A stretch of DNA of 64,000 bases from an uncultured Paraburkholderia sp. (lineage in GTDB: Bacteria > Pseudomonadota > Gammaproteobacteria > Burkholderiales > Burkholderiaceae), in assembly GCA_940746715.1 (NCBI GenBank), contig CALNWN010000003.1:310001-374000 (forward strand), written 5' to 3'. The notes beneath the pieces are model-generated. The model was given only the letters and a program-made list of their open reading frames with translations, was not told where the DNA came from and did no database searches. This document shows, piece after piece, positions 1-64,000 of the stretch. Positions within the stretch are counted from its first letter, which is position 1, and every line of letters begins with the position of its first letter. Both the position numbers and the translations under genes were made by a program.

Positions 1-148
1 CCCGGTTCTGACAGGTGCTAGCGTCGGGTTCTCGTATGGGCTCACCGTGTTGATGCCGGTTTTTGCGATTGCCGGAATCGCCTCTGCTCGCCGGCTCAAG
101 AGGCGCAATCCCAGTGCGTTCGACGCACTGGGCAACTCGCGGCTCTAA
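1..148 (+). CDS. MFS transporter, C-terminal end (partial)
   Basis: The window opens inside a plus-strand reading frame that ends with TAA at 146-148. The last 48 residues contain one hydrophobic helix (FSYGLTVLMPVFAIAGIAS) followed by a short basic tail (ARRLKRR). This is the usual end of a major facilitator permease: final membrane helix, then a positively charged cytoplasmic tail. The family call is inference from this tail alone, and any 12-TM permease would look similar. A perfect 13-bp tandem duplication (142-154 and 155-167) spans the stop codon. Confidence 0.45.
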   Translation, partial: PVLTGASVGFSYGLTVLMPVFAIAGIASARRLKRRNPSAFDALGNSRL

Positions 149-167
149 CCCACCGCTCTAACCCACC
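142..167. repeat. 13-bp perfect tandem duplication
   Basis: GCTCTAACCCACC occurs twice without a gap. The first copy carries the TAA stop of the upstream permease gene and the second lies just after it. It is one of a series of short perfect tandem duplications in this window. Confidence 0.8.
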
Positions 168-314
168 GCGTAGCGACTGATTCGTTCCCGCTGCTTGTAC
201 GCCAGATGAGGACGCTCTGCGCCGTTCAGCGGGATGGGCTTTGCCCGCGGTTTGTCGCACCGGAGATCGAATTTCATTCGGGCTACAGGATTCTTGATAA
301 AGCAGAGGTAGAAA

Positions 315-1529
315 GTGAAAGGTAAAGCGAGATATGCCGCCGTGCGCGCCATGCTGTTCGGCGCGGCGGTTCACGACGCACACGCGCAAAGCAGCGTGAC
401 GTTGTATGGATCGGTGGATGCGGGGGTTCTCTACTCGACCAACCAGCAGGTCACCGACGCGAGCGGTGCCGTGCACGGCGGGCATGCGGTACAGCTTGGA
501 GGCGGTTATCTGATGCCGTCCAGGTGGGGGCTCATGGGGAACGAGGATCTGGGAGGAGGCTTTAAAGCGATGTTCGCGCTCGAGAACCAGTTCCTGACCG
601 GAAACGGCGCGATGCTGCAGAACGGCGCGCTCTTCAGCCGCCAAGCGTGGGTCGGTCTGCGAGACGATCGGTACGGCACCCTCAGCCTCGGTCGGCAATA
701 CGATTCGTACTCCGACTTTCTCGGGGTCTATGCGTCGAGCAACGCGTGGTCGACACTCTACGGGTCGCACTTTGGTGATGTCGATAACCTCAATGAAGCG
801 TTCAACATGAACAACGCCGTGAAGTTCACAAGCGTCGACTTCAGCGGGTTCACTTTCGGCGGCACGTTCAGTCTGGGCGGCCAGGCCGGCAATTTCAGCG
901 CACGGCGCGGCTATGCAGTTGCCGCGGCCTATACCCATGGCCCCGTGTCGGTGAGCGCCGGTTATCTCGCTCTCAACAATCCGCTCGATGTCGCGCTCGG
1001 CGGGACCTCCGGCTACATTGGCGACTTTGCCTGCAGCAACGCGGCGGCGATGTACTGCAATCTGCAGAATGCCCGCACCATGAAGGAGGTAGGTGTTGGC
1101 GGATCGATTACGTTAGGCGAGGCGATGGTCGCGCTCGTCTATACGCACACGAAGCTCGAAAAAAGCGCGTACTTCGCGAGCAGCGCACGTCCTGACGGAG
1201 CAGACGTGACTTTCGATATCGCCAAATTGAACACCACGTACAACCTGACGCCGGCATGGACGCTTGGAGCTGCGTACATCTTCAACCACGCGCGCGTTGA
1301 AGGCGGCGGTTCGACACGCTTGCATCAGGTCAACCTGGGCGCGACCTATGCGCTGTCGAAGCGCACGGCACTGTACGGCGTCGCGATCGGGCAGGTAGCC
1401 TCCGGGCGGGGACTCGGTATCGACCCTGCGACCGGCGGCACGGCAAATTACGCGCAGATTCCGAACCTCGTGAACAGCAATTCGAATCGCCAGCTCGCGT
1501 TAATGGCGGGACTCAGGGTGATGTTCTGA
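315..1529 (+). CDS. Gram-negative porin (OmpC-like)
   Basis: Protein of 404 residues in the Burkholderiales trimeric porin family, a 16-strand outer-membrane barrel for passive diffusion of small hydrophilic solutes. Visible marks are the mature start AQSSVTLYGSVDAGVLYS, the early strand motif RWGLMGNEDLGGGFKAMFAL, the FSRQAWVGLRDDRYGTLSLGRQYD stretch split over adjacent strands, and the terminal strand ending in VMF with a C-terminal phenylalanine, the usual outer-membrane assembly signal. The signal peptide is poor: MKGKARYAAVRAMLFGAAVH has an arginine inside its short hydrophobic core, unlike the clean signal of the second porin at 14548. Either the export signal is degenerating or the start is imperfectly placed. 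The FAD oxidoreductase gene starts about 170 bp downstream on the same strand. Confidence 0.9.
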   Translation: MKGKARYAAVRAMLFGAAVHDAHAQSSVTLYGSVDAGVLYSTNQQVTDASGAVHGGHAVQLGGGYLMPSRWGLMGNEDLGGGFKAMFALENQFLTGNGAMLQNGALFSRQAWVGLRDDRYGTLSLGRQYDSYSDFLGVYASSNAWSTLYGSHFGDVDNLNEAFNMNNAVKFTSVDFSGFTFGGTFSLGGQAGNFSARRGYAVAAAYTHGPVSVSAGYLALNNPLDVALGGTSGYIGDFACSNAAAMYCNLQNARTMKEVGVGGSITLGEAMVALVYTHTKLEKSAYFASSARPDGADVTFDIAKLNTTYNLTPAWTLGAAYIFNHARVEGGGSTRLHQVNLGATYALSKRTALYGVAIGQVASGRGLGIDPATGGTANYAQIPNLVNSNSNRQLALMAGLRVMF

Positions 1530-1700
1530 GACGGCGGATCCCGCGCGGGAAACAACGAGGCGAGCAGAGCGCTTTTGTTTCGGTCGAGCGGCTGCCGATT
1601 TGTGATAACGGCGTGGGTTCTGTCTGCTTAAGATCGTTTGCCATCAGGATTGTGCGGGTCGTTGCAGGCCCGCATGCTTTCGAAACAGACGGGATGCGCA

Positions 1701-3002
1701 ATGCACACGGACGAAACGCCGACGTACTACACGGCAACCAGGAAATACGATTTGAGTTTCCAGTCGCTCGACGGCGATATTGAAACAGACGTGGTGATCG
1801 TCGGCGGCGGATTTTCCGGGATTCACACGGCGCTCGAGCTGGCAGAGCAGGGTGTGACCGACACCGTCGTTCTCGAAGGGCGCTACCTGGGATATGGCGG
1901 CACGGGACGCAACGGTGGACAGGTCATGGCCGGGATCGGACACGATCTCGATGCCATTAAGGCCGATGTTGGCGAAGAGGGCCTGCGGGCGGTATTCGCG
2001 CTCAGCGACCTGGGACCGCAGATCATGCGTGACCGCATCGCCAAATACAACATCGATGCGGACTTCCGCAGCGGATACGGCTATCTCGCCTATAACGCGC
2101 GCCAGGCGAAAACCCTGCGCAGCTGGGAGAAGGAATTCAAGTCGCTTGGCTCGCCGTACGAAATACGTTTTATGGAAGGGCGCGACGTCACGCAGATCGT
2201 CGGTTCCGGCGTCTATGAGGCCGCGCTGCTGCATATGGGAGGTGGGCATGTGCATTCGCTCAATCTGTTGCTTGGCGAGGCCAAGGCGATTTCGGAAATC
2301 TACGGCGTCAGCATTTTCGAATACAGCCCGGCGCTGGAGATGACCTATGGCGACCGGATCCGAGTCAGAACAGCAAAGGGATCGGTAAGCGCGCGCAAGC
2401 TGGTGTGGGCCGTAGACGGATTCAATAACCGGATCGAGCCGGAGTTGCATCGCAGCACGATCAACGTGTATGCATTCAACTCGGTGACAGAACCGCTGAG
2501 CAAGGAACTGATCAAGCAGATCAGCCCGATTCGCGGTGCGTATAGCGATATCCGGCCGATCATCAATTACTACCGGGTGACGAACGATAACCGGCTGATG
2601 TTCGGTTCGTCGACGCAGGTGATTGAACGCGTACCCGCCGATCTCAAGCAATGGAACCGGCGCTTGATGCTGGAGGTATTTCCGTACCTGCACGACGTCC
2701 GTATCGATCTCGCGTGGGGCGGTCCTATGGCTACAACGCGCAACCTTTTTCCACAGATCGGCTCTTTGCCGGAACACGGCAACGTCTTCTTCGTACAGGG
2801 CTATTCAGGCTTCGGCGTCACGCCGAGCCAGATCATCTGCAAGATTTTTGCGGAGGGTATCCTCGGCGGCTCGGAGCGGTATCGACTGATCAGCGCGATA
2901 GGTCGCGCGGAAATCAGCGGCAAGGACCGCTATCGCGCGTTGCTCGTCAGCCTGGGCAAGGCGCTTCACCAGATCTCCGGCTACTGGAATGGACGCCGTT
3001 GA
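1701..3002 (+). CDS. FAD-dependent amine/amino-acid oxidoreductase (DAO family, PuuB/OrdL-like)
   Basis: Protein of 433 residues. The N-terminal dinucleotide fold is marked by VVIVGGGFSGIHTALELAEQ near residue 35, followed by the GYGGTGRNGGQVMAGIG flavin-binding loop typical of the PuuB/OrdL subgroup of D-amino-acid-oxidase-like enzymes. The C-terminal part has the FFVQGYSGFGVTPSQII motif that closes the FAD site. Family members oxidise secondary amines or gamma-glutamyl-putrescine to an aldehyde plus H2O2, but the substrate cannot be read from sequence. I chose the ATG at 1701 (MHTDETPTYY) rather than the in-frame codon at 1638, because homologues begin about 35 residues before the GxGxxG motif. 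A cupin gene follows after 34 bp, suggesting co-transcription. The frame is intact. Confidence 0.85.
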   Translation: MHTDETPTYYTATRKYDLSFQSLDGDIETDVVIVGGGFSGIHTALELAEQGVTDTVVLEGRYLGYGGTGRNGGQVMAGIGHDLDAIKADVGEEGLRAVFALSDLGPQIMRDRIAKYNIDADFRSGYGYLAYNARQAKTLRSWEKEFKSLGSPYEIRFMEGRDVTQIVGSGVYEAALLHMGGGHVHSLNLLLGEAKAISEIYGVSIFEYSPALEMTYGDRIRVRTAKGSVSARKLVWAVDGFNNRIEPELHRSTINVYAFNSVTEPLSKELIKQISPIRGAYSDIRPIINYYRVTNDNRLMFGSSTQVIERVPADLKQWNRRLMLEVFPYLHDVRIDLAWGGPMATTRNLFPQIGSLPEHGNVFFVQGYSGFGVTPSQIICKIFAEGILGGSERYRLISAIGRAEISGKDRYRALLVSLGKALHQISGYWNGRR

Positions 3003-3036
3003 GTTCCATTCTCTTTTCGACACAGGATTTTTTATC

Positions 3037-3405
3037 ATGAGTCTGACCATCATCGATCGCGGTATGACGATCGCACATCTTCATCCGTGGGGCAGTCTGA
3101 GCAAGCTCGGTGCCGAGATTCTTGAGGGGGGAGACGTAGAGGCGTATGGCGACGCGACGCACGGCGCGCCCACCGATCCCATCAACGCGGGCTATTTCGG
3201 TACGTCGAAAGGCACATACCGCCTCGTGTACCCGTTCAGTGAACAGGCAACGATCCTGCAGGGAGAAGTGCGTATCACGGACGAGTCGACCGGGCAAAGC
3301 GCGCTATTCCGTGCCGGCGATTCCTGGTTTGTGGAAAAGGGAACGCCTACGCTATGGGAAGTGTTAAGCGACAGCTTTACGAAACACTACCTGGCGTTTT
3401 CGTGA
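3037..3405 (+). CDS. Cupin domain protein (DUF861/Cupin_3 type)
   Basis: Small protein of 122 residues. The second half folds as a single cupin: YRLVYPFSEQATILQGEVRI, then ALFRAGDSWFVEKGTPTLWEV, matching the Cupin_3 pattern of (S)-ureidoglycine-aminohydrolase-like and EutQ-like small cupins. Such proteins often accompany amine or amino-acid oxidases of the DAO family, as here, where it lies 34 bp behind the FAD enzyme. The ATG at 3037 (MSLTIIDRG) is preferred over an upstream in-frame ATG at 2989 that overlaps the oxidoreductase. No classical metal-ligand His cluster is obvious, so a binding or sensor role is as likely as catalysis. This is inference. Confidence 0.8.
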   Translation: MSLTIIDRGMTIAHLHPWGSLSKLGAEILEGGDVEAYGDATHGAPTDPINAGYFGTSKGTYRLVYPFSEQATILQGEVRITDESTGQSALFRAGDSWFVEKGTPTLWEVLSDSFTKHYLAFS

Positions 3406-3534
3406 TGGCGCCTCACCCTCACCTCCCAGCCGCATGGCAAAGGGTTGTGAACAGTAGAAGACAGACTGCGAATAGCGTTGTTCTCATGTCGTGTCCTGTG
3501 CGATTGGCGGCGCAGCACCGCAACGGCGCCATCC

Positions 3535-3574
3535 ATAAAAACAAAGCCCCAGCGGCACGTCGCCGCTAGGGCTT
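3535..3574 (-). terminator. Rho-independent terminator of the MFS operon, with a stem mismatch
   Basis: Read on the minus strand, the arms GCCGCTAGGGCTT and AAGCCCCAGCGGC (plus-strand 3562-3574 and 3544-3556) form a hairpin followed by TGTTTTTATGG. It lies 24 bp past the stop of the MFS gene at 3598. The stem has one A/C mismatch. A G in place of that A would pair perfectly, so CTGG appears to have changed to CTAG. Confidence 0.75.
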
Positions 3575-3597
3575 CAACATCAGCAACCTGCTTCAAC

Positions 3598-4917
3598 TCA
3601 CCGGTTGACGATCCGCGCCGGCACGCTGATCGCCAGCAAACCGCCCAAGACCATAAACGCCGCGAGCATATACATGCCGGAATCGTTAGCGGCGGTCGCC
3701 TGCTTAAGCCAGCCCACAGCATACGGACTCAGGAACCCGGCGAGATTGCCGATCGAATTGATCATCGCGATGCCGGCCGCCGCGCCCGTTCCCGCCAGAA
3801 TCGCCGTCGGCAAACTCCAGAAGAGCGGCAACGTAGTCAGAATGCCCATGGTTGCGAGCGTGAGAGCAGCCATCGCCAGCAAGGTATTCTGCGCCCAGAC
3901 CACCGAGAGCACGAGCCCGATCGCCCCTGCAAACGCGGGCAGTGCGATGTGCCAGCGCCGCTCGCGCGTGCGGTCCGCGCTGCGCGTGACGAGCACCATT
4001 GCGATCACCGCCGCCGCGAACGGAATCGCCGAGAGCAGCCCAATCGCAAACGCATCCTTCACGCCGGTCGCCTTGATGATGGTCGGCAACCAGAAGCTCA
4101 CGCCATACAAACCCATCACGAACGAAAAGTAAGTGAGGCTCAGCATCAGCACGCGGCCGCTCGTCAGCACTTGGCGGATCGGCATGTCGTGCTTGGTGGC
4201 TTCTTCGGCGGAAACGTGGCGCTGCAGGAGTTCCTGTTCTTCCTTCGTCAGCCATTTTGCTTTCGCAATGCGGTCGTCGAGCGCGAAGAACACCAGAATG
4301 CCGACCAGCACCGAAGGCACGCCTTCGAGCAGAAACAGCCACTGCCAGCCATGCCAGCCGTTCACGCCGTTGAACGTCTTGAGGATATAGCCCGAGACCG
4401 GCCCGCCGATCACGCCCGACAGTGCAATCGCCGTCATGAACCACGTCGTCATGCGCCCGCGCCGATGCGCCGGATACCAGTAGGTGAGGTAAAGAATAAT
4501 GCCGGGAAAGAAGCCCGCTTCGGCAATGCCGAGCAGAAAGCGCATCACGTAAAACATGGTCGGCGTGGTGACGAACATCGTCAACATGGAGATCACGCCC
4601 CACGACACCATGATCCGCGCAATCCACACCCGCGCGCCCACCTTGTGCAGGATCACATTGCTTGGGATCTCGAAGAAAAAATAGCCGACGAAGAAAATGC
4701 CTGCGCCGAAGCCGTAAACAGCATCGCTCAAGCCGAGGTCGCTCGTCATTTGCAGCTTCGCGAAGCCGACGTTCACGCGGTCCAGATACGCGACCACGGA
4801 GCAGAGCATGAGAAGCGGCGCGAGCCGCCAGTTGACCTTGCGGTAGGTCGCCTCCTCGAACGTGGAAGGCGGCGCACCCGCGCCGGGATGGTGGAGCGGA
4901 TCTGCGGGACTAGCCAT
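3598..4917 (-). CDS. MFS transporter, anion:cation symporter (ACS) family
   Basis: Protein of 439 residues with 12 predicted membrane helices and no signal peptide. Diagnostic motifs of the ACS/phthalate-tartrate-glucarate branch are RVNVGFAKLQM after helix 1, YFFFEIPSNVILHKVGARVW in helix 2/loop 2-3, and RFLLGIAEAGFFPGIILYLTYWYP at helices 4-5. Members import organic anions such as aromatic acids, sugar acids or tartrate. It is the last gene of a minus-strand operon behind an aldehyde dehydrogenase and a short-chain dehydrogenase, which points to uptake of an oxidisable carboxylate or alcohol. That link is inference. The frame is intact, whereas both upstream genes are damaged. A terminator lies just downstream. 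Confidence 0.88.
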   Translation of the reverse strand: MASPADPLHHPGAGAPPSTFEEATYRKVNWRLAPLLMLCSVVAYLDRVNVGFAKLQMTSDLGLSDAVYGFGAGIFFVGYFFFEIPSNVILHKVGARVWIARIMVSWGVISMLTMFVTTPTMFYVMRFLLGIAEAGFFPGIILYLTYWYPAHRRGRMTTWFMTAIALSGVIGGPVSGYILKTFNGVNGWHGWQWLFLLEGVPSVLVGILVFFALDDRIAKAKWLTKEEQELLQRHVSAEEATKHDMPIRQVLTSGRVLMLSLTYFSFVMGLYGVSFWLPTIIKATGVKDAFAIGLLSAIPFAAAVIAMVLVTRSADRTRERRWHIALPAFAGAIGLVLSVVWAQNTLLAMAALTLATMGILTTLPLFWSLPTAILAGTGAAAGIAMINSIGNLAGFLSPYAVGWLKQATAANDSGMYMLAAFMVLGGLLAISVPARIVNR

Positions 4918-5104
4918 GGTGTCTCCTCTTTTCTTGTGGAATTGAAGTACCGCGTCGATCGATTCTAGCCGTGCGGCGCGGCTCGCACGTCAATCAGATA
5001 CCGGGGGAAAACACTGAGCCCGGCAAGCGCCGGGCATGAACGGCGCTTGCTCAGGAGCGCATCGGCAAACGCAAGCAAGCGCCGGCGGAACGCGCCATGC
5101 ACCG

Positions 5105-5862
5105 CTACACGCAGCGCCCGCCGTCCACTTCCAGACACACGCCCGTGAGAACTCGGCTTCGTCCGAAGCCAGATACAGCGCGGCGCTGGCAATGTCCTGC
5201 GGCGTCGAGAAGCGGCCGAGCGGAATGCCGGCGAGAAAGCGCTTGCGGTTCTCAGGCGTATCTTCGACGCCCATGAATTCCGACAGCAGCGCCGTTTCGC
5301 CGATCACCGGATTCACGCAGTTCACGCGGATGCGGTCGGGCCCGAGTTCCACGGCAAGCGACTTGCTCGCGATGATCACTGCGCCCTTGCTGCCGTTGTA
5401 CCAGACGAGCCCCGGCCGCGGCCGCACGCCCGCCGTGGACGCGATATTGATGAAGCTGCCGCCGCCTTGCTCCCGGAAATACGGCACGAACTCTTGCACG
5501 CTCCAGTAGATGCTCTTCACGTTCACCGCATAGACGCGGTCGAACTCCGCCTCCGTGACTTCGAGCACCGGCTTGTTGCGATGCGTGGTGCCCGCGTTGT
5601 TGACGACGATCTGCACGCTGCCGAAGTCTTCCAGCGCCGCCTCGCGCAGCTTCTGCCAGTCCTCGCGTTGCGCGACGTTGCCCGCGACCGCAATCGCCTT
5701 GCCGCCCGCCAGCGCAATCTCGCTCGCGACGCGCTCGGCGGCCGGCCCGTTCAGATCGTTGACCACGACATTCGCGCCTTCGCGCGCGTAAGTCTTCGCG
5801 ATGCCTTCGCCGAAACCCGAGCCGCCACCCGTGACGATGGCGGTTTTACCTGTCAACCGCAT
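5105..5862 (-). pseudogene. SDR family oxidoreductase, frameshifted near its C terminus
   Basis: Short-chain dehydrogenase of about 252 residues when repaired. It shows the cofactor loop TGGGSGFGEGIAKTYAREG, the NNAG motif, catalytic Ser in INIASTAG and the YNGSK active-site pair. Near plus-strand 5148 one C of a TTCCTC sequence is missing, so the frame passes from YLASDEAEF into nonsense and runs to 4990. With the base restored the protein ends TGVCLEVDGGRCV and stops with TAG at 5105-5107, the normal end for this family. It sits between the ALDH and MFS genes on the same strand and probably oxidises an alcohol of the same pathway. The lesion removes only the last 15 or so residues, but those close the substrate pocket. 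Confidence 0.85.
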
Positions 5863-5877
5863 AATGTCTCCGCTGTT

Positions 5878-5907
5878 TATGTTGTGACGTTGTATGTTGT
5901 GACGTTG
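5878..5907. repeat. 15-bp perfect tandem duplication upstream of the SDR gene
   Basis: TATGTTGTGACGTTG occurs twice back to back, 16 bp upstream of the SDR start codon, in the gap between ALDH and SDR. It displaces the ribosome-binding region relative to the upstream gene but does not touch a reading frame. Confidence 0.85.
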
Positions 5908-5945
5908 CGACTTGGTGAACCATGAAGCGACAACCCGCGCACGAC

Positions 5946-7385
5946 CTAGCCGTGCCGGATCGCAATAGTCTTCAGCACGGTGAAGCCATACAGCGCCTCG
6001 AAGCCTTTCTCGCGCCCATGGCCCGAATGCTTGACGCCGCCAAACGGCAATTCCACGCCGCCGCCCGCGCCATAGTTGTTGATGAACACCTGCCCCGAGC
6101 GGATGCGTCGCGCAAGACGCATCTGCCTTGCGCCGTCGCGTGTCCAGATGCCGGCCACGAGGCCGAATTGCGTGCCGTTGGCGAGTGCGAGTGCTTCGTC
6201 CTCGTCGCTGAAGGACATGGCGGCCAGCACGGGGCCGAACACTTCGTCGCGCGCGAGACGGTGGCTCGCGGGCACATCGCGCAACAAGGTGGGCGCCTGA
6301 TAGAAGCCGCTTTCCGGCGCTTCGGGAATCACTTCGCCGTGCGCGGCCATCGCAATGCCGTCGTGCTGCGCGTCCGACAGAAAGTCCCGCACGCGCCGTT
6401 GCTGCTTCGCGTTGATGAGCGGCCCGCAATCCAGGTCGGCATGCGAAGGGCCGACGCACAGCGCATTGAAAGCACCGCTCAGCCGGTCGAGCAGCGGCTC
6501 GTAAATGGCGCGATCGATCATCACGCGGCTGCCCGCCGAGCACGTTTGCCCGGCGTTCTGCACGATGGCCGAGACGAGCACGGGCAGCGCGGCGTCGAGA
6601 TCCGCATCGGCGAAAACGATTTGCGGGGACTTGCCGCCCAGCTCCAGCGTGACCGGCACGTGGTTCTCAGCGGCCATTTGCGTGACGAGCTTGCCGGTTT
6701 CGGGCGAACCGGTGAACGAAATATGGTCGATGCCCGGATGACGCGCGAGCGCCGCGCCGGCGTCGTGTCAATAGCCGGTGACGACATTCAGCGCACCCGC
6801 GGGCAGGCCCGCTTCGGCCGCCAGTTCGGCGACGCGCAGCACCGACAGACACGCGTCCTCGGCAGGTTTGACGACGCAGGCGTTGCCCACGGCGAGCGCC
6901 GCGCCGACGCTGCGTCCGAATATCTGCATCGGATAGTTCCACGGCACGATGTGGCCGGTCACGCTGTGCGGCTCGCGGATCGTCATGACCGTGTAGCCGG
7001 CTTGGTAGGGCAGCGTTTCGCCGTGAAGCTTGTCCGCCGCGCCCGCGTGGAACTCGAAGTAGCGCACGAGCGCCGCGGAATCCGCGCGCGCCTGCTTGAG
7101 CGGCTTGCCGGTGTCGCGCGCTTCGAGCTGCGCCAGTTCTTCCTGATGCGCGGCGACGAGCATGGAGAGCCGGTACAGCACGCGTCCGCGTTCGGCCGCG
7201 CTGGCCGCGCCCTAGGCGCCTTCAAAGGCGCGGCGGGCGGCGTGCACGGCGGCGTCGATATCCGCCGCGGTGCCGCGCGCGAGTTGAGTGAACGGCTTGC
7301 CGTCCGAGGGATCGAGCACGGCGATCGTCTCGCCGCCTGAGGCAGCGGCCCACTCGCCGCCGATGAAATGCCGGGCTTCTTGCAT
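5946..7385 (-). pseudogene. Aldehyde dehydrogenase with two in-frame stop codons
   Basis: An NAD(P)-dependent aldehyde dehydrogenase of 479 codons, starting MQEARHFIGGEW. Family marks are all present in one frame: IVPWNYPMQ, FTGSPETGK, the catalytic Glu in LELGGKSPQ, the catalytic Cys in NAGQTCSAGSR, and EVFGPVLA. Two stops interrupt it without any frame change. TAG at 7212-7214 follows RAFEGA, where the family has Trp (TGG). TGA at 6768-6770 follows NVVTGY, where Gly is usual. Two independent nonsense codons make a real pseudogene likely, and a single sequencing slip cannot explain both. It is the first gene of the ALDH-SDR-MFS operon. It ends IAIRHG with TAG at 5946. Confidence 0.85.
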
Positions 7386-7664
7386 GCAGACTCCTTGAGA
7401 GGTCGCGCAGCCTGCGCACGTTCGAACCAGCACGGAACCGAACGCCGTTGCGCGGTGTTCACAAACGAGAGACACAATCGAGAGACGCCAGACGATTATC
7501 GCGCCGATCCGCCGCGGGATGCCATCGGCCGATTGGCTATAATGGCGCATTCCGCACTGTCCGGCCGCAGCGCACCGTTCGAGGCGAGTTTCGCCGTATC
7601 GCTATCGCTTCGAGCCCGCGCGCCGCATGCCGTGCTCCGAATTCCATCTGACCAGAGAGCGCTC

Positions 7665-8192
7665 ATGAGCTTCAATAACGTCCCCGCAGGGAAAGACCTT
7701 CCGCAAGATTTCAACGTCATCATCGAAATCCCGGCGCAAAGCGACCCGGTGAAGTACGAAGCCGGCAAGGACCTGGGCCTGCTCGTCGTCGACCGTTTCA
7801 TCAGCACGGGCATGCGCTATCCGGCCAACTACGGCTTCATCCCGCAAACGCTGTCCGGCGACGGCGACCCGGTCGACGTGCTGGTCATCACGCCGTTCCC
7901 GCTGCTGGCCGGCTCGGTGGTGCGCGCACGCGCGCTCGGCATGCTGCAAATGACCGACGAATCGGGCGTGGACGCCAAGCTGATCGCCGTTCCGCACGAC
8001 AAGATCTGCCCGATGACCGCGAGCCTCAAGTCCATCGACGACGTGCCGGCTTACCTGAAGGACCAGATCAAGCACTTCTTCGAGCAATACAAGGCGCTGG
8101 AAAAGGGCAAGTGGGTGAAGGTCGAAGGCTGGGCCGACATCGACGCCGCGCACAAGGAAATCAGCGAAGGCGTGGCGAACTACAAGAAGTAA
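7665..8192 (+). CDS. ppa: Inorganic pyrophosphatase, family I
   Basis: Soluble cytoplasmic enzyme of 175 residues that hydrolyses pyrophosphate to phosphate and pulls biosynthetic reactions forward. Active-site signatures of bacterial family I enzymes are clear: the E-K pair in VIIEIPAQSDPVKYE, YPANYGFIPQT, the Asp-rich metal site GDGDPVDVLV, and K-rich KGKWVKVEGW near the end. The length fits the hexameric bacterial type. The ATG at 7665 is the first Met giving the family N terminus MSFNNVPAGKDLPQ. It is monocistronic, with a strong terminator 70 bp downstream. The gene is essential and intact, in contrast with its damaged neighbours. Confidence 0.98.
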   Translation: MSFNNVPAGKDLPQDFNVIIEIPAQSDPVKYEAGKDLGLLVVDRFISTGMRYPANYGFIPQTLSGDGDPVDVLVITPFPLLAGSVVRARALGMLQMTDESGVDAKLIAVPHDKICPMTASLKSIDDVPAYLKDQIKHFFEQYKALEKGKWVKVEGWADIDAAHKEISEGVANYKK

Positions 8193-8264
8193 CTCGCCGA
8201 TTTAAGTCGCCAAGGCGTCGGTCGGGCCGAGTCATCGGTTCGTTGATCGTGACGCATGCAGCAG

Positions 8265-8303
8265 AAAAAACCGCGCGAGCCTGCCAGGGTCGCGCGGTTT
8301 TTT
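8265..8303 (+). terminator. Rho-independent terminator after ppa
   Basis: Stem CCGCGCGA (8271-8278) pairs with TCGCGCGG (8290-8297), flanked by A6 and T6. The symmetrical A and T runs could let it work on both strands. Confidence 0.9.
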
Positions 8304-8486
8304 GTTGCGCCCCGGGCACGGCTGCCCGCAAAGCAGCGTCCAGCGTGGTGCACGCCCATATAGCCGAAACGCATCGCGCGGATGAACCAAAGCCATTTTT
8401 ATATCCAGGTGTAAACCCTTAAGATTCGTGGCTCGTGGTCGCCCCAGCAACCACTCACACGCCCGCTTCAGGAACCCACCGTCCGG

Positions 8487-10611
8487 ATGATGAACCGCAA
8501 GTCCCACCCGCCGTCTTTCCTGCCCCGCTGGTCGAATCGGCTGTATGCGATCGCCTCGGCGATCTATCGCAAGCGGCCGGTGTGGATGGTGTCGTTTTCC
8601 GCCAGCGAGGCGAGTCTCTCCGAAGGCTTGCGGGCCGCGTGCGCGTCGACGGCCATGCTCGCGGTGGGCAACCTGCTGCACGACCCGATTTTTGCGTGGG
8701 CGGCCATCGGCGCGTTCTGGACCTGTCTCGCAAATGCCGGCGGTTCCAACCGCGCGCGCTTTGCGTCGATGATGGGCTTCGCGCTGCTTTCCACGCTATG
8801 CGGCGGGCTCACCGCCTTGGCGTCGGCGAGCGAAACGGCGGTCGCGGCGCTCGCGGTTCTCGTCTTCACGAGCCTGGGCGCGTTCGGCCGCATCTGGGGC
8901 GCGGCGACTTCCAAGTGACGATTCTCGCCGCCACCGCCTGCGTCGTGATGGTCGACCGGTCCATGCGCGACGTCCGCGAAGGGCTCGCGTTTCTCGGCGT
9001 CTATCTGCTCGGCTGCCTGTTCGCGGTCGCGCTGAGCCTGACCGTGTGGCGCATTCATCCGTTCGGTGCCAGCCGTTCTTCGTTGCGCACGGTGTATTGG
9101 CGGCTCGCGGACATTGCCTTCGACAGCGCCCGTCTGCTTCAGCAGCGCAGCACGCCGCGCGAGTGGGGCGACCCATGCCGCGCAGTTTCGCGCCGATGCG
9201 CGCCGCGCTCGAGCGCTCGCGCAAGGCGCTGGCCCGCGTGCCGGCCACACGCACCGGCGCGCGCGAGACTTACGACACGCTGCTCGGCTTGCTGACCGAA
9301 GGGGAGGCGTTGTTCGCCTATCTGATCGCCGTCTCGGGCGCGTGCGAAAAGATGCCCGCCGGCGCGAACAATGAGCCGCGCGCGCCCGCCATACCGTGCG
9401 GGCGGCCCGTCTGCTCGCGGGCATGGGCGAGCTGCTGCGCAACATCGGCGTGGACGCGAACGAAGCGCGCTGGACCCATCTCGCCCGGCTGCAGATGCGT
9501 TTGCGCCGGCTCGCGCGGCGTCTCGAACCTGCGCTGATGGAGCCGGTCAAGCTGAAGTCCGATTTCGAACTGGTCGATTTCACGCCGCTGCAGGCGCCGC
9601 CGCGGTTCGCCCAAAGCGTCGCAGTCACGCTCGCGCGAGTGTGGTCGACGCTCAAGGCGAATCTGTCTTTCGAGTCCGTGGGTTTGCGCCACGCGGCGCG
9701 CGTCGGCGTCACGACGACGGCCGGCTTTCTGGTGATTCGCGCGCTGGGTTTGCCGTTCGGCTACTGGGCGACCATGGCGACGCTGCTGATTCTGCAGCCG
9801 TCGATTGCCGCGACCTGGCCGCGCAGCATCGAGCGCGCGGCGGGCAGCATCGTCGGCGGCGTGCTAGCGGCTGGCATCGGCTATGCGATTCATTCGCCGC
9901 TCGGCATTTCGCTCGCGGTCTTCCCGCTCGTCATGGCGACCATGGCATTGCGCCCCATCAGCTACAGCCTGTTCGTGCTGTTCCTCACGCCGACGTTCGT
10001 GTTCGTCGCCGACTTCGCGACGCCGGGCGCGAGCGAGTTCGCGTTTGCGTTGACGCGCCTCGGCAACAACGTGCTTGGCTGCGTGCTGGCGCTCTTCGCC
10101 ACCTTCTACCTGTGGCCGACGCGCGAGAAAACCGACTACCGCGCGTATCTCGGCGACGCCGTGCGCGCCAATCTCGCCTACCTGCTCGCGGCGCTGGATT
10201 CGCCTCGCCGGAACGAAAAGGAGGTGGAGCGCCTGCGCAGGGCGGCGGGCTCGGCAGCAACAACGCGGAGGAAGCGATCGCGCGCGTTCGACTGGAAAAG
10301 CTCGAGGACTCGATGGTCGACACGGTCACGCTGACGGTGCTGAGTCTGCTGCGCAAGATGGCGGGGACGGCGACGCAGCTGCGGCTGAGCGCCAACCGGC
10401 ACGAACTGCACGATATGGACGCGCAGCTGCGCGCATGGGGGTCACGGCGGTGAGCGCCGATATCGAGGCCGCGCTGAATCGGACGATTGTGCCGCTGCGG
10501 CACGAGCTGCCCGCGCGCGAGCGCCTGAGCTCGCTCGAAGCGGACGCGGTGGGCGAGCTTGCACTGATGCAGCGTCTGCTCACCGAACGGATGCGCGAAG
10601 CGCGCGGTTAA
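8487..10611 (+). pseudogene. FUSC-family inner-membrane exporter, five frameshifts
   Basis: When joined, the fragments give a protein of about 709 residues of the FUSC/aromatic-acid-exporter family (YccS, AaeB): two clusters of membrane helices, each followed by a cytoplasmic helical domain. The reading moves through frames starting at 8487, 8435, 9046, 9396, 9371 and 10075. The shifts lie near 8908, 9170-9180, 9370-9395, 10240 and 10437. All five have the sign of a one-base loss. Three can be placed: ACCTTCC read as ACTTCC, GGCCTCGG read as GGCTCGG, and a G run one short. The second helix cluster (RHAARVGVTTTAGFLVIRAL, then WATMATLLILQPSIAATWPR) is well preserved. A gene with five hits is not functional unless the consensus is wrong. 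Confidence 0.85.
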
Positions 10612-10621
10612 GCGGCTGCGC

Positions 10622-10951
10622 TTACGACGCATCGCCTTGTTCCGCGATGTCTTTATGCTCGGCCGCGAACTCGGGCTCGGGCAACGGCAACACGGATTCT
10701 AGGGTCCGTCCGCCGGCCGCCAGCGCGCGCTTCTGCACAGGCGTGAGCCGCTTGACCCAATACTCGGCACGCGAGGCGCTCGCGCGGTCCGTCAGTTCGA
10801 ACGACGCCAGCACGCGCACGGGTTTGCGCGAGCGCGTGTAACGCGCGCCGAGGCCGCTCGCGTGTTTTTCGAAGCGCGCCTCGACGTCGGTGGCAATGCC
10901 CGTATAGACGCTGCCGTCCGAGCATTCGAGCAGATAGAGAAACCACGCCAT
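10622..10951 (-). CDS. GIY-YIG nuclease-fold protein (YhbQ-like)
   Basis: Small protein of 109 residues consisting of one GIY-YIG domain. WFLYLLECSDGSVYTGIATD supplies the two motif strands, followed by the conserved Arg/His region FEKHASGLGARYT and the EYWVKRLTPVQKRAL helix. Stand-alone members such as E. coli YhbQ are structure-specific or nonspecific nucleases with uncertain roles in repair. It is convergent with the FUSC gene (10-bp gap) and starts 9 bp behind the stop of the upstream GNAT-like gene, so the two are probably co-transcribed. The frame is intact. A CTA leucine codon at 10690 (CCTAG) is unusual in this CTG-rich genome. Confidence 0.88.
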   Translation of the reverse strand: MAWFLYLLECSDGSVYTGIATDVEARFEKHASGLGARYTRSRKPVRVLASFELTDRASASRAEYWVKRLTPVQKRALAAGGRTLESVLPLPEPEFAAEHKDIAEQGDAS

Positions 10952-10960
10952 GGACGTGCG

Positions 10961-12026
10961 TCAGCCTTTGAACGGATTATGTTCGCGCAGCTCGTCCACA
11001 TCAGGAAGCCGCGTGCCATTTTGTGCTCGCTCTGCGCGCCGCCTTCGAAAGCGCCGAGCTTTTCTTCGATGCAGAATTCGAGCGGCTGATAGTACGCGGT
11101 CTCGAAGTGCAGGCACGGCACGTGTTCGAGCGCGCCCCGGTAACGGCCGTACAGCGTGCCGCTGGTTTTTGTGTCGCGCTTATAGACCACGAGCGAACTC
11201 GCAATCGGCTTGCCCTCGTATTCCGCGATCACGAGCAGTAGGTTCTCCCGCATCGACGCGCCGATCATGCGGAAAAAGTCGAGGTTCAGATACGGGCTCG
11301 AAAAGTGCTCGCGGTAAGTCTGCCGGTAACACTTGCTGAAAAAGCGCCAGTCCGCGTCCTGAATGTCCTTGCCGCGGATGCGGCGCATCGCGATGCCGGC
11401 GTCGCGCACCTTTCGGCGTTCCGCGCGAATGTTCTTGCGCTTCTTCTGTTCGAGCGTCGAAAGAAAGTCGTCGAAGTCGCGGTAGCCGTCGTTCAACCAG
11501 TGAAACTGCACGCCTTCGCGCTGCATCATGCCCATTTCGGTGAGCGCGTTGGCCTCGGCTTCGGTCGGAAACAGCACATGCAGGGACAACACGTCGGCCT
11601 GCTCGGCGAACGCCATCAAGGTGGCCGCGAGATGCCGCAACGCGTGGGCGTCGGCGGCAAGAAGACGTGTGCTTTGCACGGGCGTGAAGGGCACGGCGCA
11701 CAGGAGCTTGGGGTAATAGGGCGGCCCGTTGCGCTTGTAGGCGTCGGCCCAGGGGCCCAGGCCCAGTCGAACACATACTCGCCGTACGAGTGGCCCTTCA
11801 GATAAACCGGCGCCACCGCGAGCTTGCCCGTGAGCGTGACGAATTGCGGCGCCCAGCCGGTGTCCGCGACCGCGCAACGCGTGGCGTGCAGCGCGCTCAG
11901 GAATTCGTGCCGCAAAAACGGCGTGGGTTGCGGCTGCCGCGCGAGGAGGGCGTTCCATTCGGCGGCGTCCACCTCGGAAGGCGACGCCAGAATGCCCGTG
12001 CGATAATCAAAGCGTTCCTGATTCAA
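10961..12026 (-). pseudogene. GNAT-like (COG3146) acyltransferase, 8-bp duplication and internal deletion
   Basis: The family is recognised from FLRHEFLSALHATRC, YYPKLLCAVPFTPVQSTRLL, KKRKNIRAERRKV and the FETAYYQPLEFCIEEKLGAF segment, typical of COG3146/DUF482 peptidogalycan-biosynthesis-type GNAT-fold proteins. Two lesions are seen. First, an 8-bp perfect tandem duplication (11746-11753 and 11754-11761) shifts the frame between DWAWA and DAYKRNG. Second, after EHKMARGFL the sequence jumps to DVDELREHNPFKG and the stop at 10961. In the family about 30 residues lie between these segments, so roughly 90-100 bp seem to be missing, again with a frame change. The start is uncertain: no ATG gives the family N terminus, and I use the TTG at 12026 (LNQERFDYRTGIL). 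It faces nadE divergently. Confidence 0.8.
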
Positions 12027-12162
12027 TCTGTGTGACTGTTCCAATGAGCGACGCGGTTCGTCAAGCGCGTACTGCGTCGTTCGTTTATCCGAGTTGTCCG
12101 TTCCGTCGAGCCAATAACACGCCGCGTGACAGGCAAGCTCTCGCTTGCCCGTCGATCCTGCC

Positions 12163-13917
12163 ATGAAGACACGAATCGCTCTTGCTCAAATCAATGTCAC
12201 CGTCGGCGACTTCGCCGGCAACGTCGCGAAGATCGTCGCCGCCGCGCGTGACGCGCACCAGGCCGGCGCCAGACTGCTGATCGCGCCCGAACTCGCGCTG
12301 TCCGGCTATCCGCCCGAAGATCTGCTGCTGCGCCCCGCGTTCTACACCGCGAGCGACGCGGCGTTGGCGGACCTCGCCGCGCAGCTCAAGCCGTTTGCGG
12401 GGCTGCATGTGATCGTCGGTCATCCGCTGCGCGATGGGGCAAACAGCGGGGCAGGCGGCGCGAACCAGGGTCATGGTAATGCAAACAGGCCGATCGAGCG
12501 CGGCGTGCCGCCGGTCGACACGTTCAATGCGGCCTCGCTGCTCGTCGACGGCAGGATTGCGGGCACTTATCGCAAGCAGGATCTGCCCAACACCGAGGTG
12601 TTCGACGAGAAGCGCTATTTCGCGTCCGACCCACAGCCGTTCGTGTTCGAACTCGACGGCGTGAAGTACGGCGTGGTGATCTGCGAAGACGCGTGGCACG
12701 CATCGGCCGCGCAAATGGCGAAAGCCGCGGGCGCACAAGTGCTGCTCATTCCGAACGGCTCGCCTTTCCACCTGAACAAGGAGGCGGTGCGCTTCGACAT
12801 TCTGCGCGCGCGGATTCGCGAAACCGGGCTGCCAATGGTCTACGTGAACATGGTCGGCGCACAGGACGAGCTCGTGTTCGACGGTGGCTCGTTCGTGCTC
12901 GACGCGCAAGGCGAACTTGTGGCGAAGATGGCGCAGTTCGAAGAGGCGACCGCGTTCGTCGACTTCGACAACGGCGCGCCGCTGTGCGGCGAGGCGAGGC
13001 GCGCAGCGAACGCGGACACCGGAGCGAGCAGCGCAATCGCGCCCGAGCTTTCGCTCGAGGCGCAGGTCTACGCGGCGCTCGTCATGGGCGTGCGCGACTA
13101 CGTGAACAAAAACGGCTTTCCAGGCGCGATCATCGGACTCTCGGGCGGCGTGGATTCGGCGCTGGTGCTGGCCGTCGCGTGCGATGCGCTCGGCGCTGAG
13201 CGCGTGCGCGCGGTGATGATGCCGTCTCGTTACACGGCCGACATCTCCACCACCGACGCCGCCGATATGGCCCGCCGCGTCGGTGTGCGCTATGACGAAA
13301 TCGCGATTGCGCCGATGTTCGACGCGTTCCGCAGCTCGCTCGCGCAAGAATTCGAAGGACGCCCGGAAGACGCCACCGAGGAGAACATCCAGGCGCGCAT
13401 TCGCGGCACGCTGCTGATGGCGCTGTCGAACAGGTTCGGCTCAATCGTGCTCACCACCGGCAACAAGAGCGAGATGGCGGTGGGCTACTGCACGCTCTAC
13501 GGCGACATGGCGGGCGGCTTCGCGGTGATCAAGGACATTGCGAAAACGCTGGTTTATCGCATGTGCCATTACCGTAATCAGGCTGCGAGCTTCGAGAAGC
13601 AGGACGTGATCCCCGAGCGCATTCTGACGCGCGCGCCGTCCGCGGAATTGCGCGAGAACCAGACCGATCAGGACAGCCTGCCGCCCTATGACGTGCTCGA
13701 CGCGATCATGCGCATGTACATGGAAGAGGACCGCTCCCTCGCCGAAATCGTCGCGGCCGGTTACGCGGCCGAAGACGTGAAGCGCGTCACGCGGCTCATC
13801 AAGATCAACGAGTACAAGCGCCGCCAGGCGCCGATCGGCATTCGCGTCACGCATCGCGCGTTCGGCCGCGACTGGCGTTATCCGATCACGTCACGCTACA
13901 CCGAGCCGGTGGCGTGA
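12163..13917 (+). CDS. nadE: Glutamine-dependent NAD+ synthetase
   Basis: Protein of 584 residues with two domains. Residues about 1-260 form a nitrilase-type glutaminase, with Glu in LIAPELALSGYPPEDLL, Lys in YRKQDLPNTEVFDE, and Cys in GVVICEDAWH. Residues about 290-584 form the synthetase with the PP-loop GLSGGVDSALVLAVACDALG and TTGNKSEMAVGYCTLYGDMAGG. It converts nicotinic acid adenine dinucleotide to NAD+ using glutamine-derived ammonia through an internal channel. ATG 12163 (MKTRIALAQINVTVG) is the family start. An insert rich in Gly/Asn (GANSGAGGANQGHGNAN, about residues 92-108) lies in a surface loop of the glutaminase domain. glnB follows 115 bp downstream, a common Burkholderiales arrangement. 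The frame is intact. Confidence 0.97.
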   Translation: MKTRIALAQINVTVGDFAGNVAKIVAAARDAHQAGARLLIAPELALSGYPPEDLLLRPAFYTASDAALADLAAQLKPFAGLHVIVGHPLRDGANSGAGGANQGHGNANRPIERGVPPVDTFNAASLLVDGRIAGTYRKQDLPNTEVFDEKRYFASDPQPFVFELDGVKYGVVICEDAWHASAAQMAKAAGAQVLLIPNGSPFHLNKEAVRFDILRARIRETGLPMVYVNMVGAQDELVFDGGSFVLDAQGELVAKMAQFEEATAFVDFDNGAPLCGEARRAANADTGASSAIAPELSLEAQVYAALVMGVRDYVNKNGFPGAIIGLSGGVDSALVLAVACDALGAERVRAVMMPSRYTADISTTDAADMARRVGVRYDEIAIAPMFDAFRSSLAQEFEGRPEDATEENIQARIRGTLLMALSNRFGSIVLTTGNKSEMAVGYCTLYGDMAGGFAVIKDIAKTLVYRMCHYRNQAASFEKQDVIPERILTRAPSAELRENQTDQDSLPPYDVLDAIMRMYMEEDRSLAEIVAAGYAAEDVKRVTRLIKINEYKRRQAPIGIRVTHRAFGRDWRYPITSRYTEPVA

Positions 13918-13977
13918 GCCGCCGCGGCGGCGTGCCGATGCGCGCCGGACTGCCGCAATGCATCCGGCGGGGCGTAG

Positions 13978-14370
<393 letters not shown>

Positions 14371-14511
14371 GTCATTCGCGCACCGAAGCGGTGCGCCGGC
14401 GCTTCGTAAAACTTGCGCACCAATAAAAAACGGTGCGATACCCTTGCGGACATCACACCGATACGCGCCTCTCGCAGCAGCGTGAAAAAGATTCTCTTGA
14501 AGAACATCTAA

Positions 14512-14534
14512 GCCCCGAAGGCAGCGCCTTCGGG
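14512..14534 (-). terminator. GC-rich hairpin downstream of the second porin
   Basis: CCCCGAAGG (14512-14520) pairs with CCTTCGGGG (14526-14534) around a 5-nt loop, 14 bp past the porin stop on the minus strand. No long T run follows (CTTAGAT), so termination may be weak or the hairpin may protect the mRNA 3' end. glnB ends about 140 bp away on the other strand. Confidence 0.6.
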
Positions 14535-14547
14535 GAACACCGTTTGA

Positions 14548-15672
14548 TCAGAACGAGTGTTGAATACCTGCGTACACGCCGGTCTGGCTGTGGCCCGGCA
14601 ACGGGTTCTCGTTGTACGAGACCGTGCCGTCCGAAGCGGTGATGTTGCCGCCGTTGCTTGCGTTGTTCGCGTCCAGACCGAAGTTAGCCGTCTTGCTGTT
14701 GCGCACGGTTGCGATCTGGATGTCGAGCAGCGTGCGCTTCGACAGGTTGTACGAACCGCCGATCGTGTAGATCGTTGCGTTGCCGCCGCCCTTGTTCGCG
14801 TTCACGTGGTAGACCGCCGCGATCAATGCAGCAGCCGGCGTGGCTTGCCACGTCACACCGCCCCATTCGTGATCCAGCGACGTCGGCGAGGTGCCTGCCG
14901 CGCTGGCAGTCGACGACGTGCGCACTGCCTGGTACGCGCCCTGGACCTTGAACTGGCCGAGGAACACGTTGAAGGCAGCCGTGTATTCACGCGATGCGCT
15001 GAACGGGTTCGTGAAGTTGCCGTTTGCCGAGTTGCGGATTTCGTCGTACATGCCGCGAACCTGGAACAGCGACGAGGTGTACGTCAGTTGCAGGCCGGCT
15101 TCACGGCCTTGCGGCGTCGTGCCGTTACCGTTCCAGTTCGTCGCGTTCGACAGCGCGTACTGGCCGTACACGTCAAAGCCGTAGAACTTCGGCGACTGGT
15201 AAGCGATGTTGTTGCTCGATTGCGGCCAGTTGCGGCCACGCACCAGCGATGCCGACGACCAGTTCGATTGACCGAACGGATCGAAGTCCCACACGCCGTT
15301 CGAGATGAAGAGCATGCGGCCCATCGTCAACGTACCGTATGCGCTGTTCGACAGACCGACCGTTGCCCAGCGATTGAAGAGACCGCCGCCGCCAGGACCT
15401 TGGCCGTTCATCGTGTTGAACGAGCCTTCCAACTGGAACATGACCTTGTTGCCGCCACCGATATCCTCGACGCCCTTCATACCCCACAGGCTGGTGCCCC
15501 AGTCACCGCTTTCCGCGCGGAAGCGGGAGGTCGAACCGGTATAGTTGGCGTTCGGCAGCCCGCTGATGTATTCGAGACCTGCGTCCAGGCGGCCATACAG
15601 CGTCACGCTGCTTTGAGCATGCGCAACAACACCGGCCGACATCAGCGCAGCGGCGAGCAAAGCTTTCTTCAT
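14548..15672 (-). CDS. Gram-negative porin (OmpC-like)
   Basis: Protein of 374 residues, an outer-membrane 16-strand porin. The signal peptide MKKALLAAALMSAGVVAHA ends with AHA, and mature QSSVTLYGRLDAGLEYIS follows. Family marks include GMKGVEDIGGGNKVMFQLEG, RWATVGLSNSAYGTLTMGR and the C-terminal GVYAGIQHSF with terminal Phe. The ATG at 15672 is preferred over the one at 15684, because the GGAGGAGA ribosome-binding site lies between them and is well placed for 15672. The frame is intact and the signal peptide is normal, unlike the porin at 315. An AT-rich upstream region (15860-15960) suggests a strong, regulated promoter. Confidence 0.93.
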   Translation of the reverse strand: MKKALLAAALMSAGVVAHAQSSVTLYGRLDAGLEYISGLPNANYTGSTSRFRAESGDWGTSLWGMKGVEDIGGGNKVMFQLEGSFNTMNGQGPGGGGLFNRWATVGLSNSAYGTLTMGRMLFISNGVWDFDPFGQSNWSSASLVRGRNWPQSSNNIAYQSPKFYGFDVYGQYALSNATNWNGNGTTPQGREAGLQLTYTSSLFQVRGMYDEIRNSANGNFTNPFSASREYTAAFNVFLGQFKVQGAYQAVRTSSTASAAGTSPTSLDHEWGGVTWQATPAAALIAAVYHVNANKGGGNATIYTIGGSYNLSKRTLLDIQIATVRNSKTANFGLDANNASNGGNITASDGTVSYNENPLPGHSQTGVYAGIQHSF

Positions 15673-15684
15673 CTTCTCCTCCAT

Positions 15685-16185
15685 ACCCTGTCAAAAAGTG
15701 AAACCCAGTACTGCGAATGGTGTTCGGACGCGAGCCGCGCCGAACAGAAATCGGTACCAGGGAGATTAGCGGGCGGATTGGTTTCCTGTCCTGACCTGCA
15801 GCCTTGGGGCTGTCTGGTGGTCATGCCGATCCCTCGCCGACCGGTTCTCCTCTGTGCTTTGAAGTAAAACTACTTTTAATGAACTTAATTTTGCTACTTT
15901 GGTTACTAATTTATCAAAAATAGACTTGAGTGTGAGAAGAAATTAGTACCGGCGTTGACCTGTGTCTCCAAATTGCAATACCGATGTGCGCAAAGACCCG
16001 TTGCACAGTTCGCCAAAACGGCGAAACCCCTTATACGACAAGGGAATCACGGATCGCGCGCAGCAAGATTAAGGATTGCCACTATTGACGCTTGCGATAC
16101 GGCAGGTTAGGGCGAAAAAGACGGCCTAGGAGGCCTATGGGACGGTGTTTCGCGCGCCGAAACGCGACGATTACTCAGGTAACCG
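15685..16185. other. Intergenic region with AT-rich promoter zone of the porin
   Basis: About 600 bp separate the porin from hisP, both on the minus strand. I see no credible gene. The part at 15860-15960 is clearly AT-rich for this genome (TTTTAATGAACTTAATTTTG on the plus strand) and probably holds the porin promoter and regulator sites. A TTGATA hexamer on the minus strand is a possible -35, but no good -10 lies at the right distance, so I do not assign one. The part nearer 16100 is ordinary sequence without a gene. Confidence 0.5.
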
Positions 16186-16189
16186 AAAC

Positions 16190-16213
16190 AAAAAAGCGCT
16201 CGTAAGCGCCTTT
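16190..16213 (-). terminator. Rho-independent terminator of the his transport operon
   Basis: On the minus strand the stem GGCGCT/AGCGCT closes on TACG and is followed by TTTTTTG. It lies about 75 bp downstream of the hisP stop and marks the operon end. Confidence 0.75.
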
Positions 16214-16287
16214 AAAACTACTTCGACTACAGCCCTTATCAAGATACGTCGACGAATCTCAAATACCAGGTTGTGCGATATGTTGTG

Positions 16288-17067
16288 CTATTTGAGACTG
16301 CCGGAAAGGAACTGCTTCAGGCGCTCGCTGCGAGTGTTCCTGAAAACCTCGTCGGGGTGGCCTTCTTCTTCCACGCGGCCTTGATGCAGGAACATCACAT
16401 GGTTCGACACGTTGCGCGCAAACGCCATTTCGTGCGTGACGACGATCATCGTGCGGCCTTCCTCGGCGAGCGTCTGCATGACCTTCAGCACTTCGCCGAC
16501 GAGTTCCGGATCGAGCGCAGCGGTCGGTTCGTCGAACAGCATGACGTCCGGGTGCATGGCGAGCGCCCGCGCGATCGCCATGCGCTGCTGCTGGCCGCCC
16601 GACAGATGCGACGGATATTGCTTTTCCAGACGCGGCGCGAGGCCGACTTTTTCCAGGTACTCGCGAGCGCGGTCTTCCGCTTCCTTGCGCTTGAGGCCGA
16701 GCACATTGACGGGCGCCTCGACGATGTTCTCGAGCACGTTCATGTGCGACCACAGGTTGAAGTGCTGGAACACCATCGACAGTTTGGTCCGTACGCGCTG
16801 CAGCTGCTTCGGGTCGGACACGCGCAGCGCGCCGTTCTTCGCGATCTGCGTGCGGACTTCTTCGCCGTCCACGAAGATGCGCCCGGCGTTCGGCTGTTCG
16901 AGGAAGTTGATGCAGCGGAGCATCGTGCTCTTGCCCGAACCGGACGAGCCGATCACGCTGATTACATCACCGGCATTCGCCTTCAGCGAAACGCCCTTGA
17001 GCACTTCATTGTCGCCGTACTGTTTATGAAGCTCGTCGACGAAAAGCTTTTGCTTCGTGTTGTTCAT
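16288..17067 (-). CDS. hisP: Histidine/basic amino acid ABC transporter, ATP-binding protein
   Basis: Protein of 259 residues, the ATPase of a polar amino-acid importer (PAAT family). Walker A is GSSGSGKST, the Q-loop VFQHFNLW, signature LSGGQQQR, Walker [14 protein letters not shown], and the switch His lies in [12 protein letters not shown]. The HisP-like insertion [20 protein letters not shown] after beta-strand 3 separates it from GlnQ/GltL enzymes. It is the last gene of the minus-strand series substrate-binding protein, HisQ, HisM, HisP. It stops with TAG (16288-16290), a normal end for the family, which argues against TAG being read as sense in this organism. The frame is intact, although two upstream partners are damaged. 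Confidence 0.93.
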
Positions 17068-17108
17068 CAGAATCCTTGGGCGTGCTTACGTGCCGGGCGC
17101 GGGCCCGG

Positions 17109-17819
17109 TTATTTGCCTTGCGGCCGCAGGTAAGCGAGCCAGCGGCGCTCCGCGCGGCGGAACAGCCACACGAGCGCGAAAGAAATGCACAGATAGAGCA
17201 GGGCGGCGATGCCGAATGCATTGAACGGCTGATAGGTTGCCGAGTTCACGTCGCGCGATCTTCAGAATGTCCGGCACGGTCGCGGTAAAAGCGACAGTCG
17301 TGGCGTGCAGCATCAGGATCACTTCGTTGCTGTAGTATGGCAACGCGCGGCGCAGCGCCGAGGGCAAAATCACGCGCCGGTACAGCGTGAACGACGACAT
17401 GCCGTACGCGCGCGCCGCCTCGATTTCGCCATACGGCGTCGCCTTGATCGCGCCGGCGAAAATTTCGGTGGTGTACGCGCAGGTGTTCAGCGTGAACGCG
17501 AGCAGCGTGCAATGCATGCCGTCGCGGAAGAACGCGTTGGTCAGCTCGTGATTGCGGACGATTTCGAGGCTGTACAAACCCGTGTAGCACAGCAGCAGCT
17601 GCACATAAAGCGGCGTGCCGCGGAAGATGTACGTGTAGAGCCAGACGAGACCCGCGAGCCATTTCTTCTTCGAGACGCGCGCCACGGCGAGCGGAATGGA
17701 CAGGCAGAAGCCGAGCCCGATCGACACGACGAGCAGCCACAGCGTGATGGCGAGGCCCGTGAAGCGGTAGCCGTCCGTGTAGAGAAGTTGCGCCAGTATT
17801 CCTGAATGATCTCGATCAT
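17109..17819 (-). pseudogene. hisM: Histidine/basic amino acid ABC permease HisM, two frameshifts
   Basis: About 237 residues when repaired, with five or six membrane helices and the permease EAA loop EIEAARAYGMSSFTLYRRVI. Lesion 1 near 17783: TTCCTC reads TTCTC, so MIEIIQEYWRNF is cut off from LYTDGYRF and the first helix. Lesion 2 near 17255: a CG pair is missing from a CGCGCG stretch between LKIAR and DVNSATYQPFNAFG. With both restored, the protein ends RRWLAYLRPQGK and stops at 17109. The start overlaps the hisQ stop (ATGA), showing translational coupling. The nearby intact hisP and hisQ would be useless without it. Confidence 0.85.
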
Positions 17820-18505
17820 AGATCCGCCTTTCGCACGCCGGTCGAGTAACGCTTTTCGAGGTACATCAGCACGAAGTTCGACACTGTGGTGATGACGAGG
17901 TAGATCGCGCCCGCAAGCAGGGTAAAGAAGAAGAACCGCAGGGTGCCTTTGCCCGCGTCCTGCGAAGCCTTGACCACATCCGCAAGACCGATGATCGACA
18001 CGAGCGCCGTGGCCTTCACCATCACCTGCCAGTTATTGCCGATACCGGGCAGCGCGAAGCGCATCATCTGCGGAAACATGATGCGCGAGAACACCTGCCA
18101 GCTCGTCATGCCGTAGGCCGCGCCGGCTTCGAGCTGACCGCGCGGCACGGCGAGAAACGCGCCGCGGAAGGTTTCGGTGAAATAGGCGCCGGAGATGAAG
18201 CCGAGCACCGCGACGCCGGCCACGAACGGGTCGATGTCGATCTGATCCCAGCCGAGCATGTCGGTCAGATTGTTGAGCCAGATCTGGATGCTGTAGAAGA
18301 GCAGCAGCATCAGCACGAGGTCGGGCACACCGCGCACGAGCGTCGTGTAGACGGTGCCGACGCCGTACGACAGACGGTTCTTCGACAGTTTCGCCGCCGC
18401 GCCGAGAAGACCCAGCAAGAAAGCGAGCGCCAGCGATAACACCGCCAGCTTGACGGTTTGCCAGGTGCCGTTGAGAAGCAGCGGGCCGTAGCCTTGAAGG
18501 AACAT
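17816..18505 (-). CDS. hisQ: Histidine/basic amino acid ABC permease
   Basis: Inner-membrane permease of 229 residues: MFLQGYGPLLLNGTWQTVKLAV starts helix 1, and the coupling EAA loop is QLEAGAAYGMTSWQVFSRIM. The motif LVRGVPDLVLMLLLFYSIQ is typical of HisQ/ArtQ. It forms a heterodimer with HisM on the HisP ATPase. ATG 18505 is chosen over longer in-frame starts because homologues begin with MFL/MLL at this point. The stop overlaps the hisM start by 4 bp. The gap to the upstream binding-protein gene is 319 bp, longer than usual. The frame is intact. Confidence 0.92.
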   Translation of the reverse strand: MFLQGYGPLLLNGTWQTVKLAVLSLALAFLLGLLGAAAKLSKNRLSYGVGTVYTTLVRGVPDLVLMLLLFYSIQIWLNNLTDMLGWDQIDIDPFVAGVAVLGFISGAYFTETFRGAFLAVPRGQLEAGAAYGMTSWQVFSRIMFPQMMRFALPGIGNNWQVMVKATALVSIIGLADVVKASQDAGKGTLRFFFFTLLAGAIYLVITTVSNFVLMYLEKRYSTGVRKADL

Positions 18506-18824
18506 AGGGGGTCCTTGACGATGCGTTTGCGACACACCGCGAAAGACGCGGGCGGCCTGGCGCCGCAAGTACCGCGAGCATGGCTCGCCGTGATCCGCGG
18601 CGCACAGCGTACCGCTGTGCAAATCATGACTGCATGGCCGTTGCCGAACCTGCAGCGCGCTTTTCGACTCTCTTTGAAACCAGACCGACTGTATTACGAA
18701 GCCTCGGACACGCCCATGCGGGCGAGCCCCGAGTCTCCTTTTTGCTGCATTCGACGGGAGCCCCTAGCCGGGTCCCTTAGCCCGGTACGCGAGGCGGTGG
18801 CCGCACGACGCGTACCCGCAGCGC
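18506..18824. other. Gap between hisJ and hisQ
   Basis: This 319-bp stretch holds no credible gene. It contains a short inverted pair (AGCCGGGTCCCTTAGCCCGG, about 18769-18788) that could form a hairpin lowering expression of the permease genes relative to the binding protein, a common arrangement in such operons. This is inference, and there is no T run. Confidence 0.4.
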
Positions 18825-19615
18825 TCAGTGTTCGGGATAGATCTCGAAGTCGAAGTACTGCTTTTCGAGCTTCCTGAACGTGCCGTCCTGATGAACCTGT
18901 GCGAGCGCCTTGTTGAACATCGCCTTCAGTTCGGGATCGTCCTTGCGCAGACCGATGGCCGTGCCTTCGCCGATGGTCTTCGGGTCTTGCACTTCCGGGC
19001 CGGCCCAAGCAAAGCCTTTGCCGCGCGGCGTTTTCAGAAACCCGGCGTCGGCCTGGATTTCGTCCTGCAGCACGGCGTCGAGCCGGCCGGAGGTGAGGTC
19101 GGCGTAGACCTGGTCCTGATTCTGATAGGGCACGACGGTCACGCCCTTCGGTTCCCAATACGCCTTGGCGTACGCTTCCTGGGTCGTGCCTTGCTCGACG
19201 CCGACGCGTTTGCCCTTCAGCGATTGCCCTTCAGCGAGTCGGCGGTGGGCAGAAGCGGCGAGCCGGTCCTGGCGATCATGCGGGCGGGGGCGTCGAACAG
19301 CTTGTCGGAGAAATCGATCTGCTCGCGGCGCTTGTCCGTGACGGTCAGCGATGACACGATCGCGTCGAACTTCTTGCCCTTCAGCGCCGGGATGATGCCG
19401 TCGAAATCCTGCTCCACCCACACGCACTTGACGTTCATTCTTGCGCACAGCGCCTTGGTCAGATCGACGTCGAAGCCAACCACCTGGCCGCTGGCCACCT
19501 TCGATTCGAACGGCGGATAGCTGGCGTCAACCCCGATGCGTACGGTTTTCCATTCTTTGGCCATGGCGCCGGTGGCCATGGTGGCGAGCGCTACGCACAG
19601 TGCGAGCTTCTTCAT
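18825..19615 (-). pseudogene. hisJ: Periplasmic basic amino-acid binding protein, broken by a 14-bp duplication
   Basis: Substrate-binding protein of the HisJ/ArgT type, 258 residues when repaired. It has signal peptide MKKLALCVALATMATGAMA, then [51 protein letters not shown], and the C terminus [10 protein letters not shown]. The frame breaks after TADSLKG because 14 bases (plus-strand 19210-19223) are repeated exactly at 19224-19237. Removing one copy restores [12 protein letters not shown]. This is an exact duplication and not a homopolymer slip, so it is unlikely to be a simple base-call error, although an assembly overlap could imitate it. It is first in the operon with hisQMP. Confidence 0.88.
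19210..19237. repeat. 14-bp perfect tandem duplication inside hisJ
   Basis: TTGCCCTTCAGCGA (plus strand) is present twice without a gap. It shifts the hisJ frame by two bases and creates a TGA shortly after. Confidence 0.9.
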
Positions 19616-20087
19616 GTTTCTCCTGGGTCAAACTGATCGGCCTCGCGTCCGATCCCGACTGAGCCCGGCTTGTGGCCGACCGTCGCTATTCTAGGCGGTC
19701 AAAATTGTCGCGCCGCCGCGCTTTTTTGCCTGGTGCTCACCTGGTCTCGGCTTGCCGTCGGCCTGGTGTTGGCCTGCTGTCGGCGCGGTGTCCGGCTGTG
19801 CCGGGCGCGCATTGCGCCACGCCAAGCGTAGAAAAGCGCGATATTTTACCCGAAGAGGGGCCGGGCGCCAGTGCGCGATGTCCCCGCCGCGCCCACCCCG
19901 CGCTGCGGGCGTTGCGTATGCGCGACACATGCATGCGCCGCCGCGCTCAGCGGTGTGCCACGGTTGGGCCGGCAGGGTCGTCGGATTACGCGGATTTAGG
20001 AAACGATCCGGTGCGTTTGCGCCCGATTGTCCGGCGCGCGGCGAGCCCATACATTCTCGTCATCGCCAATTTGACCGGGAGTACGTC
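19616..20087. other. Divergent promoter region between hisJ and the pirin gene
   Basis: About 470 bp with no credible gene, holding the promoters of two divergent units. The hisJ ribosome-binding site (AGGAGAAAC before ATG) is clear. I cannot place -35/-10 elements with confidence. Confidence 0.4.
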
Positions 20088-20798
20088 ATGATCGAAATTC
20101 GCCGCTCCGCAGAACGGGGTCACGCCAACCACGGCTGGCTCGACTCGTATCACAGCCTTTCGTTTGCCGATTACCGCGACCCCGAGCACGTCCATTTCGG
20201 GCCGCTGCGTGTGATCAACGAAGACCGCATCGCGGGCGGGCAGGGCTTCGGCACGCACGGACACCGCGACATGGAGATCGTCACGTACGTGCTCGAAGGG
20301 GCGCTCGCGCACCGCGACAGCATGGGCAACGGCTCGACCATCCGTCCTGGCGACGTGCAGCGCATGAGCGCCGGCACTGGCGTGATGCACAGCGAGTTCA
20401 ACGCGTCGCCGGACGAAGAGGCGCATCTTCTGCAGATCTGGGTGATTCCGCGCCGCGCGGGCGATCAGCCGGGCTACGAGGAAAAGCGTTTCGACGCCGC
20501 GGACAAGCGCGGCCGTCTGCGCGTCGTCGCCTCGCCCGACGGTCGCGACGGCTCGGTGACCATTCATGCGGACGCGTCGATTTACGCGGCGCTCATCGAC
20601 GGTGCGGAAACGGCCGGCTTCGCCGTGCCTGACGGACGGCTCGTCTACGTGCACGTGGCGCGCGGTTCGTTGACGGTGAACGGCGAGGCGTTGCAGGCCG
20701 GCGACGCCGCCAAGCTCAGCGACACGGACACGGTGACGCTGGAAAAGGGCAGCAACGCCGAAGTGCTGCTCTTCGACTTGGGCCGGCTGGATGGCTGA
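20088..20798 (+). CDS. Pirin family protein (YhhW-like bicupin)
   Basis: Protein of 236 residues with an N-terminal cupin (about 1-125) and a degenerate C-terminal cupin (about 150-236). The metal ligands of the pirin/YhhW type are all present: His57 and His59 in GTHGHRDMEIVTY, His101 and Glu103 in GVMHSEFN. Proteins of this group have quercetin 2,3-dioxygenase activity in vitro, and their cellular role is unclear. The ATG at 20088 has a GGGAG site 6-7 bp upstream and gives the family start MIEIRRSAERGHANHGWLDS. It stands alone, divergent from hisJ. The frame is intact. Confidence 0.93.
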   Translation: MIEIRRSAERGHANHGWLDSYHSLSFADYRDPEHVHFGPLRVINEDRIAGGQGFGTHGHRDMEIVTYVLEGALAHRDSMGNGSTIRPGDVQRMSAGTGVMHSEFNASPDEEAHLLQIWVIPRRAGDQPGYEEKRFDAADKRGRLRVVASPDGRDGSVTIHADASIYAALIDGAETAGFAVPDGRLVYVHVARGSLTVNGEALQAGDAAKLSDTDTVTLEKGSNAEVLLFDLGRLDG

Positions 20799-21483
20799 AG
20801 CGAGGCCGTTGCGCGCCGCCTGTCGACAGATGGTTGAGCGCGCAACGAGTACGCAGCCGCTGCGCAGTCCGTGCATCGGGAGGAGCTGACAGCGGCGCTG
20901 CCTTTAGTATAGGGAAAGAAAACGCCACGGGATCGCAAGGTTCCCGTGGCGTTTCTGCTTTTACAGCGGAAGCCGCCGCGCCGTGATGTTCCTGCCAGCG
21001 CTCGCGCATCTTCTCGTGACGCGCTTCCATCTTCGCAAAGCGCTGCTTCAGCGCGGTGCTGACTGTGGTCTTCTGCTGATCGTTCAGGCCGTTGTAGAAC
21101 TTGAGCCAGGCGTCCGTGGTTTGCTGGCGCAGTTGGGCGTCTTTCTGCTCGATCTGCTGATGAGTCGAGGCCATCGCGTTCAGATCCAGAATCGGCTGTT
21201 GCTGTGCAGCCTTGAACTGGCTCTTCATCTGCTCGTGGTTGGCCCGCATCGCCTCATGGTTTTGCTTCATGGTGTCGAGCGCGGCTTGCCACTGCTTTTC
21301 CTGGTCTGCTTTCAGCTTCAGCTGGTCGTGCAGCTGCGTGAGCTCCTTCATGAAGTGGCCGTGCCAGCCGCCGGGACCGCCGTGCGCCTCCTGAGCGGGT
21401 TGGGCGGCATAGGCGGCGCCCGCGCCGATGGCGAGAGCAGTGGCGGCAACGGCGAGAGCGCGCGAGATTTTTTGGGTGGACAT
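20716..21483 (-). CDS. Spy/CpxP-like periplasmic protein, frame runs past its terminator
   Basis: MSTQKISRALAVAATALAIG and following AYA form a signal peptide, and the mature part is helical and rich in His, Gln, Met and Lys. It carries LTQLHDQLKLKADQEKQWQA and LNDQQKTTVSTALKQRFAKM, the Spy/CpxP LTxxQ-type repeats. Such proteins act as small periplasmic chaperones or metal/envelope-stress sensors. The natural protein probably ends near residue 180 (EHHGAAASAVKAE). The frame continues some 75 residues of Arg/Pro-rich sequence through an intrinsic terminator (20912-20954) and into the 3' end of the convergent pirin gene. A lost stop or a small frameshift near 20963 is likely, since a TAA lies there in another frame. 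ATG 21483 is preferred over an in-frame codon at 21519. Confidence 0.75.
   Translation of the reverse strand: MSTQKISRALAVAATALAIGAGAAYAAQPAQEAHGGPGGWHGHFMKELTQLHDQLKLKADQEKQWQAALDTMKQNHEAMRANHEQMKSQFKAAQQQPILDLNAMASTHQQIEQKDAQLRQQTTDAWLKFYNGLNDQQKTTVSTALKQRFAKMEARHEKMRERWQEHHGAAASAVKAETPREPCDPVAFSFPILKAAPLSAPPDARTAQRLRTRCALNHLSTGGAQRPRFSHPAGPSRRAALRRCCPFPASPCPCR
20912..20954 (-). terminator. Rho-independent terminator inside the Spy-like reading frame
   Basis: AACGCCACGGGA (20921-20932) pairs with TCCCGTGGCGTT (20942-20953). On the minus strand TTTTCTTTCCC follows. It belongs at the end of the Spy-like gene, yet the open frame reads through it. Confidence 0.85.
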
Positions 21484-21680
21484 GTAAGGCTCCTTGTAAT
21501 GGAATAGCCGACGATGCATCCGATCCAGTTGACGGCCTGCATTCGGTAAGACACAGCGTAGAGAACTGCCTGCCGCGCTGTGTTACGCGCCTTCGCGCCG
21601 CTGTTACGGGTCACGTGCAGCTTTCACCGTAACACCCGGTAACCCTTGAGGCCTGCCTGAAATCGAAAACCGCTCCTGCC

Positions 21681-21706
21681 GCGCGTTAAACTTGCGCGTT
21701 AAACTT
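21681..21706. repeat. 13-bp perfect tandem duplication before the response regulator
   Basis: GCGCGTTAAACTT is present twice back to back, ending 6 bp before the ATG at 21713. The second copy occupies the place where a ribosome-binding site would be expected, and no good site is visible. Confidence 0.85.
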
Positions 21707-21712
21707 CATTCC

Positions 21713-22437
21713 ATGGCTACTCAAATACTTGTTGTCGACGACGACGTCGAATTGCGCGATCTTCTGCGCGACTATCTGGCCCGCCAGGGCATCGAGGTGT
21801 CGGTGCTGCACGACGCCGGGCTCGCTCGAGCGCAGGCTCGAACGCGAGCGTCCCGACCTGATCGTGCTCGACCTGATGATGCCGGGCGTGGACGGGCTCA
21901 CCGCGTTGCGCAAGCTGCGCGCGTCGGGCGACGACATTCCCGTCATCATGCTGACCGCGCGCGGACGACGTCGACCGGATTGTCGGCCTCGAACTCGGCG
22001 CGGACGACTACCTCGGCAAGCCGTTCAATCCGCGCGAACTGCTCGCGCGCGTGCAGGCGGTGCTGCGGTGCCGCCGCACGCTGCCCTCGGCCGCCGCGCC
22101 GGAGCAGCGCGAGCCGTTCAGCTTCGGCCGCTTCACGCTCGATTTCCAGTCGCGCACGCTGCATCAGGAAGACAAGTCGCTCACGCTGTCGGGCAGCGAG
22201 TTCGCGTTGCTGAAGATTTTCGTCAATCACCCCATGCGCACGCTCACGCGCGAGCGTCTGCTCGAGCTGCTGCATGGTCCCGAATACGACGGCACCGACC
22301 GCGGCATTGACGTGCAGGTGTGGCGTCTGCGGCGCATCCTCGAAACCGACCCGTCCACGCCGCGCTTCATCCAGACCGTGCGCGGGCGGGGCTACGTGTT
22401 CGTGCCCGACGGCGAACAGCATGCGCCGGCCCATTGA
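21713..22437 (+). pseudogene. OmpR-family response regulator, two frameshifts
   Basis: About 241 residues when repaired. The receiver starts ATQILVVDDDVELRDLL, the phospho-acceptor Asp is in LIVLDLMMPGVDGL, and the output winged helix runs from FSFGRFTLDFQSRTLHQ to RGRGYVFVPDG. The frame passes from 21713 to the 21729 frame at a GGG run near 21819 (one G too many). It then passes to the 22051 frame near 21960, where a CG pair is missing from CGCGCG in TAR/ADDVDRIVG. The end overlaps the histidine-kinase start by 17 bp, so the two form an operon. A working kinase with a broken regulator would be a stage of decay. Confidence 0.87.
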
Positions 22438-23734
22438 TTCGCTGTTCGGACGGCTGGCGTTTCTGGTCGTCGCGGTGCTGCTGCTGTCGCATTTCGCGTG
22501 GTACGCGCTTATGCGCCTCGAGCGCAGCCAGCTGCAAACCCGCTACGCCATCGAAGAAGCCACGTTTCTCGTCGACGCGGTGCGCCAGCACGTGGCCCGC
22601 AACCCGGACCAGCCGCTGCCGTCGCGCGTGAAGCTCGTTGATCCGGCGAGCCCCGAGGTGCCGCCCGACACGTCGGACATGCCGCCGCTCGAGCGCTTCA
22701 TTGAAGACGTGCGCGACCGCATGCCGTCCGGCACGCAGGTGCGCGTCGGTCTGCCCGGCCGTCCGCCCACGCTGTGGGTGCGCGCGCCCGCCGACCGCAG
22801 CTGGATCGTCGTGCCGGTGCAGCCGTTGCGGCCGCCGCGTTCGCTCGACCGCACGGTGCTGTGGCTCGTCATCATCTTCTCGTTCGCGGTGATGGCCGCG
22901 CTCTTCGCCGCGTGGGTGCTGCAGGAGCCGTTGCGCTCGCTCGCGCAGGCGGTGGCGCGCTTCGGCCGCGGCCTGCCGGTGCCGCCCGTGCCCGACCGCG
23001 GGCCGCGCGAGTTGCGGCAATTGACGCATGGCTTCAACCAGATGGTGCAGGAAGTCGCGCGCACGGAAAACGACCGTGCCGTCATGCTCGCGGGCGTCGC
23101 GCACGATCTGAAGACGCCGCTTGCGCGCTTGCGGCTGCGCGCCGAAATGATGGACGAGGCGAAGATGCGCGACGGCGTCGTACGCGACGTGGATTCGATG
23201 ACGCACATCGTCGAACAGTTTCTCGTGTTCGCGCACGACGGCGCGGATCGCAGCGAAGCCGTCGAGGTCGACGCGCAGTGCGAGCGCGTGGTGCGCAGCT
23301 ATCGGGCGGTGGCCTCCGGCGCGCCCACCGTGCAAACCGAGCTGCGGGCGGGCCCGGGTTTCCTGCTGCCCGCCGCCACGCTCGACCGGATTCTGTCGAA
23401 CCTGCTCGACAATGCGCATGCGTACGGCGCGCCGCCCATCGTGGTTGCCACCGCGCGCACCGCGGAGGGCTTTACGCTGTCGGTCAGCGATAACGGCAAG
23501 GGTATCGCCGCGCAAGACGTCGTCAATGCAAGCCGGCCTTTCGTGCGGCTCGATCCGGCGCGCGGCGGCAATGGCCACAGCGGCCTCGGGCTCGCCATTG
23601 TCGAGCGGCTGGTGCGGCGTGCGAGGGGCGAGTGGCAGATCGGCAACCACGAAGGCCGTGGCTTGCGCGTCTTGATGAGCTTTCCGTTTGCCGCGGTGCC
23701 TCAGGCGAGGGCGGCCTCGGAAACGGTCTGGTGA
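22421..23734 (+). CDS. Sensor histidine kinase (EnvZ-like)
   Basis: Membrane kinase of 437 residues. Helix 1 is LAFLVVAVLLLSHFAWYALM, a periplasmic sensor spans about residues 40-140, and helix 2 is VLWLVIIFSFAVMAALFAAW. HAMP is followed by the H-box AGVAHDLKTPLARLRLRAEM, the N-box RILSNLLDNAHAYG, and the G-boxes SVSDNGKGIAAQD and GHSGLGLAIVERLV. It would phosphorylate the regulator encoded just upstream. ATG 22421 (MRRPIDSLFGRLAFL) is chosen because it puts the first helix at the N terminus and overlaps the regulator by 17 bp. The signal is unknown. The frame is intact. Confidence 0.92.
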   Translation: MRRPIDSLFGRLAFLVVAVLLLSHFAWYALMRLERSQLQTRYAIEEATFLVDAVRQHVARNPDQPLPSRVKLVDPASPEVPPDTSDMPPLERFIEDVRDRMPSGTQVRVGLPGRPPTLWVRAPADRSWIVVPVQPLRPPRSLDRTVLWLVIIFSFAVMAALFAAWVLQEPLRSLAQAVARFGRGLPVPPVPDRGPRELRQLTHGFNQMVQEVARTENDRAVMLAGVAHDLKTPLARLRLRAEMMDEAKMRDGVVRDVDSMTHIVEQFLVFAHDGADRSEAVEVDAQCERVVRSYRAVASGAPTVQTELRAGPGFLLPAATLDRILSNLLDNAHAYGAPPIVVATARTAEGFTLSVSDNGKGIAAQDVVNASRPFVRLDPARGGNGHSGLGLAIVERLVRRARGEWQIGNHEGRGLRVLMSFPFAAVPQARAASETVW

Positions 23735-23899
23735 TTCGGAGGCGGGCGCGGCGTGGGGTGGCGCTCGGCTGCGTCGCGAGTGGTTTGTTGGCCTGGTTCG
23801 CCGGCGCTCGCTTGTTGGCCTTCTTGCTGGCCTTTGATGTGGCTCCTGATGCGGCTCCTGATTGCCGCCGCGGCCACGACCACTTCAAACCCTCGCGTT

Positions 23900-24166
23900 C
23901 TAATCCGAGAACAGCGTGTTCAGCGCGTTCGCCGCCTCGCTGTCCACCGTATTCCACGTCGCGCTCTCGGCCTCGAAAATATAGTGGGTCGTATATTTGC
24001 CGAGGCGCTCGAGTATTTCTTCCTGAATGACTTCCGGCGCGACATCCAGCTTCAGATACCACGCGGTGGACGACAGCCGCGTCTGGAACGCGCCATATTC
24101 GGCCAGCAGATGGTCGAACGCGTCAGCGTCCTGATCGCGGCAGACAATGACCAGATTTCCCTTCAT
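23900..24166 (-). CDS. Small conserved-looking protein of unknown function
   Basis: A protein of 88 residues, MKGNLVIVCRDQDADAFDHL at the start and WNTVDSEAANALNTLFSD at the end. The predicted order of strand, helix, strand, helix (NLVIVCR, AFDHLLAEYGAF, STAWYLKLDV, VIQEEILERLG, THYIFEAE) suggests a ferredoxin-like fold. The pattern resembles small Cas2/VapD/SinR-type proteins, but I do not see their catalytic residues clearly. It has a reasonable start (GGGAGATTCGC before ATG) and normal codon use. It is convergent with the kinase gene and has no CRISPR array nearby. Any function is unknown. Confidence 0.65.
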   Translation of the reverse strand: MKGNLVIVCRDQDADAFDHLLAEYGAFQTRLSSTAWYLKLDVAPEVIQEEILERLGKYTTHYIFEAESATWNTVDSEAANALNTLFSD

Positions 24167-24291
24167 GCGAATCTCCCGTTAAAGCGGTAGCGACAACTCG
24201 ACCTCAGTGTCTCGATCATACCTGCTCGTTCGCGGGAGGCCCGGCGCCCGGCTTGCGTGGCGTCAGACGGCGGACTCGCCGTCACCGGACG

Positions 24292-25979
24292 TTACCAGAC
24301 GTTGGCGACCGTGCGCGCCGGCGGGGCGGTGTCGTCGGGCGGCAGCGCTTCCGTGCGGTCGCGGCCGCCGGTCTTGGCCGCATAGAGCGCCGTGTCGGCG
24401 CGGCTCATGATCCGCTCCGGGAGGTCGTCGACGGAAAGCTCGGTGATGCCGATGCTCACCGAGAGCGTGACCGAAGCCGGCAACTGCGCCGACGGCACGG
24501 CCTTCAGACGCAAGCGCAAGCGCTCGACCACTTCGCGGCCGCCGGCCAGGTCGGTGGCCGGCAGCAGCCCGAACTCTTCGCCGCCGAGCCGGCCGATCGC
24601 GTCGGCGCCGCGCAGTTCTGCGCGGCAGGTGTCGACGAAATGTTCGAGTGCGCGGTCGCCGGCGGCATGGCCGAAGCGGTCGTTGATCTGCTTGAAGTGA
24701 TCGAGGTCGGCAATCGCCATGCACAGCGGCTGGTTCCCCAAATGCGCGCGGTCGATCTCGTGACGCAGCAGGTCGAGGAAATAGCGCCGCGACAGCGCGC
24801 CCGTCAGCGCGTCGTGGCGCGCCTCGGCCGACAGCAGCGTGTTCGCCGACTGCAGCTGCTCGGCGAGATCGCGCGTGGCCCGATGATGCCGCCGCTCCCG
24901 CACATACGACACGGTGATCACCCACGCGAGCGCCACGGTTCCCGCGAGCGTCAGAAACACCAGCAGATGATCGCGCTTATGGTTGCGCAAGAGCTCGGGC
25001 CAGGCCGACAGCGGCTCGACGAGATGCGCCGAAAGCCCCGAGTTCAGACCGCCGCGAGTTTGATACAGCGATGGCCCGGGCCGTCCGGTCGAGCCGAACA
25101 GCTGTTCGGCGATCGCGGGGGGACACCCACGGCGCCTGCTCGCGCATGAGGGGATCGACGCGGATCTCGATGTCCGGAAACGCGTCGCGCCGGTAAGTCA
25201 CGTTGCACTCGGCGGTGCTCATTTTCGTGACGCGCGAGTTGGGCAGCGCGTGGCCTTCGAGCTTGCTGTCGTGCGCCATGATGATGACGCCGTTGTCGTC
25301 GGCGACGAAGGTGCCGACGTGCGCAACCCAGTGGCGCAGCCGCGCGATTCCCACCTTGGCGACGACCGCGCCCGCCAGCTCGCCGTCCGCATAGACCGGC
25401 ACCGCGATGAAGATGCCCGGTTTGCCGCTCGTGCGGCCCACGCCGTACGTCTCCGAGAACGCGCCCAGCAGCGCGTTTGTGAGATAGGCGCGTACGCGCA
25501 TGTCGACGCCGACGAAGGAAGCGCCTCGCGCCTGTGAGCCGCCTACCACGTCGCTCGAGGCGACGCAGATGCCGTTTGCATTGACGAGCCACACCTGATC
25601 GAGCCCAGAGAAGCCCTGCGCCCGGCGCAGAAAGGTGTTCACGGCGTTCATGCGCGGGTCTTTGAGCAACGCGGCGCGCAGCGCGGGTTCCGTCGCCTCG
25701 CCGTTCGCGGCATAATTCCGGGATTGCACCAAGGCGTTCTGGACCACGTCCATTTCGGCCATGGTTGCGGGGGGCCCGCGACATGGCAAGGTCGCTCGCG
25801 ATCACCTCGGCCATGTTGTCGACGATCGACGCGGCCATCTGGCGTTGCGCGTGCAGCGCCGCGTCGAGCTCTTGCTGTACCATCCGGTCCGCGACCATGC
25901 CGGCCACGAACCAGCAAGCCAGTACGATCAGCATGAAGCCGATCGGGCCGGTTGCCTGGCGCAAGGTTGTCCTGTTCAT
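24292..25979 (-). pseudogene. Membrane diguanylate cyclase with periplasmic sensor, two frameshifts
   Basis: About 561 residues when repaired. An N-terminal helix (FMLIVLACWFVAGMVADRM) is followed by a periplasmic Cache-like sensor of about 270 residues (AVPVYADGELAGAVVAKVG, ADDNGVIIMAHDSKL). A second helix (LLVFLTLAGTVALAWVITV) and a GGDEF domain follow, with catalytic motif GGEEF in RLGGEEFGLLPA. It would make cyclic di-GMP from two GTP. Both lesions are one extra C (gene strand) in a C run: at 25769-25774, between SDLAMSRA and ATMAEMDVVQ, and at 25117-25122, between APWVSP and AIAEQLFG. The GGDEF domain itself is undamaged and has its own in-frame ATG at 24990. Confidence 0.85.
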
Positions 25980-26012
25980 CGACCCTCTGATCTGTCTGGC
26001 TGAGACATGCAA

Positions 26013-26734
26013 CTAGCTTATTCGTGGCAGCGCCGCGGCGCCGATCGGTCCGACGCCTGGCCCCGCGTTTCGCTCGGGGTTGCGCCGCGCGGCTTCTGGC
26101 CGCTTCGGTTTTTGCCGTTATTGCAGCAGGCGGTCGTGTGCCGCCGCAGCGGCCCGGGATAAAACCACCAATAAAGGTGCATCTTTGAAAGGTGCATCTT
26201 TGTGGATTTTAACCGCCATGGGGCCAGACGGCATCGTTATTGGGGAATGAAATCCAAATTGTGGCGGCATCCATCCAGCTTTTAACGGCAGCCGCGCACA
26301 TTTCTTGATGCGGCGCGCAGGGTTGCCCGAGGCGCAGGCGCCAATGATTGCGGCATGGCCAACTCTCTTCGGCGGAAGGCCACTGTCAGGGCATTGCGGG
26401 CCCGTTGTCAGGCGGCCACTGCAAGTTGCCAAGAATTGCCGTCAAAGGTTGTGCCTGAAACATAGGATGGTGTAGTGTCGTGCCGTCCAAAACAAAGGAA
26501 AGCTCGCCAGCCTACGGGCGGCGCCTGCGGCGACAGGACTCTGGCTTGACGATCGACGCTCCGGGGCGGCTTGCCCGGCGGCGCTTCCGTTTCCGGTCCA
26601 CATGTCTCCTACGCTAACGATTTACCGCACACGCGTTTTGCCATGCCTGATTTCCGCTTTCCGGACCGATCTTCAGACCGCCGCGCGGCAGCCGCGGCCT
26701 CCTTCTCGCGTTCGAACGCCTGTATACATAAGGA
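26013..26734. other. Long leader/intergenic region before the fused ABC permease
   Basis: About 720 bp without a convincing gene. A minus-strand open frame at 26118-26432 has neither family marks nor a ribosome-binding site. The part 26450-26700 is GC-rich with several possible stems (around 26506-26560 and 26560-26590). It could be a structured 5' leader for the transporter genes, but I cannot match it to a known riboswitch class. A 15-bp tandem duplication lies at 26173. The end has a good AAGGAG site at 26730-26735. Confidence 0.45.
26173..26202. repeat. 15-bp perfect tandem duplication
   Basis: AAAGGTGCATCTTTG is present twice without a gap in the non-coding stretch before the fused ABC permease. 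Each copy is a near palindrome (CAAAGATGCACCTTT on the other strand), so a paired protein-binding site is an alternative to chance duplication. Confidence 0.85.
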
Positions 26735-26743
26735 GTGGGTCTG

Positions 26744-28495
26744 ATGGATTTCAGCTTTGACCTGAAGCGCACCGCCAATGCGTCCGCATGGCGCGTGCTG
26801 CCCAATCGCTGGGACTTTGTCGCGTTCCCGCTCATCATCTGCATTATCGCGATGGCGGCGATAGGCTTTCACGAGACGCTCGCGCCGATGTCGACGCTGA
26901 AGACCCAGGCGATCTCGCTCGATCCGGCGAATCTGCCCGAGTACGCGATGCGCACCACCTTGCGCATGCTCGCGGCGATGGTCGCGTCGCTGATCTTCAC
27001 GCTCGTCTACGGCACGCTTGCCGCGAAGAACCGCCGCGCCGGCCTCATGCTGGTGCCGATTCTCGACATCCTGCAGTCGGTGCCGGTGCTCGGCTACATC
27101 TCGTTCACCGTCACGTTCTTTCTCGCTCTCTTTCCCGGGCGCGTGCTCGGCGCCGAACTCGCGGCGATCTTCGCGATTTTCACGAGCCAGGCGTGGAACA
27201 TGACGTTCAGCTTCTACCAGTCGCTGCGCACGGTGCCGCGCGATCTGGACGAAGTCTCGCGCGGTTTTCATCTGACGTCGTGGCAGCGCTTCTGGAAGCT
27301 AGAAGTGCCGTTTTCCATGCCCGGCCTCATCTGGAACATGATGATGTCGATGTCTGGCGGCTGGTTCTTCGTGGCCGCTTCGGAGGCGATTACGGTCGGC
27401 AACAACACGATTACGCTGCCCGGCATCGGCGCCTATCTCGCAGCGGCCATCACGGAGAAGAACCTGCACGCGATCGGCTGGGTGATTCTGGCGATGACCG
27501 TGGTGATTCTCGCGTACGACCAGTTCCTGTTCCGCCCGCTGGTGGCGTGGGCTGACAAGTTCCGCATGGAAAACACCAGTTCCGGCGATGCGCCCGAATC
27601 CTGGCTGCTCGACCTGATTCGCCGTACGCGCCTGATTCACCGGCTGCTCGTGCCGCTCGGCTGGATGTTCGCGAAGGCCGCGCGGGTGCCGTTCCGCCTG
27701 CCCGCGCTGCACGGGCCGCGCTTTCCGATTCCGCAGATCCAGAAGAGCTCGCGCGTCGGCGACATCGTATGGGGCGCGCTGGTGCTGCTCGGCACCGTGT
27801 ATGTGGTGTATCGCGTGTTCATTTACGTGCGCACCGGCGTGTCGCTCGACGAAGTCGGCCATGTGTTTCTGCTCGGTCTCATCACGCTGTTGCGCGTGGT
27901 GCTGCTGATCGCGCTGGCTTCTGTGATCTGGGTGCCGGTCGGCGTGCTGATCGGCTTGCGGCCGGCGCTCGCCGAGAAGATCCAGCCGCTCGCGCAGTTC
28001 CTAGCCGCGTTTCCGGCGAACCTGCTGTTTCCGGTGTTCGTGATCGTGATCGTGCGCTTCAATCTGAACCCGGACGTCTGGCTCTCGCCGCTGATCGTGC
28101 TCGGCACGCAGTGGTATATCCTGTTCAATGTGATTGCCGGCGCGACGTCGTATCCGAACGACTACCGCGAGGCGGCCAAGAATTTTCACATTCGCGGCTG
28201 GCAATGGTGGCGTCAGGCCATGTTGCCGGGCATCTTCCCGTACTACGTGACGGGCGCGATCACCGCGTCGGGTGGCGCCTGGAACGCGAGCATCGTCGCG
28301 GAATTCGTGCAGTGGGGCGACACCAAGGTTGCCGCGCACGGGCTCGGCGCCTATATCGCGCAGTCCACTGCCGCGGGCGATTATCCGAAGATCATTGTCG
28401 GCATCGCCGTGATGTCGCTGTTCGTGACGTTGTTCAACCGCCTGCTGTGGCGCCCGATGTACGCCTACGCGGAAGCCAAGCTTCGGCTGGACTGA
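26744..28495 (+). CDS. ABC transporter permease, two permease domains fused (NitT/TauT-like)
   Basis: Protein of 583 residues made of two binding-protein-dependent permease domains in one chain, about residues 60-285 and 345-583. Each has a coupling loop: DLDEVSRGFHLTSWQRFWKL in the first and YREAAKNFHIRGWQWWRQAM in the second. The relatives are nitrate/sulfonate/taurine-type permeases, which normally work as homodimers, so the fusion gives a ready-made dimer. No substrate-binding protein is encoded nearby. The ATPase gene follows 90 bp downstream. The ATG at 26744 has AAGGAG 8 bp upstream, and an in-frame GTG at 26735 overlaps that site and is rejected. The substrate is unknown. The frame is intact over 1.75 kb. 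Confidence 0.88.
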   Translation: MDFSFDLKRTANASAWRVLPNRWDFVAFPLIICIIAMAAIGFHETLAPMSTLKTQAISLDPANLPEYAMRTTLRMLAAMVASLIFTLVYGTLAAKNRRAGLMLVPILDILQSVPVLGYISFTVTFFLALFPGRVLGAELAAIFAIFTSQAWNMTFSFYQSLRTVPRDLDEVSRGFHLTSWQRFWKLEVPFSMPGLIWNMMMSMSGGWFFVAASEAITVGNNTITLPGIGAYLAAAITEKNLHAIGWVILAMTVVILAYDQFLFRPLVAWADKFRMENTSSGDAPESWLLDLIRRTRLIHRLLVPLGWMFAKAARVPFRLPALHGPRFPIPQIQKSSRVGDIVWGALVLLGTVYVVYRVFIYVRTGVSLDEVGHVFLLGLITLLRVVLLIALASVIWVPVGVLIGLRPALAEKIQPLAQFLAAFPANLLFPVFVIVIVRFNLNPDVWLSPLIVLGTQWYILFNVIAGATSYPNDYREAAKNFHIRGWQWWRQAMLPGIFPYYVTGAITASGGAWNASIVAEFVQWGDTKVAAHGLGAYIAQSTAAGDYPKIIVGIAVMSLFVTLFNRLLWRPMYAYAEAKLRLD

Positions 28496-28585
28496 GGCCC
28501 CGCCGCTGCCGCTACGCACCGGCCCCGAGGGAGCACGAAGACCTGGGCGGCCCGGCGTTTTCCTGAGAATTGAAGGCATAACGCG

Positions 28586-29932
28586 ATGCAAAATCCTAAA
28601 GCTGCAATGACCGCCGCGCCGATCCAGACGCCGCCGAAGCCGCCGCGCCTCGGCGAAGAAATCCTGCGCGGCAAGGACGTGTGCCGCGGTTTCAACAAGA
28701 CGCAGGGCGAACTGCTTGTTCTCGACGACGCGAACCTGTCGCTGCGCGAAGGGGAGATCGTCGGGCTGCTCGGGCGTTCGGGCTCGGGCAAATCGACGCT
28801 CCTGCGCATCATCGCCGGTCTGATCGAGCCGACCGACGGCGAAGTCACGTATATGGGCAAGCCGCTCGACGGGCCGGCAAAGGGCGTCGCGATGGTGTTC
28901 CAGACTTTCGCGCTGTTCCCGTGGCTCACCGTGCTGCAAAACGTGGAAGCCGGACTGGAGGCGCAGGGCGTGGCGGCGCGCGAGCGGCGCGAGCGCGCGC
29001 TCGCGGCGATCGACCTGATCGGCCTCGACGGCTTCGAAAACGCTTATCCGCGCGAGCTGTCGGGCGGCATGCGCCAGCGCGTCGGTTTTGCGCGTGCGCT
29101 GGTGGTCGACCCGACGCTCCTGCTGATGGACGAGCCGTTCTCCGCGCTCGACGTGCTGACCGCCGAGACCTTGCGTACCGACCTGCTCGATTTGTGGACG
29201 CAAGGCCGCATGCCGATCAAGTCGGTGCTGATCGTCACGCACAACATCGAAGAGGCCGTCTTCATGTGCGACCGGATTCTGGTGCTGTCGTCGAATCCGG
29301 GCCGCGTGATCGCCGAAATCAAGGTGCCGTTCAAGCATCCGCGCAATCGTCTCGACCCGGCGTTCCGGCGGCTGGTCGACGAAATCTACGCCAAGATGAC
29401 CGCGCGTCAGACCGACGAGAAGACGAGGAAGGGTCTGGAACTGCACAGCTGGTTGCCGCATGTGTCGACCAACCTGATGGCCGGTCTGATCGAGACGCTT
29501 GCCGCGGCGCCGTACCACGGCCGCGCGGACATGCCGGAAATCGCGCGTTCGCTGCACCTTGAAGTGGACGATCTGTTCCCGGTCGCGGAAGTGCTCCAGC
29601 ATCTCGGTTTCGCGGACATGCGCGAGGGCGATATTTTCCTGACGCCGCCCGCGCGCGTGTTCGCCGGGTTCGGCACGCAGGAGCGCAAGATGATGTTCGC
29701 CGAGCATCTGCTGCGCCACGTGCCGCTTGCCGCGCGAATCAAGAAGGTGTTGAACGAGCGCCCGGGGCACCGTGCGCCGCGCGTGCGCTTCGAGCAGGAA
29801 CTGGAGGACTTCTTGTCCGACAGCGCTGCGGAAGAGACGCTCGACGCGGTCATCAACTGGGGCCGCTACGGGGAGATTTTCTCGTACAACGACCAGACCG
29901 AAATCTTTAGTCTGGAAGACGTGGAGTCCTGA
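28586..29932 (+). CDS. ABC transporter ATPase with C-terminal AAA-associated domain
   Basis: Protein of 448 residues. Residues about 25-270 are a NitT/TauT-type ATPase: Walker A GRSGSGKST, Q-loop MVFQTFALFPWLTVL, signature LSGGMRQRVGFARAL, Walker B LLLMDEPFSALD, switch His in IVTHNIEEAVFMCDR. Residues about 290-448 match the AAA-associated C-terminal domain that is found only on this subgroup of ATPases. It is helical (FAEHLLRHVPLAARIKKVLN) and may regulate or dimerise. It forms a transporter with the fused permease just upstream. A strong terminator follows. The frame is intact. Confidence 0.9.
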   Translation: MQNPKAAMTAAPIQTPPKPPRLGEEILRGKDVCRGFNKTQGELLVLDDANLSLREGEIVGLLGRSGSGKSTLLRIIAGLIEPTDGEVTYMGKPLDGPAKGVAMVFQTFALFPWLTVLQNVEAGLEAQGVAARERRERALAAIDLIGLDGFENAYPRELSGGMRQRVGFARALVVDPTLLLMDEPFSALDVLTAETLRTDLLDLWTQGRMPIKSVLIVTHNIEEAVFMCDRILVLSSNPGRVIAEIKVPFKHPRNRLDPAFRRLVDEIYAKMTARQTDEKTRKGLELHSWLPHVSTNLMAGLIETLAAAPYHGRADMPEIARSLHLEVDDLFPVAEVLQHLGFADMREGDIFLTPPARVFAGFGTQERKMMFAEHLLRHVPLAARIKKVLNERPGHRAPRVRFEQELEDFLSDSAAEETLDAVINWGRYGEIFSYNDQTEIFSLEDVES

Positions 29933-29963
29933 TCGCGCGCCTGTTCATGCACCGGATCCAATG

Positions 29964-29993
29964 AAAACGGCAGGGGAGACCCTGCCGTTTTTT
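29964..29993 (+). terminator. Rho-independent terminator after the ABC ATPase gene
   Basis: AAAACGGCAGGG pairs with CCCTGCCGTTTT and is followed by TT and CG. The A-run on the left lets it serve the minus strand too, where the lipoprotein gene ends at 30049. Confidence 0.92.
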
Positions 29994-30048
29994 CGTTCTG
30001 CTGCGCGGACCTTGGATTGTCCGGCGTCGGGCGCCATGCGCCTCGCTG

Positions 30049-30591
30049 CTACTGCAGATTGCCCCAGCGCTCCACCGCGGGCTCGGCAGACGCCCATTTC
30101 CAGCCCTTGTCCTGCTGACACGCGCTGGCCGTGTACCAGTCTTCGTGCGCGTTGGGGCCGTCGCCGTCCTGCACCGAGAACACGAATTCCTTGCACAGCG
30201 CGAGCGCTGAACCGAACGCGCGCGTAACGCGTACTTGGCCGTGGCCGTTTTCGATGGGCAGCGTATATTTGACGGACCACGGCCGCGTTTCGCCGACCGG
30301 CATGGCGCCGGCCAATGCCGCGATCAGGTTCTGCTGGTCGCTGTGCATGGTGCGCATGTAGCGGCCGACGGCCTCGTCGGTTGCGGCTTGCACGGCGATA
30401 CCGACGCCGATGCCCACCGCCGGATTCGAAGTGACGAGACCGGACGCCACACCGGCGGCCGCGCCGCTTGCCGCGCCGATCGACGAGCAGCCGCTCATCA
30501 GCACACTCGCGCCGATGCACAGCGCGTCGGCGAACGCCGTCAGGCTCACGCGACGAAGCGGCGTCGCAGCCGCGAGCGCACGCGCCATCAT
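30049..30591 (-). CDS. Lipoprotein of unknown function, paralogue A
   Basis: Protein of 180 residues with a signal peptide and lipobox SVLMSGCSS, so probably membrane-anchored. A Gly/Ala-rich stretch (GAASGAAAGVASGLVTSNPA) resembles the membrane-inserted glycine-zipper of small envelope proteins. It is followed by a globular part ending KWASAEPAVERWGNLQ. The next gene upstream (30588) encodes a paralogue with the same architecture and the same ending. They overlap by 4 bp (ATGATG), so they are translationally coupled. No function is assigned to this family that I recognise. The frame is intact. Confidence 0.8.
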   Translation of the reverse strand: MMARALAAATPLRRVSLTAFADALCIGASVLMSGCSSIGAASGAAAGVASGLVTSNPAVGIGVGIAVQAATDEAVGRYMRTMHSDQQNLIAALAGAMPVGETRPWSVKYTLPIENGHGQVRVTRAFGSALALCKEFVFSVQDGDGPNAHEDWYTASACQQDKGWKWASAEPAVERWGNLQ

Positions 30592-31226
30592 TGCAATGCG
30601 CCCCAGCGTTCGGTGGCGGGTTCAGCCGACGCCCACTTCCAGGTATCGCCGTCGCGGCAGATGGACGCAACGTAGAACGCGCTGCTTGCCGGGACGTTTT
30701 TCGTGGCGATGTGGTCGACGGAGAAAACGATCTCCTTGCAGTCGAGCGCGCCCGCGCTGATCGTGCGGCTGACCGTGACGCGGCCGTGCTCGTCGTCTTC
30801 GATCGGCATGGAATGGGTCACGCTCCACGGGGCGATCGCGCCGACGTCGAGCGGGCCGGCGATTTTCGCGATGCCGTCCTGCGTGTTCTTGTGGACGACG
30901 CGCTCCGAGTACTGCACGCCGGCGCGCGCCGCGGCCACCGCGCCGAGACCGATGCCGGTCGCGACGGCAGCATTGCTCGTGACTTTCGCTGCGAGCGCGG
31001 CGCCGGCGATACCAGCGCCGGCAGTCGCACCTTCCGTGTAGACCGAACTGCAGCCGGAGAGCGCCGACCCGAGCGCAACGGCAAGGGCCGCGAACGCCGT
31101 GGCCCGACGACGTCCACGCGCAGCCGGTTCCTGCAGGCCAGCTTCAACGCGCGACCTGAAGCGCAGTTTCAGGAGCGTTTCCAGGCGCGCTCCGAACCAC
31201 GCGCCGCACACCGTTTTGTTTTGCAT
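30588..31226 (-). CDS. Lipoprotein of unknown function, paralogue B
   Basis: Protein of 212 residues from ATG 31226 (MQNKTVCGAWFGARLET), with AGGGA 1-3 bp before the start. A long basic N region precedes the hydrophobic stretch and lipobox GSALSGCSS. If the real start is internal, none is an ATG near the signal core. After the lipobox a Gly/Ala-rich zipper (GATAGAGIAGAALAAKVTSN) and a globular region follow, ending KWASAEPATERWGALQ, nearly identical to the end of paralogue A. The shared middle motif is PWSV.. followed by MPIE, GRVTVSR and CKEIVFSV. It is first of the two-gene unit. Confidence 0.78.
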   Translation of the reverse strand: MQNKTVCGAWFGARLETLLKLRFRSRVEAGLQEPAARGRRRATAFAALAVALGSALSGCSSVYTEGATAGAGIAGAALAAKVTSNAAVATGIGLGAVAAARAGVQYSERVVHKNTQDGIAKIAGPLDVGAIAPWSVTHSMPIEDDEHGRVTVSRTISAGALDCKEIVFSVDHIATKNVPASSAFYVASICRDGDTWKWASAEPATERWGALQ

Positions 31227-31467
31227 TCCCTGTCTCTGTTCTTGCAAGTGCCGCGGTTCGCGCAAAGGAAGCGTCGAACCGGCGGCAGATCGTCCCATCG
31301 TTAAAAATGGGCTGCTGCATTTTGCAGGATGCGTTTTGTAAATGGCAGAGGGAAAGTGCAAGCAATTGCAAAAGATGATGCGCGTCAAACCGATTTCTGC
31401 TCGGCCTGCAGGCTGGTTTGATTGATGGTGCGAACTGTTTGCGGAGGAAAGTTCTGCGCGTGCACGT

Positions 31468-32526
31468 CTAGTGTTCGGTATCTTCTTCCGTGCTTTCGTC
31501 GCCGTATGCGCTCAGGCGGTTGTAGAGCGTTTTCAGGCTCACGCCGAGCGCTTTTGCCGCGCGCCGCTTGTCGCCGCCGCAGTACTTCAGCGTGCCGAGA
31601 ATGATCTGCTTCTGCGCGTCGGCGAGCGGCGTGCCGATCCACACGCTCATGGCATCGCCTTGCGTGACGGGCCGCTTCACTTTCGACGCGAGGTGCGGAT
31701 GCGGCAGCTCGACTGTCTTCTCCGCGAGAATGAACGCGCGGTACACGGCGTTCTTCAGCTCGCGCACGTTGCCCGGCCACGACCACGTGCGCAGCGTTTC
31801 GATCGAGCGTTTGCTGAAACTCTTGTTGGTGCCTTCCTGCTGGTTGAGCTGCGCAAGAAAGTGCTGCGCGAGCAGTTCGCGGTCGTTCTCGCGTTCGCGC
31901 AGCGGCGGCGCGCGCAACGGAAAAACCGCGAGACGGTACATGAGGTCTTCGCGCAAACCGTTTTCCTTGACCGCCACGGCCGGGTCGCGATTGGTCGCGG
32001 CGATCACGCGCACATTGCCGCTGATCAGCTCGTTGCCGCCCACGCGATAGAACGTGCCGGTCTCGAGCGCGCGCAAGAGTTTCACCTGGCGCACGGGCGC
32101 CATTTCGGTGACTTCGTCGAGAAAGAGCGTCCCGCCGTTCGCATGCTCGAAGTAGCCGACGCGCCCCTGGACTGCGCCGGTAAAGCTGCCTTTTTCATGG
32201 CCGAACAACTCGGCTTCGATCAGTTCGTCGGGAATCGCGCCGCAATTCACCGCGACGAAGGGCGCCTCGCGGCGGCTGTTCTGGTCGTGGATCGTGCGGG
32301 CAATCAGCTCCTTGCCGGTGCCCGATTCGCCGATGATCAGCGCGGTTGCATCGGTGCTCGCGACGCGCTCGATCTGCTCGTACAGATCGAGCATCACCGG
32401 CGACGAGCCGTACAGCAGGCCGTACGATTTCAGTCCCGCGATGCCGTCCGCGACGCGCTGCTTCGCTTGGGCGGAAGCACTGCCGCCGGCGGACACAGTG
32501 GGCGAGTCCAGATCGATTGACGCCAT
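31468..32526 (-). CDS. Sigma-54-dependent transcriptional activator without receiver domain
   Basis: Protein of 352 residues: a short N-terminal tail, a central AAA+ domain and a Fis-type DNA-binding end. Walker A is GESGTGKE, the sigma-54 contact loop GSFTGA, Walker B GGTLFLDEVTEM, and the arginine-finger region RDPAVAVKENGLREDLMYRL. The C-terminal helix-turn-helix is [23 protein letters not shown]. No receiver, PAS or GAF domain precedes it, so control must come from abundance or a partner. The ATG at 32526 (MASIDLDSPTVS) is chosen over a more upstream codon at 32592. A closely similar full-length activator lies 1.3 kb away on the other strand. Confidence 0.9.
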   Translation of the reverse strand: MASIDLDSPTVSAGGSASAQAKQRVADGIAGLKSYGLLYGSSPVMLDLYEQIERVASTDATALIIGESGTGKELIARTIHDQNSRREAPFVAVNCGAIPDELIEAELFGHEKGSFTGAVQGRVGYFEHANGGTLFLDEVTEMAPVRQVKLLRALETGTFYRVGGNELISGNVRVIAATNRDPAVAVKENGLREDLMYRLAVFPLRAPPLRERENDRELLAQHFLAQLNQQEGTNKSFSKRSIETLRTWSWPGNVRELKNAVYRAFILAEKTVELPHPHLASKVKRPVTQGDAMSVWIGTPLADAQKQIILGTLKYCGGDKRRAAKALGVSLKTLYNRLSAYGDESTEEDTEH

Positions 32527-32836
32527 AAACGGGGAAGTCCTGGCAAATGAGTTTCGTTGGTGCGGCGTGCAGGCCTGGGAACGAGACAGCAAAACTTCTA
32601 TCTCACAAAGGTCAATTTAACCACTTTGACGGCGCTTCCTGCAATCTATGTGACAGCATTCGGGCAAGCGCCGCACAAAGTCGGTCGAAAGTGCTTTCGA
32701 CGTCATCGCGTTGCGCCCCGAGCGGCCCAAATTTACCGGGCACAGCACTTGCTGTTCGCCGGCGACATGCGTGCGCCCGGCCATATAGTGCCGCCCCGCG
32801 TCACGCGAACATCTGAACCTGGACGAGGAGCGAAAG

Positions 32837-33154
32837 ATGACTGACACGACGCAACAGCTTGCACTCGGCGGCCAGAAGATCGTCGAGGATCTGCGAGTGC
32901 TGTTGAAGGATTCGGAGGAAATGCTGCGGCTCGCCGCCAATGTGCCGGGCGAGGGCATCGGCGCGCTGCGCCAGAAGCTCGGCAATCACGTCGAGACGCT
33001 GCAATCCGCGCTCGGCGACGCGCAGGAGAACGCGCACCGGCGCTACCGCTACGCGACCATCAACACGGAACGCTACGTGCGGCAGAACCCGTGGAGTTCG
33101 GTCGCCATCGCCGCGGGCGTCGGCTTCTTGCTCGGTGTGCTGACCGCGCGCTGA
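32837..33154 (+). CDS. DUF883/ElaB-YqjD family membrane-anchored ribosome-associated protein
   Basis: Protein of 105 residues. The first 75 form an amphipathic helix (LGGQKIVEDLRVLLKDSEEM, LGNHVETLQSALGDAQENAH), and the last 20 are a C-terminal membrane anchor (NPWSSVAIAAGVGFLLGVLTAR) of the DUF883 type. E. coli ElaB, YqjD and YgaM of this family bind the inner membrane and ribosomes in stationary phase and under stress. A second small membrane protein follows at 33262 on the same strand. The frame is intact, and GAGGAGCGAAAG precedes the ATG. Confidence 0.9.
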   Translation: MTDTTQQLALGGQKIVEDLRVLLKDSEEMLRLAANVPGEGIGALRQKLGNHVETLQSALGDAQENAHRRYRYATINTERYVRQNPWSSVAIAAGVGFLLGVLTAR

Positions 33155-33261
33155 GCACCGTTCGACCGGCTAGGCCTCCGCTATCGCGGCGGACGCGCGC
33201 CCGTGTTTACCTCCTGGCGCGTAATCACCGCAAGCCAACACCAGCCCAACACAAGGAGTTC

Positions 33262-33531
33262 ATGATGGCTCGACCCAAAATTGGCATTTTCGGTGCGCTC
33301 ATGGCCCTCGGCGGCTATCTCGCGGTGCGCTATGTGCAGCGCAGCCGCGCCGCCCAGTCGACGACGAGGCGCGAGTTGAACCGCTGGGAAGACGAGGGCG
33401 GCGCAGTCGTGACGCCGTCGGCGTCGTCCGCGCAGTCCGGCGGGGGCCTTACGGCAACCGCGGGTCCCGGCGCCCACGGCCCGAACGGCTCCGCCCACCC
33501 GGACGCCTGGCCTTTTCCGCACAGCAGCTGA
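33262..33531 (+). CDS. Small single-helix membrane protein, hypothetical
   Basis: Protein of 89 residues: MMARPKIGIFGALMALGGYL supplies a short membrane segment, followed by a basic patch (RYVQRSRAAQSTTRRE) and a Ser/Gly/Pro-rich tail that looks disordered. It lies 107 bp behind the DUF883 gene, probably in the same stress-related unit. AAGGAG is 4 bp from ATG 33262 and 7 bp from ATG 33265, so either may be used. I do not recognise a named family. Confidence 0.7.
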   Translation: MMARPKIGIFGALMALGGYLAVRYVQRSRAAQSTTRRELNRWEDEGGAVVTPSASSAQSGGGLTATAGPGAHGPNGSAHPDAWPFPHSS

Positions 33532-33834
33532 GGCTGCTTTGCGGCCCCGCGCCGCCGCTGGCCCTTCCGGCGTGCGGCGCAGGGCCGGGACTGTTAAATT
33601 GTCTCAGTAAAGCCTTATAATAAGTAAATACACAACAATAGTGCCGATCATGCGCCCGAGTTTTCGTGTGCATTGTTGCAATATTGAAAGAAATCGGTGA
33701 CTAAGCGCTGTACGGAAGTTGGCGTATGCTCACTTTGAGAGATAGATGCCGGCTGCCCGCGCGAGGTCGTCGCCGCTTTTCGGCATGCCCCGCCGCATGC
33801 TGTTCCTCCCGCGCTTGCAGGCTTTCGAGACGCG
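33532..33834. promoter_or_regulatory. Intergenic region with TATAAT element before the NtrC-like regulator
   Basis: About 300 bp without a gene. An AT-rich island at 33590-33650 contains CTTATAATAAGTAAATAC (about 33613-33630), with TATAAT as a perfect -10 on the plus strand. The -35 about 17 bp upstream is weak (TGTTAA). It is a plausible promoter for the regulator gene at 33835, with a long leader. Confidence 0.45.
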
Positions 33835-35235
33835 ATGCCACATGTACTGATTGTCGATGACGACGCGAGTACCCGCGAGGCGCTTTCCGCCATCATCGGG
33901 GAAGACGGCCTCACCACCGCCACCGCGGGCGATCTGCGCGAAGCGCGCATTCAACTGGTCCGGCAGATGCCGGACGTTGTCTTTACCGACCTCAAGCTGC
34001 CGGACGGCAGCGGAGTCGAACTGTTCGAAGATCTCGACCCGCGCTCCGGCGTGGAAGTGATCGTGATTACCGGCCATGCCACCGTCGAGTCGGCGGTGAA
34101 CGCGCTGAAGATGGGCGCCACCGACTATCTGGTGAAGCCGATCAACATGCAGCGCGTGAAGGCGATTCTGTCGCGCCTGCCGCGCGCCGGCGACCTGAAG
34201 GCGGAAATCGGCACATTGCGCGGCGAACTGCGCCGCATGGGCCGCTTCGGTCTGATGCTCGGCAATTCGCCGGCCATGCAGGAGGTCTACGACCAGATCG
34301 GCCGCGTCGCGCCGACGGCGGCCTCGGTGATGCTGGTCGGCGAGTCGGGAACCGGCAAGGAAGTGGCCGCGCAGACGCTGCACGAGCTGAGCCTGCGCCG
34401 CAAGCATGTGTTTCTGGCCGTGAACTGCGGCGCGATCTCGCCGAATCTGATCGAGTCGGAAATGTTCGGCCACGAGCGCGGTTCGTTCACCGGCGCGGAC
34501 CGTCAGCACAAGGGCTATTTCGAGCGCGCGAACGGCGGCACGCTGTTCCTCGACGAAATCACCGAAATGCCGATCGAGCTGCAAGTGAAGCTCCTGCGCG
34601 TGCTCGAAACCGGCATGTTCATGCGAGTGGGCACCACGAAGGAAATCGAGACCGACGTGCGCCTCATCGCGGCGACCAATCGTGACCCGGAGCAGGCGGT
34701 GCTGGAGGGCAAGCTGCGGCTCGACCTCTACCATCGGCTGAACGTGTTTCCTATCAGCCTGCCGCCGCTGCGCGACCGAGGCAAGGACGTGGAGCTGCTC
34801 GCGCAGGCGTTTCTCGACGAACTCAACGAGCGGCACGGCACGAAAAAGCATTTCCCGCCTGCAGTGAAGGAGATGCTGCTGTCCTACCCTTGGCCGGGCA
34901 ATGTGCGCGAGCTGAAGAACTACGTGCAGCGCGCGCACATCATGTCGGGCGTCGACTCGGACAGCACCGCTACCGTGCCGTTGCAGATCACGTTGTCGAA
35001 GCCCGCGGCGGGCACGGCGATCACGATTCCGTTCGGCACGTCGCTCGCCGAGGCCGACCGTCAGCTGATTCTGGCCACGCTCGAGCAGTGCGGCGGCGTG
35101 AAGACGCGTGCCGCCGAGATTCTCGGCATCAGCCTGAAGACGTTGTATAACCGCCTCGTGGAATACGGCAACGACGCGCGCGAAGAGGGCGATCCCGCCG
35201 ACGAATCTCGCGCGCTGGGCGGCGCGGACGCGTAG
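33835..35235 (+). CDS. Sigma-54-dependent response regulator (NtrC family)
   Basis: Protein of 466 residues. Receiver: acidic pair in HVLIVDDDASTRE, phospho-acceptor Asp52 in VVFTDLKLPDG, Lys in YLVKPINMQ. AAA+ domain: GESGTGKE, GSFTGA, GGTLFLDEITEM. Fis-type end: CGGVKTRAAEILGISLKTLYNRL. Phosphorylated, it would open sigma-54 promoters. No histidine kinase gene is adjacent. The activator at 31468 is a paralogue sharing the AAA+ domain and the last 45 residues. The ATG at 33835 is the family start, although its ribosome-binding site is weak. The frame is intact. Confidence 0.93.
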   Translation: MPHVLIVDDDASTREALSAIIGEDGLTTATAGDLREARIQLVRQMPDVVFTDLKLPDGSGVELFEDLDPRSGVEVIVITGHATVESAVNALKMGATDYLVKPINMQRVKAILSRLPRAGDLKAEIGTLRGELRRMGRFGLMLGNSPAMQEVYDQIGRVAPTAASVMLVGESGTGKEVAAQTLHELSLRRKHVFLAVNCGAISPNLIESEMFGHERGSFTGADRQHKGYFERANGGTLFLDEITEMPIELQVKLLRVLETGMFMRVGTTKEIETDVRLIAATNRDPEQAVLEGKLRLDLYHRLNVFPISLPPLRDRGKDVELLAQAFLDELNERHGTKKHFPPAVKEMLLSYPWPGNVRELKNYVQRAHIMSGVDSDSTATVPLQITLSKPAAGTAITIPFGTSLAEADRQLILATLEQCGGVKTRAAEILGISLKTLYNRLVEYGNDAREEGDPADESRALGGADA

Positions 35236-35344
35236 CGGCGGAACCCGTCCTTCAGCCGGGAGCGCGGCTGCAAACCGCACAGACGGTAAATCGGCACAGG
35301 CCTTGCTGAATCCGAAAGGACATGCATAGCGAGGATCACCGACA

Positions 35345-35572
35345 ATGCCGCAATCCGCCGCCGCTCCCGCGCAGCCCCTTCGCAAGTACGCGCATCGTCC
35401 GGAGCCGATCGAGCCACCCACCGCGCCGCCGACACCGGGCGAGCCCGACACCGTGCCCGATCCGAGCCCGCAACCCATCGAGCCCGTCGAGCCGCCGATC
35501 GGCGATCCGCCGCCGCAGCCCACGCAAACTCCCCAAGCCAGTCGGCGTCCGCCAATCTCTCTGCGCGTCTGA
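35345..35572 (+). CDS. Proline-rich small protein, hypothetical
   Basis: A frame of 75 residues of which about a third are proline (EPIEPPTAPPTPGEPDTVPD, then PIEPVEPPIGDPPPQPTQTP). GAGGATCACC lies before the ATG. The PEP-type repeats and acidic character resemble small disordered proteins annotated in Burkholderia, but the family has no known function. An opposite-strand frame covers the same bases, so composition alone cannot prove it. It sits alone behind the NtrC-like gene. Confidence 0.5.
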   Translation: MPQSAAAPAQPLRKYAHRPEPIEPPTAPPTPGEPDTVPDPSPQPIEPVEPPIGDPPPQPTQTPQASRRPPISLRV

Positions 35573-35653
35573 ATGATCGCTGCTTGCGCCTCTAGCGTCG
35601 CGTAGGGATTTTGTGTACATGTTACAAATGCGATGCAGGTTTTACCGGCACTT

Positions 35654-35677
35654 TACCGTCGTCGCTACCGTCGTCGC
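35654..35677. repeat. 12-bp perfect tandem duplication
   Basis: TACCGTCGTCGC occurs twice without a gap in non-coding sequence, preceded by a related TTTACCGGCAC/TTTACCGTCG pair. Confidence 0.75.
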
Positions 35678-35738
35678 TCCTAGACTGTGTTGATGCCGCT
35701 GTCGCCTGGCGGCGCGGCTTTGCCCGGAGGCATCGATC

Positions 35739-36020
35739 ATGAGACATCCAGCGCTGCGGCGCTCCGCGCGCCATTCGAAGCGCGATGGCCGTCCTGCGAG
35801 CAAGGACGCTCCCGCTTCTTCCGCACCCGCTCCTGACTCTCAGGCCGCGCCCGGCGCGCCCGTCACGCCAGTGGCGCCTTCGGCCGCACAGCACCACGAT
35901 CCTTCCGCGCAGAACCGCGTCGCGCCTGACGGGCCGCCCGACGGCGAGTTTAACTAGGGCGGCGTGCGTCAGGAAGGAATCGACTATCAGCGCGACCTCG
36001 GCTCCGAGCAGGACGCCTGA
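35739..36020 (+). pseudogene. Small hypothetical gene interrupted by an amber codon
   Basis: GGAGG is placed 8 bp before ATG 35739. The frame begins MRHPALRRSARHSKRDGRPA, has an Ala/Pro-rich middle, and reaches TAG at 35955-35957 after GPPDGEFN. Directly beyond, the same frame gives GGVRQEGIDYQRDLGSEQDA and then TGA at 36018-36020. The tail looks like a real acidic C terminus, not shadow sequence. The amber lies in AACTAGGG, where AACCAGGG would encode Gln within a CCAGG site. It may be a genuine 72-residue protein, but a 93-residue original with a C-to-T change is more attractive. The function is unknown. Confidence 0.5.
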
Positions 36021-36250
36021 ACCGGCCGACACCGGAAGTTCGTACTGCCGCGAGCAAGGCATCTTCCGTTGCAAATCGATTAACCGGAAGAAAATTCCGT
36101 GGATTGAACTTGCATCGCGAGTCCTTGCTCGTTCGTCACAATTGCATACATTTTTATTTTCCGTGCGCGGAAAAACGGCACGCGACTTGCGTGCAGTTGT
36201 TCTGGCACATGTCCGTATGCAACGAAACAACTGAACTAGGTGGAGCGCCA

Positions 36251-37678
36251 ATGAGCAGACTGATCGTGGTATCGAATCGTGTTGCGCCGACCCAGGAAGG
36301 CCGGCCCGCAGCGGGTGGCCTCGCGATCGGCGTGCTGGACGCGTTGAAGGAAACCGGCGGGGTGTGGTTCGGCTGGAGCGGCGAGACGGTGAGCGAACCG
36401 TCCGCGCCCGTGATCGAGAAGCAGGGCAACGTCACGTACGCGACCGTCGGGCTGACCAAGCGCGACTACGACCAGTATTACCGCGGTTTTTCGAACGCGA
36501 CGCTGTGGCCCACGTTCCACTATCGCAACGACCTCTCGCGCTACGACCGCCAGGAATACGCGGGCTATCAGCGCGTCAATGCGACGCTCGCGAAGCAGTT
36601 GAAGGAGTTGCTCAAGCCCGGTGACATCATCTGGGTTCACGACTATCACCTGCTGCCGTTCGCGCGCTGCCTGCGCGATCTGGGCGTGAAGAATCCGATT
36701 GGCTTCTTCCTGCACATTCCGTTTCCGGTTCCCGAAGTGCTGCGCACCATTCCGCCGCACGAAGAGCTCGTGAAGGCGATGTGCAGCCACGACGTGATCG
36801 GTTTTCAGACGGAAGCGGATCGCCAGTCGTTCGTCGATTTCATCGAGCGCGGCCATCACGGCACCTCGAGCGAAGACGGCATGGTGCACGCGTACAACCG
36901 CTTCCTGAAGGTGGCCGCGTATCCGATCGGCATCTATCCGGATGCGATCGCCAAAGCCGCCGAGCAGTTCACCGACCGTAAGCCGGTGCGCAGCCTGCAC
37001 GACGGCATGCGCGGCCGCAAGCTGATCATGAGCGTGGATCGACTCGACTATTCGAAGGGTCTCGTGGAGCGCTTCCAGGCGTTCGAGCGCCTGCTGCTGA
37101 ACGCGCCCGGCTGGCACGGACGCGTGTCGCTCGTGCAGATCGCACCGCCGACGCGCTCCGACGTGCAGACCTATCAGCGGATTCGCCAGACGCTGGAAGG
37201 CGAGGCCGGGCGCATCAACGGCCGCTTCGCGCAGCTCAACTGGACGCCGATCCAGTACCTGAACCGCAAATACGAGCGCAATCTGCTGATGGCGCTGTTC
37301 CGTCAATCGCAGGTCGGCTATGTGACGCCGCTGCGCGACGGCATGAATCTGGTCGCAAAGGAGTACGTCGCGTCGCAGGATCCGGCGGATCCGGGCGTGC
37401 TCGTGCTCTCGCAGTTCGCGGGCGCGGCCGAGCAGTTGCCGGGCGCGCTGGTCGTCAATCCGTTCGATCTCTCGCAGATGGCCGAGGCGCTGGAACGCGC
37501 GCTCTCCATGCCGCTCGCCGAGCGCCAGGCGCGGCACGCCGACATGATGGCGCCGATGCGCGAGAACAACCTGTCCGTGTGGCGCGATACCTTCCTCGGC
37601 GATTTGCGCAACGTGGCAACGGCGTCCTCGGTGACGGCCAAAGCGGTAAAGCTCGCTGACGTGACGGCGTCGTCGTAA
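36251..37678 (+). CDS. otsA: Alpha,alpha-trehalose-phosphate synthase (UDP-forming)
   Basis: Glycosyltransferase family 20 enzyme of 475 residues that joins UDP-glucose and glucose-6-phosphate to trehalose-6-phosphate for osmoprotection. Visible marks are the N-terminal loop [75 protein letters not shown], and the nucleotide-sugar site [21 protein letters not shown] 36251 ([11 protein letters not shown]) is the family start with GGTGGAG upstream; the longer in-frame start is rejected. No otsB is adjacent. The C-terminal tail ([15 protein letters not shown]) extends slightly beyond the domain. The frame is intact. Confidence 0.97.
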
Positions 37679-37787
37679 GCAGTTCGGCGGTTGTGCGGCG
37701 TTTGCTCAGCCGCGTGAGCGGGTCACGTCGCAGCGGGCAAGAAGACTGGCGGCAACGGCAGAAAGGGCGCGCATCCGGTTCGCTAGG

Positions 37788-39224
37788 TCAGGCGGAGCGC
37801 GGGTCGACGCGTTGCACGACGCGCATCGTGCTGACCACTACGGCCACCGCGGAGAATCCGGCGGCGACATACAGCGCAATCACAGGCCCATTCTGCGGCG
37901 CAACGCCGAAAATCAGCGCGACGAGCGTCTGGCCGGTCAGGCGCGCGGTGCCCAGCATGCCGCTCGCGCCGCCGCTGCGCTCGCGCGGGGCGGACGACAG
38001 CATCGTGCGGTTGTTCGGCGACTGAAAGATGCCGAAGCCCGCGCCGCACAGCGCCATGCGCCACGCGATCTGCAACGCGTCGGGATGCGCGCCGAGCGTC
38101 GCCAGCAGGAGCAGGCCGACGGTCATCGCGGCGAGCCCCACGCAGCCCAGCCAGCCGGACGAGACTTTGTCCGACGCACGCCCGCAATCGGCGCGGCGAC
38201 GATGATGATGGCGGGCCACGGCGTCATCAGCAGGCCGGTGTCGACCTGGGAGAAACCGAGCGCGTCCTGCAGCAGGAAGGGCAGCGACACGAACGCGAGC
38301 ATCTGCGCGCAGAACGAACACACGGACGTGCCGATCGACAGCGCGAAGATCGGAATCCTCAGCAAATCGACCGGCAAGAGCGGGGCGGGGCGGCTCAACT
38401 GACGGCGCACGAAGAAGTAGCCGATCACCACCGCGCCGATCATTTCGGCGGCGACATAGCCGAGCCGTTCGCCGTGGCCGAGCCCGTCGACGGCGAAAAT
38501 CAGCAGGCCGAACACGAGCGCGTTCATGAGCGCGCTCAGCACGTCGTAGGGCGATTCGTGGCCGCGGTTCATCGGCAGCGCCTTGAAGCCGCCGACAATT
38601 GCGGCAATGCCGATCGGCACATTGATCGCAAAGAGCCATGGCCACGGCGCCACGGCCAGCACGCCGGAGGCCACGGTAGGACCGACCGCCGAGGAGACCG
38701 CGACCACCATCGCGTTGATGGCGACGCCGCGGCCGAGCTGCGCCGGCGGATAAATCATGCGCACGAGCGCGGTGTTCACGCTCATGACGCCTGCTGCGCC
38801 GAAGCCCCTGTACGACGCGCGCAATGGCGAGCGTAGCAAGCGAAGTGGATAGCGCGCAGCCGAAGGAGGCCAGGGTGAACAGGATCAGCCCGGCGAGATA
38901 GATGCGACGGTAGCCGATGCGGTCACCAAGCGAGGCGAGAGGCAGCAGCGAAATGGTGATGGCAAGCTGGTAGGCGTTGACGATCCAGATCGAGCCGGCC
39001 GCGCTGGCATGCAGGTTCCGCGCGATGGTGTGCAGCGCGACGTTGGCAATCGCGCTGTCGAGCACCGCCAGCGTCAGCGCAAGCGCGATGACGAGCATCG
39101 CCCAATAGCGTTGCGGCGTCGGCAGGCCGTGTTCCGTGTTGGGCGCCCGCGCGCTGTCCGGGGCAAGCGTGTCCGCTGCGTCGGGCGGGGCTGTCCCGTC
39201 GTTGCGGGATGGTTGTGCGTGCAT
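37788..39224 (-). pseudogene. MFS exporter, DHA2 (14-helix) drug-resistance type, two frameshifts
   Basis: About 478 residues with 14 predicted helices. The start is in RYWAMLVIALALTLAVLDSA, and helices 2-4 have WIVNAYQLAITISLLPLASLGDRIGYRR, the DHA2 motif A in two pieces. The frame leaves 37788 at a CCCC run at 38805-38808 (plus strand, one base too many), between ARVVQG and FGAAGVMSVNTAL, and continues in the 38123 frame. It returns near 38182, where one base is missing between APIAG and RASDKVSSGWLG. With net zero change, the ends share one frame, and a gene caller may report a single wrong protein. Family members expel antimicrobial compounds. Confidence 0.85.
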
Positions 39225-39334
39225 CGATTAGTCGAATTGCCTTGAGCGGTCCGCCGCGTGGCGGCGAGCCGCGGGTCATGCATGCCGTCGCAAAGCGGCT
39301 CGCGCGCGGCTCGCAGCGCTCGCGCCGATGCCGC

Positions 39335-39364
39335 GCTGCTTATCGGGTCGACCCGATAAGCAGC
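39335..39364. promoter_or_regulatory. 30-bp perfect palindrome
   Basis: GCTGCTTATCGGGT and ACCCGATAAGCAGC surround a central CG, so the whole 30 bp is its own reverse complement. It lies 10 bp past the PEBP stop and 110 bp upstream of the MFS start, both on the minus strand. No T run follows on either strand. It may be a terminator-like hairpin or an operator for the exporter gene. Confidence 0.75.
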
Positions 39365-39374
39365 AAGCGCGTCG

Positions 39375-39878
39375 TTATTTGAGCTCGTACAGGCCGGTGT
39401 GCGTAGTCGAGTCGATCTCGTTCATGTGCGTCATGAAACGCGCGACCGCGTTGGTGGTTTCGGCGGTGATCGGCAGATGCGGCACCTTGAGCGCATGCAG
39501 CCGGAAAATATAGCGGTGCGTTCTGTCGCCGCGCGGCGGCGCCGCGCCGCCGAAGCCCACCGTGCCGTAATCGTTGCGCACCTGCAATGCGCCTTGCGGC
39601 AGCAGCGAGCCGTCGGCCTTGCCAGCGTTGCGCGGCAACGAGCGCGCGTCGGCGGGAATGTTCACGATCACCCAGTGCCAGAAGCCGCTGCCGGTCGGGG
39701 CGTCGGGATCGTGCACGGTAAGCGCGAAGCTTTGCGTATCGGCCGGCGCACCTTCCCATTGCAGCGCGGGCGAAATGTTCTCGCCGTCGACGCCGAACGC
39801 CTTGTCGTCGTATTCGTGCGCTTTCGGCATAAAGCCGTTGTTGGGGAAATCGTCGGACCACAGACGGAAATCAGCCAT
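39375..39878 (-). CDS. YbhB/YbcL family Raf kinase inhibitor-like (PEBP) protein
   Basis: Protein of 167 residues of the phosphatidylethanolamine-binding family. The fold is shown by SPALQWEGAPADTQSFALTVHDPDAPTG split over the conserved DPDAP loop, FWHWVIVNIPADARSLP, and the GxxPPxG-like region VGFGGAAPPRGDRTHRYIF. These proteins bind anions or phospholipid heads, and their bacterial role is unclear. ATG 39878 (MADFRLWSDDFPNNGF) has GGGAGG 6 bp upstream and is preferred over 39938. No signal peptide, so it is cytoplasmic. The frame is intact. Confidence 0.93.
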   Translation of the reverse strand: MADFRLWSDDFPNNGFMPKAHEYDDKAFGVDGENISPALQWEGAPADTQSFALTVHDPDAPTGSGFWHWVIVNIPADARSLPRNAGKADGSLLPQGALQVRNDYGTVGFGGAAPPRGDRTHRYIFRLHALKVPHLPITAETTNAVARFMTHMNEIDSTTHTGLYELK

Positions 39879-40038
39879 TGTGTGCCTCCCTTCTTGGCGG
39901 GTTTTGACGGCCGAAGCGAACGGTACGGCGCGCCGCATTCGCGATGCCCGGCGCGTGGGCGCCGCTTCGGGTTAGCCAATCGAGTGTATCACCGAGGGCT
40001 TTCGGTTCGCTCGCAGAACGCCCGCGTTTCGAGCGGCC

Positions 40039-40485
40039 TTAGCCGCGTTCCTCGAAGCTCGGCGCGTCGCTCTTCAGCCATTGCTCGAGCCGCGTCAGCA
40101 CGCCCCCGATATCGCGATTGGCGCCACGCAAAGCGCATTCCCATATGACGCCGACGCGCCAGCCGCCGGCCAGCAGCGCGGCGTGGACCTTGTCGTCGTT
40201 CGCGCGATTGCGGCCGACCTTGTCGCGCCAGAATTCCGGGCGGGTCTGCGGCCATTTGAAAAGATTACAGTCGTGGCCATGCCAGAAGCAGCCGTGCACC
40301 AGCACGACCGCGCGGTAGCGGGGCAGCACGATGTCCGGGCGTCCGGGCAGATCGCGCGCGTCGAGCCGAAAGCGAAAACCCCGCCGATGCAGCAGGCTGC
40401 GGATCAGCATTTCTGGCTTCGTATTGCGGCCGCGAATGCCGGACATCATGCGGCTGCGCGTCGCGCTGTCGACGATATCGACCAT
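40039..40485 (-). CDS. vsr: Very short patch repair endonuclease
   Basis: Protein of 148 residues. MVDIVDSATRSRMMSGIRGR is the Vsr N terminus. The nuclease core has TKPEMLIRSLLHRRGFRFRL, the catalytic Asp in DLPGRPDIVLPRYRAVVLVHGCFWHGHDC, the zinc ligands in HGCFWHGHDC, and FKWPQTRPEFWRDKVGRN. It nicks 5' of the T in T:G mismatches made by deamination of 5-methylcytosine in CCWGG. ATG 40485 is the family start; an in-frame codon at 40605 is rejected. Vsr is normally beside its methylase, but the Dcm-type gene here is 11 kb away (51299). The frame is intact. Confidence 0.95.
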   Translation of the reverse strand: MVDIVDSATRSRMMSGIRGRNTKPEMLIRSLLHRRGFRFRLDARDLPGRPDIVLPRYRAVVLVHGCFWHGHDCNLFKWPQTRPEFWRDKVGRNRANDDKVHAALLAGGWRVGVIWECALRGANRDIGGVLTRLEQWLKSDAPSFEERG

Positions 40486-40756
40486 GGCTAGCGACGCGAG
40501 TGTGCGCAACGGGAGCGCTCTGGCGTAGAGGGAAGGCACTTGGGTGGACTCATGCGGCTCCTCGTTAGGCAGCGATTGCCTGGCCGGGAGCACGATGCGC
40601 GCCACGTGGGGCGCGCCCGGTATTCAATGAAAACCGCCGCAGGCAAGCCGGCTCAGGACGGCAGTTGCCAGTTTACGCAAAATCGCGTGGGTTGCTGGAG
40701 TCGCCCGCGGATTACAAGTGTATTGCCCGCGGCATCGGAGGGGCGCTGACGCGGGC

Positions 40757-41236
40757 TCAAGATCGGCGTACCAGCATGCACAGACTTTGTAGCCTGCGCA
40801 ACTCTGCGTCATAGCCCTCGAGCGTATGGCCGAGCTGCTGTCTGCGTGCGCTGCGCCGTTGCTCGAATCTCTGCTTCTCGTCGTTTGTCGGGACCCAGTA
40901 GATGCCAGTACGGGCTTCTTGCACGTGGCGAACGGTGCCGGCGTCGACGAGCTGGCTCAGTGAGGCCTTGATTTGTCGCGTGCTGCTGTTCAGTTGGCTT
41001 GCGAGGGCAACGCAGGTATAGCGGATGCCGGGCGTCATGATTGCGTCGAGGTTCGACGCAGTGAGCCTTTTGCGCTTTGTCGCCTCTCTGTTCTTTGCGT
41101 CGTTGTCCTTTTCCTTTTTACTTTCCTTTCCTGGCTCGTTCTCCATTAGTTGGCTATCCGAATCAAGAAGGTCGCGCTCGTCGGCGCTTGCCTTGATGTC
41201 GCGCGATAACGCCCGTGCAGTGCTGTCCCGTTTCAT
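40757..41236 (-). CDS. Hypothetical protein with a winged-helix-like domain
   Basis: Protein of 159 residues. The first 60 are charged and probably disordered (NEPGKESKKEKDNDAKNREA). The second half, MTPGIRYTCVALASQLNSST followed by RQIKASLSQLVDAGTVRHVQ and GIYWVP, has the helix-turn-helix-wing layout of small DNA-binding regulators. A C-terminal charged helix follows. GAGAGG precedes ATG 41236, with ATG 41146 as an alternative. I cannot name the family, and DNA binding is inference. Confidence 0.65.
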   Translation of the reverse strand: MKRDSTARALSRDIKASADERDLLDSDSQLMENEPGKESKKEKDNDAKNREATKRKRLTASNLDAIMTPGIRYTCVALASQLNSSTRQIKASLSQLVDAGTVRHVQEARTGIYWVPTNDEKQRFEQRRSARRQQLGHTLEGYDAELRRLQSLCMLVRRS

Positions 41237-41330
41237 GCTCGACGCCTCTCTTCGTCCTGTTTTACCAGTGCTGGATCGTCTTCACATCGCGCGCTGGAAT
41301 CTGCATCTCCGGGCGCGCCGATAAAGCCGC

Positions 41331-41600
41331 TTACTGCGTTTCGGCCGAGGGAACGCCGTCGCGCGCGGCGGCGACCGCGGCGTCGCGTTCCTTCGCCGCC
41401 GCAGCTTTCTGCCGCGAATACACGCGCTTGGCGGCGGCCACTTTTGCGTCATAAGTGCGGTTGGCCGCGGAAATGCGCTGATGCATCTGGACGATCTGAT
41501 CGTTCGTGCCCGCCGGCGTCTTATCTACTTCCGTCTGCGCCCAGCATGCGGATGCAGCGCTGAACATGCAGAACAACAAAGTGGAAACGATCTTTTTCAT
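41331..41600 (-). CDS. Small periplasmic protein, hypothetical
   Basis: Protein of 89 residues: signal peptide MKKIVSTLLFCMFSAASACWA, then a helical Ala/Lys-rich mature part (VQMHQRISAANRTYDAKVAA, AKRVYSRQKAAAAKERDAAV) that looks like a coiled coil. AGGAG lies 8 bp before ATG 41600, so the longer frame from 41657 is rejected. A strong intrinsic terminator is located only 16 bp upstream of the start, leaving little room for a promoter beyond it. Expression may therefore depend on read-through. The function is unknown. Confidence 0.72.
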   Translation of the reverse strand: MKKIVSTLLFCMFSAASACWAQTEVDKTPAGTNDQIVQMHQRISAANRTYDAKVAAAKRVYSRQKAAAAKERDAAVAAARDGVPSAETQ

Positions 41601-41615
41601 GGACACTCCTGCTCG

Positions 41616-41644
41616 AAAAAAAAGCGGCCGCGTTAAGCGGCCGC
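41616..41644 (-). terminator. Rho-independent terminator in the leader of the small periplasmic gene
   Basis: GCGGCCGC (41637-41644) pairs with GCGGCCGC (41624-41631) around a 5-nt loop, followed on the minus strand by T8. It ends 15 bp before the next start codon on that strand, in an attenuator-like position. No clear upstream gene on the minus strand ends here. Confidence 0.85.
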
Positions 41645-42020
41645 GAAAGTCCACCACTCAGACCTTGGAAAGTGGCGGCTCGGAGTTTGTTACTCGCTGC
41701 AACGTGTTGGAAAGTTAATGCAAGCAACCCTGGGCGGGAAGAACAGGAATGGCGTACGCGTAAAGAAAAACCGAACACGGCTTGTTAAAGACGACGTAAA
41801 TAGATGACGTCTTCCACATGGATGTGATGCGCAAGCTCCTGTGCCGCTTCTAGCGCTGTTCGCAGGCAATTAACGTGTTCACGGATGCGCGTCTTCCCAA
41901 GCTACAGGTCCGCGCGATACGTTTGCGACTGACAGTTGACAGGCGACTGATTGCTCGACGCGCTGATGTTGTCACGACCGCTGTCCATCACACCTACTCA
42001 TCACAAACAGGGAGCAAGAT

Positions 42021-42662
42021 ATGCGTGCACTCACAGTGCGATCGTCGAGTATGCTGAACCTCGCGTTTGCCGCGGCCATCGTGGTGGTCCATCCGTCAGC
42101 GAGTCGCGCACAACAGGCGCCGCAGGTGCAAGAGGTGCAACAGGCGCAACACGCGAGCGCCGGCGCCTCGGCCAGTGCTCCGGGCAGGGAAGCGATTGCC
42201 CGGCTCACTAGCCACATCGTCAACGTCGACCCAGAGACGAGCCGTATCACCGTGCAAGGATCGCGCGGAGAGACGGTAATCATCGAGGTCGACCCCGAGG
42301 TCGCCGATGTGAGGCTCCTCAAGGTGGGCGACGAAGTTCACGTCGAATATAGAGGCGCACTGTTGTTGTCGGCGGAAAAAGTCGAGGCTAAGGGCGTGCG
42401 CTCGCGGCTCGAACAAGAGTCGGCCACGCCCATGTCGCATGGTATGTCCGTCAAGCTTCGCAACGTCGACGTGGTCGCGACGGTGCAAAGCCTCGATCGC
42501 AAGCGTCGCCAGGTGGTGTTGCGCGGGCCGACGCGCAGCGTTCTGCTGCAAATCGCTCGGGACGTACCGCTCGACAAGCTTGCCGTGGGCGACAGCGTGC
42601 ATGCGAAATACCGCGCCGAAACGGCGGTTCTCATTACCCGCGACGGCAAACCGATTTGCTGA
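42021..42662 (+). CDS. Periplasmic protein of unknown function
   Basis: Protein of 213 residues with an N-terminal signal (SSSMLNLAFAAAIVVVHPSA, cleavage near SRA-QQ). A Gln-rich spacer (QQAPQVQEVQQAQHASAG) is followed by two similar beta-rich units: SHIVNVDPETSRITVQGSRG to VGDEVHVEYRGALLL, and VVATVQSLDRKRRQVVLRGP to VGDSVHAKYRAETAVLI. The repeated phrase VGD.VH..YR shows an internal duplication of an OB-like or DUF5666-like beta domain. GGGAGCAAGAT precedes the ATG. Exact function unknown. The frame is intact. Confidence 0.72.
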   Translation: MRALTVRSSSMLNLAFAAAIVVVHPSASRAQQAPQVQEVQQAQHASAGASASAPGREAIARLTSHIVNVDPETSRITVQGSRGETVIIEVDPEVADVRLLKVGDEVHVEYRGALLLSAEKVEAKGVRSRLEQESATPMSHGMSVKLRNVDVVATVQSLDRKRRQVVLRGPTRSVLLQIARDVPLDKLAVGDSVHAKYRAETAVLITRDGKPIC

Positions 42663-42716
42663 ATGTGGCGATAAGCCGGCGCAGAGGACAAGCCGCCGGT
42701 CTCGCAGCTGCGCGAG

Positions 42717-43666
42717 TTAGAACAGTAACTCCGTGGATTGCAGAACCCGCCTTGCCTCCACGCTTCCTGCCTTGTCGCTATTGCGGATGGTTTCCAGAAG
42801 TATATCGATCAGGCAGTTCGCCGCCGCGCTGTGAGGATGCGCATTGCTCGAAACGATGCCGATGGAAGTGTCCTCGAGTTCTTCTCTCAGCGGAAAGGCG
42901 CAGAACTTGAAGCGCGAGACACAGAGTTCTGCCAGCGGCCACGGGAAAATACTCACTGCGTCGGTTCTTTGCAGCACCGACGCCGCTACCGTCAATGAAT
43001 GGGTGAAGTGAATGTTGCGTGGTTCCGGCAAGCCGTTGCGATAGAACATTTTCTTTGAGAGGCGGCACTCCATGTCAGAGTCGAGACAGACCAGCCAGTC
43101 CGCATCCAGCAGATCGGCAAGCGAGCGGCACTGCGCGAGTGGATGCCCCTGCCGCGCAACGACGGTGAGTCCACAGGAGAACAGCGGGCGGAAGTTGAAT
43201 TCCGTATTGACCGTGTCCGGCGCCTGCTGGCCGACGAATACTTCGACACTGCCATCGCGCAAGCGCGGATACGCAATAGACATGAGGCCTTCGAACATCT
43301 CCAGTTGCACATTCGGCATGCGCTTGCGGAACTGGATAAAGATCTCCGGGAGAAAACATAAAGCGATCTAGGGCGTGATCGCGACGGAGAGCTTGCCGCA
43401 CGGTTCACCTCGCATTTCATTCAACGCGCCGTGAGCACGCTCGACTTGCGACACGATAAGTCTTGCATGGGTGAGAAGCGTATTGCCGCATTCGGTCAGC
43501 GTCGCCCCGACGACGCGCGCTGCAACAAAGGCGCGTTCACATAGTCTTCGAGATCTTTCAGCGCCTGGGTGATCGCGGAGGGCGACAGTCCCAGGGCGCG
43601 GGCTGCGCCGCGAACGCTGCTGGCGTCTGCAATGGCGACGAGCGCGCGAAGTTGATGATTCTTCAT
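42717..43666 (-). pseudogene. LysR-type regulator, frameshift plus amber codon
   Basis: About 316 residues when repaired. The N-terminal helix-turn-helix MKNHQLRALVAIADASSVRG, AARALGLSPSAITQALKDLE is followed by QRASSG. There one G is missing (near 43511), so the frame hits TGA. In the continuing frame, GATLTECGNTLLTHARLIVS and KLSVAITP lead to TAG at 43368-43370, where family members have Trp (TGG). Beyond it, IALCFLPEIFIQFRKRMPNV and the effector domain to LQSTELLF follow in frame. The amber lies in CCCTAGATC, consistent with a change from CCTGG. Two lesions in one regulator favour a true pseudogene. Confidence 0.85.
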
Positions 43667-43874
43667 CGTGTCCTCACCGTTAAAAAATATGCGTTGCTAC
43701 TCGATGAAGCCGTTCGACGATTGAATGGATCTTCTTCGACAATTTTGTCTTAGTTGTCTGTCGGCTTCAGGAGATGTTTAGCGTTCGCGTTCATGTCAAG
43801 CAACGCGGTGCAATTATGAGCGTGGCCAGGGGACGGTGCCATGCTCTCAGAAATAATGCTGAATTAACGTAATG

Positions 43875-44765
43875 TTATTGTTGGGCGGGACGGGTTCGCA
43901 TGGCGATGTCGATCGCCGCGTCCAGTACGACAGGCCTTCTGCTTTGTACGCGCCAGAAGGCGACAAGCCGCCGGGCGGGAATATCCGCGAGAATTATGCG
44001 CTTTGAATTGCAGTTTGATATTAGATCTTCCGGAACATGTTCCGGCAACAGGGCAATAGATCGGCTAATGGATGCCATACGCAATGAGAGCTCCAGCGAG
44101 TCGCATTCAATCGACGGCCGTATCGGGCAGCCCAGCACGCGCTCCACATAGCGTCGCACTCCGAAATGACGGGGCGGCAGGATCAGCTTCAACTCCGAGA
44201 GTCGCGACATGGCCTCACGGCTGAGATCGGTTTTGGCGCTATGGTAGAGCGCGAGGCGTTCCTCGTGAAGCGCTACGCTCTGAAGGTCGGTGGTGCTCAG
44301 GTCCGTCGAATACGTGAGCCCCAGATCGGCCATGCCGCGTAAAACCATTTCGACCACGTGGCTGGAGCTGTCGCATTGCAGCGAAAGGCGCGTTTGCGGA
44401 TAGATTCGCAGCAGTTCCTTGCTGAAACTGGGTATGAAGTGTCCGATCAACGTCTGCACGGTGGCAATGCGTAGCGACAGTCCCCAGCCCGGCCCGTGCG
44501 CGGCGGCGTGTGAAATGGACTCGTCGAGTGCATCGAGGAGCGGTTCGACGGTACGAAACAGGGCTTCGCCGTCCGACGTGAGTTGCATGCCGCGCCCATG
44601 ACGCCTGAAGAGCGCGTGACCCAGTTTCAGCTCAAGCGACTGAATATGCCGGCTCAATGCCGGCTGCGTGATGCCCACAGCGTCAGCCGCCGCGCGCAGC
44701 GAATGGCACTTCGCCACGGCGACGAACATACGCAATTGCGTATCATGGCTTGCGCTGATCGTCAT
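43875..44765 (-). CDS. LysR-type transcriptional regulator
   Basis: Protein of 296 residues: winged-helix MFVAVAKCHSLRAAADAVGI, TQPALSRHIQSLELKLGHAL, then the periplasmic-binding-like effector domain (ISHAAAHGPGWGLSLRIATV onward). It lies between the damaged LysR gene and the Glt-type operon, and 28 bp upstream of the first base of gltL on the same strand. Since it follows the ABC genes it may be their regulator, read from the operon or from its own promoter at 44766-44793. The effector is unknown. The frame is intact. Confidence 0.9.
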   Translation of the reverse strand: MTISASHDTQLRMFVAVAKCHSLRAAADAVGITQPALSRHIQSLELKLGHALFRRHGRGMQLTSDGEALFRTVEPLLDALDESISHAAAHGPGWGLSLRIATVQTLIGHFIPSFSKELLRIYPQTRLSLQCDSSSHVVEMVLRGMADLGLTYSTDLSTTDLQSVALHEERLALYHSAKTDLSREAMSRLSELKLILPPRHFGVRRYVERVLGCPIRPSIECDSLELSLRMASISRSIALLPEHVPEDLISNCNSKRIILADIPARRLVAFWRVQSRRPVVLDAAIDIAMRTRPAQQ

Positions 44766-44793
44766 CGGGAGCGTTGAGGAGAACGTCTATGGT

Positions 44794-45519
44794 TCAATGC
44801 AGAATCCTCGCGAGAAACTCTCTCGCGCGATCCGTGCTCGGCGCGCCGAAGAACTCTTCTTTCGGGGCGTTTTCTACAATACGTCCGCGATCCATGAAAA
44901 CGACGCGATGGGCGACCTTTCTGGCGAAGCCCATTTCATGCGTGACGCACATCATGGTCATGCCCTCCTGCGCAAGTTCGATCATCACGTCGAGAACCTC
45001 GTTGATCATTTCCGGATCGAGCGCGGAAGTCGGCTCGTCGAAAAGCATGGCGATCGGATTCATCGAAAGTGCCCGCGCTATGGCCACGCGCTGTTGCTGA
45101 CCGCCGGAGAGCTGGCCCGGATATTTGTCTGCGTGCGTTCGTAGACCTACGCGCTCGAGCAGCCTCAGACCTCGCGCCGCCGCCTCGTCCCGATGGCGGC
45201 CCAACATCTTGATCTGCGCAAGCGCAAGATTGTCTGTGACGGAAAGATGGGGGAACAGCTCGAAGTGCTGTAACACCATGCCGACCTTCGCGCGCAGCTT
45301 CGAGAGGTGGGCACCTTTACCGCCGAGCGAAATTCCGTCAACCGCAATCTCGCCCTGCTGAATAGGCTCAAGACCATTGACCGTCTTGAGCAGCGTCGAT
45401 TTGCCCGAGCCTGAAGGACCGCATATGACGACCACCTCGCCCTTGCTCACGCCCATCGAGCAATTGTCGAGGACCTAGAATTGCCCGTACCATTTCGACA
45501 CGTCTTTCAATGCAATCAT
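44794..45519 (-). pseudogene. gltL: Glutamate/aspartate-type ABC ATPase with early amber codon
   Basis: A GltL-like ATPase of 241 codons: MIALKDVSKWYGQF, then TAG at 45475-45477, then VLDNCSMGVSKGEVVVICGP with Walker [43 protein letters not shown] and CVTHEMGFARKV. Family members read YGQFQVL here, so CAG has become TAG in TTCTAGGTC, consistent with CCAGG changed to CTAGG. Translation could restart at ATG 45456 (MGVSKGEV), giving a protein lacking the first strands before Walker A. The true start overlaps the gltK stop (ATGA). It is the last transport gene of the propeller-gltIJKL unit. Confidence 0.85.
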
Positions 45520-46193
45520 TTTGCAAGTCTCATCCGAACGCCGTTAGTGATTGCGATCAGCATGGTCGTGATCGCCCAGTAAGCCACGCCCGCAACGATC
45601 AGCATGGGGACGACGTTGCCGTCGCGCTCGCCGATCGCGGTCACTCGCCGGAAGAAGTCGCCAAGCGCGATCACATAGACGAGCGACGTGTCCTGAAAGA
45701 TGACGATGCACTGCGTGAGCGCGAGTGGCACCATCGCGCGAAACGCCTGCGGCAGAATCACATAGCGCAGCGTCTGCCCGGACGTCATGCCGAGTGCGTG
45801 TCCGGCCTGAAGCTGTCCGCGCGGCAGACTTGCAATGCCCGCGCGAATGATTTCGCAAAAGAATGCGGCCTCGAGCAGCGAATAAGCGGTCAGTGCCGAA
45901 ATGAGCCGCAAGTCGACCGTGGACGGCAGATTGAAAAGCGCCTTCAGCAATTGCGGCACGATCAGAAAGAACCACAACAGCAGCATGACGAGTGGAATCG
46001 AACGGAACAGGGAGACATACGCTTGCGTAAAGACACGCAGCGCGCGGTGAGTGGACAAACTGAATATCGCCAGCACTGTGCCCCAGGCGAGACCGAAGAG
46101 GATCGCCACCACGGTAATCTGCAAAGTGATCAGCATGCCTGATAACAGCACGTCCCTCGAATCGATGAGCGCTTGCCAGTCCATCTCGAACAT
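45516..46193 (-). CDS. gltK: Glutamate/aspartate-type ABC permease
   Basis: Permease of 225 residues with about five helices. MFEMDWQALIDSRDVLLSGM leads into helix 1, YVSLFRSIPLVMLLLWFFL is the family signature, and the coupling loop is QLQAGHALGMTSGQTLRYVI. It pairs with GltJ. The start lies 1 bp from the gltJ stop and its stop overlaps gltL by 4 bp, so the genes are translationally coupled. The frame is intact although gltI, gltJ and gltL are all damaged. Confidence 0.9.
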   Translation of the reverse strand: MFEMDWQALIDSRDVLLSGMLITLQITVVAILFGLAWGTVLAIFSLSTHRALRVFTQAYVSLFRSIPLVMLLLWFFLIVPQLLKALFNLPSTVDLRLISALTAYSLLEAAFFCEIIRAGIASLPRGQLQAGHALGMTSGQTLRYVILPQAFRAMVPLALTQCIVIFQDTSLVYVIALGDFFRRVTAIGERDGNVVPMLIVAGVAYWAITTMLIAITNGVRMRLAK

Positions 46194-46194
46194 A

Positions 46195-46931
46195 TCAGCT
46201 CCCGATCATTCCAAGCAGCGCGGTGCGCCGGCGCACCCAGCCCATGCCGCGCAGAATCGCGAAGTTGAGTCCCATATACGCGAGTGTTAGCAGATAAAGG
46301 ACTCATACGGCTGCGCGGTGTAGTCGACGAGTTGCCGCGCCTGACCCGACAGCTCCAGCAGGCCGATGGTGGAAGCCACAGCCGAGTTCTTGGATATGAT
46401 CAGGAACTCGGAGGTCAGCGGTCCTAGGATCGTGCGAAAGGTGACGGGCAGCAGCACATGGCGATACGCCTGTGCGCGCGTGAGCCCGAGTGCGAAGGCC
46501 GCATGGAACTGCCCGACGGGGCGCGCCGATATTCCGGCACGAACCTGTTCGCAGATTCGCGAACCCGTGTAGACGCCGAGTGAAACCACCGATGCGAGCA
46601 GAAACTGCGGATGCGACGGCAGACTCTTGAACCAGTCGCCGGCAGCGGTGGGCAGCAGTTCCGGCACGACAAAGAACCAGATAAAGAACTGCACGATCAG
46701 CGGCACGCCGCGAAAGATTGAAACGTACGCGGCACTCGCGGCACGTGCGGCGCGGTTGGGCAATGTACGCAGGACGCCGAACACGGTGCCCATCGCGAGC
46801 GCAAGTGAAAAAGCGAGCAGCGTCAATTCGACCGTGTTGACGAGTCCGGACAGCAGCCAGTCGAGATAGGTAGCGGGCTCGCCGGTAGCAACGGGCTGCA
46901 GCAGCACGCCCCAGTGCCATCTGTAATCCAT
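46195..46931 (-). pseudogene. gltJ: Glutamate/aspartate-type ABC permease, frameshift near the C terminus
   Basis: MDYRWHWGVLLQPVATGEPA starts a GltJ-like permease of about 245 residues, with AAYVSIFRGVPLIVQFFIWF and the coupling loop QFHAAFALGLTRAQAYRHVL. Near 46292, ATCCTG is read as ATCTG, so the frame ends at YESFIC. With the C restored it continues LLTLAYMGLNFAILRGMGWV to the TGA at 46195, which overlaps the space before gltK. The lesion removes the last membrane helix. A CTA leucine codon in CCTAGG at 46424 is another possible CCTGG change. Confidence 0.87.
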
Positions 46932-46996
46932 GAGTACCTCAGCCTGCGCGCGTCGGCGCGCGGTGAATGCATGTCGTCATCGTTGTTCGGTGCGGC

Positions 46997-47882
46997 TCAG
47001 GACGTGGGCTTGTCGTCGGGATGAGCGAACAGTGTCTGCATGCGCGGAGACAGCGGTAAGCCCAGGTTGACGCGCTTCGGGGAATGGGCTGCTGGAACCA
47101 GCGCTGGTACAGCTTTGCGGCAGCACCGGACTTCTGGGCATCGGCGATCGCTGCGTCCATGACGGCTTTCATCGCTGCGTCGTTCTTGCGCAGCATGCAG
47201 CCGTAGGCTTCATAAGTTTGCGGGGTGCCGACAATTTCGTAGTCCTCAGGATTGCGTGCCTTCGCGCGTTTGCCGGCGAGCAGCGCGTCGTCCATCATCA
47301 TCGCTTTGGCGCGGCCGGTGGAAAGCATGAGAAACGATTCGGTGTGATCTTTCGCGCTGATGACGTCCATGTTCATCGACTTCTCGACATTCATCTTGCG
47401 CAGAATTTTTTCGGAAGTGGTTCCCGCACCGACAACCACCGTTTTGTCCTTTAGATCCGCAAAGTCCTTGATGCCGGATTTCGTGCGGACGAGCAGTCGC
47501 GTGTCGATCACAAAGAAGGTGTTCGAAAAGGACACCTGTTGCGCGCGCTCCGCGTTGTTTGTCGACTCGTGCATTCGAAGTCGATCGTGCCGTTCTGAAG
47601 CAGCGAGATGCTGTTTTGCGAGGTGATCGGAATGGTGTGTACCTTCAGGTCCGGAAGCTTGATTTCCGTCTTGATGCGCTCGACGATCAGATTGGCGACG
47701 TCGATCGAGTAGCCGATGGTAACCACACGTTCTTTGCTGACCTTGAGCAGCGTGCCTGTCAGTTCAGCTTCTGCCGCTCGCGCATCATTCGGCGCATGCA
47801 ACGCTACAAGGCCGAACACGGCGAAGGCGCCGATCGCGACGCGGCGGCTCGATACGGCCCGGGCAGGCTGCTGTTGTTTCAT
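46997..47882 (-). pseudogene. gltI: Periplasmic glutamate/aspartate-type binding protein, two frameshifts and an internal deletion
   Basis: Starts MKQQQPARAVSSRRVAIGAF with signal peptide. Frame marks: IPITSQNSISLLQNGTIDFEC, SGIKDFADLKDKTVVVGAGT, MMDDALLAGKRAKARNPEDY, YGCMLRKNDAAMKAVMDAAI, all typical of GltI. Lesions: one base missing near 47568, between DFECTS and TNNAERAQQ; one C missing from a C run near 47084, after WFQQPIP, so the natural end PKRVNLGLPLSPRMQTLFAH is lost; and a fusion of VVTIGY directly to SIDVANLIVERI. In GltI about 20 residues (the RESSVPFSYYD..GY segment of the ligand site) lie between those two parts. The protein could not bind substrate even if the frameshifts were repaired. 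Confidence 0.85.
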
Positions 47883-47971
47883 GATGGTCTCCAGAACTTG
47901 CATGGTTGCGAGTCTCCCCGACAGGCGCGGCGGCGGACACCACGCGTCGATTCCTGCTTGCTGGCGCGGCT

Positions 47972-49292
47972 TCAGCGTGCGCCGGTAATCTGCGAAACGT
48001 CGATCACATACATCTGGCGAGCGCCCTCGTGAACCGAGTCGATGCACACGGCGAGCCCGTCGCGGTTGCAGCACGGGTGCAGATCGCAGCGGTTTTCCTT
48101 CTTCAGATCCGGCGGTGCATAGAATTCGCCGATCCCGTAGCGAAGACCTTCGCGCATGTCGTACAGAAAGAGAACGCGCGTGTTCGTTTGCGAGTCCGAA
48201 TAGGTGTCGGACAGCAGCCAGCGCGTGTCGACGGGCGAAAAACTCATATGCCCGTTTTCGGTCAGCAGATCCCGGCCGATAACTTCCACGCGGCCGCGAT
48301 CGCTGTCTTCATACAGGTGGTAGTGGATGCTGCCCGCGTGAGGGCCCCATACGACGATGTGCGAATCGTCTTGCCACAGCGGATGCGAGATCTGGTATTC
48401 GGACTTCTCATAGTCGAAGGTGCCGACCGCGGAAGGATCGAAATCATCCGCTAATTGCGGCAGTGGATGATCCGAGCATTCGAGCAGGCGCATGTCGGAG
48501 CCATCCGGGTTCATCGTGATGAGACGATGCAGGAAACAGGTTTCGTCTGCGGTGCGTTCGGTCCAGCGGTGCAGAAACAGCACGCGCGACGATGCCGGAT
48601 TGATTTCTATGTGGCTCACCCAGTGAATGGCGTGCTCCATCGACTCAACATAGTGAAAGCGGCGCAAATCGTCGTAGCTGACAATCAATGCGAGTTCGCC
48701 TGTTGCGAGATCAAGGCGGTATATGCCGTCGTCTGCCGGTGCAAGTTGCAACGGAAACGGGCCGCCGTGCTCGCTGTAGCCTATGGTCTCGTGCGTGACA
48801 TAAAGGCGCCGGTAATCGACACACAGGGCGTAGCGGCTATCGGGGGAACACACGTAGACCGGCGCAGAGCGCTGTTTTCTTGCCGCTGTCGATGTCGAAA
48901 ACTGTCGCGCCGAAGCCTGGATAGCGCGCGGACAGGTCACCGGTGCGGGTGTTGTAGATCACCTTGCGGCCGGGTTCGCCGTCGAGCCACTGCAACTGGC
49001 AGCCCATTTGCCAGTTCCATGCAGTGGTCGTGTCGAGCGGATGAAACGACTCGTTTTCCTGAACATCGAAATAGCCGACTGCCGCTAGCAGTTCCGGACC
49101 AAGCGGTGCATCCATCATGGCGACTTCGTTGCCGAGCACGTAGCGTCCGGTGCGGTCCCAGACGCTCTTGTTGTAGTAGCCGAAGAAATGATGGCGCTCG
49201 CCGGTGCCCAGCCGTCGGATGGGACACAGGCGCCTGACAGATCGCGCATACAGCGGAAGAGAATCAACAGTGGGATGCGGCGAAGCGGTCAT
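47972..49292 (-). pseudogene. Beta-propeller protein (TolB/oligogalacturonide-lyase-like), frameshifted
   Basis: About 439 residues when repaired, without a signal peptide. It begins MTASPHPTVDSLPLYARSVR, and HHFFGYYNKSVWDRTGRYVL supplies the first blade. Repeated blades of the WD/TolB kind follow: HIEINPASSRVLFLHRWTER, HPLWQDDSHIVVWGPHAGSI, GHMSFSPVDTRWLLSDTYSD, DLHPCCNRDGLAVCIDSVHE. One extra A in an AAAA run (plus-strand TTTT 48875-48878) shifts the frame between DIDSGKK and QRSAPVYVCSPDS. It is first in the operon with gltIJKL (90 bp to gltI) and divergent from a LysR gene, so it probably acts on the transported compound. The reaction is unknown. Confidence 0.75.
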
Positions 49293-49403
49293 GAGCGGGC
49301 CGAGTCCGTGCAGGGAGGAAAAACGCCGGCGGGCTGTGCCGGGGCGAATGGTGGCTGAAGCATATCGCCGCATCGCAATGTCGGATAATTCATTTTTGCT
49401 GTA

Positions 49404-49428
49404 CGACTATTCACTTTTGGTATAGTCG
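49404..49428. promoter_or_regulatory. LysR-type operator (T-N11-A palindrome)
   Basis: CGACTAT (49404-49410), 11 bp, ATAGTCG (49422-49428): a perfect 7-bp inverted repeat with the classical T-N11-A layout of LysR recognition sites. It lies 30 bp upstream of the LysR start at 49459 and 112 bp upstream of the divergent propeller gene. It probably mediates autoregulation and control of the propeller-gltIJKL operon. Confidence 0.8.
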
Positions 49429-49458
49429 CGCCCCACGAGTCGATCGGATTCTCCCTAC

Positions 49459-50388
49459 ATGACACGGCCACTGAACTTCCAGCAAATACAGGCATTTCGC
49501 GCTGTCATGCAGATGGGTACGACGACCGCGGTCGCCGCCGCGCTCAATAATACCACCCAGCCCTCCATCAGCCGGCGTCTTGCCGAACTGCAGCGTTCCT
49601 CCGGGCTGAAGCTGTTCGAGATGCACAATGGGCGGCTGCGGCCCACGAGCGAAGGGCAACTGCTGTACAAGACGGTGCAGAAGCATTTCAACGGTCTGGA
49701 AAACATCGAATCCGTCGTGTCGATTCTGCGCAATTCGGGTACCGGCGCATTGCACATCGGCTGTACGCCCACGCTCGGCACCGGCCTGTTGCCGCAGGTC
49801 ATCCGCGAGTTCCGTGTGCGCTTCCCGCAGGCGTATCTGAATGTGCAGACGGCCGCGACGCCCCAGTTGACCGACCTGCTGCGGCAAGACCTCTTCGACC
49901 TGATATTGACGACCGGCAAGCTCGACGAACTCGACTTCGAGACGGAGATCATCAAGACCGTGCCTGCGGTTTGCGTACTGCCGCTCGGCCATCGCCTGAA
50001 AGTGCGGCGGACCGTGCAGGTGGAGGCGCTGCGGGGCGAGCGTCTGCTCTCGCTTGGGGAGATGGACGACCTGACCATCGCGATCAAGGCCGTGCTGGAC
50101 GCACACGACATGCCGACCGACTTCGCGATCCAGACCACTTCGTCGATCACCATCTGCGCGCTCGTAAGCGCGGGCAATGGCGTGGGCATCGTCAATCCTT
50201 ATGTCGCCGGCACCTTTGCCGGCCAGTTACTGGTCAAACCGTTCGAGCCGGTAATCGACGTACCTGTGCGCATGGCGATGCCTGCGCACACGGCCCCGTC
50301 CCTGCTGACACGGCATTTCATCAAGGTTCTTCGCTCGCATCTGGACGCACTCGGCGGTTCCGCGCCCGACGTCTCTACACGCCGATAA
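49459..50388 (+). CDS. LysR-type regulator, probable regulator of the propeller-Glt operon
   Basis: Protein of 309 residues: FQQIQAFRAVMQMGTTTAVA, AALNNTTQPSISRRLAELQR is the winged helix, and the effector domain starts GALHIGCTPTLGTGLLPQVI. TIAIKAVLDAHDMPTDFAIQ and ALVSAGNGVGIVNPYVAG form the second lobe. It is transcribed away from the propeller gene across a region with a perfect LysR-type palindrome, so it likely controls that operon and itself. The subgroup resembles regulators of amino-acid or opine catabolism, which is inference. The frame is intact while most of its target operon is damaged. Confidence 0.9.
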   Translation: MTRPLNFQQIQAFRAVMQMGTTTAVAAALNNTTQPSISRRLAELQRSSGLKLFEMHNGRLRPTSEGQLLYKTVQKHFNGLENIESVVSILRNSGTGALHIGCTPTLGTGLLPQVIREFRVRFPQAYLNVQTAATPQLTDLLRQDLFDLILTTGKLDELDFETEIIKTVPAVCVLPLGHRLKVRRTVQVEALRGERLLSLGEMDDLTIAIKAVLDAHDMPTDFAIQTTSSITICALVSAGNGVGIVNPYVAGTFAGQLLVKPFEPVIDVPVRMAMPAHTAPSLLTRHFIKVLRSHLDALGGSAPDVSTRR

Positions 50389-50539
50389 AACTTTTTCGGT
50401 TTTTTGTTTTATTGGACCTATGCTGGTATCGACCACTGTCTTTCAGGGCGGCGGTTGACGCGTCTCGTGCCGAGCGCGGCGTCGATTGATGCCGCGGTCA
50501 GTGCAGAGCAATTACCATTCGAATAACAGGAGTCCTGTA

Positions 50540-51234
50540 ATGAGCAATCAGCCTACGATCTTGCTGGTACATGGTTTTTGGGGCGGCGCCGCCCATTGGA
50601 GCAAGGTCATCGTTGAGCTCGCGTGGAGAGGTCACGAGTCGATTCGTGCCGTTGAATTGCCGTTGACGTCGCTTGCGGATGACGTCGAACGAACCCGCAA
50701 GATGATCGCGCAGTGTGCCGGCCCGGTTCTACTGGTCGGGCATTCGTACGGGGGGCGGTCATCACCGAGGCGGGCAACCATGCGAATGTGGCCGGGCTCG
50801 TGTATATCGCGGCGTTTGCGCCGGATACGGGCGAGAGTCCCGGCGCCATCACCCAGCAGCGTCTTCCGGATGCGGCGGCGAACCTCGAGCCCGACAGCGA
50901 CGGCTACCTCTGGATCAAGCCGGCAAAATATCATCAGAGTTTCTGTCAGGATCTGGCGGCAGACGAGGTGCTTGTCATGGCCGTGACGCAGAAGGCGCCG
51001 CTTGCCGGAACGTTCGGAGACCCAATTACTTTTGCGGCATGGGCCACGAAGCCTTCCTGGTATCAGATCTCCAGTGAAGACAGAATGATCCATCCGGAGA
51101 ACCAGAAGATGATGTCCGCGCGGCTGAACGCGAGGAAGATCGTGACGCTCGGCGCAAGTCACGCGTCGCTCGCTTCGCGGCCGGTGGAAGTTGCAGCGCT
51201 GATTCACGAGGCTGCGATCGACTCGGCAGGCTAG
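50540..51234 (+). pseudogene. Alpha/beta hydrolase, frameshifted at the nucleophile elbow
   Basis: About 231 residues when repaired. MSNQPTILLVHGFWGGAAHW has the HGxW oxyanion loop, and the nucleophile elbow is GHSYGG. Directly there, at a G run at 50750-50755, one G is missing and AVITEAGNHANVAGLVYIAA is found in the next frame. The acid and His are expected in the C-terminal part (EDRMIHPENQKMMSARL, TLGASHASLASRP). The family is the EstC/HNL-like small hydrolases. CAGGAG lies 8 bp before ATG 50540. The break removes two thirds of the protein. It sits behind the LysR gene on the same strand. Confidence 0.85.
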
Positions 51235-51298
51235 ATGTTGCCGGCACGCGGTTCGGTCACGTGCTGACGCCCGATCGAACCGCGCGCTGCACGAATGG

Positions 51299-52585
51299 CT
51301 ACGCGCGCAGGCGCGACGTGGCTCGCGCAGACTGAACGTCTCGCGCGAGCAGCGCTCCGATATGCGGCGTCATGATGTGCGCGACTTCCTGCATGACCGG
51401 CACCACCACACTGTTGCCGAACTGGCGATACGCCTGGGTATCGCTCACGGGAATCACGAAGTCGTCCGGAAAGCCCATCAGGCGCGCGCATTCACGCGGC
51501 GTCAGGCGGCGCGGTCGTTCGCCTTTGCCTTGCGCGAGCAGAATCTCGGAGCCGTCCTTGTGATAGCGCGCCGACAGCGTGCGCGTGACGCTGGCAGGCG
51601 TGACCAGCCCGAAGCCGAATCCATTGCCGGCCGCGCGATGTTTCTCCGCATAAGCCTGCAGATAGGCCCACAGGTTCGGCGTTAGCGTGTGTTTCGGCTG
51701 GACCTTGCGGCGAACGTGGTCGAAGAAACGCTCGCCGTCGTGCGGCAGCACCGGCTCGCTGCCGTCGGTTTTGTGCAGGATCGACGAGAGTCGCGGCCCG
51801 TTTGCAGGCAAGCGCAGGTCGTCGAAAGAAAATCCGGTCTCCTCGCGAAAGCCGACAATCACAATCCGCTCGCGGTGTTGCGGCGTGAAATGCTGGCCGT
51901 CGATGACCTTATAGTGAACGTCGTATTTCAATTCGTCGCGCAGTACTTCGAGAATGGTCCGCAGCGTATTGCCTTTGTCGTGCGACACGAGGTTCTTGAC
52001 ATTCTCGAGCAGAAACGCAGCGGGACGTTTTGCATCGATGATGCGCGCGACGTCGTAAAAGAGCGTGCCTTGCGTCGTGCACGCGAAACCGTGCGGGCGG
52101 CCAAGCGAATTCTTCTTGCTCACGCCCGCAATGCTGAAAGGCTGACACGGAAAACCGGCGAGCAGTACATCGTGCGCGGGAACGTCGTTCTCCGCGAAGG
52201 AAACGATGTCGCCGACGAACTGGTGTGCGCCGTCCGCGTCGCGATGATTCTGCTGGTAGGTTTTCTTCGAAAACTCATTCCATTCGCTCGTGAACACGCA
52301 CTGGCCGCCATGCACTTCGAAGCCGCGCCGAATACCGCCGATGCCCGCGAACAGGTCGATGAAACGAAAATCAGGCTCGCTTCCGGCGAGCCCTGTGCGC
52401 GGCCCCGTCTTCAGCATTTCGCGCAAAGCCGCTTCCGCAATGCGGGGACAACTCTGATCGGTTTTCCAACGGCGAATGGTGCGAACGTTTTTTCCGCAGC
52501 GTGCCGCGATTTCCGTCTGGCTATACACCTGCAACGCTTGTGTGAGCAGGTCCTGCCGTGTGGCCAGAGTCATGTCGCGGGTCAT
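51299..52585 (-). CDS. dcm: DNA (cytosine-5-)-methyltransferase, Dcm type
   Basis: Protein of 428 residues closely matching E. coli Dcm in arrangement. A helix-turn-helix-like N tail ([20 protein letters not shown]) is followed by motif [17 protein letters not shown], motif IV with catalytic Cys [26 protein letters not shown] (motif VI), [11 protein letters not shown] (motif VIII), [17 protein letters not shown] (target region), and [14 protein letters not shown] with [14 protein letters not shown] (motifs IX-X). Its expected product is 5-methylcytosine at the second C of CCWGG. ATG 52585 ([14 protein letters not shown]) is preferred over a TTG at 52633. No restriction enzyme is beside it, so it looks like an orphan methylase with Vsr encoded 11 kb away. 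The frame is intact. Confidence 0.93.
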
Positions 52586-52864
52586 ATGGCTGTTTCGCTG
52601 GGAATTTTGGCGGACATTTTGACCGTTCGACAACCGCCTGTCCAGGAATTTTGGGGCGCAATGCGGCCCGCTTGCGCGGTCAGCCGCGAAATGCGCTTGT
52701 CACAGTTGGATGTGTACGCTTGCGCCGTGACGCGGAGTCCCTGCGTTGCGACGTGTTGAGGCCGCGGCGTGGTTTGCGGCCGTTTTTTTGGGGCACAAGG
52801 TTCGCGAAGACCGCGTGCTTAGGCTCCCGCGGCGCAGTCCTCGACAAAACCCCAAGGCGGCGTG

Positions 52865-53191
52865 TCAGGCCCGGTGGGCGGCGCCGGTTTCGTGCGTGGG
52901 CGGAAAGAGCGCGGCTGTAGCGGGCGCCAGTTCGTCCCACGGGACGGGCGGCTCGGCTTCGAACTGGTCGAGCTGCAGGAGAAGACTGTCGACCGCGCAC
53001 AGCTGCGGGTGCGTCAGGTTGCCCATGTCGAGCAGCTTGTTGAGGCGCTCGCGCCAGTACGACGGCGGCAGGATGGGTCCGGCGAGGTCGCCTTGCAGGG
53101 ACAGCCGCATGGCACGCGCGATGTGCATGATGTCGCCGTCGATCAAAGCCGCTTTTGATGATGCCGACTGGGTGATGGGTTTGGGGTCCAT
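52865..53191 (-). CDS. Hypothetical protein
   Basis: Protein of 108 residues: MDPKPITQSASSKAALIDGD, IMHIARAMRLSLQGDLAGPI, LPPSYWRERLNKLLDMGNLT, HPQLCAVDSLLLQLDQFEAE, with a short Pro/Ala tail. It is helical and soluble, with no membrane segment. The Trp-Arg-Arg-Leu core (YWRERLNKLL) looks like a small conserved Burkholderiales protein, but I know no function. GGAGGAGCC lies before the ATG. It is divergent from the CsbD gene. Confidence 0.7.
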   Translation of the reverse strand: MDPKPITQSASSKAALIDGDIMHIARAMRLSLQGDLAGPILPPSYWRERLNKLLDMGNLTHPQLCAVDSLLLQLDQFEAEPPVPWDELAPATAALFPPTHETGAAHRA

Positions 53192-53359
53192 GGCTCCTCC
53201 ATGGCCGCTATTACGGCGGGCTGGAGGGGAACTTTAGGGTTTCCGGCAAAAGATTTTTTCCGGCCGCCTTTCATCGGACGATATGCCGGGCATGCGCGTT
53301 GCTAGAAGCGGGCACTGGCGCAATCTCGCGTCGGCATTCCTTTTAAAGCGGAGTCGAAG

Positions 53360-53551
53360 ATGAACAAGGACCAGGTAAAAGGCGTGGGCGAACAGGTGAA
53401 GGGGAAGATCAACGAAGTCGTGGGCAAAGCCACCGACAACCCCGGCAAGGAACTGAAGGGCGATCTGCAGCAGGGCGCGGGCAAGGTGCAAAAGACCTAC
53501 GGCGACGCGAAGGAAGACGCGAAGGACGAGGCGAAGCGCAATAACCCGTAA
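53360..53551 (+). CDS. CsbD family stress protein
   Basis: Protein of 63 residues. It consists of charged amphipathic repeats: MNKDQVKGVGEQVKGKINEV, VGKATDNPGKELKGDLQQGA, GKVQKTYGDAKEDAKDEAKR. This is the CsbD family, small hydrophilic proteins raised under general stress in many bacteria and of unknown mechanism. GGAGTCGAAG precedes the ATG. It is followed by a terminator at 53574, so it is monocistronic. The frame is intact. Confidence 0.92.
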   Translation: MNKDQVKGVGEQVKGKINEVVGKATDNPGKELKGDLQQGAGKVQKTYGDAKEDAKDEAKRNNP

Positions 53552-53573
53552 CGCAGTGTGATGAGTCTCGACG

Positions 53574-53602
53574 GAAAGGCGCCTCGTGCGCCTTTTCTTT
53601 TT
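53574..53602 (+). terminator. Rho-independent terminator after csbD-like gene
   Basis: AAAGGCGC and GCGCCTTTT form the stem around CTCGT, followed by CTTTTTTG. Confidence 0.85.
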
Positions 53603-53704
53603 TGCGGCCTTTGTCCACTGTGTGCGCGGCCTGGGAGTAACCCGGCTTTGGCGCGTCGAATGTGTCGCGCGCACCGCGACGCCTTTAGACTCAATATACC
53701 CTAC

Positions 53705-53941
53705 ATGGAGACCGCGCCAATGACACCGGAAAAAGTGCTTTCGATGTTTGAACGACAGTATCTGGAGGGCAAAGCGCCCATCGATATCGAGGAAACCTGC
53801 GCGAATTTCGCGGCTTGGCTCGCATCGGCGTGGGAGCAGCTGGAGGCCGGGCACCGCACGCAGCTGCTGACCGTGGGCGCCGCGTTGTGGCGCGAGGGTT
53901 ATAACGTGCGGGCCGGCAGCGCGACGAAGGATTTGTGGTGA
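53705..53941 (+). CDS. Hypothetical small protein
   Basis: Protein of 78 residues: METAPMTPEKVLSMFERQYL, EGKAPIDIEETCANFAAWLA, SAWEQLEAGHRTQLLTVGAA, LWREGYNVRAGSATKDLW. It is helical, acidic, without signal or membrane segment. ATG 53705 or ATG 53720 may be used, and the region before has no strong ribosome-binding site. No named family is recognised. Codon use fits the neighbours, so it is probably real. Confidence 0.6.
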   Translation: METAPMTPEKVLSMFERQYLEGKAPIDIEETCANFAAWLASAWEQLEAGHRTQLLTVGAALWREGYNVRAGSATKDLW

Positions 53942-54100
53942 ACCTCGCCTGAGGTGCGGACCTGCCGGCTCGCGCACGCGTTGCGCCGAGTCGGTTTATA
54001 TTGGGCGGTCCGCATCGGGACGAGCCGCGCCGGCGAGCCGGCTGCGCTCATTGTCCCGATGTTTTTTCGTCCGCCATTCCGCACAGGGCTACCTCATCAC

Positions 54101-54821
54101 ATGACAGATCGTCCGCCTTCCCGATTACGAAAAAATGGCCTGCCGAGCATCCTGAGCGCCTTCAGCTTTACTCGCTGCCCACGCCGAACGGCGTGTGTCG
54201 ATCATGCTCGAAGAAATCGGCTTGCCTTACGAGCCGCATCTGGTGCGTTTCGACACCAACGACTAGATGACGCCGGAATTCGTGTCGCTGAATCCGAACA
54301 ACAAGATTCCGGCGATCATCGATCCGAACGGCCCCGACGGCAAGCCTTTGCCGCCCTTCGAATCCGGCGCGATTCTGATCTATCTCGCGGACAAGACCGG
54401 GCAGTTGATTCCGCAGGACGCCGCCGGCCGCTACGAGGCCATTCAATGGGTGATGTTCCAGATGGGCGGCATCGGCCCGATGTTCGGCCAGCTCGGCTTT
54501 TTCCACAAATTCGCAGGCAAGAAGTATGAAGATGAAGACAAGCGTCCGCGCGATCGCTATGTCGCCGAATCGAGGCGTTTGCTCGGCGTGCTCGAGCAGC
54601 GCCTGGAAGGACGCGAGTGGATTCTCGGCGATCAGTACTCGATCGCTGATAACTCGATCGCTGATATCGCGACGTTTCCGTGGGTGCGCAATCTGATCGG
54701 TTTCTATGAAGCCGGCGAACTGGTCCGCATCGAGGACTTTCCGAACGTGAGGCGCGTGCTGGCGGCGTTCGTCGCGCGGCCGGCGGTGATTCGGGGCCTG
54801 GATAGCCCGAAGCGGGGATAG
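54101..54821 (+). pseudogene. Glutathione S-transferase (YghU-like), two frameshifts, an amber and a duplication
   Basis: The repaired protein starts MTDRSAFPITKKWPAEHPER, continues LQLYSLPTPNGV, VSIMLEEIGLPYEPHLVRFD and PEFVSLNPNNKIPAIIDPNG, and has the C-terminal helical domain (QWVMFQMGGIGPMFGQLGFF, DIATFPWVRNLIGFYEAG). Lesions: one base missing after MTD (near 54110); about four missing after TPNGV (near 54200), where VKVSIML is usual; TAG at 54264-54266 after FDTND, where Gln is usual; and a 15-bp in-frame duplication at 54637-54666 giving YSIADNSIAD instead of YSIAD. A caller will report only 54267-54821, which lacks the glutathione-binding start. Four lesions in 0.7 kb make a true pseudogene very likely. 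Confidence 0.88.
54637..54666. repeat. 15-bp perfect tandem duplication inside the GST gene
   Basis: ACTCGATCGCTGATA is present twice back to back. It keeps the frame and adds five residues, doubling the SIAD motif before the catalytic-domain helix DIATFPW. Confidence 0.9.
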
Positions 54822-54938
54822 TCGCGAGCGAGCGCGACGGCGCGGCGGCCGTGCCGGGCGCGCCGTCCGTGCTACGATTTTCCGCGACGAAGCGCCCGCC
54901 GGTCGGCCGGCGCACGCGACGAGAAGTGAGTTTTTACG

Positions 54939-55688
54939 ATGCCCATCAACTATTTGCGCGGCTTCACGGCCCCCGAACGGACGGACGCGACCAATCGGCG
55001 TCTCGGCCGGTCTTTGGCATTCGTGGCGGGAGCGGCCAACGCGGGCGGTTTTCTCGCCGTCGGGCAGTACACGTCGCACATGTCCGGCATCGTGTCGTCG
55101 CTCGCGGACAATGTGGTGCTCGGCGACGTCAGCCTCTTCATTGCGGGGCTCAGTTCGCTGCTTTCGTTTGTGCTGGGCGCGGCGGCATCGGCGATTCTGA
55201 TCAACTGGGGCCGCCGACGGGAGCTGCGCAGCGTCTACGCCACGCCGCTTGCCATCGAAGCGGTACTCCTGCTTGGTTTCGGATTCGTCGGGGCGCGAAT
55301 CTCGAGCAGCATCGCGTGCTGTTTGTGCCGGTGACCGTCTGTATCCTTTGCTGCGTCATGGGCCTGCAGAACGCGATGATCACGAAGATCTCGCGCGCGG
55401 AAATTCGCACCACGCATGTGACCGGCCTCGTCACGGATGTGGGCATCGAACTCGGCAAGATGGTCTATTGGAATGCGCGGCCGCCTGCCGGTAAGGAACT
55501 GGTGCAGGCGGACCGGGAGAAGCTGGTTCTGCTGGGATCGCTGCTGCTTTCGTTTGTTCGCGGGCGGCTTGGCGGGCGCCGTCGGATTCAAGCATCTGGG
55601 CTTTGTGTCGACAGTGCCGCTCGCAATTGTCCTGCTGACGCTGGCGGCTGTGCCGCTGGTGGACGATATGCGGGGGAAGCGCGGGTAG
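54939..55688 (+). pseudogene. DUF1275 (YoaK-like) membrane protein, two frameshifts
   Basis: About 250 residues with six predicted helices: RSLAFVAGAANAGGFLAVGQ, YTSHMSGIVSSLADNVVLGD, SFVLGAAASAILINWGRRRE, then ARISSSIACC (out of frame). The proper continuation LEQHRVLFVPVTVCILCCVMG, QNAMITKISRAEIRTTHVTG, TDVGIELGKMVYWNA lies in the next frame from about 55296. A second shift near 55560 returns to the first frame for AGGLAGAVGFKHLGFVSTVP to MRGKRG. The motif GQYTSHMSG, then AMITKISRAEIRTTHVTG, is diagnostic for DUF1275. Function unknown. Confidence 0.85.
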
Positions 55689-55750
55689 GGCGGCAGCTGC
55701 CGGAGCGTGCGCCGCAACGACGAGATTGCGTTGACGCGGCGGAAGCGGGG

Positions 55751-55825
55751 TGGTCCCCCTGGCAGGAATCGAACCTGCATCTAGCGCTTAGGAGGCACTT
55801 GTTCTATCCATTGAACTACAGGGAG
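55751..55825 (-). tRNA. tRNA-Arg (anticodon CCU)
   Basis: On the minus strand a cloverleaf of 75 nt including an encoded CCA. The acceptor arms CTCCCTG and CAGGGGG pair with one G-T, the D-arm is GTTCAATGGATAGAAC, and the anticodon loop CTCCTAA lies between AGTGC and GCGCT. The T-arm GCAGGTTCGATTCCTGC is complete. The anticodon CCU reads AGG arginine codons. It is close to the 3' end of DUF1275, and no integrase follows. Confidence 0.93.
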
Positions 55826-55992
55826 CGGATAGCGATAAACGGGGCGGACCGGACCCCTGATCTCGAACCGCCGCGCTCGTATCTCGCGGCAGCCGCTCGC
55901 GCATTCAGCGACGCGAGCGAGGGCCAGAGTATAGCAAAAACGTGGGAAACGGCGCCACGCTCCCGCTCGGCCCAGCTCGTGTCGCAGTTGCC

Positions 55993-56415
55993 TCAAAACC
56001 GCGTCGAATAAGCAACGCCCACGGTCTGCCCCCGCGCCGAGCGGCTATACATGATCGCCCAGTTGCCGAGCAGAGCGCCCGTGAGCGCGCCGGCGATGTC
56101 CGCGGCTAGGTCCTTGTAGGAAAAACCGCTGCTGCGACAGGTGCCGTCGATCCCTTCCTTGATGAGCCCGGGAATCGTCCCGATCAGCGTGCCGTAAATC
56201 ACGGGATGCGCCGTGTCCCGCGTCAGATACGCGCCAAGCGCGCCGAACGGCGCCGAGACCGCGAAGTGCTCGAGCTTGTCGGTATGAAACCAGCCGTCCG
56301 ATGTCTGCAGGCGGTACCCGCCGCGTCCGCCGCTGCAGTCAATGTCGGCGTGTGCGGCTGTGCTTGCTGCCAGCATCAGCGCAACGCAGATGCCGTGTCT
56401 CCATGTCGTCCACAT
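55993..56415 (-). CDS. YfiM-like (DUF2279) periplasmic/membrane protein
   Basis: Protein of 140 residues: signal peptide GICVALMLAASTAAHADI, then a short Gly-rich segment (CSGGRGGYRLQTSDGWFHTD), KLEHFAVSAPFGALGAYLTR typical of the DUF2279 family, VIYGTLIGTIPGLIKEGIDG and DIAGALTGALLGNWAIMYSR as hydrophobic helices. The DK.EHF motif with the following Gly-rich helices matches YfiM/VanZ-like proteins. A CTA codon in GACCTAGCC at 56104 may again be a changed CCTGG (still Leu). The frame is intact. Confidence 0.72.
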   Translation of the reverse strand: MWTTWRHGICVALMLAASTAAHADIDCSGGRGGYRLQTSDGWFHTDKLEHFAVSAPFGALGAYLTRDTAHPVIYGTLIGTIPGLIKEGIDGTCRSSGFSYKDLAADIAGALTGALLGNWAIMYSRSARGQTVGVAYSTRF

Positions 56416-56726
56416 GTTGTTATCCCCCTTGGTTTATGTTTTTTATGGAGACGCTTGTGGACCGGTATCCGCGCCGATGCGTCGCCATGGGTCTACGTTT
56501 TACGCAGGCGACATGAGTGCGGATGTGCGCTGAAAGACCAACCTTCGGCCATCTGTGAGGGCTGCGCCACACAGGCGAAGCGCCAGCCGGCGTATGCCTA
56601 TGCGCGGCGCGAGGACGAAAAGGATGGGGGGAAAGAGAAAACGCAAAAGAGAAACGCGCGTCTCCCGGCGACCATCAAAGGACGACGAGGGCCATGCGCA
56701 AGAAATCGGTTCGACGATTGCGGGCC
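56416..56726. other. Intergenic region
   Basis: About 310 bp between the YfiM-like gene (its promoter side) and the rubredoxin terminator. Open frames here on both strands are rich in Arg/Pro/Ser, lack ribosome-binding sites and resemble no family. I see no RNA gene. Confidence 0.4.
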
Positions 56727-56767
56727 CAAAAAGCAAGCGGCCCAGCAGGCATGACCTGCTGGGCCGC
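56727..56767 (-). terminator. Rho-independent terminator after the rubredoxin gene
   Basis: GCGGCCCAGCAGG (56737-56749) pairs perfectly with CCTGCTGGGCCGC (56755-56767). On the minus strand TTGCTTTTTGG follows. A very strong stem of 13 bp. Confidence 0.9.
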
Positions 56768-56838
56768 GCAAACTAATCACGCGTTATGTCGATTCGGCTA
56801 AACGGTGCGGTATTCCGAACCGCTCAGCGACAGCACGC

Positions 56839-57018
56839 TCAGAACTCGACCACCGCGAACTCGGCCTTGCCTACGTCGCACAGCGGGCAGCGCCAGTCGT
56901 CGGGAATCGCGGCAAAGCGGGTGCCGGGCGCGATGCCTTCGTCGGGCAGGCCTTCCTCTTCGTTGTAGATCCAGCCGCAGATCAGGCAAACCCAGCTCTT
57001 GTAGTCAGTCACATCCAT
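56839..57018 (-). CDS. Rubredoxin
   Basis: A 59-residue iron protein for one-electron transfer. The four cysteine ligands are in WVCLICGWIYNEEEG and WRCPLCDVGKAEF. The intermediate EGLPDEGIAPGTRFAAIPDD is typical of type-I rubredoxins, which serve alkane hydroxylases, oxygen reduction or other redox partners. ATG 57018 (MDVTDYKSW) gives the usual length; an in-frame ATG at 57051 adds 11 residues and is also possible. It is a single gene with its own terminator, no reductase nearby. The frame is intact. Confidence 0.93.
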   Translation of the reverse strand: MDVTDYKSWVCLICGWIYNEEEGLPDEGIAPGTRFAAIPDDWRCPLCDVGKAEFAVVEF

Positions 57019-57284
57019 TACTTCGCTCACGACGCAGTCTTCTCTCTTCAATGCAATGATCCGCTCGGTCTGCCCCTTTTTGGGGCGCAGCGGCGACCCG
57101 CAATATTACCGGAATTTGTCAAATGCATCGGCGATCCGGTTTCCTGCTCGTCGAGGCGCGAAGCTCCGGCTGTGTCATGCACTGCGTGTATTCTGCTGAC
57201 TCACGGCGGCTTTGCGTTGGTACGGCTCGCGTATGTCTCGAGTGTGGCTCGTGTATGGCTCGTGTTTCTAACCAGGAGAAGACG

Positions 57285-57710
57285 ATGTTCAAAACGAAAT
57301 GGTTCAGCGGCGGGTTCAGCGGCAGATTGAGCGGCGCGGCGCTGGCCGGATTGCTGGCGGCGTCCGGTGCGGCGTAGACGGCAAGCGTGTCCTTCGTGCA
57401 GCCGACAGACGGCGCGACCGTCAGCAACCCCGTCCACGTGGTATTTGCTCTCGACGGCATGAAAGTCGCCCCAGCCGGCACGACGACGGACGGCACGGGC
57501 CATCACCATCTGCTGGTGGACGGCAAGCCGCTCGCGAAAGGCGAGGTGATTCCTGCCAACGATAAATCGCTGCACTTCGGCAAGGGGCAGACGGAAACCG
57601 ATCTGACGCTGCCGCCCGGCGACCATACGCTGACGCTGCAATGCGGCGACGGCGCACACCGCTCCTATGGTCCCGAACTGAGCAAGACGATCACCGTGCA
57701 TGTGAAGTAA
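57285..57710 (+). pseudogene. DUF4399 periplasmic protein with amber codon at the signal cleavage site
   Basis: Starts MFKTKWFSGGFSGRLSGAAL, AGLLAASGAA, the signal peptide. TAG at 57375-57377 follows, and the same frame continues TASVSFVQPTDGATVSNPVH, VVFALDGMKVAPAGTTTDGT, GHHHLLVDGKPL and ends KTITVHVK. DUF4399 domains have the HHH motif and a beta-sandwich. The amber replaces what is usually Gln or Ala at the mature start (CAG or GCG). It lies in GCGTAGACG, so it is not a CCWGG context. AGGAGAAGACG precedes the ATG. Apart from the amber the frame is clean, so a suppressor would restore it. Function unknown. Confidence 0.8.
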
Positions 57711-57933
57711 GCGCCGCTCGGCTCATGGTTTGCCGGGCGCTTACCCATAGCGCCCCGGCGGCGCTCTCAATGCCCGCGCCCCTGGCGAACGGCCGGCAGC
57801 GTGTTTCCTACGGCCGTCTGCGCCGGCCATCTCGAGCGCAGCCGTTCGTCCTATATCTTCAGGCATACAGGCAGCGGCCCGTGCGCCCGGTACAATAGCA
57901 GTTCCGAGTCATCGCTGTCTTCGCCAATTTTCC

Positions 57934-59892
57934 ATGTCGCTTTACACCATTACCGGAGCCCAGCTGGCGTTCGGTCACGTCGCGTTGCTCGATCACGCCG
58001 ACTTTTCTCTCGAAGCGGGCGAGCGGGTCGGGCTGATCGGTCGCAACGGCGCCGGCAAGTCGTCGCTGCTGAAAATCGTCGCTGATCTGGCCCGGCCTGA
58101 CGACGGCCTCGTCACGCGCCAGCAGAATCTGACCACGGTGTACGTGCCGCAGGAACCCGAGTTCGATGCGGACGACACCGTGTTCGACGCCGTCGCGGCC
58201 GGCCTCACGCACGCCCGCGCGCTGCTCGACGAATACGACGTGGTCGCCAACCAGCTCGCGGATGAGCCCGAAGGCGCGCAGCACGACGCGTTGATGGCGC
58301 GCATGAACACGCTGCAGTCGTCGCTGGACGCGGCGGACGCCTGGAACTGGAGCACGCGCGTCGCCACCACGCTGCAGCAGATCGGCCTGAACGGCGAGGC
58401 GCGCGTGGGTTCGCTGTCGGGCGGCATGCAAAAGCGTGTCGCGCTTGCTCGCGCGCTCGTCGTGCAGCCCGACGTGCTGCTGCTCGACGAACCGACCAAT
58501 CACCTCGATTTCGACGGCATCCGCTGGCTCGAAGAACTGCTCGTGTCGCTGCGCGCGGCGCTCCTGTTCATCACGCACGACCGCGCGTTTCTCGACCGTG
58601 TCGCCACCCGCATCGTCGAGCTGGATCGCGGGCGTCTCTTGTCCTATCCGGGCAACTTTTCGGCTTATCAGACGCGCAAGGCGCAGCAACTGGAGATCGA
58701 GCGCGTCGAAAACGAGAAGGCCGACAAGCTGCTCGCCCAGGAAGAAGTGTGGATCCGCAAGGGTGTCGAGGCGCGCCGCACGCGCAGCGTCGGCCGGATT
58801 GCGCGGCTCGTGGAAATGCGCAAGCAGCGCGCCGAGCGCCGCAACGTGCAGGGCAACGTCAAGCTGGACGTCGGTCAGGGCGAGAAGTCGGGCAAGATCG
58901 TTGTGGAACTGACGGATGTCACGAAGCGCTACGGCTCGCGCACGGTGATCGACCGGTTTACCGCGACTGTGATGCGCGGCGACAAGATCGGTTTTGTCGG
59001 CCCGAACGGCGCGGGCAAGACCACGCTGCTGAAGATCATTCTCGGCGAACTGAAGCCCGACGAAGGCACGGTGCGCGTCGGCACCAACCTGCAGGTCGCG
59101 TATTTCGACCAGATGCGCGCGCAACTGGATCTGGAAAAAAGTCTCGCCGATACCATCAGCCCCGGCAGCGAGTGGGTCGAGGTCAACGGGCAGAGAAAGC
59201 ACGTCATGAGCTATCTCGGCGACTTCCTGTTCGCGCCGGAGAGCGCGCGTTCGCCGGTCAAGTCGCTGTCGGGCGGCGAGCGCAACCGTCTGCTGCTGGC
59301 GCGCCTTTTCGCGCGGCCGGCCAACGTGCTGGTGCTCGACGAACCGACCAACGACCTCGACATTCCCACGCTGGAACTGCTGGAGGAACTGCTCACCGAC
59401 TACGACGGCACCGTACTGCTCGTGAGCCACGACCGCGCGTTCCTGGATAACGTGGCGACATCGGTGATCGCGTCCGAAGGCGGGGGCAAATGGCGCGAGT
59501 ATGTCGGCGGCTTCACCGACTGGCAGGTGCAAAGCGAGCGCTCGCAGGAGCTGGCGCAGGAAGCGCAGAAAGACGCGGCCAAGGACGCAGCCAGAGAAGC
59601 AACTAAAGACGCCACTAAAGACACACCGGCCAAAGACACTTCATCTGCCCGCAATCCGCAGCGCGCCGCGAAGCTCTCCTTCAAGGAACAGCGCGAACTC
59701 GAGGCGTTGCCGGGAAAAATCGCCGCGCTCGAGGCGGAGCAGAAAGCCATCGGCGCGCAGCTTGAAGAAGGCTCCATATTCGCGAAAGACCCGCAGGAAG
59801 GCGCGCGTCTTTCCGAACGCTATGCCGCGATCGACGAGGAACTGCTGCTCGCGCTCGAGCGCTGGGACGAACTCGAAAACCGCCGCAAATGA
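57934..59892 (+). CDS. uup: ABC-F family ATPase Uup
   Basis: Soluble protein of 652 residues with two ATPase domains in tandem. First: GRNGAGKSSLLKIVADL, LSGGMQKRVALARALVVQ, LLLDEPTNHLD. Linker helix QQLEIERVENEKADKLLAQE. Second: GPNGAGKTTLLKIILGEL, LSGGERNRLLLARLFARP, LVLDEPTNDLD. The C-terminal part is a charged coiled coil (KDAAKDAAREATKDATKDT, AAKLSFKEQRELEALPGKIA), typical of Uup, which binds branched DNA and ribosomes and prevents precise excision of transposons. The short Lys/Asp/Ala repeats in the linker vary in length between species. The frame is intact. Confidence 0.93.
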   Translation: MSLYTITGAQLAFGHVALLDHADFSLEAGERVGLIGRNGAGKSSLLKIVADLARPDDGLVTRQQNLTTVYVPQEPEFDADDTVFDAVAAGLTHARALLDEYDVVANQLADEPEGAQHDALMARMNTLQSSLDAADAWNWSTRVATTLQQIGLNGEARVGSLSGGMQKRVALARALVVQPDVLLLDEPTNHLDFDGIRWLEELLVSLRAALLFITHDRAFLDRVATRIVELDRGRLLSYPGNFSAYQTRKAQQLEIERVENEKADKLLAQEEVWIRKGVEARRTRSVGRIARLVEMRKQRAERRNVQGNVKLDVGQGEKSGKIVVELTDVTKRYGSRTVIDRFTATVMRGDKIGFVGPNGAGKTTLLKIILGELKPDEGTVRVGTNLQVAYFDQMRAQLDLEKSLADTISPGSEWVEVNGQRKHVMSYLGDFLFAPESARSPVKSLSGGERNRLLLARLFARPANVLVLDEPTNDLDIPTLELLEELLTDYDGTVLLVSHDRAFLDNVATSVIASEGGGKWREYVGGFTDWQVQSERSQELAQEAQKDAAKDAAREATKDATKDTPAKDTSSARNPQRAAKLSFKEQRELEALPGKIAALEAEQKAIGAQLEEGSIFAKDPQEGARLSERYAAIDEELLLALERWDELENRRK

Positions 59893-60329
59893 CGCGACGA
59901 ACGCGGGCGTGCTACGCCGCCGGCGCGCCCGCTCGCGCAAGGGCGAAGCCTTGTCCGGATGGCCAATCGCGTGCGCTGTCAATTGCCGCCAGGTTCGAAA
60001 TCAGTAAAATACCCCGCGAAAAGAGGTTCCCGGCGTTTTCACCGGCCGCGCCGCTGCCTCGTCAAGGGTCGGAAGCCGGCCGGCAGCGGGCCGGGATGTA
60101 GCGCCGAATAGACAATCCGCACGAAAGCCGGCGCGGCCATCGCACCGCAATCGCGTGGCGATCGAGCGGCTAACGACCGGAAGCCGTGCAACAAAACAGC
60201 CTGCCCGCCCTGCGGGCACCCCACCTAACCACGTTGTTTCGTTTCGCTTTTTTGAAAACTCAACCCATTGTCCACGGACTTATGAACAGGACCTGTGGAC
60301 AACGATGAACCGACGCACCCGAGTCAACC
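59893..60329. other. Intergenic region before parE
   Basis: About 440 bp without a gene. It contains the parE promoter zone and an inverted repeat of DnaA-box-like sequence at 60268-60302. The region before 60200 is ordinary GC-rich sequence with no feature I can name. Confidence 0.45.
60268..60302. promoter_or_regulatory. Inverted DnaA-box-like pair upstream of parE
   Basis: TTGTCCAC (60268-60275) and its reverse complement GTGGACAA (60295-60302) are separated by 19 bp and end 28 bp before the parE start. The second copy with its flank reads TTGTCCACA on the minus strand, one base from the DnaA consensus TTATCCACA. The function is inference: DnaA control or a local operator. Confidence 0.55.
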
Positions 60330-62315
60330 ATGTCTACGAAAAAGCCAAACGCCGCGTATAGCGAAGCGTCGATCAAGGTGTTGAAGGGTCTCGAGCCGGT
60401 CAAGCAACGGCCCGGCATGTACACCCGCACCGAGAATCCGCTGCATATCATTCAGGAAGTTATCGACAACGCGTCGGACGAAGCCCTCGGCGGCTATGGC
60501 CGGCAAATCACGGTCACGCTGCACGCGGATCATTCGGTGTCGGTGGAAGACGACGGCCGCGGCATTCCCTTCGGCCTGCATCCCGAAGAAGGCGTGCCGG
60601 TCGTCGAAATCGTGTTCACGCGCCTGCACGCGGGCGGCAAGTTCGACAAAGCCGCCGGCGGCGCGTACACGTTCTCCGGCGGTTTGCACGGCGTGGGCGT
60701 GTCGGTCACCAATGCGCTTTCCACGCGCCTCGACGTCACCGTGTGGCGCGACGGCAAGGTCGCTGCGCTGAGTTTTGCGCATGGCGACGTGGCCAAGCCG
60801 CTCGAAGTCCGCGCCGCGGCGAAAGGCGAAAAAAAATCCGGCACACGCGTGACCGCGTGGGCGGATCCGAAGTACTTCGATTCGCCGAATCTGCCGCTCG
60901 GCGAACTGCAACGTCTGCTGCGCTCGAAAGCGGTGCTGCTGCCGGGCGTCGAAGTGACGCTCGTCAACGAAAAAACCGGCGAACAGCAAAGCTGGAAATA
61001 TGAAGACGGCTTGCGCGGTTACCTGCTCGAAGGCATGAACGGCAGCGACCTGCTGATTCCGCTTTTCGAAGGCGAGCGTTATGCCGAAAATTCGCGCGCG
61101 AGCGAAGAGACGTTCGCGGAAGGCGAGGGCGCGGCGTGGGTGGTCGCGTGGAGCGAGGAAGGCCCGCTCACGCGCGAGTCGTACGTCAATCTGATTCCGA
61201 CGCCCGCGGGCGGCACGCACGAATCGGGCTTGCGCGAAGGGCTTTATCAGGCGGTGAAGAGCTTTGTCGAGCTGCACAACCTGCAGCCGAAGGGCGTGAA
61301 GCTTCTCGCCGAAGACGTGTTCGCGCGCGTGTCGTTCGTGCTGTCGGCGAAGGTTCTGGACCCGCAGTTTCAAGGGCAGATCAAGGAGCGCCTGAATAGC
61401 CGCGACGCGGTCAAGCTCGTCGCATCGTTCGCGCGGCCGGCGCTCGAGCTGTGGCTCAACCAGCACGTCGAGCACGGCAAGAAGCTCGCGGACCTCGTCA
61501 TCAAACAGGCGCAGGCGCGCACACGCGCCGGCCAGAAGGTCGAGAAGCGCAAGAGCTCGGGCGTCGCGGTGCTGCCGGGCAAGCTGACCGATTGCGAATC
61601 GACGGATATCGGGCGCAACGAGTTGTTCCTCGTCGAGGGCGACTCGGCGGGCGGCTCCGCGAAAATGGGTCGCGACAAGGAATATCAGGCGATTCTGCCG
61701 CTGCGCGGCAAGGTGCTGAACACGTGGGAAACCGAGCGCGACCGTCTCTTTGCCAATAACGAGGTGCACGACATTTCGGTGGCGATCGGCGTCGATCCGC
61801 ATAGTCCGGACGACAAGGTGGATCTCTCCAACCTGCGTTACGGCAAGATCTGCATTCTGTCGGACGCGGACGTGGACGGCTCGCACATTCAGGTGCTGTT
61901 GCTCACGCTGTTCTTCAAGCATTTCCCGCAGTTGATCGAGCGCGGTCACGTGTGCGTCGCGCGCCCGCCGCTTTTTCGCGTCGACGCGCCCGCGCGCGGC
62001 AAGAAGCCAGCGCAGAAGCTGTATGCGCTCGACGAAGGCGAGCTCGAAGCGATTATCGACAAGCTGCGCAAGGACGGCGTGCGCGAGACGCAATGGTCGA
62101 TCAGCCGCTTTAAGGGCCTCGGCGAAATGAGCGCCGAGCAACTCTGGGATACAACGATGAACCCGGACACGCGGCGTCTCACGCCGGTCGCGCTCGGCGA
62201 GCTCGACTACGACACCACGGTCGCGCGCATGACCATGCTGATGGGCAAGGGCGAAGCGGCGTCGCGGCGCAGCTGGCTCGAAGAAAAGGGCAACGAGGTG
62301 GAAGCGGACATTTGA
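60330..62315 (+). CDS. parE: DNA topoisomerase IV subunit B
   Basis: ATPase subunit of 661 residues of the type IIA topoisomerase that decatenates daughter chromosomes. GHKL ATP site: EVIDNASDEALGGYG, DDGRGIPFGLHP, and the lid GLHGVGVSVTNALS. TOPRIM: LFLVEGDSAGGSAKMGRDKE, then LSDADVDGSHIQVLLLTLFF. The C-terminal end is FKGLGEMSAEQLWDTTMNPD. Length and the absence of the large GyrB insert fit ParE. ATG 60330 (MSTKKPNAAYSEASIKVLKG) is supported by homologues. parC follows at 62370. The frame is intact. Confidence 0.96.
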   Translation: MSTKKPNAAYSEASIKVLKGLEPVKQRPGMYTRTENPLHIIQEVIDNASDEALGGYGRQITVTLHADHSVSVEDDGRGIPFGLHPEEGVPVVEIVFTRLHAGGKFDKAAGGAYTFSGGLHGVGVSVTNALSTRLDVTVWRDGKVAALSFAHGDVAKPLEVRAAAKGEKKSGTRVTAWADPKYFDSPNLPLGELQRLLRSKAVLLPGVEVTLVNEKTGEQQSWKYEDGLRGYLLEGMNGSDLLIPLFEGERYAENSRASEETFAEGEGAAWVVAWSEEGPLTRESYVNLIPTPAGGTHESGLREGLYQAVKSFVELHNLQPKGVKLLAEDVFARVSFVLSAKVLDPQFQGQIKERLNSRDAVKLVASFARPALELWLNQHVEHGKKLADLVIKQAQARTRAGQKVEKRKSSGVAVLPGKLTDCESTDIGRNELFLVEGDSAGGSAKMGRDKEYQAILPLRGKVLNTWETERDRLFANNEVHDISVAIGVDPHSPDDKVDLSNLRYGKICILSDADVDGSHIQVLLLTLFFKHFPQLIERGHVCVARPPLFRVDAPARGKKPAQKLYALDEGELEAIIDKLRKDGVRETQWSISRFKGLGEMSAEQLWDTTMNPDTRRLTPVALGELDYDTTVARMTMLMGKGEAASRRSWLEEKGNEVEADI

Positions 62316-62369
62316 GCGGCATAAGCGCTCCCGCACGACACTTCACGCCAAACACGATACGGATTCCAG

Positions 62370-64000
62370 ATGGACGACGATAACACTCTCGACCTTTTCA
62401 CCGAGCCGCCGCCCGAAGGCGACTTCCTCACGCTCGGCAATTACGCGGAAGGCGCCTATCTTCAGTACGCAGTGAGCGTGGTGAAGGGGCGCGCGCTGCC
62501 CGACGTCTGCGACGGGCAGAAGCCCGTGCAGCGGCGCATCCTCTACGCAATGAACGAGCTTGGCCTAAGCGACAACGCCAAGCCAGTCAAGTCGGCGCGC
62601 GTGGTGGGCGACGTGATCGGTAAGTATCATCCGCATGGCGACCAGTCGGCGTACGACGCGCTCGTGCGTCTCGCGCAAGACTTTGCGATGCGCTATCCGC
62701 TTATCGACGGGCAGGGCAATTTCGGCTCGCGCGACGGCGACGGCGCCGCGGCCATGCGATACACCGAAGCGCGCCTCACGCCGATCTCGAAGCTCCTGCT
62801 CGACGAAATCGATCAGGGCACGGTCGATTTCATGCCGAACTACGACGGCGTCGAACAGGAGCCGCGCCAACTGCCCGCGCGCCTGCCGTTCCTCCTGCTC
62901 AACGGCGCGTCGGGCATTGCCGTGGGCCTCGCCACGGAGATTCCCTCGCACAATCTGCGCGAAGTCGCGGCAGCCACGGTCGCGATGATCCGCAATCCAA
63001 AGATCGTACACGCGGACCTGATGCAGCACATGCCGGGGCCTGATTTCCCCGGCGGCGGCCAGATCATTTCGAGTGAAGCGGAAATCGCGGCGGCGTATGA
63101 GAGCGGCCGCGGCAGCCTGAAAGTGCGCGCCCGCTGGAAGATCGAGGACCTCGCGCGCGGCCAGTGGCAACTGGTTATCACCGAATTGCCGCCGAACACG
63201 GCTGCGCAGAAGGTGCTCGAAGAAATCGAGGAGCAGACCAACCCGAAGATCAAGCTCGGCAAGAAGGCGCTCACGCCCGAGCAGTTGCAGGCGAAGCAAA
63301 CCATGCTCAGTCTGCTCGACGCGGTGCGCGACGAGTCCGGCAAGGACGCGCCCGTGCGTCTTGTGTTCGAGCCAAAGTCGAGCCGCATCGATCAGACGGA
63401 GTTTGTCAACACGCTGCTCGCGCATACGAGCCTGGAGTCGAACGCGTCGCTGAATCTCGTGATGGTGGGCGGCGACGGCCGGCCGCGCCAGAAGGGCTTG
63501 AGCGAAATCCTGCACGAGTGGATCGCGTTCCGCTTCGCCACGGTCACGCGCCGCACGCGTCATCGGTTGACTAAGGTGGACGACCGGATCCACATCCTCG
63601 AAGGCCGGATGATCGTCTATCTGAACATCGACGAGGTCATCCGCATCATTCGCGAGTCCGACGAACCGAAGGTCGCGCTGATGGCCGCGTTCGGGCTGTC
63701 GGACCGGCAGGCCGACGACATCCTCGAAATCCGGCTGCGGCAGTTGGCGCGGCTCGAAAAGATCAAGATCGAGAAAGAACTCGCGGAGCTGCGCGACGAG
63801 AAGGCGAAGCTCGAGGAACTGCTCGCAAGCGAACCGGCGATGAAGCGTCTGCTCATCAAGGAAATCGAAGCCGACGCGAAGCAATACGGCGACGAGCGCC
63901 GCACGCTCATCCAGCAGGAAAAGCGCGCCACGTATGAGGCGCGCGTGATCGACGAACCGGTCACGGTCGTGGTCTCGCAAAAGGGCTGGGTGCGCGCGCT
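62370..64000 (+). CDS. parC: DNA topoisomerase IV subunit A (partial, runs off the window)
   Basis: Starts ATG 62370 ([20 protein letters not shown]) and remains open to the window end, 543 codons. DNA-cleavage domain: [20 protein letters not shown], then [20 protein letters not shown] (quinolone-determining helix with Gln at the position of E. coli Ser80 and Asp at that of Glu84), [20 protein letters not shown] with catalytic Tyr131. The tower/coiled-coil end ([20 protein letters not shown]) is reached. It forms A2B2 with ParE encoded 54 bp upstream. The missing part is the C-terminal DNA-wrapping domain. The frame is intact. Confidence 0.95.

Follow-up and report, generated by a model that had tools for sequence, protein, structure and literature searches.

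Early genome erosion in an uncultured Paraburkholderia that is probably a host-restricted leaf symbiont

The window analysed here, a stretch of 64,000 nucleotides from an uncultured Paraburkholderia, carries broken genes next to intact core genes (Table 1). Genes were scored by frameshift-aware protein-to-DNA alignment to it of the 54 gene models of its nearest relative, G080 (other relatives are cited by handles of the same form). This 7.3-Mb genome was the closest among 144 genus genomes searched and is collinear with the whole window at ~95% DNA identity. One model lies mostly outside the window, and 16 of the remaining 53 are damaged; the short-chain dehydrogenase (SDR) and gltL-like ATPase genes, which are not among the G080 models, are damaged as well. 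G080 keeps the window's damaged genes whole. The original prediction had listed about 19 damaged genes, some with several hits each. Comparison with close relatives confirmed 18 of these, with one to six lesions per gene; the remaining ‘hydrolase’ could not be located, all models that lie between the genes for the propeller protein and the glutathione S-transferase (GST) being unbroken against G080.

Table 1. Damaged and intact features of the window (positions are those of the window; Pfam, protein on which a family match was obtained)
Feature	Position	Strand	State	Pfam
Short-chain dehydrogenase	5108..5862	-	Damaged: one frameshift near the C-terminal end; intact in G080, G057, G088 and G099	Match on G011 copy
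Aldehyde dehydrogenase	5949..7385	-	Damaged: two nonsense codons; 0 lesions in 5/5 relatives	Match
ppa (inorganic diphosphatase)	7665..8192	+	Intact core gene	
FUSC-family membrane protein	8487..10608	+	Damaged: six frameshifts	Match
FemAB-like/GNAT protein	10964..12026	-	Damaged: 97-bp deletion relative to G080, 8-bp tandem duplication, in-frame deletions	Match
nadE (NAD+ synthase)	12163..13917	+	Intact core gene; in-frame deletions	
glnB (P-II nitrogen regulator)	14032..14370	+	Intact	
ABC permease (hisM-like)	17112..17819	-	Damaged: two frameshifts	Match on window fragment
Solute-binding protein (hisJ-like)	18828..19615	-	Damaged: 14-bp tandem duplication	Match
Response regulator	21713..22434	+	Damaged: two frameshifts	Match
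GGDEF diguanylate cyclase	24295..25979	-	Damaged: two frameshifts	Match
Small ORF	35739..36017	+	Damaged: one nonsense codon	No match
otsA (trehalose-phosphate synthase)	36251..37678	+	Intact	
MFS exporter	37791..39224	-	Damaged: two frameshifts (an extra stop at the C-terminal end, common to four relatives, left uncounted)	Match
LysR regulator	42720..43666	-	Damaged: one frameshift and one nonsense codon (a frameshift in G011 too)	Match
ABC ATPase (gltL-like)	44794..45519	-	Damaged: nonsense at codon 15; open in G080	Match on remaining frame
ABC permease (gltJ-like)	46198..46931	-	Damaged: one frameshift	Match
Solute-binding protein (gltI-like)	47000..47726	-	Damaged: two frameshifts; also a 57-bp deletion (vs G080; 8-bp shared ends)	Match
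Propeller protein (name from the original prediction)	47975..49163	-	Damaged: one frameshift	No match
Glutathione S-transferase	54101..54818	+	Damaged: two frameshifts and one nonsense codon	Match
DUF1275 protein	54939..55685	+	Damaged: two frameshifts	Match
DUF4399 protein	57285..57707	+	Damaged: nonsense codon in the N-terminal part	Match
Junction of 123-bp deletion relative to G080	57755..57764	.	10-bp shared ends; upstream of uup	
uup (ABC-F ATPase)	57934..59892	+	Intact; one in-frame deletion	
parE	60330..62315	+	Intact core gene	
parC (name from the original prediction)	62370..64000	+	Intact; cut by window end	

As had been proposed, the core genes ppa, nadE, glnB, otsA, uup and parE, together with the part of parC in the window, have neither a frameshift nor a stop; nadE, uup and parC do carry in-frame indels relative to G080. 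The further proposal that damage is confined to dispensable genes holds if dispensable means ‘not essential’, but not if it means ‘less conserved’. Among 52 window genes, outgroup identity was 0.908 for damaged versus 0.912 for intact genes (p=0.6), indicating no link with conservation, and the widely conserved genes tex, hflX, hslO, ppiB and comEC are found among the damaged. The C1 region, outside the window, holds nine annotated damaged genes, including a ppiB-like gene, a serine-acetyltransferase gene, tex, hflX, hslO and comEC, none of which is known to be generally essential.

When the 54 models were aligned to other relatives, frameshifts or stops appeared in 3 of 51 mapped genes in G057, 2 of 53 in G088, 4 of 52 in G099, 2 of 44 in G042 and 3 of 49 in G011. 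With G088 as the reference, damaged and intact genes numbered 14 and 25 in the window versus 0 and 45 in G080; the corresponding values were 15 and 23 versus 1 and 40 with G057, 14 and 25 versus 0 and 43 with G099, and 11 and 23 versus 0 and 37 with G011. In the reverse test only 4 of 41 window ORFs scored as damaged against G080: three are fragments of broken genes running past a lesion, and one reflects an upstream start choice. All 25 polarised frame-breaking coding indels fall on the window's branch and none on that of G080. The comparison with a close relative suggested as a check thus finds the window genes broken and nearly all of them intact in relatives. A few genes are broken on the side of the relatives, among them otsA and an ABC ATPase gene, in each of which G057 has one frameshift.

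Relatives, too, lack some of the window's genes or carry them in disrupted form: DUF1275 is disrupted in both G088 and G099, and G011, G006 and G042 have no glt region in their syntenic stretch. This is what ordinary strain variation, i.e. the accessory-gene turnover typical of Paraburkholderia, would produce. As an account of the window it is hardly credible, since the same pipeline finds 0–2 of about 40 genes damaged in relatives and 11–15 of 34–39 in the window, and since in a larger, 285-kb set 3 of 102 mapped G080 genes are damaged in G057 and 1 of 98 in G099, compared with 69 of 170 for the genome that contains the window.

The genome-wide pseudogene fraction, another proposed check, was approached by sampling. 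Nine regions comprising 323 genes of relatives contained 114 damaged, 20 absent and 189 intact genes, while the controls gave 0–4 damaged genes per comparison. The window's genome measures 5.18 Mb versus 7.3 Mb for G080, and is rated 99.93% complete with 0.13% contamination; a few more distant members of the genus are even smaller. For insertion sequences, one transposase domain was counted in the larger contigs and showed no expansion there (4 copies versus 3, 8, 3, 0 and 0 in relatives). Coding density from de novo gene calls was abandoned in favour of relatives' genes, as the values from a simple caller come out too low in healthy relatives as well.

Compared with the sister branch, the window's branch shows weaker purifying selection, and this extends to intact genes. 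Among the 72 of 170 genes of the 285-kb set that were usable, w (dN/dS) of intact genes was 0.069 on the window's branch but 0.029 on that of G080 (p=8.5e-5). A comparison of dN/dS between intact and broken genes had also been proposed. Broken genes have the higher values, both in the window (0.247 vs 0.136, p=0.0065) and in the filtered set (0.118 vs 0.069, p=0.0065); the values of a larger unfiltered set (0.347 vs 0.083) were judged inflated by misalignment across large deletions, and filtering removed individual codons as well as 12 genes, 10 of them damaged and 2 intact, whose alignment was poor. However, the same genes also differ on the sister branch (0.050 vs 0.029, p=0.025), and for this reason higher w in damaged genes is not taken as proof of age. 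The between-branch ratio is ~2.4 in both classes alike and the excess vanishes; relaxed selection was discarded as independent proof of dead genes. Damaged genes, at 1.5 frameshifts per kb, show a missense excess that cannot be told from zero: the neutral fraction of the branch was estimated at –0.02 (CI –0.11 to 0.036) and, by a second estimate, at 0.012 (CI –0.047 to 0.055). The missense excess that old pseudogenes should show is thus missing. Genes with two or more lesions (w 0.101) do not exceed one-lesion genes (w 0.163). AT-biased mutation was rejected: the window showed such a shift (p=0.003), but the unfiltered set pointed the opposite way (p=0.01) and the filtered set gave no significant shift (p=0.37).

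The original prediction itself raised a competing idea, namely that the consensus sequence is poor, with most lesions stemming from errors of sequencing or assembly. Errors would leave damaged genes without a missense excess over branch-wide relaxation, as found, and many lesions are indeed 1–2-bp indels. Their distribution, however, is not that of errors. In the 170-gene set, 123 lesions struck 69 genes, while uniform scatter expects 82.5 (8 of 20000 simulations were this low), so the clustering claimed for the lesions goes beyond chance. The 11.7 kb with rpoC and its neighbours had 0 lesions, where ~8 would be expected at 0.67 per kb, and the longest run of consecutive intact genes, which includes nuoD, nuoH and nuoL, spans 16 genes, a length reached in 19 of 5000 shuffles. 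Nor do the lesion types fit. Of the 9 polarised indels that lie within intact genes, 6 have a length divisible by three, 17 of the 123 lesions are stops, the window contains duplications of 8 and 14 bp as well as deletions of 57, 97 and 123 bp, and whole genes are gone from a genome with the high completeness and low contamination given above. The statement that most single-base lesions lie in C/G runs was not confirmed by a tally made by reading the indel listing: of the 25 polarised indels 14 are single-base, and 5 of these lie in runs of at least 4 in the longer allele. Poor consensus fails, and we consider it very unlikely, because the essential regions tested are lesion-free, rather than hit as often as other genes, and because single-base errors in runs do not account for many of the lesions.

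The decay looks recent and indel-led. In unmodelled or intergenic DNA, where 43 of 373 indels could be polarised, 33 fall on the window's branch and 10 on the sister branch; polarised in-frame indels in intact genes number 6 and 0, respectively. Synonymous changes, in contrast, number 552 on the window's branch and 672 on the sister branch (odds ratio 4.7, p=1.6e-6 against indels). A recent rise in the indel rate may have inactivated hundreds of genes nearly simultaneously, leaving no time for substitutions to accumulate, although we regard this as rather unlikely. Loss of mismatch repair through gene breakage was rejected: mutS has an open frame of 897 aa, the same as in G080, and mutL an open frame of 712 aa versus 715 in G080. 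As both frames look whole, such a rise would be due to a missense change or to a cause other than mismatch repair.

A pointer to the host comes from a 62.9-kb contig (C17), which carries two DHQ-synthase-family matches beyond aroB that are absent in five of five relatives. One of the two proteins is intact, and its best structure match is PDB 4p53 ‘Cyclase’. It shares 88% identity with proteins from both Ca. P. kirkii UZHbot1 and an uncultured Caballeronia MAG, 86% with Ca. P. calva and 83% with Ca. B. humilis; we take the three named species to be Rubiaceae leaf symbionts. Among the 120 matches listed, homologues outside the leaf-symbiont/Caballeronia MAG group are at most 61% identical. By these similarities, the genome carries a predicted cyclase of leaf-symbiont type, a signature enzyme of bacteria living inside leaves. 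Excerpts of PMC8599487 describe Ca. P. kirkii as a leaf symbiont, place this synthase in Ca. B. kirkii on a plasmid that free-living Burkholderiaceae lack, and state that leaf-nodule Burkholderia underwent massive genome erosion.

The plant host is thus deduced from a biosynthetic gene. Erosion could be real in a bacterium bound to some other host, or in an endosymbiosis, with the cyclase gained by transfer. The cyclase contig differs in composition (GC 0.56–0.57), and excerpts of PMC11542224 report both that biosynthetic genes have moved horizontally between leaf-nodule symbionts and that host-bound Burkholderia show similar decay, with 43.87% pseudogenes in a beetle symbiont. We nevertheless judge this alternative unlikely: only the Caballeronia MAG, Ca. 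P. kirkii, Ca. P. calva and Ca. B. humilis are named above 61% among the matches listed, and Paraburkholderia is the genus reported, in an excerpt of PMC10405798, for non-nodulated Vanguerieae leaf endophytes. Very probably, then, the window comes from a recently host-restricted Paraburkholderia, most likely a heritable Rubiaceae leaf symbiont, whose genome is in early erosion. Erosion in a host-restricted lineage, as the original prediction put it, is the reading best supported by the wide damage, its restriction to one branch, weaker selection and the marker enzyme; the plant host, vertical transmission and, as the cause, bottlenecks are what we infer.

Several known systems resemble this one. 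Ca. Paraburkholderia/Caballeronia kirkii and the Psychotria leaf-nodule symbionts share the cyclase at 83–88% identity. Leaf-nodule symbionts have smaller and more degraded genomes, whereas the genome described here has 5.18 Mb at 99.93% completeness, close relatives that include P. rhynchosiae (G088), and an erosion that looks young, with no measurable missense excess. In database matches its otsA hits P. rhynchosiae WSM 3937 at 99%, and a window protein hits Paraburkholderia sp. SUR17 at 95%. The non-nodulated leaf endophytes of Vanguerieae (Fadogia, Vangueria and others) share the genus Paraburkholderia and the leaf association (excerpt of PMC10405798). LvStB, a Burkholderia symbiont of Lagria beetles, is similar in that 43.87% of its ORFs were called pseudogenes, with similar abundance per replicon, but it has another host, another defensive compound and many transposases (excerpts of PMC11542224), whereas the one family counted in the larger contigs here showed no expansion. 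Sodalis glossinidius is likewise host-bound, with almost 50% pseudogenes in the text excerpted from PMC7067036, but is an insect symbiont of another lineage.

We propose that purifying selection would be relaxed by life in a sheltered niche at a small effective population size, and that indels, nonsense changes and short-homology deletions would then become fixed in genes unneeded in the host. Growth genes would still be protected, and therefore indels surviving in them would be mainly in frame. An indel excess without a missense excess provides a handle on whether relaxed selection acts alone or the mutation process has changed as well. An eroding host-restricted leaf symbiont is an already known kind of organism. 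Well-known symbionts, however, are mostly far beyond such an early stage; here, a collinear, ~95%-identical relative of 7.3 Mb makes erosion readable almost event by event, including which genes go first, by which types of lesion and at what pace.

Gene damage in the window, and in the genome of the uncultured Paraburkholderia sp. to which it belongs, is real. Genes were scored as damaged when gene models of the nearest same-genus relative, G080, showed a frameshift or stop on frameshift-aware alignment to the DNA under study. Sixteen of the 53 models scored (one of 54 lies mostly outside the window and was left out) are damaged, the SDR gene and the gltL-like ATPase gene are damaged in addition, and there are 1 to 6 frameshifts or stops per damaged gene. 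Of 19 damaged genes named in the original prediction, 18 were confirmed against relatives, the 'hydrolase' being the one not located. The same models in five relatives have any frameshift or stop in 2–4 of 44–53 mapped genes; with four other references, 11–15 of 34–39 genes are damaged in the window versus 0–1 of 37–45 in G080. In the reverse direction, 4 of 41 ORFs of the window scored as damaged in G080; three of these are pieces left by genes broken in the window and the fourth reflects start choice. The damaged DUF1275 gene is likewise broken in relatives G088 and G099, and the damaged LysR gene has a frameshift in relative G011 as well. A stop close to the C-terminus of the damaged MFS gene is common to the window and four relatives. 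Conversely, relatives carry damage in some genes that the window keeps intact; otsA and an ABC ATPase gene, both in relative G057, are among these.

The genome comprises 5,181,803 bp in 51 contigs (completeness 99.93%, contamination 0.13%). All 12 same-genus relatives of a first search are larger (5.6–9.5 Mb), while some of the 144 genus genomes searched later are smaller. Among these 144, the nearest to a 2.2-kb query stretch was G080 (7.3 Mb, 96% identity), followed by G057 (92%), G088 (91%) and G099 (90%). The whole window is collinear with G080 at 94–96% identity.

Damage extends well beyond the window. Along 285 kb of G080 contig C4, a stretch that takes in the window's counterpart, 182 models were compared with the window's contig: 69 are damaged, 12 absent and the remaining 101 intact. 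Other contigs were sampled in five 20-kb pieces, with 31 models intact, 31 damaged and 6 absent. Three further regions, two of them centred by choice on rpoC and mutS, which favours core genes, gave 57, 14 and 2 (from these last two sets 10 and 12 models extending past aligned ends were excluded, respectively). In total, 114 of 323 sampled models are damaged, 20 absent and 189 intact. The same test on the 285-kb set found damage in 3 of 102 mapped genes in G057 and 1 of 98 in G099. Damage varies from place to place: the C9 sample has 2 of 15 genes damaged and one C1 sample 10 of 19, with 6 absent, against 10 of 51 for another C1 region and 0 of 6 near rpoC.

The competing idea, that the lesions reflect poor consensus sequence, does not hold. 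The 123 lesions of the 285-kb set (106 frameshifts and 17 stops) fall in 69 of 170 genes, against an expectation of 82.5; a number as low arose in 8 of 20,000 simulations. The longest intact run there, 16 genes including nuoD, nuoH and nuoL, was matched by 19 of 5000 shuffles. The rpoC region (its rpoB named from size and order only) has 0 lesions across 11.7 kb of coding DNA. Inside intact genes, 6 of 9 polarised indels (those assigned through outgroups to the window's or G080's branch) preserve the frame. Nine of the ten damaged genes of the second C1 region are annotated (the tenth spanned the edge of the fetched sequence), namely ppiB-like, serine acetyltransferase, tex, hflX, a metallo-beta-lactamase-fold protein, two alpha/beta hydrolases, hslO and comEC. 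None is known to be generally essential, though cysteine supply may depend in part on serine acetyltransferase. Within the window, however, no link of damage to sequence conservation was found (p=0.6): genes that are widely conserved yet not essential are damaged as well.

Pairwise comparison of the window with G080 gave 133 indels. Every one of the 25 polarised frame-breaking indels in modelled genes falls on the window's branch, leaving none for G080's; a further six gave no clear branch, and the SDR and gltL lesions are outside this count. Fourteen of the 25 are single-base events, and by the indel listing 5 of these 14 lie in C/G runs of at least 4, so the statement in the original prediction that such runs hold most single-base lesions is not upheld. 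The rest of the 25 comprise, among others, tandem duplications of 8 and 14 bp, a 4-bp deletion and 2-bp changes in CG repeats. Relative to G080 the window also has three larger deletions, of 97, 57 and 123 bp, two with shared ends of 8–10 bp.

Indels seem to be in excess on the window's branch outside broken genes as well: 33 versus 10 in unmodelled or intergenic DNA (43 of 373 there were polarisable, and this DNA may conceal genes themselves decaying) and 6 versus 0 in frame in intact genes. Synonymous changes number 552 on the window's branch and 672 on G080's (odds ratio 4.7 for indels against synonymous changes, p=1.6e-6). The mutS and mutL frames are open.

Selection ratios (w) per branch were estimated where both outgroups agreed, leaving 72 of 170 aligned genes usable once 12 with poor alignment had been removed. 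On the window's and G080's branches w is 0.069 and 0.029 for intact genes (p=8.5e-5) and 0.118 and 0.050 for damaged genes, indicating constraint weakened about equally across the whole branch. No extra missense change beyond this branch-wide relaxation was seen in damaged genes, which on these data would therefore have escaped constraint over no more than about 5% of the branch (upper confidence bounds 0.036–0.055).

Several further features were observed (see table). Intact nadE has two in-frame deletions relative to G080, and opposite 1-bp gaps, paired at most 6 bp apart, which may be an alignment effect. Two oppositely oriented stretches, the second of them within a sigma-54-dependent regulator gene, each match the other's counterpart region in several relatives at ~67–69% DNA identity. 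The glt-like transporter region is accessory in the group, since G080, G057, G088 and G099 have it but in G011, G006 and G042 the syntenic stretch lacks it. The tRNA-Arg (CCT) gene lies in a stretch of varying length among relatives, possibly an insertion hot spot.

Coordinates of features in the window and of DHQ-synthase-family sequences elsewhere in the genome
Feature	Sequence	Position
Intact nadE	window	12163-13917
First mutually matching stretch	window	31496-32422
Second mutually matching stretch	window	34248-35188
Sigma-54-dependent regulator gene	window	33835-35235
glt-like transporter region	window	44794-49163
tRNA-Arg (CCT) gene	window	55751-55825
Putative C17 cyclase	C17, L208	301-1506
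Second DHQ-synthase-family gene (fragment)	C17	45307-45534

The genome has three DHQ-synthase-family matches versus one in each of five relatives. That on contig C13, as good as the relatives' single copy, was taken as a putative aroB; the other two, a 401-aa frame and a fragment, are on C17 (62.9 kb), a contig of lower GC (about 0.57) whose further frames include radical SAM, TauD-like and nucleotide-sugar dehydrogenase proteins. The nearest named homologues of the intact C17 frame, a putative cyclase of the leaf-symbiont type, are from an uncultured Caballeronia MAG and Ca. P. kirkii UZHbot1 (both 88%), Ca. P. calva (86%) and Ca. B. humilis (83%); among the best 120 matches listed, the next group drops to 61%. 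PMC8599487 describes such a synthase in Ca. B. kirkii as borne on a plasmid absent from free-living Burkholderiaceae, and reports massive genome erosion in such leaf symbionts; according to PMC10405798, most non-nodulated Vanguerieae leaf endophytes belong to Paraburkholderia. Cyclase homology and this literature together suggest a leaf symbiont of a Rubiaceae plant as the most likely identity.

The interpretation preferred in the original prediction, erosion in a host-restricted lineage, is supported. Of all that was found, the lead of indels over substitutions has the weakest explanation. The phenomenon is already known in kind, erosion in what is most likely a host-restricted Burkholderia-group leaf symbiont, here at an early stage.
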